A DNA stretch of 36,215 nucleotides from Anaerolineae bacterium (GTDB lineage: Bacteria > Chloroflexota > Anaerolineae > JACIWP01): positions 1-36,215 of the forward strand of contig JAPWUQ010000004.1 in the NCBI GenBank assembly GCA_028275445.1, in the 5' to 3' direction. Position numbers and translations under genes: made by a program. This document shows, in pieces, positions 1-36,215 of the stretch. Every line of letters begins with the position of its first letter. Positions within the stretch are counted from its first letter, which is position 1. The notes under the pieces are model-generated. The model saw only the letters and a program-made list of their open reading frames with translations, was not told where the DNA came from and made no database searches.

Positions 1-1244
1 GCACAGGTCACGCTGTGCTGTTCCTCGATGCCCATGCCGAGGCCATCGCGCACCACCGGGTTATCCCGCCAGACCTTGCCGAATCCCATGATCGGCTCCC
101 AGGCGGCCTGGTGCGCCGGCGGGCCGTGATACACCACCTCGCCCAGCAGAGCGAGCTGTACCTTCCACGGGTCCGGGTTCTCCGGGTGCCATTCCATCTT
201 GGCCCGCTGGAACCACTGGACGATGCGGCCGCCTTCCATCATCGCCTCGGTGATGGGATAGCCGAAGATGTCCAGGCCGCCGCGCTTGTCGAAAAAGTCC
301 AGGAAGGCCTCGGTGACCACATGGCCGGTGGCGGCGAAGTAGCGCGCCCGCGGGTTCCAGGGGGTGACCCAGTTGGGCACGGGCGGGTCGGCCGGCCCAT
401 ATATCTCACTGCCCAGCAGTCCCAACTGCACCTTGTAGGGGTCCGGGTTCTCCGGATGCCACTCGAAGCGCGCCCGCTGGAAATATTGGACAGTGCGGCC
501 CCCTTCCGTGAACTCTTCCGAGATGGGATAGCCGAAGATGTCCAGTCCGCCCCGTCTCTCCCAGAAGTCGAGGAACGCGCCCTGGACAGTGTGCCCCGTT
601 TCGGGGAAAAAGCGGGTGCGCACCGCCGGCGTCACCGGCGTGGTGCCCGGCCATTTCGGCTGTCGGTTCAGCCATTCCCATCCCAGGTCTCCCAGACGCA
701 CTGCCGTACTGCCCGGGTGCAGTTCCATGCGCGCCCGCTGGAAGTACTGGATGGTGATGCCGCCCTCCACCAGGAACGGCTCGGTGATGGGATAGCCGAA
801 GACCGTCAGACCGCCGTAGCGGTTGAAGAACTGCAGGAAAGCGCCAGTGACGGTGTGGCCGGTCTCGGGGAAATAGCGCAGGTTCCAGGGCCACGGCCTG
901 GGGGGCGCCGGCACCGGCGGGTCCGCCGGCCCATGGATCTGATAGCCCAGCAGTCCCAACTGCACCTTGTAAGGGTCGGGGTTCTCCGGATGCCACTCGA
1001 AGCGCGCCCGCTGGAAATACTGGACGCTGAAGCCGTTCTCCAGGAACTCGTCAGTGAGGGGGTAGCCGAAAATGGCCAGCCCACCGTAGCGGTTGAAGAA
1101 ATCGAGGAAGGCCCCCCGCACCGTATGGCCGGTCTCCGGAAAATAGCGGGCGTCGTAGGCCAGTGCGGGAGAACCTGCCGGCAGGAGCAGGGCCATCGCC
1201 AGGGCCAAAATCACGACCAACCAGAGCATCTTGCGTGTGCGCAT
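1..1244 (-). CDS. Secreted protein with four FPETGH-type repeats (3' end outside window)
   Basis: A minus-strand frame opens at ATG 1244 and stays open to the window edge for 414 codons, so the C-terminus is missing. GGGAGG lies 9 bases before the start. Residues 1-29 form a signal peptide (MRTRK, a long Leu/Ala core, then SPALA). Four repeats of about 72 residues follow at roughly 33-104, 122-194, 211-283 and 301-373. Each has the pattern F-(P)-E/A-T-GH-x-V, GAFLDFF, GGLxIFGYPI, VQYFQRARFEWHPENPDP and VQLGLLG. Spacers are Pro-rich. The visible C-terminus (residues 386-414, GFGKVW then LGMGIEEQ) resembles the last domain of the lipoprotein at 5627-8269. I know this repeat from predicted extracellular proteins of Chloroflexota but know of no assigned biochemical role. 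Cell-surface binding is an inference. It is divergent from the response-regulator gene. Confidence 0.85.
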   Translation of the reverse strand, partial: MRTRKMLWLVVILALAMALLLPAGSPALAYDARYFPETGHTVRGAFLDFFNRYGGLAIFGYPLTDEFLENGFSVQYFQRARFEWHPENPDPYKVQLGLLGYQIHGPADPPVPAPPRPWPWNLRYFPETGHTVTGAFLQFFNRYGGLTVFGYPITEPFLVEGGITIQYFQRARMELHPGSTAVRLGDLGWEWLNRQPKWPGTTPVTPAVRTRFFPETGHTVQGAFLDFWERRGGLDIFGYPISEEFTEGGRTVQYFQRARFEWHPENPDPYKVQLGLLGSEIYGPADPPVPNWVTPWNPRARYFAATGHVVTEAFLDFFDKRGGLDIFGYPITEAMMEGGRIVQWFQRAKMEWHPENPDPWKVQLALLGEVVYHGPPAHQAAWEPIMGFGKVWRDNPVVRDGLGMGIEEQHSVTC

Positions 1245-1328
1245 GCTGTTATCCTCCCTGACGCCACTGCCGGCGTCCGTGTGCACACTCTCCCCAAACG
1301 GGAATCCGGACAAAACCTTACATAACTA

Positions 1329-1357
1329 ATTATAGCAGGTTCATCATAAAATTGCAA
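1329..1357 (-). promoter_or_regulatory. Sigma-70-like promoter of the repeat-protein gene
   Basis: Read on the minus strand, TTGCAA (1357-1352), a 17-base spacer and a perfect TATAAT (1334-1329) form a consensus-like promoter. Transcription from about 1322 would give a 5' leader of some 78 nt before the ATG at 1244. The region is AT-rich compared with its surroundings. Confidence 0.75.
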
Positions 1358-1389
1358 GCATTTTGTAAGGTTCTGAAAACGGTTTTCCC

Positions 1390-1418
1390 TTGCTTTTGAC
1401 GATAAAATATGCTACATT
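1390..1418 (+). promoter_or_regulatory. Sigma-70-like promoter of the response regulator-sirtuin operon
   Basis: TTGCTT (1390-1395), a 17-base spacer and TACATT (1413-1418) lie about 55 bases before the ATG at 1473. An overlapping TTGACG at 1396 has no well-spaced -10. The element is back-to-back with the minus-strand promoter at 1329-1357. Confidence 0.55.
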
Positions 1419-1472
1419 AGGGACAAATGTAAGACGTACGCGCATGGCATTTTGTTCATGCAGGGAGCACAT

Positions 1473-2603
1473 ATGGCCCAACGCATACTCGTTGTGGACG
1501 ATGACGTCAACGCTCTGCGGCTGATCGCCTATGCCTTGCATCGCGAGGGGTTTGAGACGCTGACCGCCAAGAGCGGCCCGGAAGCGCTCCAGATCCTCTC
1601 CGAGACGCCGGTGGACCTCGTCATCCTGGACATCATGATGCCGGAAATGGATGGCTACGAGGTATGCCGGCGCATTCGCGAACAGCCGGCGACGGCCCGC
1701 CTGCCCGTCATCATGCTGACCGCCAAGTCCCAGGTGGAAGACAAGGTGCGGGGCTTCCAGGTGGGGGCCGACGACTACGTCACCAAACCGGTCCTGCCGG
1801 CGGAGCTGATCGCCCGGGTAAAGGCGCTCCTGGCGCGCGCATCCTATATCGCCCAGCCGGCGGCCACCCAGCGCGCCAATGTCATCACCTTCCTGGGAGC
1901 CAAGGGCGGCGTGGGCACCTCCACGCTGGTGGTCAACGTGGGCATTGCCCTGGCCGAGCGCAAGAAGTCGGTCATCCTCTTCGACGCGAACTATCATACC
2001 GGCACCATCGCCATGCAGTTGGGACTGCGCCCGGGGCCTGGCCTGGCGGCCCTGTTCAAGGACGCGGCCGGCATCCCCGCCAAGGCAGTGACCAGCGCCC
2101 TGGTGCCGCATGCCTCCGGACTGCGCGTCTTCCCCACCGTCCCGCGGGAGGAGCTGGCGGGCATCACTATCCCGCCGGCCAGGACACACCAGATCCTCGA
2201 GGAGCTGGAACAGCAGGCCGATTTCGTGCTGGTGGATGCCGGCGCCTGCTTCACCCCCCATGCGAACGTCTGCATCTCGCGCAGCCGGCGCGTCGTAGTG
2301 GTCACGGAATCCGACCCCCTGGCGCTGGAAGCGGCCCAGCAAACCATCTCCGCATTGATGAAGATGGACCTGCACGGCGCGATAGTGGATGTAGTGCTGG
2401 TAAACCGCACCCGCTCGGCGACGGTGGTCTCCCGTACGGAGGCCGAGCAGTTCCTTGGGATGACGCTGGCCGGCTACATCATCCCGGCCCCCGAGATGTG
2501 CTTCCAGGCCAACCGCAACCGCATCCCCATCATGCTGGCACAGCCGGGCAACCTGACGGTGGAGCAGATCCGGGAGCTGGCCGATTACCTGGCACGCGGC
2601 TGA
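1473..2603 (+). CDS. Response regulator receiver domain fused to CpaE/TadZ-like ATPase
   Basis: The 376-residue protein has two domains. Residues 4-122 are a CheY-like receiver with the acidic pocket D9-D11, phospho-acceptor D53, T83 and K105. Residues 136-376 are a MinD/ParA-type ATPase with the deviant Walker A KGGVGTS at 144-150, as in CpaE/TadZ. Members of that family position Flp/Tad pilus machinery or other polar structures. No other tad/cpa genes are in the window, so the partner is unknown. Start: an in-frame TTG at 1452 exists, but ATG 1473 has AGGGAG five bases upstream and begins exactly at the receiver fold (MAQRILVVDDD). The sirtuin gene follows after 12 bases, so the two are probably one operon. 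The receiver could gate ATP binding, dimerisation or localisation; that part is inference. Confidence 0.88.
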   Translation: MAQRILVVDDDVNALRLIAYALHREGFETLTAKSGPEALQILSETPVDLVILDIMMPEMDGYEVCRRIREQPATARLPVIMLTAKSQVEDKVRGFQVGADDYVTKPVLPAELIARVKALLARASYIAQPAATQRANVITFLGAKGGVGTSTLVVNVGIALAERKKSVILFDANYHTGTIAMQLGLRPGPGLAALFKDAAGIPAKAVTSALVPHASGLRVFPTVPREELAGITIPPARTHQILEELEQQADFVLVDAGACFTPHANVCISRSRRVVVVTESDPLALEAAQQTISALMKMDLHGAIVDVVLVNRTRSATVVSRTEAEQFLGMTLAGYIIPAPEMCFQANRNRIPIMLAQPGNLTVEQIRELADYLARG

Positions 2604-2615
2604 TAGAGAGGAGAA

Positions 2616-3389
2616 ATGTCCCGACCTCAGCAAGAGCTGATTCAGCGGGCGATAGAACTGCTGGCGAACAGCCGGCGGGCGGTGGCCCTGACCGGCGCCG
2701 GCATCAGCACCCCTTCCGGCATCCCTGATTTCCGCAGTCCCTCCTCGGGGCTGTGGAGCCAGGTCAATCCCATGGTGGTGGCCTCGAAGTGGGGCTTTCG
2801 CGCCAACCCGCAGGCATTTTACGAATGGATCGCCCCCCTGGCGGAGCAGATGCTCACCGCCTTACCCAACCCGGCCCATCTGGCCCTGGCGGAGCTGGAA
2901 GGGCTGGGCAAACTGCATGCCGTCATCACCCAGAACATTGACAGCCTGCATCAGCGCGCCGGCTCCCAACGGGTGTTGGAACTGCACGGCCATGCACGGC
3001 AGGCCTTCTGCGTGCGGTGCCAGCACGCAGTCCCCACTGACCAGGTGCTGGAGCAGTGGCGGATCACCCAGCGGGTGCCCCGCTGTCCCGAGTGCGGCGG
3101 GGTGCTGAAGCCGGCGGTGGTGCTTTTCGGCGATCTGCTCCCGCACGATGTCTGGCAGGCGGCGGAGAACGAGGCCCGGCACTGCGACGTGATGCTCATC
3201 GCCGGCTCATCCCTGGAGGTCGCGCCGGCCTCGGACCTGCCGCTGATGGCCTATCACGCCGGCGCTCGGCTCATCCTGGTCAATTACCAGCCCACCCCGC
3301 TGGATCATCTGATGGAAGTGGCGCTGTACGCCGATGTGGCGGAGGCCCTGCCGGCCATCGCCGCCGGCGTGCGGGAAGCGATACAGTAA
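2616..3389 (+). CDS. cobB: NAD-dependent protein deacylase, sirtuin (Sir2/CobB family)
   Basis: The 257-residue protein carries all sirtuin signatures: GAGIS (27-31) and PDFR (37-40) of the NAD site, TQNID (105-109), catalytic His124 in ELHGH, and the zinc ribbon C132-C135...C157-C160. GSS (197-199) and VNYQPTPLD near the C-terminus complete the Rossmann fold. It removes acyl groups from protein lysines using NAD, giving nicotinamide and O-acyl-ADP-ribose. ATG 2616 is preceded by GAGAGGAG, and the gene lies 12 bases after the response regulator-ATPase gene. I do not see the Tyr/Arg pair that marks desuccinylases in the FYEW region, so deacetylase activity is more likely. The gene symbol follows the family and is not a proof of orthology. 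Confidence 0.93.
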   Translation: MSRPQQELIQRAIELLANSRRAVALTGAGISTPSGIPDFRSPSSGLWSQVNPMVVASKWGFRANPQAFYEWIAPLAEQMLTALPNPAHLALAELEGLGKLHAVITQNIDSLHQRAGSQRVLELHGHARQAFCVRCQHAVPTDQVLEQWRITQRVPRCPECGGVLKPAVVLFGDLLPHDVWQAAENEARHCDVMLIAGSSLEVAPASDLPLMAYHAGARLILVNYQPTPLDHLMEVALYADVAEALPAIAAGVREAIQ

Positions 3390-3425
3390 GGGCATGATGG
3401 CGCTGTGCTCCTACAGAGGGACGCG

Positions 3426-3456
3426 AAAAAGGGCCCGCGTACCGCGGGCCCTTTTT
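3426..3456. terminator. Perfect bidirectional intrinsic terminator
   Basis: A 14-base perfect inverted repeat, AAAAAGGGCCCGCG then CGCGGGCCCTTTTT, with a 3-base TAC loop. The T run ends the hairpin on the plus strand, and the symmetric A run gives a T run on the minus strand. It therefore serves both the sirtuin gene ending at 3389 and the convergent FG-GAP gene ending at 3477. Confidence 0.93.
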
Positions 3457-3476
3457 GCATTCCCGGGGCAGGGTGC

Positions 3477-5453
3477 TCAGCGGTTGCGGATGACCAGCGG
3501 CAGGGCACCCACCCGATCCACCAGGGACAGGGTGATGTCGCAGTAGCCCAGCCGGTTGATGACGCCGGCCCCGCCATCCACGATAACGGTGGCGCGGTAG
3601 GTGCCCAGCGTCAGGCCGGCGGTATCAAAGGCCAGGTAGATATCCGCCGGCGTCGTCCCATGGGTCGGATAAATGGTCAACCACTCCACCGCAGAGAGCA
3701 GGACCTTCTTCCCGTTGACCACCGCCTCCAGCCCCTCGTCGGTGACGTGAACACTCTCCACCTGATTGGCCTGGGCCTGCAGGGCATCCCACTGATCCTT
3801 GAAGATGACGGTGGCGTACCAGTGGATGCCGCCGGCGCCGCCGCCGGCCTGGGTCACCCGCAGGGCACGCTGTGGGATGGCGCGCCCGGGCTTGGAGACA
3901 ATGTTGATGGTGTTGGGAGTGACCTGCATGGTGGGCGCCACCACGGTCACGGTGACCGGCACGCTGACCGGGCTGTTGGCCACGCCGGCGCCGCCGCTGA
4001 TGACGATATTGGTGGTCAGGGTGCCGGCCGACACCCGATCCGCCACCACTGCCACGTTGATGGTGCCGGGGGTCTGCCCGGAGGTGGGCCAGATGGACAG
4101 CCAGTCCACCTGCGGGTTCAACTGCGCCGTCCAGGAGATGGCGCCGGTGGCGGTGGCGTTGGTGACGGTGAGGGTCTGGGCCGGCGGCGCGGAGCTACCA
4201 TACTCCATCTGGAAGGTCAGCGAGGTCGGGGAGACCTCCAGGCGCGGCCCGGTGACGACGCCGGTGCCGCCGTCCACATCGCCGGTGGCGAACACCGCCC
4301 GGTACGAGCCGCTCTTGGACCAGATGATGGAGGTGGAGGTGCCCGTCGTGCCGGGCCGATAGGCGCGCACCAGGTTGTCCTTGAGGATCAGCACATCACT
4401 GCGGCCGTCGGCATCAATGTCGCCGGAGCGGATGTCCGTCCAGCCCTCGCCGATGACCTCGTTCAGGCTGATAGCGGTTCCGTAGCGGTCCACACCATAG
4501 AGGCCGGCGTGAGGCGGGGGCACGTTGCGCAGGAGCGCGACCTCATCCGCGCCGTCGCCGTCGTAGTCGGCCATAGTCACCCAGCGGAAGGCGGTGCCGA
4601 AGCCGGTGGAGTAAATGGATTCCAGCCCCTGTCCGACCCCCCGCACGCGGAAGATGACCATGTTGGTGCCCTGGACGGAGCTGATGTTGCGCACGGCGGC
4701 GATGTCGTCCAGGCCGTTGTTATCGGCGTCGCCGGCGGCGATGCGCTCAAAATAGTAGCCGAAGGAATCCTGGGCGATGGTCTGGCCGGTCTGGGCGTTC
4801 AGCACCAGGATGAGGCCCTGGGTGGTGGGGACTTGCTGACGGGTGAGCGCCAGTTCCGCCCGGCCGTCGCCGATGAAGTTGCCGGCGACCATGTCCGCCC
4901 ACTGGGCGCCGAACTCCATATCCTGGAGCAGGGTCCACTGGGTGCCGGCCTCGTTGCCCTTATACACCAGCAGACGCGCCTTGGCCGTGGCAGTGTTGTC
5001 ATCGCGCAGGAGCATCAGCTCGTCCCGGCCGTCGGCGTCAATATCGGCCGCGACCGCCTTCACCCAGTTGAAGCCGGACAGCACCTGTTCGAAGGTGACC
5101 TTGGTGCCGGCCGTCGGGAAGGGATCATATATCTTGGCCCGTGACCCGCCGAGCGCCACAATTTCATCATCGCCATCGCCGTTGAAGTCACCCGTGGTGA
5201 CGAAGTTCCATCCCCCTTCGGGGGAGGTCCAGGTGGCAGGGTCTGTGCCGCTGGAATGGAAGGGGTCTTCCACCTGAATGTAGCCGTCGCTCCGGATCAA
5301 CACCACCTCGTCGTCATGAGCAACCGCCGCGATGCCGGGAGGGATGGTGATGTCCTCTGTCTCTCCCTGTCCCATCGCCGGCGGCACCAGCGCCATGAGC
5401 ACGAGCAGTGCCAGCAGGCCGAGCGTCGCTACCAGTCTTGCGGATTTGCGCAT
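3477..5453 (-). CDS. Secreted FG-GAP/VCBS propeller protein with BACON-like domains
   Basis: The 658-residue exported protein starts at ATG 5453, with GGAGG seven bases upstream. Residues 1-28 are a signal peptide with probable cleavage after AMG. Residues of about 35-400 carry at least six Asp-rich FG-GAP/VCBS-type loops (DFNGDGDDE, DIDADGRDE, NFIGDGRAE, DADNNGLDD, DYDGDGADE, DIDADGRSD). In this family such loops bind calcium in a beta-propeller. Residues of about 405-505 match a BACON-like Ig fold (SPTSLTF, WLSIWPTSGQTP), and a second related unit, containing WLTIYPTHGTTP, fills about 510-640. The protein ends LPLVIRNR. BACON domains are often linked to carbohydrate or surface binding. Function here is unknown; a surface adhesin or glycan-binding role is inference. 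Confidence 0.87.
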   Translation of the reverse strand: MRKSARLVATLGLLALLVLMALVPPAMGQGETEDITIPPGIAAVAHDDEVVLIRSDGYIQVEDPFHSSGTDPATWTSPEGGWNFVTTGDFNGDGDDEIVALGGSRAKIYDPFPTAGTKVTFEQVLSGFNWVKAVAADIDADGRDELMLLRDDNTATAKARLLVYKGNEAGTQWTLLQDMEFGAQWADMVAGNFIGDGRAELALTRQQVPTTQGLILVLNAQTGQTIAQDSFGYYFERIAAGDADNNGLDDIAAVRNISSVQGTNMVIFRVRGVGQGLESIYSTGFGTAFRWVTMADYDGDGADEVALLRNVPPPHAGLYGVDRYGTAISLNEVIGEGWTDIRSGDIDADGRSDVLILKDNLVRAYRPGTTGTSTSIIWSKSGSYRAVFATGDVDGGTGVVTGPRLEVSPTSLTFQMEYGSSAPPAQTLTVTNATATGAISWTAQLNPQVDWLSIWPTSGQTPGTINVAVVADRVSAGTLTTNIVISGGAGVANSPVSVPVTVTVVAPTMQVTPNTINIVSKPGRAIPQRALRVTQAGGGAGGIHWYATVIFKDQWDALQAQANQVESVHVTDEGLEAVVNGKKVLLSAVEWLTIYPTHGTTPADIYLAFDTAGLTLGTYRATVIVDGGAGVINRLGYCDITLSLVDRVGALPLVIRNR

Positions 5454-5567
5454 TTTGTACCCTCCAGATTTGGTAATGCTTGGGCTTTCCGTTCGAACTC
5501 AGCGAGCAGTACAGCAGGGGCGGACATACCATGATGCCGCAATCAGCCCGGCGATGGCATCGGCCGG

Positions 5568-5596
5568 ATTATAACACAGCGCACAGGGTACGGCAA
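5568..5596 (-). promoter_or_regulatory. Sigma-70-like promoter of the FG-GAP protein gene
   Basis: On the minus strand, TTGCCG (5596-5591), a 17-base spacer and a perfect TATAAT (5573-5568) lie about 115 bases before ATG 5453. This gives an untranslated leader of roughly 108 nt. It starts 31 bases beyond the stop of the upstream lipoprotein gene, so the FG-GAP gene can be transcribed on its own. Confidence 0.7.
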
Positions 5597-5626
5597 ACCT
5601 TTCCGCCGGCCGGCGTGCCATGTGGG

Positions 5627-8269
5627 CTACCTGGGCAACAGCATCTGCCAGGTGCCGTCGAAGAAGATGGCGAACACCTGCCCGCGGTCGTTGTGCCAGG
5701 CCAGGCCCCGCTCAAAGGGCTGAAGCACGGCCCGGTAGCCGCGCTCCGGCTCCAGGCCCCAACCCAGCCGGCCGCGCACTTCAGGGTACGTGCACCAGAC
5801 CAGGCCGAAGCCGCGTTTGGGCTGAACCATGCCGGCCGGCGCCGGCGCCTGACAGGCGTACTCTTCCGGCCCCGTCCATGCATCCGCCACCGCCATGTAC
5901 CCGCCGTCGCCCCACAGCACGTAAATCTGCCGCACATCCCCGCGCCAGAACATGAGGCCGTGCTGGAAGGGCTGTTCCGCCATGTCCATTTCCACCTCGG
6001 CGTCGGTCGGACAGCCCAGCAGGGATGTGTCAAAAGTGCGGAAGGCGGGGGCAACGGGCCGCGCGCAGGCCGTCGGGGTCGGCGCCGGCGTGGGCATCTG
6101 TGGAGTGGGAGCGGAGAGCGCGGCCGGCGAAGGCGTCAGCGTCGGCCAGGGCGACGGTGTGGGTGTGATGGTGGGCGCCGGCGGCGCGGGGACCGGCGCA
6201 TCCTGCACCACCAGCACCTTGCCCTGGATGCCTACCGCGACATAGACGCGCCGGCTGACCGCGTCGGCAGTGATGCTCGCCGGCGGCTCCGGGAGCATTA
6301 TGCGCGCTACCTCTCCCAGTGTGCGGGCGTCCAGCACCAACAGTTCGCCCTGGGCCGTGCGCTGTGCTCCAGCGGCTGGGATCTGGCCGGCGATGAACAG
6401 GTGATGGGTGGCCGGCACATAGGCGATGTCTATCGGCATGGCATCCAGCCGGCGCTCCGACAGATGGGCCAGGGAATCCAGGTCGTCCACGTACAGGCGG
6501 TAGCTGGAGAAATGGACGGCCGTGGAGTACAGACGTCGGCCATCCGCGTCCAGCCAGATCGCGGTGGTGCTGACCCCTCCCAGGTAGCCGGGCAACTGCT
6601 CCCCGGTGCGCAGGTCCAGGACATAGATGACCATGCCGCCGTTGGAGCCGGGGATGCCGTTAAAGGCCACCATGAAGGCGCGCTGTTGGACCGGGTCCAC
6701 CCAAGTCTCCACCGGCTCCACCGGCATGTTCCATATGGAGAGGGGCGTGATGCGGAGCGCGGAGACCGCCTGCAGGGAGACAGCATGGATAATGTGCGTG
6801 CCGGCATATACCCTTTCCCGCGACGCATCCACTGCCACCGCCAGCGGCGCATGGGGCGGCACATCTTCCAGCGGCACCATCTGGGCGGAGACGACATCCG
6901 GGTCCACCACCGCCAGGGAGCGGCCGGCCTGGCTGACAACGTACAGCGTCCCCCGCACCGGGTCCAGGGCCATGTCAGAAGGGCTGGGGAGGTCTATAAG
7001 ATGATGGGCCTGCAGATTGGCATCCATGTATTGTACGGCGCCGGCCGCCGGCAGGGCCACATATATCCGCTGGCGGGCGCTGTCCGCCTCCATATCGCTG
7101 GGTATCAGCGCGGTGGGGATCCAGCCCGTGGGTGAACCGGTGTCGAGGTCAATTGCCACCACGTTGTGGTCGGCCCGATTGGCGGCGAAGAGCCGCCGGC
7201 CGCTGTCATCCAATGCCAGCGCGGTGGTGCCGTTCCCCACGGGGAATGTACGGGCGGCCTGCAGGGTCGCGGCGTCAATCTCCCACACTGCCCCGTCCCA
7301 GGAGCAGGCGACGTACAGCCGGCCGGTGATGGGATGAACCAGGGCCTGCCGCGGGTCCTGCCCGATGGCCGCTCTTCCAACCAGGGCGCCCGTGCCGATG
7401 TCAAAGGCCGCCATCCAAGAGGTGCTGGTAGATTCGTCGTAATCGTTGACGTACCAGCGTCCCAGTTTTTCGTCCAGGGCCAGCGTCTGGTACGATTTGG
7501 TGTACTGGTCCATGACGATGTCCTTGCTCGTCACGTCAAAGCCCAGCACCCGCTGAAACCCCACGGCAAGCAGGATATTGCGCGCCGCATCCAGGGCCAT
7601 GGAATAGGCGTAGAAACCTTCCGGCGTCTGGAAAGAGCCGAGCACGGTGCCCGCCGGCATTTGCCAGATATCTATGCGGCTCAGGCCCGAATACCCCACA
7701 TACAGCCGGTCGCCGGCGGCCAGCAGGGCCGTCGGGGGTGCGGGCAGGGGCCAGGTCTTCTGTAAGGCATCGTTTTCGATGAGATAGAGCTGGTTCGGCG
7801 ACTCGCTGGCGGCATAGAGCCGGTGCGCCGCCGGCGATGCGGCCAGCGCCACTGGGTAGCCCTGCAGGGAGATGCCGCCCACCACGACGCGGCCATCCTG
7901 CGCGATCAGCAGGACGGGGTCCTGCCGGCAGAGGATGTACAGCTTGCCGTTCATCCAGCTCAGCGCCACCGGTTCGCGCCCGAAGGCCGGCTGGTCGCTG
8001 AGGCGCACTTCTTCCAGGAGAGCGATACCGCCCGCCGGCGTGGGCGAGGCCGATGGCGCGGGCGCCGGCGATGTGGGGGGCAGCGCGGTGGTGGGAGGCG
8101 GGGCCGGCGTGAAGGTGGGCGAGGGAGCCGCAGGCGTCGGACTGCTGGTAGCGGTCGGGATGGGGCTGGCAGGGATACCTGGCCGACAGCCGGCCATCCC
8201 GATCGCGAGAATGACCAGCAGGATGCCGATCACCATTTTCCCCGACCATTTCCCAAGGGAGGTGCTCAT
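5627..8269 (-). CDS. YVTN-type beta-propeller lipoprotein with C-terminal GFGxVW domain
   Basis: The predicted product has 880 residues. I chose ATG 8269 because it opens a lipoprotein signal (MSTSLGKWSGK, hydrophobic core, lipobox GMAGC with Cys28); the frame continues upstream without a signal peptide. GGAG lies seven bases before this ATG. After Cys28 comes a Ser/Thr/Pro spacer (to about 75). Blade-like repeats of the YVTN/SMP-30 kind follow to about 690 (for example GRLYVACSWDGAVWEID, RRVYVAVGIQGKVLVVQD). A second Thr/Pro-rich linker leads to a C-terminal domain of about 140 residues with FxHGLMFWR, QIYVLWG, RGFGLVW and LGWGLE. The end of the truncated gene at 1-1244 shares the last motifs. 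It is probably displayed on the cell surface; ligand and activity are unknown. Confidence 0.85.
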   Translation of the reverse strand: MSTSLGKWSGKMVIGILLVILAIGMAGCRPGIPASPIPTATSSPTPAAPSPTFTPAPPPTTALPPTSPAPAPSASPTPAGGIALLEEVRLSDQPAFGREPVALSWMNGKLYILCRQDPVLLIAQDGRVVVGGISLQGYPVALAASPAAHRLYAASESPNQLYLIENDALQKTWPLPAPPTALLAAGDRLYVGYSGLSRIDIWQMPAGTVLGSFQTPEGFYAYSMALDAARNILLAVGFQRVLGFDVTSKDIVMDQYTKSYQTLALDEKLGRWYVNDYDESTSTSWMAAFDIGTGALVGRAAIGQDPRQALVHPITGRLYVACSWDGAVWEIDAATLQAARTFPVGNGTTALALDDSGRRLFAANRADHNVVAIDLDTGSPTGWIPTALIPSDMEADSARQRIYVALPAAGAVQYMDANLQAHHLIDLPSPSDMALDPVRGTLYVVSQAGRSLAVVDPDVVSAQMVPLEDVPPHAPLAVAVDASRERVYAGTHIIHAVSLQAVSALRITPLSIWNMPVEPVETWVDPVQQRAFMVAFNGIPGSNGGMVIYVLDLRTGEQLPGYLGGVSTTAIWLDADGRRLYSTAVHFSSYRLYVDDLDSLAHLSERRLDAMPIDIAYVPATHHLFIAGQIPAAGAQRTAQGELLVLDARTLGEVARIMLPEPPASITADAVSRRVYVAVGIQGKVLVVQDAPVPAPPAPTITPTPSPWPTLTPSPAALSAPTPQMPTPAPTPTACARPVAPAFRTFDTSLLGCPTDAEVEMDMAEQPFQHGLMFWRGDVRQIYVLWGDGGYMAVADAWTGPEEYACQAPAPAGMVQPKRGFGLVWCTYPEVRGRLGWGLEPERGYRAVLQPFERGLAWHNDRGQVFAIFFDGTWQMLLPR

Positions 8270-8329
8270 CTCTGCGCTCCATATTGCGGTTCTGGCATGC
8301 GGCGCGGGGCGTGCACGGCGGGCATGCGC

Positions 8330-8358
8330 TTGCGCGTCGACATATTCGATGCTATCAT
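8330..8358 (+). promoter_or_regulatory. Promoter of the histidine kinase gene
   Basis: TTGCGC (8330-8335), a 17-base spacer and TATCAT (8353-8358) lie 60 bases before ATG 8419. The -10 hexamer overlaps the opposing minus-strand -10 at 8354-8359. Confidence 0.5.
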
Positions 8359-8382
8359 GCCGGCAAACCTGGCGATTGTCAA
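8354..8382 (-). promoter_or_regulatory. Promoter of the propeller lipoprotein gene
   Basis: On the minus strand, a perfect TTGACA (8382-8377), a 17-base spacer and CATGAT (8359-8354) precede ATG 8269 by 84 bases. The -10 shares five bases with the plus-strand -10, so the two promoters should compete for RNA polymerase. Confidence 0.5.
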
Positions 8383-8418
8383 CTTGCATCCTGATAGCTC
8401 GATCAAGGGAGCGGACCA

Positions 8419-9639
8419 ATGGTAGCGAACAGCCGGGACCTGGTCATCGCCGGCCTCCTGCGCCGGCTCGCCCGCATGCAGCAACTGCTTATCGTGGCGC
8501 GCATCCTGAACGAGACGCTGGACCTGGAAACGCTCCTGCGCTACATCGTGGAGACGGCCGCCGATTTGACCCAGACGGAGGCCGGCTCGGTGCTCCTGCT
8601 GGACAGCAAGGGCGAGCATCTCCGCTTTGCCGCCGCCACTAACATCAAGCCCAGCGCCCTGCGGGAGCTGACGGTGCCGATGGAAAACAGCGTGGCCGGC
8701 TGGGTGCTGACCACCGGCAAGGCGATGACGATCCCGGACATCCACCGGGCCGATTTCTTTTACGAAGGGGTGGACGAGGTATTGGGGTTCCATACCCGCT
8801 CCATCATGGCGGTGCCTCTGGAAATTCACGAGCGCCGCATCGGCGTGCTGGAAGTGGTCAACAAAATCGGCGACCGCCCCTTCACCGATGATGATATGGA
8901 ATCGCTGATGATTTTGGGGTCGCTGGCGGCGGTTTCCATCGAGAACGCCCGCCTGTTTCAGCAGAGCGATCTGATCTCGGATGTGGTGCATGAACTGCGC
9001 ACGCCGCTGACCTCGATTATCGGCTACAGCAAGATGCTGTTGATGATGGACAACGTGCCGGCCGCCATGCAAAGGCAGTTCCTGGAGACCATCCACCGCG
9101 AGGCCAGCCGGCTGGGTGACATGGTCAACACCTACCTCGACCTGGCACGCCTGGAATCGGGACGGGCACAGCTTCATCGGGAGGATGTGGACCTGAATGA
9201 GGTGGCGCGCGAGGCGGCGGAACTGATGCACCCGCAGGCGGCGGAGCGGGATATTGAGCTGATGCTGGAGCTGAGCGCGCCGGCCTGCACAGCCCATGTG
9301 GACAAGGCCCGCCTGCATCAGGTGCTGGTCAACCTGCTGAGCAACGCCATCAAATACAACCGCCCAGGCGGGAAGGTACACCTGGCGGTGACACCGATCG
9401 GCGGCCAGGCCCGCATCCGCGTGCAGGACACCGGCGAGGGCATTCCCCCGGATATCCTCCCGTATATCTTCGACAAGTTTTTCCGCGGCGAGGAAAAGGA
9501 GGGCCAGGCGAAAGGCACCGGCCTCGGCCTCTCCATCGCCAAACAGATCGTCGAAATGCACGGCGGCTCCATCGAGGTGCAGAGTGTGCCCGGCGAAGGC
9601 AGCACCTTCACCGTGATCCTGCCTCTAGAGACGTCCTGA
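8419..9639 (+). CDS. Soluble GAF-domain sensor histidine kinase
   Basis: The 406-residue protein has no membrane segment. Residues of about 18-180 are a GAF sensor domain (ETLLRYIVETAADLTQTEAGSV, then IMAVPLEI and GVLEVVNK). The HisKA domain follows with the phospho-acceptor His191 in DVVHELRTPLTS. The HATPase domain shows the N box NLLSNAIKYN (305-314), G1 DTGEGI (337-342), an F box around FDKFF, and G2 GTGLGL (366-371). It would autophosphorylate and pass phosphate to a response regulator. None lies next to it, so it is an orphan kinase here; the receiver-ATPase at 1473-2603 is a possible but unproven partner. ATG 8419 has AAGGGAG upstream. It converges with the alcohol dehydrogenase gene, leaving only 22 bases between stops. 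Confidence 0.93.
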   Translation: MVANSRDLVIAGLLRRLARMQQLLIVARILNETLDLETLLRYIVETAADLTQTEAGSVLLLDSKGEHLRFAAATNIKPSALRELTVPMENSVAGWVLTTGKAMTIPDIHRADFFYEGVDEVLGFHTRSIMAVPLEIHERRIGVLEVVNKIGDRPFTDDDMESLMILGSLAAVSIENARLFQQSDLISDVVHELRTPLTSIIGYSKMLLMMDNVPAAMQRQFLETIHREASRLGDMVNTYLDLARLESGRAQLHREDVDLNEVAREAAELMHPQAAERDIELMLELSAPACTAHVDKARLHQVLVNLLSNAIKYNRPGGKVHLAVTPIGGQARIRVQDTGEGIPPDILPYIFDKFFRGEEKEGQAKGTGLGLSIAKQIVEMHGGSIEVQSVPGEGSTFTVILPLETS

Positions 9640-9661
9640 GCCGGCGGAACGTTCCCGCAGA

Positions 9662-10627
9662 TTACGCGCACGTGATGCGCAGGAGGACTTTCAGCGCGCC
9701 GCGCCGGCCGGCACGGGCAAAGGCCTCCTCCGCCTGCGTCAGCGGGTAGACGGCTTCTATGAGCGCTTCCACCTCGACCTGCCGGCGCGCGAGCAAGCGC
9801 AGGGCCGGCGCGAACGGTCCACAGCGCGAGCCGATGAGGCGCGCCTCCTTCACCACTGCCTCGCTCAGGTTCAGCGGATGGACGCCGGCGAAAGTGCTCT
9901 TGAGGATAACGGCGCCCTGCGGGCGGACCAGCCGCAGGGCCTCCTGGATGCCCTCCGGCCGGCCGGTGCACTCGATGACGACATCGGCCAGACCCTGCAG
10001 GCCGCCGGGGTCATGCATGGGGATAATGCCCCGCTCCCGCAGGATGTGCCAGCGCTCCGGGTGATGCCCGAGCACGAAGGTTTCGGAGCCGGCCAGGGCC
10101 ACTGCCTGGGCAACCAGCAGGCCCAGCTTCCCATCCCCGAGGATCAGCACCCGGTCCGCCGGCCCGATAGCCCCCGTCTCCAAGACCTGCAGGGCGGCGG
10201 CCAGCGGTTCCGTGAAGACCGCCGCCTCGTCGGATATCTCGTCGGGGACCGGATGCAGGTTTTCCGCCGGCAGGGTCAGATATTCGGCGAAGGCGCCGTC
10301 ATGCCCGCGCAGTCCCAGCACCCGCCGCTGAAGGCAGTGCTTGCGCAGGCCCCGCCGGCACATGGCGCATTCCCCGCAGGCGATGGTGATCTCCCCCACC
10401 ACCCGCCGGCCGACCCAAGCGAGGTCTGGATGCGCGGCGACCGTCCCGACGAACTCGTGGCCGGGGATGCCGCGGAAGCCGGGCACATAGCCGCGCAGTA
10501 GTTCGATGTCGGTGGCGCAGATGCCGGCGGTGTGCACCCGCACCAGCGCCTCTCCCTCCCGCGGGGATGGCATGGGCAGGTCGTCGCGCACCTGAAGGAC
10601 GCCGGCCTCAAGATATACGCCCCGCAT
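9662..10627 (-). CDS. Zinc-dependent medium-chain alcohol dehydrogenase
   Basis: The 321-residue MDR-family enzyme has a catalytic zinc site of Cys37 (GICATD), His57-Glu58 (GHEF) and Glu140. It also has the four-Cys structural zinc lobe C84, C87, C90 and C98, and a Rossmann fold with GDGKLG at 164-169. The family oxidises alcohols or polyols, or reduces carbonyls, with NAD(P). The 321-residue length is shorter than the usual 340-350 of threonine or sorbitol dehydrogenases, so the substrate is uncertain. It is the last gene of a minus-strand run after thiI and a small membrane protein; its ATG 10627 lies 11 bases beyond the preceding stop, with GAGGAAGGCAAGG before it. Confidence 0.9.
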   Translation of the reverse strand: MRGVYLEAGVLQVRDDLPMPSPREGEALVRVHTAGICATDIELLRGYVPGFRGIPGHEFVGTVAAHPDLAWVGRRVVGEITIACGECAMCRRGLRKHCLQRRVLGLRGHDGAFAEYLTLPAENLHPVPDEISDEAAVFTEPLAAALQVLETGAIGPADRVLILGDGKLGLLVAQAVALAGSETFVLGHHPERWHILRERGIIPMHDPGGLQGLADVVIECTGRPEGIQEALRLVRPQGAVILKSTFAGVHPLNLSEAVVKEARLIGSRCGPFAPALRLLARRQVEVEALIEAVYPLTQAEEAFARAGRRGALKVLLRITCA

Positions 10628-10638
10628 CCTTGCCTTCC

Positions 10639-11265
10639 TCAGCGTTTGATGCCAGTGAGGGTGATCTGCCCCTGCGAGATAGCGACGTCAGCAACGCACA
10701 TGGGCGGATTCTGGCGATAGACGTCGCTCCACTGGTCGAGCTGGTCCTGGAACTGTTGTTTGACAGCCGCCGGCGCCGGCAGGGGGCCCACCAGCACCTG
10801 GGTGATCTCCACATCCAGCCAGCAGTCCGCGGCGGAAATCCGCGCTGCGGCGGCGATGGGCACCTCCAGGCCGTTAATGTCCGCCCGGCCGGAGATACGC
10901 ACCTGGTCGGGGAGGAGCTGTACGTCATTCAGTTGGTATCCCTGCGCCGGCGCGCCGGCCAGGCCGGCCAGCAGTTCCGCTTCCAGCTCCTGCTCGCTCA
11001 TGGTCACCTGCAGGAGCTGGCCGGCCGGCGCATTCCGCCAGGCCTGCTCCAGCTCGCCCAATTCCGGGTCCACCAGGACGATGGGTGGATACGGGCCGGC
11101 GGTGACGCGCGCGGCAGGGGTGCGCAGGATCAGGGGCGTCGGTGTAGAGAGGCTTGTCCGCTCCCGCACCTTCTGCAGTAGCCACCAGCTCCCCGCCATC
11201 GCCAGCAGGCTGAACAGCAGTACCGCTGCCAGCAGTCCGATGAGACAGCCCCTTCTGCTTTTCAC
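10639..11265 (-). CDS. Membrane-anchored protein of unknown function
   Basis: The 208-residue protein begins at GTG 11265, four bases after the thiI stop, with GGAGTGAGGG as ribosome site, so it is probably coupled to thiI. Residues 1-30 are a short basic stretch and one hydrophobic helix (CLIGLLAAVLLFSLLAMAG). The rest is extracytoplasmic: a Thr/Pro-rich stretch (40-60), then a soluble region with alternating hydrophobics (VTMSEQELEAELL, VRISGRADINGLEVPIAAAARIS) ending in ISQGQITLTGIKR. The pattern recalls the beta-rich, lipid-binding DUF2993/LmeA-type folds, but I cannot confirm this by eye. No function is assigned. The alcohol dehydrogenase gene follows after 11 bases. Confidence 0.8.
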   Translation of the reverse strand: MKSRRGCLIGLLAAVLLFSLLAMAGSWWLLQKVRERTSLSTPTPLILRTPAARVTAGPYPPIVLVDPELGELEQAWRNAPAGQLLQVTMSEQELEAELLAGLAGAPAQGYQLNDVQLLPDQVRISGRADINGLEVPIAAAARISAADCWLDVEITQVLVGPLPAPAAVKQQFQDQLDQWSDVYRQNPPMCVADVAISQGQITLTGIKR

Positions 11266-11269
11266 GCCC

Positions 11270-12385
11270 TCACTCCATTGCCTCTAGCTGCGCGAGGAGC
11301 TCTCTGAATTTCCCCAACGAGGCGCGGGTGATGGGTTCCGCCGGCAGGTACCGGCACGGCGCCGAGGCGCGGGTGGACACATCAAACGTGCCGATCCTGC
11401 GCGCCAGCGCGGTGACTTCCGTCTTGTCCATGCCAATGAGCGGCCGCAGGATAGGCTTCTCGATGCCCCAGGAGATGACCTCGATGTTGTCCAGCGTCTG
11501 GCTGGCGACCTGGCCCAGGGAATCGCCCATGACGACGGCCTGGGCGTCCAGCTCTTTGGCGATGCGCACCGCCTCCTGGAGCATGAGCCGCTTGCAGAAG
11601 ACACAGGTCCAGCGGCCGGCGCCCAACTGATACAGCTTGCGCAGGGTCGGCTCCAACACCTCCGCATGGGAGAGCACAATGGGCCGCATCTCCCACCCAT
11701 AGGAATACTGGGCCAGGACCTCGCAGTTTTCCAGCGCTTTCTCCGTCTCCACCGTGCCCTGGGTGAAGTGCAGGGGGATGACGCCGCATCCCCGCTTCAT
11801 CATCATCCAGGCCGCCACCGGCGAATCAATGCCGCCCGACATCAGGGCCACCACGCGTCCGGAGACCGGGATGGGCAGACCGCCCGGGCCGGCCAGGATG
11901 TCGCTGAACATCAACACCCGGTCGCGGCGCACCTCGATGCCCAAGATGAAATCGGCCGGCCCCTTCAGCCTCACCGTCGGGCCGAAGGCCTCCTTGACCG
12001 CCCCTCCCACCTGATAGTTGATCTCCGGCGAGGTGAGCGGAAAGCTTTTATCGGCGCGGCGCGCCTCGGTGCGAAAGGTATGCTGAGGCCCCAGCCCGAA
12101 CTGCGCCGCCATGCGCAGGGCCTCGGCCTTCATGGCCTCCAGGTCCCGGGGCACTTCGGCCACCTGGCTGATGGAAACGATGCCGAAAACCCGCTGGAGG
12201 ACCGGGAGGGCGGCCTCCGGCTGGTCCGTTTCCACGTAGATACGGCGGTCCTCCTCGCGGACCTCGCCGGCGATGCCGTTTTTGCGCAGGGCGGCGCGGA
12301 TATTACGCCGCAGTTGGCGCGTGAACATGCGCAGATTCTTGCCCTTTAGCGCGATCTCCCCATACCGCACCATCAACAGTGCCAT
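11270..12385 (-). CDS. thiI: tRNA 4-thiouridine synthetase ThiI, rhodanese-less form
   Basis: The 371-residue protein starts at ATG 12385 (MALLMVRYGEIALKGKN, the usual ThiI N-terminus); GAAGGAG lies about ten bases upstream. A longer in-frame start at 12439 would begin inside the terminator hairpin. Residues 1-75 are the ferredoxin-like domain and about 75-165 the THUMP tRNA-binding domain. The AANH/PP-loop ATPase follows, with SGGIDS at 183-188, which adenylates U8 of tRNA. C261-x2-C264 (TCVFCKR) and Cys344 (SAPCRYLP) are candidate sulfur-handling cysteines. The C-terminal rhodanese domain of the Escherichia coli enzyme is absent, as in many shorter ThiI proteins, so sulfur must come by another route. 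It may also serve thiamine thiazole synthesis. Confidence 0.93.
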   Translation of the reverse strand: MALLMVRYGEIALKGKNLRMFTRQLRRNIRAALRKNGIAGEVREEDRRIYVETDQPEAALPVLQRVFGIVSISQVAEVPRDLEAMKAEALRMAAQFGLGPQHTFRTEARRADKSFPLTSPEINYQVGGAVKEAFGPTVRLKGPADFILGIEVRRDRVLMFSDILAGPGGLPIPVSGRVVALMSGGIDSPVAAWMMMKRGCGVIPLHFTQGTVETEKALENCEVLAQYSYGWEMRPIVLSHAEVLEPTLRKLYQLGAGRWTCVFCKRLMLQEAVRIAKELDAQAVVMGDSLGQVASQTLDNIEVISWGIEKPILRPLIGMDKTEVTALARRIGTFDVSTRASAPCRYLPAEPITRASLGKFRELLAQLEAME

Positions 12386-12414
12386 AGCACTCTCACTCCT
12401 TCCAGATAGATAAA

Positions 12415-12437
12415 GGGGGCCAGTACTGCTGGCCCCC
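12415..12437 (-). terminator. Terminator after secF
   Basis: A 9-base perfect stem, GGGGGCCAG (12415-12423) and CTGGCCCCC (12429-12437), with a 5-base loop. On the minus strand it is followed by TTTATCTATCT, an interrupted T tract. It lies between secF (ends 12474) and thiI (starts 12385). I see no clear promoter after it, so thiI may depend on read-through. Confidence 0.72.
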
Positions 12438-12473
12438 ATGATTGCGACAATGTCTGGCCGTCGGGCGGATATC

Positions 12474-13412
12474 TCAGGCGGCCGCCCGTTTGTCGGCCCG
12501 CCGGCGGAACAGCCGGCCGAAATCCCCCAGCTCCCAGGAGACCAGCAAGGGCACGGCGTTAAAGATGGAGGAGTAGGTGCCGCTGATCATGCCCACCAGC
12601 AGGACGGAGGCGAACTGCTTCATGGTCTGGCCGCCGAAGAGCAGGATGGCGATCAGCACGAAGATGGCGTTCAACTGGGTGGCCAGGGAGCGGTGCAGGG
12701 TCTCCAGCAGACTGCGGTTGACGATCACCTCGAAGGGTTCGCCGCGGCGCTTGGGGATGTTCTCGCGGATGCGGTCGAACACTACGATGGTGTCCTGCAC
12801 GGAGAAGCCGATGACCGTCAGGATGGCGGTCAGGAAGAGGGCGTCCACCTCCCAGCCGGCGATGAGGCCCATCAGGGCGAAAAAGCCGGAAGCCACCAGC
12901 ACGTCGTGCACCATGGCGACGATGGCGCACACGCCGTAGCGGAAGGCGTTGGGCACGCGGCGGAAGGCCAGGATGATGAAGACCAGGATGACGAGGGCCG
13001 CGGCTATGGTAGCGATGAAGGCAGTGCGGGTGACAATCGCCCCAATGGTAGGCCCCACGGTTTCGTAGCGCAGTTCCTCCGCCTTCCCGAACTTGTCAAA
13101 CAGGGCCTGGGCGATCTGCGTCTTGACCTCCGGCTCCAGCGGCTTACAGCGGATGAGGGCGGTGTAGCCATCGGTAGTGGTCTGCACCGTGGTGTCGCTG
13201 TAGCCCCTGTCCACGAACACCTCGCGCACCTCCGCCGGCGTCACCGGCTGGGGGAAGCGGAGTTCCCACAATGTGCCGCCGGTGAAATCAATGCTCAGGC
13301 GGAAGATGGTGCCGACCTGCGTCAGCGAGATGATCATGGCGATGATGCCCAGGGTGATGAGCACGCCCGAGAGTAAGAAGTACCATTTCCGTTTTCCGAC
13401 GATGTCAAACAT
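12474..13412 (-). CDS. secF: Protein translocase subunit SecF
   Basis: The 312-residue membrane protein has the SecF architecture. TM1 is at about 12-31, followed by an extracytoplasmic domain (32-125) opening with the SecD/F motif SIDFTGGTLWE. Five more membrane helices lie between about 130 and 295, including the conserved VIGFSVQDTIVVFDRIREN. With SecD it uses the proton gradient to pull secreted proteins outward after SecYEG translocation. ATG 13412 follows GGGAGG at 8-10 bases. It lies 54 bases after the secD stop and was surely transcribed with it. A terminator follows. The C-terminus is short and basic (FRRRADKRAAA). Confidence 0.96.
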   Translation of the reverse strand: MFDIVGKRKWYFLLSGVLITLGIIAMIISLTQVGTIFRLSIDFTGGTLWELRFPQPVTPAEVREVFVDRGYSDTTVQTTTDGYTALIRCKPLEPEVKTQIAQALFDKFGKAEELRYETVGPTIGAIVTRTAFIATIAAALVILVFIILAFRRVPNAFRYGVCAIVAMVHDVLVASGFFALMGLIAGWEVDALFLTAILTVIGFSVQDTIVVFDRIRENIPKRRGEPFEVIVNRSLLETLHRSLATQLNAIFVLIAILLFGGQTMKQFASVLLVGMISGTYSSIFNAVPLLVSWELGDFGRLFRRRADKRAAA

Positions 13413-13466
13413 GGAGCCTCCCTGCGAACATGTCCATGAGTTCTTCAGCGCCTTCCATCCGCCGGC

Positions 13467-14912
13467 CTATGCACCCAACAGCCACTTCTTTTCCCGCAGT
13501 TTCTCACCCGTCAGCGAGAAGAGGGTGATGATGAAGGTGCGGGTCACGGTGATGGCGGTGAACATGCTGATGAGCACACCGATGAAGAGCGTGACGGCGA
13601 AGCCCTTGACCATGCTGGCCCCATAGTTGGAGCCGAACCAGTACAGGATGATACAGGTCAGCAGGGTCGAGATATTGGAGTCGCGGATGGAAGTCCAGGC
13701 GCGGGAGAAGCCGGCCTCGATGGCGCTGTGGAGCGGCCGGCCGGCGCGCAGTTCCTCCTTCATGCGCTCGAAAATAAGGATATTGGCGTCCACCGCCATG
13801 CCGGTGGAGAGCAGGAAGCCAGTGATGCCCGGCAGGGTCAGCGTGACCGGCACAAGCTGATAGATGGCCAGGTTCAGCAGCGCGTAAATCAACAGGGCCA
13901 TATCCGCCACGGAACCCAGCAGGCGGTAGTACGAGAGCATGAACAGGAGCACGACGATGAGGCCGATGATGCCGGCGCGCAGACTGCGCTGGACCGAGTC
14001 CTGCCCCAGCGTGGGGCCGACGGAGCGAGTCTCGACCACCTTGAGGGGCACCGGCAGGGCGCCGTAGCGCAGTTGAATGGCCAGCCGCTGGGCCTCTTCC
14101 AGTTTGAAGCCCTGCTGGCTGGTGATGCGGCCGCGCCCCTCGGTGATAGGGGTCTCGATGCGCGGCGAGGAGATGACCACTTTATCCATGGTGATGGTCA
14201 GGAACTTGCCGACGTTCTTGCGGCTGAAGTCCGCCATGATCTTGGCGCCTTCGTCGGTCAGCTCGAACTCGATCTCGGGCCGGCCGTACTCATCCGTGCC
14301 CACGCGCGCCGACTTAAGGTGCCGGCCGGTCATGATGGTGGTGAAGACCCGGTCGGTGATGGAGGCCGGCGTGGGGGTCGCTCCAGGCGCGGCCTCGGCG
14401 GTGGGAGTGGCGGTTTGTTCCGCAGTAGCTGTGGGCGCCGGCGTGGGCTGTTCGCCCCCTTCGGATGTGGTGCTGTAGGTGGTGCGGATGACGGTGCCCT
14501 CGGGCAGGGAGAGGTCTCCCGTGTCCACGAATTCCAGCAGGCCGGTACTGCGCAGGGTCTGGATGGCGGCGTCCGGGTTCTCGATGCCCGGAAGCTGGAC
14601 AATAATGCGGCGGTCGCCCTGGAGCTGGACAAGCGGCTCGGTCACGCCGAGGGCGTTGACGCGGTTCTCGACGATGGTTTTGGCGGCTTCCATGGCATCC
14701 AGGGTGACGGTCTCGCCGGCCGGCAGGTCCGCCTCCAACAGCAGTTGCGTGCCGCCCCGCAGGTCCAATCCGAGATGGATATAGATATCGCGGTCGAAGC
14801 GCCAGGAGCCAATCTTGATATGGATGCCGGGGTTATTGGGCAGGACAACCCAGAGGGCAAAGGCCGTAAGCAGGATAATGACGATCAGGAGCACGATGTT
14901 TCTCTGACTCAT
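13467..14912 (-). CDS. secD: Protein translocase subunit SecD with a Thr/Pro-rich insert
   Basis: I chose ATG 14912, giving 481 residues (MSQRNIVLLIVIILL), because TM1 then begins at about residue 6; GGAGG lies 11 bases upstream. A start at 15032 would overlap the promoter. GLDLRGG (48-54) is the D1 motif. The extracytoplasmic domain spans about 30-320, and five further helices follow from about 325, with GMAVDANILIFERMKEE carrying the functional Asp. Residues of about 150-185 are a low-complexity insert rich in Thr, Pro and Ala (repeated PTP and ATP). This is unlike typical SecD and resembles the spacers of lipoproteins in this genome. The role is proton-driven protein export with SecF. Confidence 0.95.
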   Translation of the reverse strand: MSQRNIVLLIVIILLTAFALWVVLPNNPGIHIKIGSWRFDRDIYIHLGLDLRGGTQLLLEADLPAGETVTLDAMEAAKTIVENRVNALGVTEPLVQLQGDRRIIVQLPGIENPDAAIQTLRSTGLLEFVDTGDLSLPEGTVIRTTYSTTSEGGEQPTPAPTATAEQTATPTAEAAPGATPTPASITDRVFTTIMTGRHLKSARVGTDEYGRPEIEFELTDEGAKIMADFSRKNVGKFLTITMDKVVISSPRIETPITEGRGRITSQQGFKLEEAQRLAIQLRYGALPVPLKVVETRSVGPTLGQDSVQRSLRAGIIGLIVVLLFMLSYYRLLGSVADMALLIYALLNLAIYQLVPVTLTLPGITGFLLSTGMAVDANILIFERMKEELRAGRPLHSAIEAGFSRAWTSIRDSNISTLLTCIILYWFGSNYGASMVKGFAVTLFIGVLISMFTAITVTRTFIITLFSLTGEKLREKKWLLGA

Positions 14913-15003
14913 GTACCAGCGATCCTCCCCGAAAAGTGCCGCACGGCAGTTTTCTCTCAACGCGCAAAGGCCGGCAGTGCGCCCAGAGGGCGCAACAGGA
15001 CGC

Positions 15004-15032
15004 ATTGTAATCCCTTCACCTTCATTTGTCAA
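15004..15032 (-). promoter_or_regulatory. Strong sigma-70-like promoter of secDF
   Basis: On the minus strand, a perfect TTGACA (15032-15027), a 17-base spacer and TACAAT (15009-15004) lie about 92 bases before ATG 14912. Confidence 0.8.
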
Positions 15033-15076
15033 AACAGGGGCCGTCCCGGACGATTAAGGAGGTCCTTCGGTACATA

Positions 15077-15106
15077 TTGCGCCGCAGGTCAAAATGGTGA
15101 TATAAT
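15077..15106 (+). promoter_or_regulatory. Promoter of the MCP-like receptor operon
   Basis: TTGCGC (15077-15082), an 18-base spacer and a perfect TATAAT (15101-15106) lie 43 bases before ATG 15150. It is divergent from the secDF promoter 45 bases away. Confidence 0.7.
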
Positions 15107-15149
15107 AGCTTTGTGACACCGTTCCGCATCATCCAACAGGGGACATCGC

Positions 15150-16472
15150 ATGGTACGCACGTGGTCGAACCGATGGCTCGGCAGGACCTCCCTCTCCCGC
15201 CAGGAGTATCAGGCGTTCACCTTTGCCGCCGGCCTGGGGCTGGCGGATATCGGGCTGTTCATCATATTGGCCGCGGCACACCCGTGGCTGGGAATTACGC
15301 TGGGGCAGGCACTGCTGGTGCCGGCGGTCGGCCTGTTGCTGGTCATTGGCATCTTTATCCTTCTGCGCAACGGCGCCCTCATGCCGGCGCAAATCCTGCT
15401 GATCCTCACCAGCATGGGGATATCCAGCGCCCTGGTCGCCCTTTTCGGCGGCATCGGCGGCCCCCTGGATTTCATCCTGATCATTCCCTGTCTGATCGCG
15501 GGGCTGATGCTCGGACTCCATTGGGGCATTGGCATCAGCGTGATCTTGGGCGTCTTTTACATCATCCTCACCTGGCTCCAGTTGCAGGGCTTCACTTTTT
15601 CCATAATTTCTCCCCAGATACCCATCCTCTCCCACGTGCGGGCGCTTATCACGGCGCTGACCCTCCTTTTCGTGGGGATTCTCGTCGGAAGGATCAGCCA
15701 CTCCCTGAACCGGGCGGTAGAAGGCATCCGCTCCCATGCCGATAATCTTTCCACCCTGATCGAAGAGGTCGGGGCATCGGCGGAGGAAGTTGGAGTGGCT
15801 ATGTCGGACCTGGCGCGCAGCGCGGAGATGCAGGCCGCCCAGATGGAGGTCATCACCCAATCGGTGGAGGAGTTGGAGCAGGCCAGCCGGCGCATTGCCG
15901 GCGCCGCTGATGAGACCGGCCAGGCCGCCGCGGAGACGCGCCAGTTGTTCGAGCGCGTTGCCCGGGAGTTCGAGAGCCTGCTGGAGCGGGTGCGCTCCAT
16001 TCAGCGCATCGCCCAGATGGTGGACCGCTTCGCCGAGGAGACCCATCTGCTCTCGCTGAACGCCACCATCGAGGCGGCGCGCGCCGGCGCCGCCGGCCGC
16101 GCCTTCGACGTCATCGCCGGCGAAATCCGCGATCTGGCCCAGCGCTCTGCACGCTCTGTGGCAGAGATCGCCGAACTCAGCGCCACCATCCAGGCCGAGA
16201 TGGATACCCTGCGCGGGGCGGTCGAGGCCACCCTGCCCTACGTGGAACGCACCGCTGAACACGCGCAGGCCATGATCGAATCCACCCAACAGCAACAAGA
16301 ACATACCGCCGAGATCACCCGAGCCGTCGGCGAGGCCGCCACCGCCGCCCAACAGGTAGCCGCCAGCACCGAAGAGGCCAGCAACGCGACCGAGGAACAG
16401 GTCGCCGCGCTGAACCAGATTTCTCATTCCGCCCAAAGCCTGGTCGAACTGATCGCCTCGCTGGAACAGTAG
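15150..16472 (+). CDS. MCP-like signalling protein with polytopic membrane N-terminus
   Basis: The 440-residue protein has about six membrane helices between residues 22 and 184 in place of a periplasmic ligand domain, and no HAMP domain that I can see. Residues 190-440 are a long coiled coil of the methyl-accepting chemotaxis type. The hairpin tip is at about 290-330 (EETHLLSLNATIEAARAG, then GRAFDVIAGEIRDLAQ). The tip matches the family but departs from the usual RAGE-x-GRGFAVVA: the first Glu is Ala and the second Gly is Ala. No cheA, cheW or flagellar gene is nearby. It may signal through a distant array or not through chemotaxis at all. ATG 15150 has only a weak AGGGGAC site. The glycosyltransferase-GAF gene follows after 51 bases with no visible promoter, so co-transcription is likely. 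Confidence 0.85.
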   Translation: MVRTWSNRWLGRTSLSRQEYQAFTFAAGLGLADIGLFIILAAAHPWLGITLGQALLVPAVGLLLVIGIFILLRNGALMPAQILLILTSMGISSALVALFGGIGGPLDFILIIPCLIAGLMLGLHWGIGISVILGVFYIILTWLQLQGFTFSIISPQIPILSHVRALITALTLLFVGILVGRISHSLNRAVEGIRSHADNLSTLIEEVGASAEEVGVAMSDLARSAEMQAAQMEVITQSVEELEQASRRIAGAADETGQAAAETRQLFERVAREFESLLERVRSIQRIAQMVDRFAEETHLLSLNATIEAARAGAAGRAFDVIAGEIRDLAQRSARSVAEIAELSATIQAEMDTLRGAVEATLPYVERTAEHAQAMIESTQQQQEHTAEITRAVGEAATAAQQVAASTEEASNATEEQVAALNQISHSAQSLVELIASLEQ

Positions 16473-16523
16473 CGGAGAGGCATTGGGGTCGCGCAGGTAG
16501 GGAACAGCAAGGATTGTGTCAAG

Positions 16524-18101
16524 TTGTCGGGAACAACACGCACGCAAGATAACGGCTGGCCGCTTCTGCCTCCGGTGAGCCGGCAGGTCCAGGATGTCAT
16601 CCTCGAAGAAGCGGCGCCTGGTCTGCGGGTGCTGGAGATTTCCCTGGCGCGCGGCCTCGGCGCGGCGTTTATCGAGGAGCAGGTGCGCCGGCTGGCGCAG
16701 GGCCTGCAGGCGCGCGGCCATTTCGTGCAGGTCATCTATCCCGAACGGCTCCCACGGGGCCTGAAGCGCTGGGCACACTGGCCGGCCAACCGCGCCAGCC
16801 TGGCCAACTACGACATCCTCCACATCCATGCCGGCCTGCCCACCCCCCAGGACCTTCGGGAACTGCTTGGGCTGGGCTACATCCTCCCGGAGATGCGCGC
16901 CCGCAGTGTGTGGAGCTGTTACAGGTGCCTGAACACTGGCGGGGACGCGCAGGGCGTTCGCCGGCTGTCGGAACCGGCGCTGGTGCTGACACACAGCGCC
17001 GGCGATTACGAATTCCTGCGCCCGTACCTGCCCGAGGAGAAGCTTGCCTATGTGCCCTGGGGCGTCGAGCTGGAACACGTGTCGTCCCCACCCCAGGAAA
17101 GCGACGGCCTGCATGTCATTTTCCCCGCGCACTGCGGCGCAGAAGGCATAGAAGCCCTGGTCCAGGTGCTCCGGGACACGCCGGATATCACGGCGCATGT
17201 GCTGGTGCCGGCGGGCCAGGAGCCGCTCGCCGGCAATCCGATTGCTCCTGCCGCTCCCAACCTGCACGTGCATCATGTCGCCGGCCGGGAGGAAATTCGG
17301 GCACTTCTGCGCCAGGGGCAGGTGCTGTGCTGGCCGGCGGCAGAGCAGGGATGCTGTCTCGCCGGCCTGGAGCTGGAGGCGCTCGCCGCCGGCTGTCTGC
17401 TCGTCGCATCGGATTCGGCGCACGAGGTGCGCGGCTTAGCGGAGCAGGTGGGGTTCCTGTATGCGGCCGGCCAACCGCAGTCCCTGCGCCGCGTCCTCGA
17501 GACCCTGCGGGACGATCCCGACCTGCGCCGGCGCTATCAGGAGTTGGGCCGGCGTCGGGCTGAGCTGTTCCCATGGGAGCATACGCTCGACGCCTGCGAA
17601 CAGCGTTTGGCCCATGTCCATCTGCGCCGGCTGATCGCCTTTGCACTGCGCCGGGCGCGCGACCCGGACGACATATATCCCATCCTCCTGCGCCAGATGG
17701 TAAACATGATCGGCGCCGACGGAGGCACCTTTTTCGCGGCGCAGTCGGACGGCACTCTGACACTGCAGGCCGTGTATGGGCGCGGGCCGGCGCCCCCGCG
17801 GCATGTCGGACGGTACGAAGGGGTATATGGGTTTGCGGCGGACCAGCGGCAGACCCTTCTCCTTCCCGGGGATATCCAGGAAACCTATCTGGAAGAGAGC
17901 TGGCCCGTGTCGGACCTGCGCCGCTCCGCCGTCATCGTGCCGGTGCAGTACCGGGGCCAACTGCTGGGCGTCGCCGAGGCGATCCGGGGATTTATGCGCC
18001 GGCCTTTTGACGAATCGCATCGGCGCTGGTTCGTCTGGTGGGCGGAGGCGGCCGGCGAGGCAGTTGCCGCCCTGGAGCGGTCGAAGAAGGAAGGGCGCTG
18101 A
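16524..18101 (+). CDS. GT-B glycosyltransferase-like protein fused to a GAF domain
   Basis: The 525-residue protein appears to start at TTG 16524, with AAGGA 11 bases upstream; GTG 16575 is the alternative. Residues of about 34-365 have a two-lobed GT4 fold (LEISLARGLGAAFIEEQVRRL, YDILHIHAGLP, VLTHSAGDYEFLRPYLP, and an acidic donor-site segment at E274...E283/E285 followed by ALAAGCLLVASD). The usual Arg/Lys pair of GT4 enzymes after the inter-lobe linker is not evident (VIFPAHCGAEGIEAL), so catalytic activity is uncertain. Residues of about 368-520 are a GAF domain (YPILLRQMVNMIGADGGTFF, SAVIVPVQYRGQLLGVAEA). A glycosyltransferase with a C-terminal small-molecule sensor is unusual; regulation of glycosylation or a degenerate sensory lectin are both possible. 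Confidence 0.82.
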   Translation: MSGTTRTQDNGWPLLPPVSRQVQDVILEEAAPGLRVLEISLARGLGAAFIEEQVRRLAQGLQARGHFVQVIYPERLPRGLKRWAHWPANRASLANYDILHIHAGLPTPQDLRELLGLGYILPEMRARSVWSCYRCLNTGGDAQGVRRLSEPALVLTHSAGDYEFLRPYLPEEKLAYVPWGVELEHVSSPPQESDGLHVIFPAHCGAEGIEALVQVLRDTPDITAHVLVPAGQEPLAGNPIAPAAPNLHVHHVAGREEIRALLRQGQVLCWPAAEQGCCLAGLELEALAAGCLLVASDSAHEVRGLAEQVGFLYAAGQPQSLRRVLETLRDDPDLRRRYQELGRRRAELFPWEHTLDACEQRLAHVHLRRLIAFALRRARDPDDIYPILLRQMVNMIGADGGTFFAAQSDGTLTLQAVYGRGPAPPRHVGRYEGVYGFAADQRQTLLLPGDIQETYLEESWPVSDLRRSAVIVPVQYRGQLLGVAEAIRGFMRRPFDESHRRWFVWWAEAAGEAVAALERSKKEGR

Positions 18102-18104
18102 ACG

Positions 18105-18146
18105 CGCCGGCCCCCTGCCGCAGGGAATAGGGGCAGGGGGCCGGCG
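18105..18146. terminator. Long GC hairpin between convergent genes
   Basis: A perfect 15-base inverted repeat, CGCCGGCCCCCTGCC (18105-18119) and GGCAGGGGGCCGGCG (18132-18146), with a 12-base loop. It starts 3 bases after the glycosyltransferase-GAF stop and ends 8 bases before the stop of the convergent gene. There is no T run on either strand, so it is either a non-canonical terminator or an RNA 3'-end stabiliser. Confidence 0.5.
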
Positions 18147-18154
18147 GATGCGGA

Positions 18155-19378
18155 TCAGTGCACCAGCACCTTGATGCCGGGGTAGCGCAATTTGTAGACG
18201 TGCACAGCGTAATCGCTGAAGGTATCGACCATCGTGCCATCCCGGACCTGCAGAGTGCGGTCCTCGAACAGCACGTCCGCCTTGCTTCCCGGCAGGCCGG
18301 TGAACTTCACCTGGACGGTGTCGCGCACCAGGCTGGCGACGAAGAGATAGGTGTTGCCGCCGTAGTTGCGGGCGGTCATCAGGATAGACGGCTGGCGCAC
18401 ACCCATGGCCGGCGCCGACTGCGTGGGGCCGGAGAGAATGGTGAAGCTCATCCCCTGCGGCACCGGATCCGTGGAGGTGAGGATCGGCTTCAATTGCGTC
18501 AGCTCCGCCAGCACTCGGCGCAGGCTGTCGACCATATCCGGCACATACATGCCGTACTCGAAGGTGTACCAGTCGAGGCCCTGGGCGCCCAGCATCAGCG
18601 GCACATAGGCATCGAAGCGCATGTACTGATAGTTCGGGTGGCCGGCATGGAATCCAGGCGGCAGGGAGGACAGCCCGTTGCGCTCCGCGTAGGTCTGGGC
18701 ATCGAAGAACTGCGGCGTGGCGATGACGGCAGTGTTGGTGCCGGCGACGCCCTCCACTGCCCCCTTGACCCGGGTGACCATCGAAGCGCGATCAATGCCG
18801 TACAGCTCGGGATAGGCGCCGCAGAAGATCACGTCGGTGACGTCGGACCAGTAGCGGAAATAGTCCGGCGTCGCGCCTTCGGCCAGGTACAGCCCCACCG
18901 GCCTCTGCAGGGGGTCCGCCTTTTTGATGAGGTTGTACAGCCGGCGCCACGACTCATGGTCGGCCGCGGTCTTGGGCTCTTCCGGCAGGTACCACATGGA
19001 GACCGCGTTGGACTTGGCCAGCGCCGCCACGTAATTGATGACCGTGGCATCCGAGGCGGTCAGGAACGAGGGGGAGATGGAAACCCGCACTTTCAGGCCG
19101 TTCTGCTCCGCCTGGGCGAAATACTGCTGGTACTCCGCCACGCTCATGGGCACCATGGCGGCGGTGTTGATGCCGGCCTGGCTGACCTGCGAGAAGTACT
19201 CCGGCAGGATGTAATACCCGCCTAGGTGAATGGAGGGAGAGAGGACGCTGGCGATGGAAGGACTGCCGGCGATTGCCGGCGCAGTGCCGGCGAACAGGCT
19301 CACCAGCAGGAGGAACAACGACAGCAGTGCGACCGGGGTAATACTGCGCAATCTGAAGACAGTATGTTCCTTTTTCAT
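18155..19378 (-). CDS. Secreted glycosidase-like TIM-barrel protein, paralogue of the gene at 35572
   Basis: The 407-residue protein has a signal peptide (MKKEHTVFRLRS, Leu-rich core, cleavage near APAIAG). The mature part looks like a TIM-barrel glycoside hydrolase: strand-like segments, WYLPEEPK with E133-E134, GLYLAEGATPDYF, FCGAYPELYGID, and LDWYTFEYG with E274 as a candidate second carboxylate. A beta-rich C-terminal region follows (ILMTARNYGGNTYLFVASL). I do not recognise a numbered GH family, so the enzymatic role is inferred. The lipoprotein at 35572 shares the central region almost motif for motif. ATG 19378 is preferred over the adjacent ATG 19381 because GGTGG then lies four bases upstream; that site is in the arm of a hairpin. 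It is divergent from the glycan operon. Confidence 0.83.
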   Translation of the reverse strand: MKKEHTVFRLRSITPVALLSLFLLLVSLFAGTAPAIAGSPSIASVLSPSIHLGGYYILPEYFSQVSQAGINTAAMVPMSVAEYQQYFAQAEQNGLKVRVSISPSFLTASDATVINYVAALAKSNAVSMWYLPEEPKTAADHESWRRLYNLIKKADPLQRPVGLYLAEGATPDYFRYWSDVTDVIFCGAYPELYGIDRASMVTRVKGAVEGVAGTNTAVIATPQFFDAQTYAERNGLSSLPPGFHAGHPNYQYMRFDAYVPLMLGAQGLDWYTFEYGMYVPDMVDSLRRVLAELTQLKPILTSTDPVPQGMSFTILSGPTQSAPAMGVRQPSILMTARNYGGNTYLFVASLVRDTVQVKFTGLPGSKADVLFEDRTLQVRDGTMVDTFSDYAVHVYKLRYPGIKVLVH

Positions 19379-19383
19379 CATCC

Positions 19384-19444
19384 CACCCCTAGGATAAGAA
19401 TTCGCGGAACTGTATCGTTCCGCTACCTCGATTATCCTGGGGTG
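19384..19444 (-). promoter_or_regulatory. Nested inverted repeats able to hide the ribosome binding site of the 19378 gene
   Basis: Outer arms: CACCCC (19384-19389), one bulged T, AGGATAA (19391-19397), against TTATCCTGGGGTG (19432-19444), 13 paired bases. Inner arms: GCGGAAC (19404-19410) and GTTCCGC (19417-19423). In minus-strand RNA the GGGGUG that serves as ribosome site just before the start codon pairs with CACCCC at the far arm. It may act as a translational switch or, as DNA, as an operator between divergent genes. Confidence 0.6.
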
Positions 19445-19459
19445 TCACACGAAACTGAA

Positions 19460-19475
19460 TAGTACAGCGGTACTA
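19460..19475. repeat. Small inverted repeat TAGTAC-agcg-GTACTA
   Basis: A perfect 6-base inverted repeat with a 4-base centre lies between the nested hairpin and the chain-length gene. It could be an operator half-site pair. I found no convincing sigma-70 promoter for the plus-strand operon in 19382-19532. Confidence 0.35.
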
Positions 19476-19532
19476 CCGGGCAGATTGGGCGGGGGGTACT
19501 TTCTTCCTAATCCAGTATCACGGAGGTGCGCA

Positions 19533-20978
19533 GTGGAGGTTCGGGTCTATCTACAAGCGGTATGGAAATCGATCCAGTGGTTGGCGATCGGCGTGGTTGC
19601 CGCCGCCGGCGTCAGCGTCTTGCTGAGCCTGTTCATCCTGCGGCCAGTCTATCGCGCCACCGCCACTATGATCGTCAACGTCAACGACCCCTTATCCAAT
19701 ACCACCGGCTACACGGCGGCGCTGGCCAGCGAGCGCATGGCCCAGACCTACGCCCAACTGGTGACGGAGCCGGGCATCCTGCAGGAGACGTTACAGCGCG
19801 CCGGCCTTTCCCTGCGCCCCGAACTCTTCCGCGAGCGCGTCACCGTCACCGCCCCACCCAATACCGCCGTCATCCGGGTCGCGGTGGAGGATAACAACCC
19901 GACCCGCTCCGCCGAGCTGGCCAACACGCTGGTGAAAGTGTTCGGCGAACGGGTGCAGACATGGCAGGAGGAGGCCGGCGTCGCCCGCACCGCCTCTTCC
20001 CCTGAAGTGGCCTCCCTGGTCGAGCAACAGCGCCAGTATCTGGCCAACACCCTGGATGCCTACGCCAGCACCTATGCCAACCTGATGGGCATCTACGTGG
20101 AGCTGACGAGCCAGATGCAGTCCATACGCCCCGTGCCGGCGGCGCTCCTCTCCGAGCAGGAGCTGAATGAGCTGGGCCTTTCCCTGCGCACCCAGATGAC
20201 CGATACGCTCCAGGCCATCAACACGCTCGAGGACCGGCTCGCGAAGCTGGAAACCACCCCTCCCACGGCGCAGTTCTCGCCGGCGGAATGGCGCGACGAG
20301 CTGACCCGTCTGGAGAACCTGCTCTATCAGTACCGCTCGCTGTATACCGAACTGCTGAACATCAAATGGACCATGTCCCAGCTTGAGCCGACCCGGCCGC
20401 CGGCGGACCAGGTCACCGCGCAGATGAGCACGGTGGACAGCCTCATCAACTCGGTGCGGGCCAAGATCGCCTCCCTGCAGGAGGAGCTCACGAAGCATGC
20501 GCAGGCCGCGCCGGCGCCGGACGCGCTCTCCCGGCAGGACATCGCCGCCCAAACCGAAACCCTGCGGCAGGAACTGACCGCCCGCCGCGAGGCCTACATC
20601 AACTGGCTCAACGGGTACATCAGCTATCTGCAACTGCGCCAGGCCAACTTGGAGCTTCCGGCGGTGGAAGTGGATGTCAAGGAGCTGGACGCACAGCGCA
20701 AGCAGATTGCCCAGGAAGCGGCGGTGGTATGGGAGCAGATTCAGGACCTGCGCAAGCGTCTGGACTCTTTTGACGAGGTCCATTACGAGCCGGCCGGCCC
20801 GCCCATCATCCTGGCCGAGGCGGCGCTTCCGCCGGCCAAACCGGTGCGCCCCAACCCCCTGCTGAACGGCGTGGTGGCCGGCACCGCCGCCCTCATCATC
20901 GGCCTGCTCATTGTCATCCTGCGGGAATACTTCCGCCTGGCGGCGGAGACCCCCATCGGCGCGGAAGAGCAAGGATGA
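19533..20978 (+). CDS. Wzz-type polysaccharide chain-length determinant protein
   Basis: The 481-residue protein starts at GTG 19533, with GGAGG six bases upstream; the frame extends further left without a ribosome site. One membrane helix lies at about 16-36 (IGVVAAAGVSVLLSLFI) and another near 448-468 (VVAGTAALIIGLLIVIL), the arrangement of polysaccharide co-polymerases. The PVYRATATMIVNV segment after TM1 is typical of Wzz. Between them is a long helical, coiled-coil extracytoplasmic region (residues of about 150-430) with many Leu/Glu/Gln heptads. A Pro-rich stretch (PPAKPVRPNP) precedes TM2. No C-terminal BY-kinase domain is present. It would control the length of the polymer made by the downstream genes. 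It is the first gene of the plus-strand operon. Confidence 0.9.
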   Translation: MEVRVYLQAVWKSIQWLAIGVVAAAGVSVLLSLFILRPVYRATATMIVNVNDPLSNTTGYTAALASERMAQTYAQLVTEPGILQETLQRAGLSLRPELFRERVTVTAPPNTAVIRVAVEDNNPTRSAELANTLVKVFGERVQTWQEEAGVARTASSPEVASLVEQQRQYLANTLDAYASTYANLMGIYVELTSQMQSIRPVPAALLSEQELNELGLSLRTQMTDTLQAINTLEDRLAKLETTPPTAQFSPAEWRDELTRLENLLYQYRSLYTELLNIKWTMSQLEPTRPPADQVTAQMSTVDSLINSVRAKIASLQEELTKHAQAAPAPDALSRQDIAAQTETLRQELTARREAYINWLNGYISYLQLRQANLELPAVEVDVKELDAQRKQIAQEAAVVWEQIQDLRKRLDSFDEVHYEPAGPPIILAEAALPPAKPVRPNPLLNGVVAGTAALIIGLLIVILREYFRLAAETPIGAEEQG

Positions 20979-20988
20979 GGCAGGTATA

Positions 20989-22524
20989 ATGGAACGGCCG
21001 GCAGACACCTCCCCCACATCCGATGCCGCGACCAGGCGCACGACCTTCGTGCGGCTGGCGGTGCGCGATTCGGCCATTTACCTGCCGGCGACGCTGGTGC
21101 AGGGATTGGGAGGCATCGCCGTCACCGCCATCATCAGCAAGCTCTCGACGCCGGCCGATTACGGCAGTTATACCCTGGGCATCAGCCTCTCGACGGCGCT
21201 CGCTATGATCGCCGGCCAGTGGATCAACGAGTCGCTCATCCGCCTCTGGCCCGAGGCGCGCCGGCGCATGGAGCTTCAGCATCTTTACGCCACGCTGGCG
21301 CGCGCCGGCGGCCTGCTGACCCTGCTGGTGATGGCCGCGTCCATCGGCATCCTGGCCTGGTGGCAGCCCGGCCGGCAGGAGGGGCTGTATCCATATCTGC
21401 TGGTCTCCGCCGCCACCTTCCCCCTCCTGGTAGCCTTCGGGGCCATCGCCGCCTGGTGCCGCATCACGGGCCGCTCGCTGTGGTTCAGCGCCTTCGTCAT
21501 CTGGCGGGTGCTGGGAGGGGTCGCCATCGGCGTCCTCCTGGCGCTGGGCGCCCGCATGGGCACCATCGGCTTCCTGTGGGGCATCGCCATTGCCTGGGGA
21601 GCGGTGGTCTTGGGCGTTGCCCTCTCCCGCCGGCAGGCCCTGCGCATTGCCCTGTTTGGGCGCTTTTTCTCGCGGGACATCCTGCGCGAGGCGGTGCGCT
21701 ACAGCCTGCCGCTGACCGGCATCGCCGTCGCCGGCCTGGTCCTTTCCATCTCCGACCGCTACATCATCGGCGGCCTGCTGAGCACATATGCCGTGGGCAT
21801 TTACGCCCTGGGATACTCCATCGCTCAGCGGGGCATGGAGCTGGTGCTGGAGCCGTTCGCTAGGGCTGTCCAGCCCCTCCTCTTCCGTTCCTGGGTGGAG
21901 CAGGGGCCGGCCGAGACCCAGCGGCTGGTCGAGCGTCTGGCGCGCTATTACCTGCTGATGGCCATCCCGCTGGCGGCCGGCCTGACAGCGGTCGCGCGGC
22001 AGGTGGTGCTCCTCCTATCCACCCCGGAATACCTGGACAGCGCCGCCGTCATCGGCATCGTCAGCGCGGCCATGATCTTTTACGGCCTGGCCCGCATGTA
22101 TGAGGAGGCCTTCGCCCTGCAGAAAACGACCTTACCGCTGTTTATCATTTACATCATCACCAGCGCCTTCAACGTGGGCGTGAACCTGGCCGGCATCCCG
22201 CGCTACGGCTACATGGTGGCCGCCTGGTCCACGCTGGCCTCCTACATCCTGATGATGCTGCTCACCGGGGCATGGGCACAGCGGGTCCTGCCCCTGCGGC
22301 TGTTCGGATGGTGGGTGTGGAAGCCGGCGCTGGCATCTGCCGGCATGGTGCTGGCGGTCACGGCGCTCCAGCGGTGGCTGGGGACCAGCTTGTGGCTGTT
22401 GGTGGTGCAGGTCGCCGGCGGTGCGGCCGTATATGCCCTGCTCATCCTGGCGTTCGGGGGAATTTCCCTGCACGAGCTTCAGGAACTGCTCAGGGCCGGC
22501 CGCGCCCGCCTGGGAATGAGATGA
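20989..22524 (+). CDS. Wzx-like polysaccharide flippase (MATE/MOP superfamily)
   Basis: The 511-residue protein has about 12-14 hydrophobic helices after a polar N-terminus. It starts at ATG 20989, 10 bases beyond the previous stop, with GAGGCAGG upstream. LVQGLGGIAVTAIISKLSTPADYGSYTLGIS is a typical first helical pair of the polysaccharide transporter (PST) family, and SISDRYIIGGLLSTYAVGIYALGY a typical central one. It is expected to flip lipid-linked glycan units from the inner to the outer face of the cytoplasmic membrane. Its place directly after the chain-length gene and before the ligase/polymerase supports a Wzx/Wzy pathway. Confidence 0.93.
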   Translation: MERPADTSPTSDAATRRTTFVRLAVRDSAIYLPATLVQGLGGIAVTAIISKLSTPADYGSYTLGISLSTALAMIAGQWINESLIRLWPEARRRMELQHLYATLARAGGLLTLLVMAASIGILAWWQPGRQEGLYPYLLVSAATFPLLVAFGAIAAWCRITGRSLWFSAFVIWRVLGGVAIGVLLALGARMGTIGFLWGIAIAWGAVVLGVALSRRQALRIALFGRFFSRDILREAVRYSLPLTGIAVAGLVLSISDRYIIGGLLSTYAVGIYALGYSIAQRGMELVLEPFARAVQPLLFRSWVEQGPAETQRLVERLARYYLLMAIPLAAGLTAVARQVVLLLSTPEYLDSAAVIGIVSAAMIFYGLARMYEEAFALQKTTLPLFIIYIITSAFNVGVNLAGIPRYGYMVAAWSTLASYILMMLLTGAWAQRVLPLRLFGWWVWKPALASAGMVLAVTALQRWLGTSLWLLVVQVAGGAAVYALLILAFGGISLHELQELLRAGRARLGMR

Positions 22525-22540
22525 ATAGGGAGGAGAAGGA

Positions 22541-23158
22541 GTGACAGTGGGAAAAATCCAGGACCTTCTGCGCCGGCTCGTGAAAAAGGTCTTCGAGCAC
22601 AACGAGTATTACATCTTTGTCAACCGCTCGCTGGACGACTTGCCGCCCGAGCGGCCTCTGCCGGCCGGCCTGCGCATCGTGCGGATTGACCAGGGGAACG
22701 CGGACGAGCTGGAGCGGATAGAAGGCCTGCCGGCCAACAAGCGGCGCGACTTCCGCAGGATGCTCGCCCAGGGGCAGGTCGGCTATTTCGCGCTGGACGG
22801 TCAGCGGGCGGCCGGCCATCTGTGGGCTATCATCCCCCGCCCGAATGAGGTGGTGAACCGCGGCTATGTGCGGGTCTATCCCGGCGAAGCATATGCCCAC
22901 TACGCCCATACCTACCCGCCGTACCGCCGGCAGGGCATCGCCTCTGCCCTGTCCCTCCACTTCCTGCATGATGTCCTGAACAGGCCGGACGTTCGCATGG
23001 TCAAGGCCAGCGTCCTCACGACCAACACTCCCAGCCTGGCAATGATGGAAGCCCTGCACGGCCGGCGGGTCGGCCGCATCTCGCACTGGCGGGTGTTGGG
23101 AATCCATTACCGCAAGGTCCTGCTGGACCCCGGACAAGAACAAGGAGCGCGCTGGTGA
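22541..23158 (+). CDS. GNAT-family N-acetyltransferase
   Basis: The 205-residue protein starts at GTG 22541 with GGGAGGAG five bases upstream. Residues of about 60-195 form a GNAT fold; YPPYRRQGIASALSLHFLHD (about 125-145) is the acetyl-CoA pyrophosphate-binding motif (R/Q-x-x-G-x-A), and VLTTNTPSLAMMEALHGRRVGR is the helix-strand motif B. The N-terminus (NEYYIFVNRSLDD) is specific to this protein. The substrate may be an amino sugar or protein of the glycan pathway. The final codons overlap the start of the next gene (GTGA), so translation is coupled to the FemAB-like pair. Confidence 0.87.
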   Translation: MTVGKIQDLLRRLVKKVFEHNEYYIFVNRSLDDLPPERPLPAGLRIVRIDQGNADELERIEGLPANKRRDFRRMLAQGQVGYFALDGQRAAGHLWAIIPRPNEVVNRGYVRVYPGEAYAHYAHTYPPYRRQGIASALSLHFLHDVLNRPDVRMVKASVLTTNTPSLAMMEALHGRRVGRISHWRVLGIHYRKVLLDPGQEQGARW

Positions 23159-24168
23159 GCGAGGAATTCACGGCCAGGTCCCTCACGCCTGAGGAATATC
23201 CCCTCTGGGACGCGCTGGTGGACACGGCGCCCTCCGGCACCCCGTTCCAGGCCACCTGGTGGATGGGAACCCTGGCAAGGGAGCTGAAAGCGCATTTTGA
23301 GGTAGTGGGATGCTTCCGCAAAGGCGTGCTGTGGGGAGGCTGTGCCCTGTTCGGCCGGCGCACCGGCCCCTTCTGCCGGCTGGTATTCCCTCCCTCGGCC
23401 CTCTACAACGGCATCGTGGTAAAGCCCAGGGACACCGATTCCTACCCCACTCAGGTCATGCACACCATCGGCGTGACCGAGTGCCTGGGAAGCTGGATCC
23501 GACAGCACGCCCATGAAGCGCACTTGACCCACCACCACTCTCTGCTCGACGTACGGGGGCTGATCTGGCAGGGCTGGCGCAGTCGGGTGCGCTATACATA
23601 CATCCTCCCGCTGGGCAGTCGGGAGGAGATGATCGGGCGTGCGGAGCGCACCCGCGGCGCCATGTTTCGTCAGGCGGAACGCGCCGGCCTGCGCTGTGAA
23701 CCCAGCGATGACATCGAGGCCTTCCTCCCGCTGTACGCCCGGACGTTCGCCCGACACGGGTTGGAGTCACCGGTCCCCCTGCCGGCCATCGCCGCCATCT
23801 ACCGCGCCGGCCGAGAGCGAGGGGCCGCCCAGCTCTTCCTCACCCGTACTCCCGCCGGCGAGGTCGTCAGCGGCACCATCGCCCTCTGGACCCAGCGCAA
23901 TGCCATGCTCTGGCTGGCCGCCAGCAAGCCCGAATGGCTGGAGCAGGGCGCCTCGGTATTCACCTATTTTGAGACCTTCGTCCACCTGGCCGAGCGCTTC
24001 CAAGAGGTGGATTTCGCCTCGGCCAATGTACACTCCCTGCATCATAACGCGGCCCTGCTGGGGGGCGAACTGCGGCTGGTCGCCCGCACCGAGCTGACGC
24101 GCTCGCCGGCCCTGCGCTTTTTCCATGCCCTGCGGCATATCAGGCGCTTTCAACCGGAGGAAGGATAA
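23155..24168 (+). CDS. FemAB-like aminoacyl/acyl transferase, copy 1
   Basis: The 337-residue protein starts at GTG 23155, overlapping the previous stop by four bases. It has the FemAB/BioF2-like double GNAT layout: an N-terminal lobe with PFQATWWM, VVGCF, LWGGCALFGRRTGPF and FPPSALYNGIVV. A C-terminal lobe has DDIEAFLPLYARTFARHGLESP, GEVVSGTIALW, MLWLAASKPEW and VDFASANVHSLHHNAA. Family members transfer an amino acid from aminoacyl-tRNA to peptidoglycan precursors, or act in exopolysaccharide loci with unknown acceptors. The position inside the glycan operon favours the second role. Copy 2 follows directly with no gap (TAA then ATG). No membrane segment. Confidence 0.85.
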   Translation: MSEEFTARSLTPEEYPLWDALVDTAPSGTPFQATWWMGTLARELKAHFEVVGCFRKGVLWGGCALFGRRTGPFCRLVFPPSALYNGIVVKPRDTDSYPTQVMHTIGVTECLGSWIRQHAHEAHLTHHHSLLDVRGLIWQGWRSRVRYTYILPLGSREEMIGRAERTRGAMFRQAERAGLRCEPSDDIEAFLPLYARTFARHGLESPVPLPAIAAIYRAGRERGAAQLFLTRTPAGEVVSGTIALWTQRNAMLWLAASKPEWLEQGASVFTYFETFVHLAERFQEVDFASANVHSLHHNAALLGGELRLVARTELTRSPALRFFHALRHIRRFQPEEG

Positions 24169-25206
24169 ATGAGCCAGGGAGAAGAGACCACCGGAGGCAA
24201 GGGCTATACGGTGCGCCGGCTGGAACCCGCGGAATATCCCGCCTGGGACACGCTGGTGTGGGAATCCCCTGCCGGCACGCTCTTTCAGACCTCCTGGTGG
24301 CTGGAAGCGCTGTGCCGGCTGACCGGCGCCCAACTGGAAATCGTCGGCTGTTTCGACAAGAAGGGGGCGCTCTGGGGGGGATGTGCGCTCTACGCGCGGC
24401 AGACCGGTCCCTGGAAGCGCGCCCTGTTCCCGCCGGCCTGTCCATACAACGGCATGGCCGTGCGCCGGCGCGACACCCCCAACTACCGCCGACAAATGGT
24501 GCACACCCTGGAGGTCACGGAAGCGCTGGCCGCCTATCTGGAGGAACACTATTCGGAGACCCTGCTGGCCCACCGCTATGAACTGGCGGACGTGCGGAGC
24601 ATGAGCTGGCGGGGCTGGGAGACCGCCCTGCGCTACACCTACGAAGGGGAAACGGCCGAGCTGAAACAGCTTTTGCGGGTGACGACCCGTACTCGCCGGC
24701 AGAAATTCGAGCGCGCCCAGGAACTGGGATATACCTGCCAGGCCGAGGATGACATCACAGCCTTCCTGCCGCTGTACCGCGCCACCTATTCCCGGCACGG
24801 CCTGGACACGCCGCTGAATCCGTCCCAAGTGGAAGCCATGTACCGGCTGGCCAGGGAGCGTCAGGCGGCGCGCTTGTTCATCACCCACTCTCCCGCCGGC
24901 GAACCGGTCAGCGGCATGATCATCCTGATGGACCCCCACCGCTGTTACACCTGGTTGTTCGCCAACCACCCGGCGCACCTGCGCGAGGGGGTCCCGACCT
25001 TCACCGTGCTTTCCACCATCGCCGCGCTGGCCGGCCTGGTGCGCGTCGTGGACCACGCCTCGGCCAATTTCCCCCAACTGCACCGCAGTGTGCTGGAGGA
25101 GGGGGGCATCTTGAAACCGGTGCTGGTAACGCATCACAACCGCTCTCGCTTGTTGCAGTGCATCCATGAGATGGGATTCATCCTGGGTGGCGAGCATGCA
25201 CGGTAA
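24169..25206 (+). CDS. FemAB-like aminoacyl/acyl transferase, copy 2
   Basis: The 345-residue paralogue of the preceding protein is aligned over its full length. Shared landmarks are LFQTSWWL, IVGCF, LWGGCALYARQTGPW, FPPACPYNGMAV, HTLEVTEAL, DDITAFLPLYRATYSRHGLDTP, GEPVSGMIIL and DHASANFPQLHRSV. The sequences differ throughout, so the duplication is not recent and the substrates may differ. ATG 24169 follows the stop of copy 1 immediately; the ribosome site GGAGGAAGG lies in the end of copy 1. Its stop at 25204-25206 overlaps the next gene's start by 11 bases. As in copy 1 the fold is two GNAT-like lobes, and the acceptor is unknown. Confidence 0.85.
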   Translation: MSQGEETTGGKGYTVRRLEPAEYPAWDTLVWESPAGTLFQTSWWLEALCRLTGAQLEIVGCFDKKGALWGGCALYARQTGPWKRALFPPACPYNGMAVRRRDTPNYRRQMVHTLEVTEALAAYLEEHYSETLLAHRYELADVRSMSWRGWETALRYTYEGETAELKQLLRVTTRTRRQKFERAQELGYTCQAEDDITAFLPLYRATYSRHGLDTPLNPSQVEAMYRLARERQAARLFITHSPAGEPVSGMIILMDPHRCYTWLFANHPAHLREGVPTFTVLSTIAALAGLVRVVDHASANFPQLHRSVLEEGGILKPVLVTHHNRSRLLQCIHEMGFILGGEHAR

Positions 25207-26593
25207 TCGCACGCAAAGGTCCGCGAGCCTACCATCTATCCAGTGGCTGATCCTCGGCGCCGCGCTGATCATCGGCGTCATCGTGCCGCTGTTGCTGACG
25301 CTCCCGCCGCGTCTGCTGGCGGTGCTGGGCATGCTGCCGGCGGCCGTCATCCTCTGGGTGCCGGAACTGGCCGTGGTGCTGATGCAGGACGCGTTGGGCA
25401 TCGTGCAGTCCTTCACCCGGCTCATCGGCATCCCCATCGAGAGCGGCTTCGCCTTCGGGCTGGCCGGCGCCGCTCTGCTGGGATACATCCTGCTGGCCCT
25501 CCGCCATCGTCTGGTGTACCGCGCCATCCTGTCCCCGCTGTCCCTGGCCACGTACGCCCTGGTCGCCGTGCTGGGCCTCAGTATCCTGCGGAGCGGCCCG
25601 CAGGTGGGGTTGGACAAGTTCCTGCGCTTCGCCGGCTTCAACCTGCTGGGCTTCCTGCTGGCCTCTCTGACGCCGGCACCGCGCCGGCGCTGGCTGGTGT
25701 ACGGCTTCATCCCGGTGGGCGCGGCCGGCATCGCCAGCGTCGGGTTGGCGCTGACCCAAATGTCGGCCGTTGGCCGGCTGACGGCCTTCGGCGGCAACCC
25801 CATCTGGACCTCCCGCCTGCTGTGCGTCGCCGGCCTGGTCATGCTGTGGTGGCCCAACCTGTCGTACTGGATCCGGGTGCCGGCGGCCACGGCCTTCTTC
25901 ATCGTGGCGGTGTTCACCGGCTCCCGCGGCCCCTTACTCACCAGCGGGCTGATTATCGCCGTGGCACTTCTCGGCCGTGCCCTGTATGCCCGCCGGCGCC
26001 ATACTGCTGGCGAATCACTCATCCTGTTCCTGGGCATGATGTTCGTGGCCGGCGCCGGCTTCCTCGCCCTGCGCGCCATTGCCAGCGAGCAGGCGGCCGT
26101 CAACCCCTATTCGCCCTTCGTCCGCATCTTCGCCGGCACGCCCGAGACCGAGGCCAGCACCGAGACCCGCCTGGCGCTGTACCAGATTGCCCTGGAGCAG
26201 TTCGGGCAGAACCCCCTCTTCGGCATCGGCCTGGGCGGCATGGTCACTGTCCTGCAAACCGCCGGCGTGGTCTATCCGCACAACCTGTTCCTGGAGTTCG
26301 CCTCCGAGACCGGCATCATCGGACTGCTCCTGCATGCCCTGGGCCTCATCCTGGCCTTCTTCGGAGCGGTTCCCTATCTGCGGGATGCTTCTCCCCGCAC
26401 CCGCGCGGATACTGCCATCGGGCTGATGCTCTTCCTCTTTGCCCTGCTGAACGCGCAGGTCAGCGGCGACATGGTGGGCAACAAGATGCTGTGGTTCTTC
26501 ATGGGCTATCTGAACGGCCTGGTATCGGAAAAGGGCTGGGGCGTTCCTGGGTTCCTGCGCCGGCGGAAAGTATTGGTGCGCAAAGAGGAGTAG
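25196..26593 (+). CDS. O-antigen ligase/polymerase-like membrane protein (Wzy_C family)
   Basis: The 465-residue protein has about 11-12 membrane helices. I chose ATG 25196 (GGTGG upstream, 11-base overlap with the previous gene); an in-frame ATG at 25166 would lengthen the overlap. Family landmarks are FTGSRGPLLTSG at about residue 240 and, in the large extracytoplasmic loop, TETRLALYQIALEQFGQNPLFGIGLGG, then YPHNLFLEFASETGIIGLLLHAL. WaaL ligases and Wzy polymerases share this fold. As no other polymerase is encoded here, it may polymerise repeat units or attach the finished glycan to a surface acceptor. Which of the two cannot be told from sequence. Confidence 0.9.
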   Translation: MHGNRTQRSASLPSIQWLILGAALIIGVIVPLLLTLPPRLLAVLGMLPAAVILWVPELAVVLMQDALGIVQSFTRLIGIPIESGFAFGLAGAALLGYILLALRHRLVYRAILSPLSLATYALVAVLGLSILRSGPQVGLDKFLRFAGFNLLGFLLASLTPAPRRRWLVYGFIPVGAAGIASVGLALTQMSAVGRLTAFGGNPIWTSRLLCVAGLVMLWWPNLSYWIRVPAATAFFIVAVFTGSRGPLLTSGLIIAVALLGRALYARRRHTAGESLILFLGMMFVAGAGFLALRAIASEQAAVNPYSPFVRIFAGTPETEASTETRLALYQIALEQFGQNPLFGIGLGGMVTVLQTAGVVYPHNLFLEFASETGIIGLLLHALGLILAFFGAVPYLRDASPRTRADTAIGLMLFLFALLNAQVSGDMVGNKMLWFFMGYLNGLVSEKGWGVPGFLRRRKVLVRKEE

Positions 26594-26599
26594 CGCGGC

Positions 26600-27577
26600 A
26601 TGCGGCTCATTGTCACAGTAGATACCGAAGCGGACAATCAATGGGACGCAGGCCGGCCCCTGCGCCTGGAGAACCTGCACTGTCTGCCGGCCTTTCAGAC
26701 GCTGTGCCGGCGCTATGACATCCGCCCTACATACCTCATCACTACGGAGGTGGCGGAGGACGTCCAGGGCATGCAGACCCTGCGGGACTGGGCGGAGCAA
26801 GGGGAAGCGGAAGTGGGGGCGCACCTCCACCCCTGGACCACCCCGCCCTTCCAGGATAGCGCCGGCCAGCGCGCCAACGATCCCCAGCACACCTTCCCCA
26901 GCCAGCTCCCCCTTCCTCTGCTGAAGGCCAAGCTGGAGACGCTCACCCGGCAAGTAGAAAGGACGCTGGGCCGGCGGCCGGTCTCGTTCCGCGCCGGCCG
27001 CTTCGGCATGCACGCCCCCCTGGCCGGCCTGTTGGTCGAGCAGGGCTATCGGGTGGACTCGTCGGTCACGCCCGGCCTCTCCTGGCACCGGCTGGGCGGG
27101 CCAGATTTCACCACCGCGCCCCTGGCGCCATATCATCCCGACGAGGCGGACATCTGCCGGCCGGGGAGGCTGGCGCTGTGGGAGATTCCGCTGACCATGG
27201 TATATACCCGGCAGATCTTCCGCCGCTGGCCGGCGCTGGCGCGCCGGTACGGCCGGCTGAATGGTTCACTGGCCGGCCGGCTGATGCGGCTGACCTGGCC
27301 CGGTCCCCAACCGCTCTGGCTGCGGCCCAGCCCCCGCCGCGACGAGCGTCATCTCCTGCGCGTATGGCAGGAGGCGGCGCGCCTGGGCCTCCCCTTTGGG
27401 GTGCTGATGCTCCATTCCAGTGAGCTGATGCCCGGCGGAAGCCCGTACTGGCCCACGCCGGCGGCGGTGGAACGGCTGTTCGCCCAACTGGAGCGTTTCT
27501 TCGCCCTCCTGCGGGAAGCGGGAACGCCGTCCTGCACCCTGGCCGAGGCCGGCGCCCTGCTGGATGAGGGGGCGTAA
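26600..27577 (+). CDS. Polysaccharide deacetylase (WalW-like NodB fold)
   Basis: The 325-residue protein has a NodB-type fold without a signal peptide, so it is probably cytoplasmic. VDTEAD at the start gives the catalytic Asp8 and Glu10; HLHPW (H75, H77) supplies metal ligands; SFRAGRFG (129-136), VDSSVTPG and LMLHSSEL (His272) complete the active site. WalW-type members occur in polysaccharide loci. It would remove N-acetyl groups from sugars of the glycan or its precursors. ATG 26600 is six bases past the previous stop with GAGGAG upstream. Its last 14 bases also contain an ATG (27564) in the frame of the next gene, but a better start lies just after. Confidence 0.9.
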   Translation: MRLIVTVDTEADNQWDAGRPLRLENLHCLPAFQTLCRRYDIRPTYLITTEVAEDVQGMQTLRDWAEQGEAEVGAHLHPWTTPPFQDSAGQRANDPQHTFPSQLPLPLLKAKLETLTRQVERTLGRRPVSFRAGRFGMHAPLAGLLVEQGYRVDSSVTPGLSWHRLGGPDFTTAPLAPYHPDEADICRPGRLALWEIPLTMVYTRQIFRRWPALARRYGRLNGSLAGRLMRLTWPGPQPLWLRPSPRRDERHLLRVWQEAARLGLPFGVLMLHSSELMPGGSPYWPTPAAVERLFAQLERFFALLREAGTPSCTLAEAGALLDEGA

Positions 27578-27578
27578 G

Positions 27579-28757
27579 ATGGGCATGCGCATCCTGGGGC
27601 TCGCGCAGGTACCGCTGGGCCGGCACGATGGCGCTTCCGCCCATGTGATCGGCCTGTATTCCGAGCTGGCCCGCTTAGGAGCAGAGGTGCGGTGCATCCT
27701 GCCGGGCACACTGCCGGCGAGCACACCCCTGCCCTTCCAGGCCATTTACGTCCCTACCGGCCGGGACATCCGCCGATGGACCTTCATCTGGCACCTGCTC
27801 AGCCCCTGGTGGTTCCTGGGGGCTGTGCTCCGCTATCGTCCGCAGGTGGTGTATCTGCGCGGGCATCTGCTCCTGCCCCATCTGGTGCTGGCGCGGCTCC
27901 TCGGCCGGCCGGCGGCCGTGGAGATCAACGAGGATAAGTCGGGCGAGCTGGAATGGCAGGGGGAATGGCGCCGGCGGCTGGCGCGCCTGAACCGCATCAT
28001 CGAGCGATGGTCCTATCGGTTGGCGTGGCGGCTCCTGCCGGTGACCCCCCAACTGCGCGATCTACTGGTGCACGAGCACGGCGTGGAGCCGGCGCGCTGT
28101 CGGGTGGTGTCCAACGGCTTCGACCCGGCGGTCTTCTTCCCGCGGCCCAAAGAGGAGGCGAAACGCTATTTGGGGCTGGATGCACGCCGGCGCTACATCG
28201 CCTTCGTCTCCCAGCTCACGCCGCGGCACAGCCTGGACCTGTTGGTGCAGGGCTTCGCGGTGCTGGCCGGCCAGGTGCCGGACGCGGACCTGCTGGTGGT
28301 CGGCGAGGGGGTGGCTCGGCCGCAGATGATGCGCTGGTGCGAGGAACTGGATATCGGCGCACGCGTCATCTTCGCCGGCGAGGTGCCGGCGGAGCGCGCC
28401 GCATGGTACATCGCCGCGGCGGAGTGCGGCGTGGCCCAACTGCGCGCCGACCGCAACGCCCGGCGCGTCGGCGCCAGCCCGCTCAAGCTGTGGGCCTATC
28501 TGGGTTGTGCGCGGCCGGTGCTGGCCGGCCAGGTGCCCAACCTGGCGGAGATCATCCGGGAATGGGACTGCGGGCTGGTCATCGAGGAGGAAACGCCGGC
28601 GGCCTTCGCCGCGGCGGCACGCTATCTGCTGGAGCATCCGGAGAAGGCGGAGGAGATGGGCCAGCGGGGGTATGCCGGCGCATTGGCCGGCTATACCTGG
28701 CACGCCGTAGCCCAAAAGACCCTTGCCATCCTCGAGGAGGCGCTCCATGCCGCGTAA
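27579..28757 (+). CDS. GT4-like glycosyltransferase with altered donor-site motifs
   Basis: The 392-residue protein starts at ATG 27579, two bases after the previous stop (GAGGGGG six bases upstream). It is a two-lobed GT-B enzyme: GRHDGASAHVIGLYSELARLG in the N-lobe, then AVEINEDKSGE, VVSNGFDPAVFFPRP linking the lobes, and LLVVGEGVARPQM in the C-lobe. The usual C-lobe Arg/Lys pair is replaced by SQLTPRHSLDLL. In ASPLKLWAYLGCARPVLA the expected Glu of the EX7E motif is Ala. Either the donor site is unconventional or activity is reduced. The frame overlaps the next gene by 11 bases. The role is extension of the lipid-linked glycan. Confidence 0.87.
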   Translation: MGMRILGLAQVPLGRHDGASAHVIGLYSELARLGAEVRCILPGTLPASTPLPFQAIYVPTGRDIRRWTFIWHLLSPWWFLGAVLRYRPQVVYLRGHLLLPHLVLARLLGRPAAVEINEDKSGELEWQGEWRRRLARLNRIIERWSYRLAWRLLPVTPQLRDLLVHEHGVEPARCRVVSNGFDPAVFFPRPKEEAKRYLGLDARRRYIAFVSQLTPRHSLDLLVQGFAVLAGQVPDADLLVVGEGVARPQMMRWCEELDIGARVIFAGEVPAERAAWYIAAAECGVAQLRADRNARRVGASPLKLWAYLGCARPVLAGQVPNLAEIIREWDCGLVIEEETPAAFAAAARYLLEHPEKAEEMGQRGYAGALAGYTWHAVAQKTLAILEEALHAA

Positions 28758-29859
28758 GGTCCTGCACGTCATCGCCTCCCTGCGCGTGGGCGGCGCCCAA
28801 TCGGTGCTGGCCTACCTCCTGCGGCAGTGGCGCGGCCAGTCCCGCTATCAGTTCGCCGTCGCCGCGGTCCTGCCCGGCGGCCAGTTCATGCCCATGATCG
28901 AGGCCATGGGCGTGCCGGTCTACGAGCTGGGCGTCTCCGTTCCCTATGACCCACGCGCCATTTGGCGCCTGCGGGATGTCCTACAGCGCGAACAGCCGGA
29001 CATCATCCACTGCCACCTGTTTTACGCCAATCTCTACGCCGCGCTGGCCAACCGCATGGGACGCCGCCGGCCCCTCATCTACACCGAGCACAGCATCTGG
29101 AACCGCCGGCGCGGAATGGCCATCATGCGGCCGTTCGACCGCTGGCTGGCGAAGCAGTTCGACCATGTGGTGGCGGTGGCGGAGATCGCGAAGGCGCGCT
29201 TCGTGGAGTGGACGGGATATGACGCGGGGCGGGTCACAGTCATCCCCAACGGCATCGCCGTCGAGGATTTCCCGCCGGTGGTGGACGTGCCGGCCCAGCG
29301 GGCGGCCTGGGGGCTTTCCCCCAACGATTTCGCCTTCATCACGGTCGGCCGGCTGGCCCCGCCCAAGGGTCTGCACCATCTGCTCCGGGCAGCGCGCCTG
29401 CTGGCCGACGCCGGCCGGCGCTTCCGCCTGCTCATCGTCGGCGACGGGCCCCTGCGCCTGACGCTGGAGGAGCTGGCCGGCGCGCTGGAGCTGAGCCCCT
29501 GGGTGACCTTCTTCGGGGCGCGCTCCGATGCGCCGGTGTTGATGACGGCCAGCGACGCCTTCGTGCTGGCGTCGGAATGGGAGGCCCTGCCCATGGCCCT
29601 GCTGGAGGCCATGGCCTGCTGCAAGCCGGCCGTCGTCACGCGGGTCGGCGCCATCCCCGAGGTGGTGCGCCATGGGGAAGAGGGCCTGCTGGTGCCGCCG
29701 GCCGAACCGAACGCGCTGGCCCACGCCATGGCCCTGCTGATGGACATGCCGGCGGACGAGCGCCGGCGTCTGGGCCTGCAGGCCCGCCGGCGGGTGGAGG
29801 AAGCCTACCACATCCGACAGACCGCCGAACGTCTGCTGGACCTCTACGACCAGTTTTGA
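28747..29859 (+). CDS. GT4-family glycosyltransferase
   Basis: The 370-residue GT-B enzyme has complete family motifs. SLRVGGAQSVLAYLL is the nucleotide-sugar enzyme N-terminus. DIIHCHLFYANLYAAL and YTEHSIWN form the acceptor side, VIPNGIAVEDF is the inter-lobe linker, and FITVGRLAPPKGLHHLL contains the Arg and Lys that bind donor phosphates. SEWEALPMALLEAMACCKPAVVT carries the EX7E pair. ATG 28747 has GAGGAGG upstream and lies inside the last codons of the previous gene (11-base overlap). It is expected to add one sugar to the growing glycan at the inner face of the membrane; the sugar is unknown. Confidence 0.93.
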   Translation: MPRKVLHVIASLRVGGAQSVLAYLLRQWRGQSRYQFAVAAVLPGGQFMPMIEAMGVPVYELGVSVPYDPRAIWRLRDVLQREQPDIIHCHLFYANLYAALANRMGRRRPLIYTEHSIWNRRRGMAIMRPFDRWLAKQFDHVVAVAEIAKARFVEWTGYDAGRVTVIPNGIAVEDFPPVVDVPAQRAAWGLSPNDFAFITVGRLAPPKGLHHLLRAARLLADAGRRFRLLIVGDGPLRLTLEELAGALELSPWVTFFGARSDAPVLMTASDAFVLASEWEALPMALLEAMACCKPAVVTRVGAIPEVVRHGEEGLLVPPAEPNALAHAMALLMDMPADERRRLGLQARRRVEEAYHIRQTAERLLDLYDQF

Positions 29860-29872
29860 GGGAACGCACACC

Positions 29873-31024
29873 ATGCGCATCGCCCATGTCGCCACCGTGG
29901 ACATCACCCTGAAGGCGCTGTTACTGCCGCAGGTGCGCTATCTGCTGGCGCGCGGCCATGAGGTGGAGATGATCGCCAGCGCCGGCCCCCATACCCCGGC
30001 ACTGCATCAGGCCGGCTTCGTGGTGCACAATGTCTTCATCTCGCGCCGCATCGAGCCATGGCGCGACCTGCGCTCCGCCATCGAACTGGCGCGCCTGTTC
30101 CGCCGCCGGCGCTATGACCTGGTGCACACGCACACCTCCAAGGCCGGCTTCGTCGGGCGGCTGGCAGGGCGCCTGGCCGGCGTGCCGGTGGTCGCCCACA
30201 CGGCGCACGGCTTCTTCTTCCATGAGAATATGCCGCCCCTCCAGCGCCGGCTCTTCGAAGGGCTGGAACGCCTGGCCGCCGGCTGGACAGACCTGCTGTT
30301 CCTGCAGAGCCGTGAGGATTACGAGTACGTGCTGGCCAGCGGCATGATGCCGCCGGCGCGCGTTCGCTACCTGGGCAACGGCATTGACCTGAGCGCGTTC
30401 GACATCACACGCTGGGACCGGCCCTGGGAGCGCCAGTTTCTGCGCCAGACATTCTTCGGTGACGGGGATTACATTGTCGCCCTCATGGTCGCCTTTATGA
30501 TTGAGCGCAAGGGCCATATCTACCTGCTCCGGGCGCTGGAAGCGATGGGGGAGGAGCGCGAGCGCCTGCGCGTCCTCCTAGTGGGAGACGGGCCGCTGGA
30601 GGAGTCCCTGCGGGGGTTCGTGCGGGACGCCGGCCTGGAACGCCATGTGGCCTTTGCCGGCTATCGCGAGGATATCCCCCGCCTGCTGGCCGGCGCCGAT
30701 ATATACGTCCTGCCCTCCCTCTCCGAGGGCATGCCGCGCTCCATCCTGGAGGCTATGGCCATGGAACTGCCGGTCATCGCCTCCGATATCCGCGGCTGTC
30801 GCGAGCTGGTGGTGGACGGCGAGACCGGCCTGCTGGTGCCGCCGGCGGACGCCGGCGCGCTGGCGGAGGCCCTGCGCCGGCTGGCCGGCGACGCGGATCT
30901 GCGGCGCAGGATGGGGGAGGCCGGCCGACAGCGCGTCCAACAGGAATTCGATGAGCGGCTGGTCTTTCAGCGCCTGGAAGAGGGCTACCGAGATATCCTG
31001 CAGGCGAAGGGATTGTGGAAATGA
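29873..31024 (+). CDS. GT4-family glycosyltransferase
   Basis: The 383-residue GT-B enzyme has an N-lobe with VATVDITLKALLLPQVRYL, YDLVHTHTSKAGFVGRLAG and VVAHTAHGFFFHE, close to the WbpH/PglA-type enzymes that start from a lipid-linked sugar. The C-lobe has VAFMIERKGHIYLLRAL (Arg/Lys pair), LLVGDGPLEESL and SLSEGMPRSILEAMAMELPVIAS with the EX7E pair. HTSKAGF plus AHGF is typical of enzymes acting right after the phosphoglycosyl transferase, which is the next gene. ATG 29873 is 13 bases past the previous stop. Its stop overlaps the next start as ATGA. Confidence 0.93.
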   Translation: MRIAHVATVDITLKALLLPQVRYLLARGHEVEMIASAGPHTPALHQAGFVVHNVFISRRIEPWRDLRSAIELARLFRRRRYDLVHTHTSKAGFVGRLAGRLAGVPVVAHTAHGFFFHENMPPLQRRLFEGLERLAAGWTDLLFLQSREDYEYVLASGMMPPARVRYLGNGIDLSAFDITRWDRPWERQFLRQTFFGDGDYIVALMVAFMIERKGHIYLLRALEAMGEERERLRVLLVGDGPLEESLRGFVRDAGLERHVAFAGYREDIPRLLAGADIYVLPSLSEGMPRSILEAMAMELPVIASDIRGCRELVVDGETGLLVPPADAGALAEALRRLAGDADLRRRMGEAGRQRVQQEFDERLVFQRLEEGYRDILQAKGLWK

Positions 31025-31731
31025 CGGAAATGCGCGAGGGCGAATACATCGTCACCATGGAGGACGTGCCGGTGTGCGCCGCCGGCGGAGCGGCCGGCCG
31101 GCTCCTCAAGACCCTCTTTGACCGCATTCTGGCGTTCATCGGCCTGCTCATCCTCCTGCCGCTGTTCGCGCTCATCGCCCTGCTGATCCGGCTGGATTCG
31201 CCCGGGCCGGTCTTCTTCCGCCAGATGCGCGTCGGCAAGGACGGCCGGCTCTTCCGCATCTATAAGTTCCGCACCATGGTGGTGAACGCCGAGCAAATCG
31301 GCCTGGGGGTGCACACGCGCGCGGATGACCCCCGCATCACCCGCGTCGGCAGGGTCCTGCGCAAGCTCAGCCTGGATGAACTGCCCCAACTCATCAACAT
31401 CCTGAAGGGCGAGATGAGCTTTGTCGGGCCGCGCCCCACCCTGCCGTACCAGGTACTGCGCTACAACCCCCGGCAGAAGGGCCGTCTGCTGGTCCCGCCG
31501 GGGGTGACCGGCTGGGCACAGATTCACGGCCGCAGGGCCTTGACCTGGCCCGAGCGCATCGAGTATGATATATGGTACGTGGAGCACTGGTCCCCTTGGC
31601 TGGACCTGGTCATCCTCCTGCGGACCCTGCCGGCCGTCCTCACGGCGCGCGGCGTGGACGACGCCGGCATTGGCGATGAGATATCCCGGCTGGAGCCGGC
31701 CGAGACCCCTTCGGACGACGGGAAGGTATGA
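31021..31731 (+). CDS. Monotopic phosphoglycosyl transferase (bacterial sugar transferase)
   Basis: The 236-residue protein starts at ATG 31021, overlapping the previous stop as ATGA; an in-frame GTG at 31015 is less likely. One re-entrant hydrophobic segment (about 29-58, [21 protein letters not shown]) precedes the catalytic core: [22 protein letters not shown], the Asp-Glu pair in [20 protein letters not shown], and [13 protein letters not shown]. It transfers a sugar phosphate from UDP-sugar to polyprenyl phosphate, the first step of glycan assembly. The small size matches the PglC-like core rather than the long WcaJ type. The C-terminal tail (residues of about 215-236) is acidic. The NeuD-like gene follows with another ATGA overlap. 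Confidence 0.95.
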
Positions 31732-32396
31732 GCAAGGTGATTCTGCTGGGCGCCGGCGGACTGGCGCGCGAGGTCCTGGACGGCATCGAGGCTTGTCAGC
31801 GCGCCGGCCAGGATATCCAACCTATCGGCTACATCGACGCGGATGCCGCGCTGTGGGGGCAGGAGATCAACGGCCTGCCGGTGCTGGGCGGGCTGGATTG
31901 GTTCGATGAGGCGCCCGGCCGGCGGGATATCCCCCTCATCGCCGCCATCGGCGCCCCGCGCAGCCGCCGGCATATGGTCCAGGAAGCGCTCCGCCGCGGC
32001 CTGCAGTTTACCTCGCTGGTCCATCCGGCCGTCCACCTCTCCTCCCGGGCACAGTTGGGCCTGGGGGTGGTGATCCTGGCCGGCTGTGTGGTGGAAAACC
32101 GCGCCAGCATCGGGGACTTTACCGTTATCAACAATCTGTGCTTCATCGGACATGATGTCCAGCTCGGCGCATACTGCACGCTGGCCCCGGGCGCCCTCCT
32201 CGCCGGCGGAAGCCGGCTCGGCGATGGGGTGGATTTCGGCATCGGCGCCGCCACCCGTCAGGGCGTGACCATCGGAAGCGGCGCAGTCATCGGCGGACAG
32301 GCGATGATCGTGGAGGATGTGCCGGCCAACGCGGTGGTCGTCGGGGTGCCGGGGCGCGTCATGCGCTTTTTCACGCCGGCCTGGGAAGAGGAGTGA
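31728..32396 (+). CDS. NeuD/PglD-like sugar O/N-acyltransferase
   Basis: The 222-residue protein has an N-terminal Rossmann-like half (ILLGAGGLAREVLDGIEA, IGYIDAD, PLIAAIGAP) that binds the sugar nucleotide. The C-terminal half is a left-handed beta-helix of hexapeptide repeats (VILAGCVVENRASIGDFTVI, LGDGVDFGIGAATRQGVTIG). His142 in IGHDVQLG is the expected catalytic base. VGVPGRVMR ends the fold as in PglD. It acylates an amino or hydroxyl group of a nucleotide sugar with acyl-CoA. ATG 31728 overlaps the phosphoglycosyl transferase stop (ATGA), as pglC-pglD pairs often are. A gap of 45 bases separates it from the repeat protein. Confidence 0.93.
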   Translation: MSKVILLGAGGLAREVLDGIEACQRAGQDIQPIGYIDADAALWGQEINGLPVLGGLDWFDEAPGRRDIPLIAAIGAPRSRRHMVQEALRRGLQFTSLVHPAVHLSSRAQLGLGVVILAGCVVENRASIGDFTVINNLCFIGHDVQLGAYCTLAPGALLAGGSRLGDGVDFGIGAATRQGVTIGSGAVIGGQAMIVEDVPANAVVVGVPGRVMRFFTPAWEEE

Positions 32397-32441
32397 CCGC
32401 ACCCCCGGGTGCCCGCACAGTCACCAGAAAGGAAGTGACAA

Positions 32442-35400
32442 ATGAACGGACGCAGTGACCTTGTTCGGCGTGGATTGCTGGCAGTGGGTATCGCTGTCCT
32501 GCTGGTCCTGGCAGTCTCGCTCGCCGTATGGGGCATGCCGGCCGGCCAGCTTTCCGAACCCCCGGCCGAGGAAGCCCCCCTCACCCCGCCGCGCCTGCCG
32601 GCCGTGCCACAGCCGTCGGGAGAGCTGGCGCCGGCCTCGTTCCACGAAATTTACGTCGCCGAGACCTACAACCGCGTGTACGGCACGGTGGGCGCCCGCG
32701 CCGCCGTGTCCATGCAGTTGCTGGACCCGGCCAAACAGGAAAAGGGCCATGACCTGGTGGATGCCGACGGCAAGGGATTCTTCCAGGGCGCCTTTTACGC
32801 CGGCGGCATCAAGGGGAGCGGCGCACAGCCGGCCGACATCCGCGCCGGCGACGAGGTGCTCATCACCACCGGCGCAGAGACCTTCCGCGCCGTGGTCCCG
32901 CCCATGACCACCACCCTCGATATCCCCACGGACCGGGTCCTCGGCACCGCACTGCCCTATACACAGGTGTTCGTCACTGTGCAGGGACAACAGCTCACGC
33001 TGACCTCTAATTTCGCCGGCGCCTACAGCGTCAGCTTCGCCGGCCGCGTGGATATCCTGCCGGCGGATATGGCGCGCGTCATCTTCGCCGCCGGCGACCT
33101 CTGGATGGAAAAGAACGCCTTTGCCCCAGGGCCCAAGGTCCGCCCGCAGGATGATGAGGTGCTCGGATATGATGCGCCCGGCCTCATCGTCGCGGGCGCG
33201 CTGTACTCCGCGGCCGGCGAGCTGAAGGGCCTGGCCAGCGCCACCACGAACCTCACCGACGGCGGCTACATCCTCATCTTTGGGGAAGGGACGCCGGCGG
33301 ACATCATCCCCGGTGATCGGGTAGTGGTCACCGCCACGCAGGTTGTCACGGCGCCGGTGCTGGCCCTGGACGCCAGCGTGAACCTCGCGACGGACACGGT
33401 CAGCGGGCATGCGCCCGCCGGCCGGCGCGTGCGCGTCGTCGTCAGCCACCCCGGGCCGGCCGGCGTGGAGTGGTACGTGCGGCACGCCACGGCCGACACC
33501 GCCGGCAGTTTCCGCATCACCTTCGGCGATATCGTGGACCTGCAGGCCGGCGATGAGCTTTGGGTCGCCGTCGGCGACAATTTCAGCACCACCGAGATAT
33601 ACGTCCGCCCGCGGCACGTGCTGGTGGACCAATACTACGACCGGGTGGAAGGTGCCGCGGATCCCGGCGAGGAACTGCGGGTGGCGCTGCTGGACGCCGC
33701 CGGCGCTTTGCTGGAGGAGCGCACCGTCCTGGCCCACGAGACCACCGGCAGTTTCGAGGCGTATTTCGACCACGACATCATGCCTGGTCAGAGGGTGCGC
33801 GTCGCCGGCCAGGCCGTCACCACCACCGTCGAAGTGCTGGATTTCACCGCCCAAGTGGAGATTAACACCGATCGGCTCATCATACATGGGCCACCCTCCG
33901 CCCGGCTGTACGGCTGGTACTCCACCCAGCAGGCGGAGAGCGTCTATCTGAACTTCCAGACGGACGCCGCCGGCAATGCCGAGATACCCCTGACGGGCTA
34001 TGACCTGCGCGACGGCGATGACGGTTCGTTATACTACACGGATGCCAACGGCAATATCAACTACTTCAAGTTCCGCCAGCCGGCGCTGGCCGCCAACACC
34101 CGCCAGGGGCGCGTGCTGAGCTGGTTCGACCGCAACAGCGACGCGACCTTCTCCCTCTATGACGGGAGCGGGGCCCTGAAAGAAAGCGCGAGCGTGCGCG
34201 CCAACTCCGCCGGCTTCGCGGATTGGTGGCCGACCAGCGGACTGCGCGACGGCGACCTGGTGGTCATCGAGTGCTGTCGCGGCCGGCGGGCGGAACTGCG
34301 GCTCACGCCGCTTTCGGCCCGCGCCGACACCACCCAGAACCTGCTGACCGGCCAGGCGCCGGCCTCCAGCGTGGTGCTGGCCGAAATCGTTCGCCGCGAT
34401 CCCTTCACCAGCGGGGAAACCCTGTACCAGAAATCCGCTCAGGCCGACGCCGGCGGTGCCTATCGCGTGCCCTTTGATGATATCGTCCACATACGCGCCG
34501 GCGACCGCTTCCGCGTCTGGTGGCAGAACGCCGACGGCGATTGGATGCTCGTGGACCATTATGCCGCGCAGATCACCGTCAACCAGACCGAAAGCGCCGT
34601 CTACGGCGTGGGGCTGGACTACAGCGCGCCCGTGACCATCACCCTGCACGGCCCCGACGGCACGCTGAAGGCGACAAAGACGGCCTTGGCGGACCGCTAC
34701 AGCTACCTGCCCTGGACGGTCCTGCCGGCCCAGGTGCTGTTCGGCGACCGCGTGCGCCTTTCCGACGGCCGGCAGACCATCGAAATCCCGGTGGACGCGC
34801 TCTCGGTGGACATAGACCCGCTCGGCGACCGCCTGACCACCCATGGGCTTCCGAACGCCGAGCTGTCCATCTGGGTGGAGCACCCGCCGGAGCTGGGGAA
34901 CTGGGATAAGCGCGCCGGCCAGAGCGACGCCGCCGGCATCTTCACCATGGACTATGCCGGCAGTCTGGACCTGCAGTCCGGCGACCGCGTCCTGGTGGAA
35001 CAGAGCAATCCCGCCGGCCACCGCGTCGGCATCCTGCAGTCCGCCCTGCGCCTCGCCGTCCACCAGACCTATAACAACGTGGAGCTGTGGACGGAACCCG
35101 GCCGGCTCGTCACCATGACCCTGCGCTCCGCCGCCGGCGCGGTCAAGGAGGTCAAGACCGTGGCGGCCAGCCCGGCGAACGGGCGCGTCTTCCGCGCCGA
35201 AGGGCAGTTCGGCGCGGATATCTGGCCCGGCGACGTGCTGGAGGCAGATAACGGCCGGCTCGCCATCCAGGTGCCCATCGCCCCCATCCATGCACTGCTG
35301 GATATCCCGGGCAATCGCGTCGCCGGCATCGTGCCGCCGGCACGGCCGGTGCGCCTCGATTTCCACATTGGGCCGGCGACGTATACCGTCTACGGCTGGA

Positions 35401-35558
35401 GCGATGACGCTGGCGCCTTCGTCGTCGGGCCGGGCGCCGGGCGAACCCTGTCCGCCGGCGATTCCGCCGACGTGTGGTACATTGATGAACAGGGACAGCG
35501 GGTTGGGGTATGGACCTTTGCCGTGACCCAGGTGCTCTTCCCGCTGATACAACCGTGA
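32442..35558 (+). CDS. Giant exported protein of about twelve beta-rich repeats
   Basis: The 1038-residue protein starts at ATG 32442 with AGGAAG seven to nine bases upstream. It has an N-terminal hydrophobic segment (about 11-31) and a Pro-rich spacer (35-62). From about 68 to the end, units of 65-90 residues repeat. Each opens like VxxxYDRVxGxAxPG, contains an A-DAAGSFxxxF stretch, and ends like DIxAGDxVxV. I count about twelve by the recurring GD turns (for example RAGDEVLI, IPGDRVVV, LQAGDELWV, LRDGDLVVI, LQSGDRVLV, IWPGDVLEA, LSAGDSADV). The fold is probably Ig-like or carboxypeptidase-regulatory-like. The C-terminus is LFPLIQP. I do not recognise a named family. Its place at the end of the glycan operon suggests an extracellular glycan-binding or scaffold role. 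Confidence 0.85.
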   Translation: MNGRSDLVRRGLLAVGIAVLLVLAVSLAVWGMPAGQLSEPPAEEAPLTPPRLPAVPQPSGELAPASFHEIYVAETYNRVYGTVGARAAVSMQLLDPAKQEKGHDLVDADGKGFFQGAFYAGGIKGSGAQPADIRAGDEVLITTGAETFRAVVPPMTTTLDIPTDRVLGTALPYTQVFVTVQGQQLTLTSNFAGAYSVSFAGRVDILPADMARVIFAAGDLWMEKNAFAPGPKVRPQDDEVLGYDAPGLIVAGALYSAAGELKGLASATTNLTDGGYILIFGEGTPADIIPGDRVVVTATQVVTAPVLALDASVNLATDTVSGHAPAGRRVRVVVSHPGPAGVEWYVRHATADTAGSFRITFGDIVDLQAGDELWVAVGDNFSTTEIYVRPRHVLVDQYYDRVEGAADPGEELRVALLDAAGALLEERTVLAHETTGSFEAYFDHDIMPGQRVRVAGQAVTTTVEVLDFTAQVEINTDRLIIHGPPSARLYGWYSTQQAESVYLNFQTDAAGNAEIPLTGYDLRDGDDGSLYYTDANGNINYFKFRQPALAANTRQGRVLSWFDRNSDATFSLYDGSGALKESASVRANSAGFADWWPTSGLRDGDLVVIECCRGRRAELRLTPLSARADTTQNLLTGQAPASSVVLAEIVRRDPFTSGETLYQKSAQADAGGAYRVPFDDIVHIRAGDRFRVWWQNADGDWMLVDHYAAQITVNQTESAVYGVGLDYSAPVTITLHGPDGTLKATKTALADRYSYLPWTVLPAQVLFGDRVRLSDGRQTIEIPVDALSVDIDPLGDRLTTHGLPNAELSIWVEHPPELGNWDKRAGQSDAAGIFTMDYAGSLDLQSGDRVLVEQSNPAGHRVGILQSALRLAVHQTYNNVELWTEPGRLVTMTLRSAAGAVKEVKTVAASPANGRVFRAEGQFGADIWPGDVLEADNGRLAIQVPIAPIHALLDIPGNRVAGIVPPARPVRLDFHIGPATYTVYGWSDDAGAFVVGPGAGRTLSAGDSADVWYIDEQGQRVGVWTFAVTQVLFPLIQP

Positions 35559-35571
35559 TGGAGGGGCTTCG

Positions 35572-36215
35572 ATGACGCGTATTGGGCTGGCCGGCCTGCT
35601 GGCCTGCATCGCCCTGGCCGGCCTGTGGGCCTGCCAGCCCATCTGGCCGCCGGCCACTCCCACTCCGCCGGCGACCCCGACTTCCCCGGGCCAGCCCACC
35701 CTCACGCCGGCGCCGGCCGATTTCCTGTACCTGGGCGTATACGGCGTCGCGCCGGCCGCTCTGCCGAGGGCCGCGGCGGCCGGCGTGCGCGTGGTGGCCA
35801 TGCCGCCGGCGGAACTGCAGGCCACCCTCGCCTACATGGACGCCGCCCACGCCCTCGGCCTGCGCGTCCGGGTCTCCCTCTCCCCATCGTTCCTGAATGC
35901 CAAAGAGGACGATATCGCCGCGTATCTCGGGCCGCTGGCTTCCCATCCCGCGCTACAGCTCTGGTACCTGCCGGAAGAACCCAAAAGCTCCTCCGACCAT
36001 GGGCGCTGGAAGCGGCTGTATGAGCTGGTGAAGAAGCATGATGCCGGCCGCCATCCCATCGGGGTATACCTGGCCGAGGGAGCGACTGAGGAGTATTTCG
36101 CCGGCTGGACCGATATCTGCGACCTCATCTTTGCCGGCGCCTATCCCGAATACTACCACATCCCCCGCGCCGCCCTCTATACACGGGTGCACAACGCCGG
36201 CCTGGCCGCCCAGCG
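35572..36215 (+). CDS. Glycosidase-like lipoprotein, paralogue of the gene at 18155-19378 (3' end outside window)
   Basis: ATG 35572 follows GGAGGGG by five bases and opens a frame of 214 codons that runs off the window. Residues 1-21 form a lipoprotein signal ending LAGLWAC (Cys21); Trp at -2 is unusual. A Thr/Pro-rich spacer (25-48) leads to the enzyme-like domain. RVRVSLSPSFL, WYLPEEPK (E135-E136), HPIGVYLAEGATEEYF and FAGAYPEYYHIPRA match the secreted protein at 18155-19378 in order. The copy here is membrane-anchored, the other is free. The two border the glycan operon on each side. Trimming or remodelling of the polymer is an inference from the TIM-barrel look and context. Confidence 0.85.
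   Translation, partial: MTRIGLAGLLACIALAGLWACQPIWPPATPTPPATPTSPGQPTLTPAPADFLYLGVYGVAPAALPRAAAAGVRVVAMPPAELQATLAYMDAAHALGLRVRVSLSPSFLNAKEDDIAAYLGPLASHPALQLWYLPEEPKSSSDHGRWKRLYELVKKHDAGRHPIGVYLAEGATEEYFAGWTDICDLIFAGAYPEYYHIPRAALYTRVHNAGLAAQ

Follow-up and report, generated by a model that had tools for sequence, protein, structure and literature searches.

A degenerate GT4-type glycosyltransferase domain fused to a GAF domain, encoded beside a chemoreceptor gene and near a surface-polysaccharide cluster in an Anaerolineae genus

An open reading frame of an Anaerolineae genome joins a glycosyltransferase-like half to a GAF domain, which raises the question of whether its product is an allosterically controlled glycosyltransferase or a former enzyme turned sensor, the two readings offered by the original prediction. 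The gene (here, the GT-GAF gene) lies in a window of 36,215 nucleotides, by which we mean the whole stretch of DNA that was analyzed, and the window makes up contig 6 of a genome of 2.9 Mb. The features that bear on the question are listed in Table 1.

Table 1. Features of the window, with the distant relative from another class
Feature	Position	Strand	Remarks
Membrane MCP-type chemoreceptor	15150-16472	+	440 aa; 51 bp from its end to the GT-GAF start
GT4-derived domain with C-terminal GAF domain, single ORF	16524-18101	+	525 aa; TTG start
GT-B (GT4-type) domain, degenerate active site	16617-17623	+	residues ~32-366
GAF domain, helical linker before it	17655-18062	+	residues 378-513 (Pfam)
Convergent conserved neighbor	18155-19381	-	without Pfam family; separates the GT-GAF gene from the glycan cluster
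Surface-polysaccharide cluster, Wzz/Wzx/Wzy-type	19485-32396	+	
Wzz-like	19485	+	polysaccharide cluster
Wzx-like flippase	20911	+	polysaccharide cluster
GNAT/FemAB-like	22541-25206	+	polysaccharide cluster
Wzy_C ligase/polymerase	25166	+	polysaccharide cluster
Three GT4 enzymes, intact	27564, 28723, 29873	+	polysaccharide cluster
Polyprenyl glycosylphosphotransferase	31015	+	polysaccharide cluster
NeuD-type acetyltransferase	31728	+	polysaccharide cluster
GT4 protein with GAF-like tail (P0001), genome G153	L095:4579-6204		542 aa; RPYK and EX7E intact; other Chloroflexota class

The reading frame is uninterrupted from its TTG codon to the stop at 18101. This TTG aligns with a TTG in all three known orthologs, that of the window included (genomes G000, G001, and G002, all of one Anaerolineae genus and 75 to 94% identical), and in the window an AAGGA lies ~10 nt 5' of it. 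The orthologs of G002 (94% identity) and G001 (75%) have the same fused frame without a stop, also in the junction region. The third-position GC content is 0.72 to 0.90 along the entire frame, substitutions between the window and G002 fall mostly in third positions on either side of the GT/GAF junction, and the codon bias is continuous across it. That a sequencing frameshift merged two genes is thus practically out of the question, being refuted by the identical fusion in two independently assembled genomes and by a coding signal that crosses the junction without a break.

The C-terminal half is assigned to the GAF family by profile searches, in agreement with the original prediction of a fold running without interruption into a GAF domain: both GAF_2 (PF13185; residues 378 to 513, E = 3.6e-7, 30.9 bits for a cutoff of 28.6) and GAF (PF01590; residues 380 to 502, E = 3.3e-6, 28.1 bits for a cutoff of 22.4) score above their thresholds. 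This domain contains no Cys, and no motif defining a ligand was identified in residues 378 to 513. The window genome has 38 GAF_2 matches in all, and a GAF-histidine kinase (GAF, HisKA, HATPase_c) is encoded at 8419-9639, ~7 kb upstream of the GT-GAF gene. The GT4 C-terminal families are slightly below threshold in Pfam for the 525-aa protein (Glyco_trans_1_4, 25.9 bits for a cutoff of 27; Glycos_transf_1, 24.7 bits for a cutoff of 26.4). An AlphaFold2 (AF2) model of residues 25 to 389, computed from 41 aligned GT4-type sequences, with GT4s of viral contigs added for alignment depth, reached a pLDDT of 85.6 and a pTM of 0.85, and its best PDB match was ManT (7qsg; Z = 27.3, 3.1 Å across 312 residues), with PimA (2gej) at Z = 26.2. 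A full-length model built from two sequences (pLDDT, 34) was set aside. As modeled, the N-terminal half is a GT4-type GT-B fold, shared with PimA, MshA, and ManT (2gej, 3c4q, and 7qsg) over ~310 to 320 residues at Z scores of 26 to 27.

The active site is where the window protein departs from these enzymes. The residues of PimA common to the GT4/GPGTF group are His118, Arg196, Lys202, Glu274, and Glu282 (PMC9883506, PMC4506291). Replacement of Lys240 or Glu321 by Ala inactivates ManT, and its activity is drastically reduced in Glu313Ala (PMC9883506). We compared the three genus orthologs with 68 related Chloroflexota GT4 sequences. The donor-diphosphate Lys (PimA Lys202) is found in all 68 relatives and is replaced by E, T, and E in the three orthologs; the first Glu of the EX7E motif (PimA Glu274), likewise present in 68 of 68, is Cys in all three (C277 in the window). 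The catalytic His, which in PimA is His118 of the N-terminal domain, is kept in 51 of the 68 relatives and is Tyr in every ortholog (Y133). The second Glu of EX7E (PimA Glu282; 67 of 68 relatives) is present in the three orthologs as E285, the sole survivor among the four signature residues (His, Lys, and two Glu). Thus, the three orthologs share the second motif Glu with PimA, MshA, and ManT but carry other residues in place of the His, the phosphate Lys, and the first motif Glu, and they have an extra C-terminal GAF domain. With only three orthologs, 75 to 94% identical, calling any of these residues invariant would be a weak claim.

The surroundings of these positions are altered as well. 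The basic-residue loop reads GQFRPYKG in relatives and PAHCGAEG in the window, with H203-C204-G205 in place of the Arg/Lys loop, and no Arg or Lys was found in window residues 196 to 216, which bears out the predicted absence of a donor-phosphate Arg/Lys pair. The region of the first Glu reads G276-C277-C278. The window segment PAAEQGCCLAGLELE is equal in length to the segment PSVTRAEAFGLVLLE of a cousin from genome G153 (described below), so that in a gap-free alignment C277 takes the place of the first Glu and E285 that of the second. An alternative alignment, shifted by two residues, brings Q275 (Ala in G001) to the first position; the assignment is therefore ambiguous between C277 and Q275, and in either alignment there is no conserved Glu there. 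The acidic motif had been read as EX8E (E274...E283), which we reject as a genuine motif; it is not conserved, since G001 has Gly for E274 and Ala for E283, and the motif Glu that is retained is E285. The replacement of Lys, first Glu, and His, taken with the effects of the ManT mutations, makes it likely that canonical catalysis has been lost in the window protein.

In a comparison of the window gene with that of G001, the two halves of the glycosyltransferase domain have dN/dS values of 0.32 and 0.26 and the GAF domain one of 0.14; both parts evolve under purifying selection and the GT-GAF gene is being maintained.

Relatives of the protein place the fusion in a wider context. In a maximum-likelihood tree, the genus clade groups with GT4s of genomes G153, G050, G547, and G642 (support, 97/96), a placement made less safe by the genus stem, which at 3.57 substitutions per column is the longest branch in the tree. 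All four of these GT4s retain the Lys and both Glu, and that of G642 (L115) has Gln instead of His. Only the G153 protein (P0001) has a tail like that of the genus, with 157 aa past the glycosyltransferase domain compared with 156 to 157, and this tail by itself matches Pfam GAF at 23.2 bits (cutoff, 22.4). Among 124 distinct GT4-like ORFs, tails of >60 aa occur only in the window genus and in G153. A search with an ortholog profile in 400 genomes of the phylum and 298 of the class gave no additional full-length match, although with 3 to 4 candidates scored per genome rarer fusions could be missed; protein scans of genome contigs returned the G001 ortholog as the sole match. The open-access papers that were searched contained no description of a GT4-GAF protein.

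The G153 protein resembles that of the window in having a GT4 domain of the same supported clade followed by a C-terminal GAF domain of equal length. It differs in its intact catalytic residues, in its GT-PMT-GT4-flippase context, and in having no MCP match beside it. The GAF-like tail joined to an intact GT4 site means that an enzyme-GAF fusion exists, and judging from its residues the G153 protein is probably an active glycosyltransferase, possibly regulated by its GAF domain. The GAF domains of the genus and of G153 are weakly alike (hhalign probability, 14%) and a joint fusion clade with G153 is not rejected (AU test; P = 0.45), which fits one old common fusion as well as two separate ones. 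A GT4-PMT-GT4-flippase neighborhood is found in G153, G050, and G642, and the flippase is kept on the short contig of G547.

The gene upstream had been called an MCP-like receptor, and its product does carry an MCP signaling domain (PF00015; residues 252 to 416, E = 1.5e-29) after a hydrophobic region (residues ~21 to 186) with several transmembrane helices; no recognized sensor domain was found in it. Matches to its N-terminal part in 199 genomes of the class were confined to the genus, two weak hits aside. The MCP gene, the GT-GAF gene, and the glycan cluster are collinear with the window throughout in G001 and up to the contig end in G002, and the GT-GAF gene is probably cotranscribed with the MCP gene. 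The link between signal transduction and sugar handling drawn in the original prediction holds to the extent that this gene order is conserved in the genus, but it does not extend to the rest of the GT4 subfamily, since no MCP match was found beside the GT4s of G153, G050, G547, and G642; adjacency to an MCP gene does not prove a pathway in common. There are two PF00015 matches in each of G000 and G002 and one in G001, the latter being the window-type MCP, and all three genomes have CheW domains. A complete che operon (CheR, CheW, CheY, CheB, and CheA) is present on contig 3 of G001 (L092), where it adjoins a gene for a fusion of a response regulator and a ParA-like ATPase. No flagellin was found in the genomes of the genus, and each has two strong matches to the secretion/pilus ATPase family PF00437, so any Che output in the genus is probably not flagellar.

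The surface-polysaccharide cluster lies downstream. Near its opposite ends are two genes that are ~45% identical, the convergent gene at 18155-19381 (-) and a partial gene at 35548-36213 (+), the latter with a weak hint of a glycosyl hydrolase 2 TIM barrel (E = 0.11). Two tandem FemAB/GNAT-like genes of acetyltransferase fold (23155-25206) are ~44% identical to each other. Pel systems also employ a GAF-bearing regulator, PelD, which has a degenerate GGDEF domain, and a GT4 enzyme, PelF, as separate proteins of one polysaccharide system. There the GAF and GT4 domains are unfused, unlike in the window protein, and a Pel-type system is unsupported here, as the NCBIfam model of PelF did not match the window protein.

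Of the two readings, that of an enzyme that became a sensor is favored by the sequence in this genus, because the equivalents of Lys202, Glu274, and His118 are replaced while the fold and the GAF domain are kept under selection; the allosteric glycosyltransferase fits the G153 cousin instead. We give about even credence to a noncatalytic pseudo-glycosyltransferase-GAF protein that regulates or assists the neighboring surface-glycan genes, the chemoreceptor, or both. Such a protein would be cytosolic, and its GT4 domain, minus the donor-phosphate Lys, the first Glu, and the catalytic His, would be retained as a folded noncatalytic binding module. The GAF domain may bind a small molecule and the pseudo-glycosyltransferase domain a sugar nucleotide, a lipid-linked sugar, or a partner glycosyltransferase, and a ligand-dependent conformation of the fusion could then tune surface-glycan synthesis and/or signaling by the adjacent receptor.

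The closest rival, which we regard as unlikely, is a partner subunit that binds the acceptor or one of the cluster's active GT4s, which it would activate or position, with the GAF domain acting mainly as a dimerization or allosteric module. There is a precedent in GtfB, which has no catalytic activity and is the partner of the GT4 enzyme GtfA in an O-GlcNAc transferase (PMC12809243). GtfB is a glycosyltransferase-like protein serving a GT4, and the window protein is likened to it by its probable inactivity, sequence kinship aside; unlike the window protein, it has no reported GAF domain (PMC12809243). The adjacent cluster encodes three intact GT4s and the acceptor-side N-terminal half is conserved as a fold, but the convergent gene separates the GT-GAF gene from that cluster and the pairing is with the MCP gene.

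Next comes an active but noncanonical glycosyltransferase under GAF allostery, which would take its sugar from another donor (e.g., a polyprenyl-phosphate sugar) or hold the diphosphate with other residues. The intact GT-B fold, the retained second motif Glu, and the remote cousin P0001, with its GAF-like tail and intact GT4 site, would suit such an enzyme, which we nevertheless consider improbable: all three orthologs, but none of the 68 relatives, have the Lys and first Glu replaced, and the glycosyltransferase half is under weaker constraint than the GAF half.

A long shot is that the GT-B fold itself acts as a sensor in the cytosol, with a donor site remodeled around H203, C204, C277, and C278 (possibly a metal or redox site replacing that for the sugar phosphate), and that together with the GAF domain it feeds the MCP and couples the state of glycan synthesis to the Che pathway. 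Most Cys of the glycosyltransferase half are shared by the window and G001, no more than its ~70% identity predicts. Scarcely probable is a decaying gene whose glycosyltransferase half drifts toward loss; the GT-GAF gene is the fastest evolving of the examined block (75% identity to G001 versus 82 to 91% for its neighbors), but its frame is open in three genomes, dN/dS is far below 1 in both halves, and the fold model of the glycosyltransferase region is confident.

Bacterial pseudoenzymes on glycosyltransferase folds are, to our knowledge, seldom described. If the noncatalytic reading is true, the likely active GT4-GAF protein of G153 and the inactive one beside a chemoreceptor would form a comparable pair and would make the change from surface-glycan enzyme to regulator testable.

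Follow-up and report, generated by a model that had tools for sequence, protein, structure and literature searches.

Exopolysaccharide clusters often include genes for glycosyl hydrolases, and the reason they are needed there is still debated (PMC9075953). The locus described here raises that question in a particular form, as two related proteins, A and B, stand on either side of a run of polysaccharide genes; we asked whether they are glycosidases, whether they belong with the genes between them, and what they might do there. The window, by which we mean the whole stretch of DNA analysed, is one entire contig of 36215 bases. The features needed for the argument are the following.

16524-18101, plus strand: glycosyltransferase-GAF fusion, left of A and in the same place in the sister species
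18155-19381, minus strand: A, 408 aa, starting MM, signal peptide at about residues 1-38
19382-19484: intergenic spacer from which A and the operon diverge, with the inverted repeat GCGGAACGATACAGTTCCGC at 19404-19423
19485-20978, plus strand: Wzz-type chain-length protein (Pfam Wzz), first operon gene
20911-22524, plus strand: Wzx-type flippase (Polysacc_synt_3)
22541-23158, plus strand: GNAT acetyltransferase
23155-24168, plus strand: FemAB-like Acetyltransf_6 protein
24169-25206, plus strand: FemAB-like Acetyltransf_6 protein, second copy
25166-26593, plus strand: Wzy-type polymerase or O-antigen ligase (Wzy_C)
26600-27577, plus strand: probable polysaccharide deacetylase-like protein, beginning MRLIVTVDTEAD
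27564-28757, 28723-29859 and 29873-31024, plus strand: three GT4-type glycosyltransferases
31015-31731, plus strand: initiating sugar phosphate transferase (Bac_transf)
31728-32396, plus strand: PglD-like hexapeptide acyltransferase
32442-35558, plus strand: exported protein of 1038 aa with repeats (Big_6-like, below threshold); the next gene is B
35572-36215, plus strand: B, paralogue of A, 214 of about 401 aa in view

Both A and B are real open reading frames with coding-like codon usage. The initial annotation had recognised the frame of A but began it at 19378, which is the second methionine; the frame starts at 19381, and residues are numbered here on the resulting 408-aa protein. The frame of B is still open at 36213 and lacks a stop because the window is a complete contig whose end cuts the gene; orthologues of B have 401-414 aa. 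The motifs SPSFL, WYLPEEPK, YLAEGAT and GAYPE are present in both proteins in the same order, as had been noticed at the outset, and the paralogy proposed on that basis is confirmed by a gap-free alignment of 170 residues with 45% identity (E = 2e-46), a likeness far beyond chance. When the 2.9-Mb draft genome was searched, A and B alone were matched.

The plus-strand run between A and B is a Wzx/Wzy-type polysaccharide locus. The product of 26600-27577 had no match in Pfam and is a probable polysaccharide deacetylase-like protein, judging from its start, MRLIVTVDTEAD. The inverted repeat GCGGAACGATACAGTTCCGC between A and the wzz gene is a possible operator. The 1038-aa protein consists of diverged Ig-like repeats, shares 95% and 87% identity with its counterparts in two sister species, and is possibly a surface or matrix protein. 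Further left on the minus strand, the window encodes an LGFP-repeat protein (3-1313) and an FG-GAP plus BACON-like repeat protein (3477-5453), both probably exported. Rfam gave no match anywhere in the window.

We compared this arrangement across the order's three genomes, all of one genus, with the two sister species designated G001 and G002. A and B are present in 3/3 species, as the only two copies in each genome, and both sisters keep the same gene order all the way from an MCP-like gene on the left of A to B itself; in G002 a single contig holds A, the operon and B, whereas in G001 they are divided between two contigs, both of which end inside the same gene, the deacetylase gene. The suggestion that the paired paralogues are linked to glycan synthesis genes is thus upheld, with full synteny, in 3/3 species of the genus, and such conserved linkage is what marks a glycosidase in an exopolysaccharide locus as a functional kind. 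A is divergent at the left border, as described in the initial annotation, but B is not the operon's last gene, since a gene for a DUF7033 protein directly follows it on the same strand in both sisters (15 nt away in G002, where the protein has 504 aa, and abutting in G001). From a reading of its THDIDS... sequence, the DUF7033 protein is probably a polysaccharide deacetylase as well. Values of dN/dS for A (0.12-0.16) and B (0.13-0.27) are near those of the operon genes (0.12-0.20), indicating that both have been kept functional by purifying selection. In a tree of twelve sequences, the A proteins and the B proteins each make up a well supported group, and the two groups are sisters (97/99). 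A single duplication before the three known species separated would explain the pair, within the limits set by long branches elsewhere in the tree. In G002, four CRISPR-like repeats (core TAATGCCCTTGCGGGCATTCGTTGTTTTC) are located just 3' of the operon (L014 7500-7763); none were found in the window or in the G001 contigs.

The two proteins appear to leave the cytoplasm by different signals. A carries a standard signal peptide which, read from the sequence, ends in APAIA and is followed by GSPS. The N-terminus of B is hydrophobic and continues into LWAC and a Pro/Thr-rich linker, and LWAC with the linker after it is kept in B of all three species. A looser lipobox pattern matches, but the strict PROSITE pattern PS51257 fails in 3/3 B orthologues owing to the Trp at -2 of LWAC. 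The earlier view of one secreted and one lipid-anchored protein therefore stands for the signal peptide of A, while the lipobox of B is atypical; lipid anchoring of B through a non-canonical lipobox is likely but not firm.

With regard to family, Pfam and NCBIfam contain no model that scores above cut-off for A or B, in agreement with the initial annotation, which had recognised no numbered GH family. Below cut-off, Pfam Glyco_hydro_2_C reached 12 bits on B and Pfam GH42 reached 17-18 bits on relatives, against a cut-off of 21 in each case. Profile searches matched GH158 (E 9e-11), GH2 and GH42 structures, each over parts of the barrel, and these sequence profiles would place the family near clan GH-A. 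AF2 models of A and full-length B, built on a 12-row alignment, show eight alternating strands and helices followed by a C-terminal beta-sandwich (mean pLDDT 80 for A and 83 for B; pTM 0.79 and 0.80, respectively). In A, beta-1 spans residues 52-56, beta-4 127-131, beta-7 218-224 and beta-8 268-272. The best 50 Foldseek matches are glycosidase and related barrels throughout, with TM of about 0.4-0.6, and they include GH140, GH30, GH5, GH158 and 4zn2, listed as "Glycosyl hydrolase from Pseudomonas aeruginosa", which we take to be PslG. The TIM-barrel glycosidase fold that had been predicted is hence reproduced, and both models contain the (beta/alpha)8 barrel expected of clan GH-A.

A broad spread of the family was not borne out. 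The nearest named record to A is CALIBQ010000025.1, an uncultured Anaerolineae MAG (Chloroflexota), at 88% protein identity, and a genome-collection scan found the sister species alone. Single-sequence searches placed the A/B family in 7/396 genomes of the class and, across the phylum, in the window's own genome alone among 400. A profile search gave matches in 60/396 genomes of the class, a figure we rejected as a measure of family spread; most of these matches span the generic beta-3 to beta-6 region alone and so were not counted as members. Clear relatives of A and B occur in four other genera of the class; among the relatives found, paired copies flanking a synthesis operon are restricted to this genus. 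One relative (G044:C10) lies within a polysaccharide locus together with FemAB-like, CapD-like, DegT and DUF3473 deacetylase genes.

In clan GH-A the acid/base Glu stands directly after beta-4, usually with Asn before it, and the nucleophile is a Glu at the end of beta-7. Directly after beta-4, E135-P136 is invariant in 17 sequences, and E135 fits the acid/base position; it is preceded in A and B by Glu rather than Asn, residue 134 being Glu in A, B and G044, Asp in most others and Asn in one. At the beta-7 nucleophile position, residue 224, all five A/B sequences that cover it have Gln where the clan has Glu, and the nearest carboxylate is D227. This column holds Glu in the three G044 domains, a Glu lies at or beside it in G330 and G069, and GH42 alignments put the nucleophile within one residue of it. 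Of the candidate catalytic residues named initially, the Glu after beta-4 is invariant and fits an acid/base; E274 (E275 in our numbering), which we considered as the nucleophile and rejected, comes after beta-8, and L025 is the one relative that shares it with A and B. Residues E168, E192, D227, D270 and E275 are common to A and B and absent from most relatives; D227 and E275 are not conserved outside the genus, except for E275 in L025. The classical catalytic pair is incomplete in A and B. Given the Gln at beta-7, catalysis would need D227, E275 or other chemistry, and with E135 invariant but the nucleophile position altered, hydrolysis by A and B is plausible, not more, on the sequences and models considered here.

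GH158 (BuGH158, an endo-beta-1,3-glucanase, and 9oro, GH158(Pro)) is the best sequence-profile match to the A/B family and resembles it in the (beta/alpha)8 barrel, the C-terminal Ig-like domain and a Glu at the acid/base position after beta-4 (PMC7157763), but the alignment reaches no further than beta-6, roughly two thirds of the way through the barrel (profile positions 53-189 of 392). Neither N136 before E137 nor the nucleophile E220 of BuGH158 (PMC7157763) has an equivalent in A and B, which thus lack both full-length similarity to GH158 and its N-E/E catalytic residues; BuGH158 moreover belongs to a glucan-utilisation locus, unlike A and B. The GH42 beta-galactosidases give a profile match over beta-5 to beta-8 and have a similar 'GAxGixyf' strand 8, but Pfam Glyco_hydro_42 remains under cut-off and their nucleophile Glu is absent from A and B.

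A close functional likeness is to PslG, a GH39 enzyme of the Pseudomonas aeruginosa psl operon, which like A and B is an exported glycosyl hydrolase barrel encoded in an exopolysaccharide synthesis locus. PslG uses Glu165 as acid/base and Glu276 as nucleophile (PMC11912335), whereas in A and B the nucleophile is replaced by Gln; they share about 13% identity with PslG and come as a pair. In PelA and PgaB, glycan cutting and deacetylation are likewise encoded with synthesis genes (PMC9894940, PMC10269871, PMC5933820); those systems are synthase-dependent and combine both activities in one bifunctional protein, while here two paralogues and separate deacetylase-like genes accompany a Wzx/Wzy locus. 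We read A and B as members of a glycosidase-fold family, so far uncharacterised, that would serve an exopolysaccharide locus in a role comparable to that of PslG, PelA and PgaB. The initial annotation had proposed a dedicated build-and-trim system. Build-and-trim is already a familiar theme in exopolysaccharide loci, and glycosidases in them are known (PMC9075953, PMC9894940, PMC5933820); the paired copies and the changed active site vary that theme.

The interpretation we favour, with a probability of roughly 55%, is that A and B are a GH-A-like barrel pair that serves the neighbouring polysaccharide, most likely by cutting or trimming the polymer outside the membrane. Having arisen by the duplication that would predate the split of the three species, both proteins would be exported, with their GH-A-like (beta/alpha)8 barrel and C-terminal beta-sandwich, to serve the polysaccharide of the Wzx/Wzy/Wzz operon. 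There they would bind the nascent or finished polymer and most likely cut or trim it, A as a free secreted form and B tethered at the cell surface, such that chain length would be adjusted or polymer released, as by PslG, PelA and PgaB elsewhere. Three elements of this account are inferred: action of A and B on the polymer of their own operon, its hydrolysis, and the lipid anchor of B. Against the account stand the Gln at beta-7 and TM-scores to solved glycosidases of only 0.4-0.6. Biofilms are shaped by glycosidases whose genes accompany those for exopolysaccharide synthesis, and a locus with one free and one probably tethered paralogue would allow polymer processing by secreted and by surface-held forms to be compared cleanly. 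The unnamed A/B family sits in a poorly cultured class, and its altered active site offers a test of how a GH-A barrel may work without the usual nucleophile or turn into a binding protein.

One may postulate that A and B are pseudo-enzymes, non-catalytic proteins descended from glycosidases, which bind the exopolysaccharide, B holding the polymer at the surface and A bridging or coating it in the matrix. The Gln at beta-7 would be explained in this way, a Glu being present in or next to this column in G044, G330 and G069, and one free and one anchored copy suits a binding role; yet the Glu at the acid/base position never varies, nor does the Pro after it, and E134, E192, D227 and E275 have been kept in A and B after long divergence, which binding would not obviously require. 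We consider this scenario possible but doubtful. A more far-reaching proposal, that of a new family in which D227/E275 replaces the beta-7 nucleophile and the free and tethered pair sets exopolysaccharide length and release, seems to us unlikely.

The loss of the beta-7 Glu could also be accommodated if catalysis by A and B were substrate-assisted and directed at N-acetylhexosamine linkages, as in GH20/GH123, since no beta-7 nucleophile is then needed; residue 134 would hold the 2-acetamido group in place, with E135 as the acid/base. GH123-type enzymes have a DE motif with these roles (PMC11087588), an adjacent acidic pair follows beta-4 in the A/B family (EE in A, B and G044; DE in most distant relatives), and the probable deacetylases in the operon suggest a HexNAc polymer. 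However, DE itself is confined to distant relatives, and exchange of Asp for Glu in the motif, giving the residue that A and B have, left little or no activity (PMC11087588); G044 relatives carry both the EE pair and the beta-7 Glu, and neither sequence searches nor the listed fold matches yielded GH20, GH123 or DUF4091. We regard this mechanism as quite unlikely. Finally, A and B might be foraging glycosidases for outside polysaccharides whose proximity to the operon is historical. Relatives in other genera do adjoin unrelated or degradation genes, which speaks against the favoured interpretation: they are near a heparinase/alginate-lyase-like protein (G330), a GHL10 protein (G152) or carA. 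Against foraging, both copies occupy the same places in 3/3 species, B sits inside the operon at short same-strand spacing, and no transporter or utilisation genes lie next to A and B; we judge it very unlikely.

Two relatives have unusual architectures. An open reading frame in L025 (394-2481) starts with the N-terminus of a LysE-like transporter and continues into an A-like barrel domain; the fusion may be genuine or may come from faulty assembly. In G044:C57 (L049 8016-12500), a 1495-aa protein encoded beside carA contains two A-like barrel domains with Ig/PKD-like domains between them.
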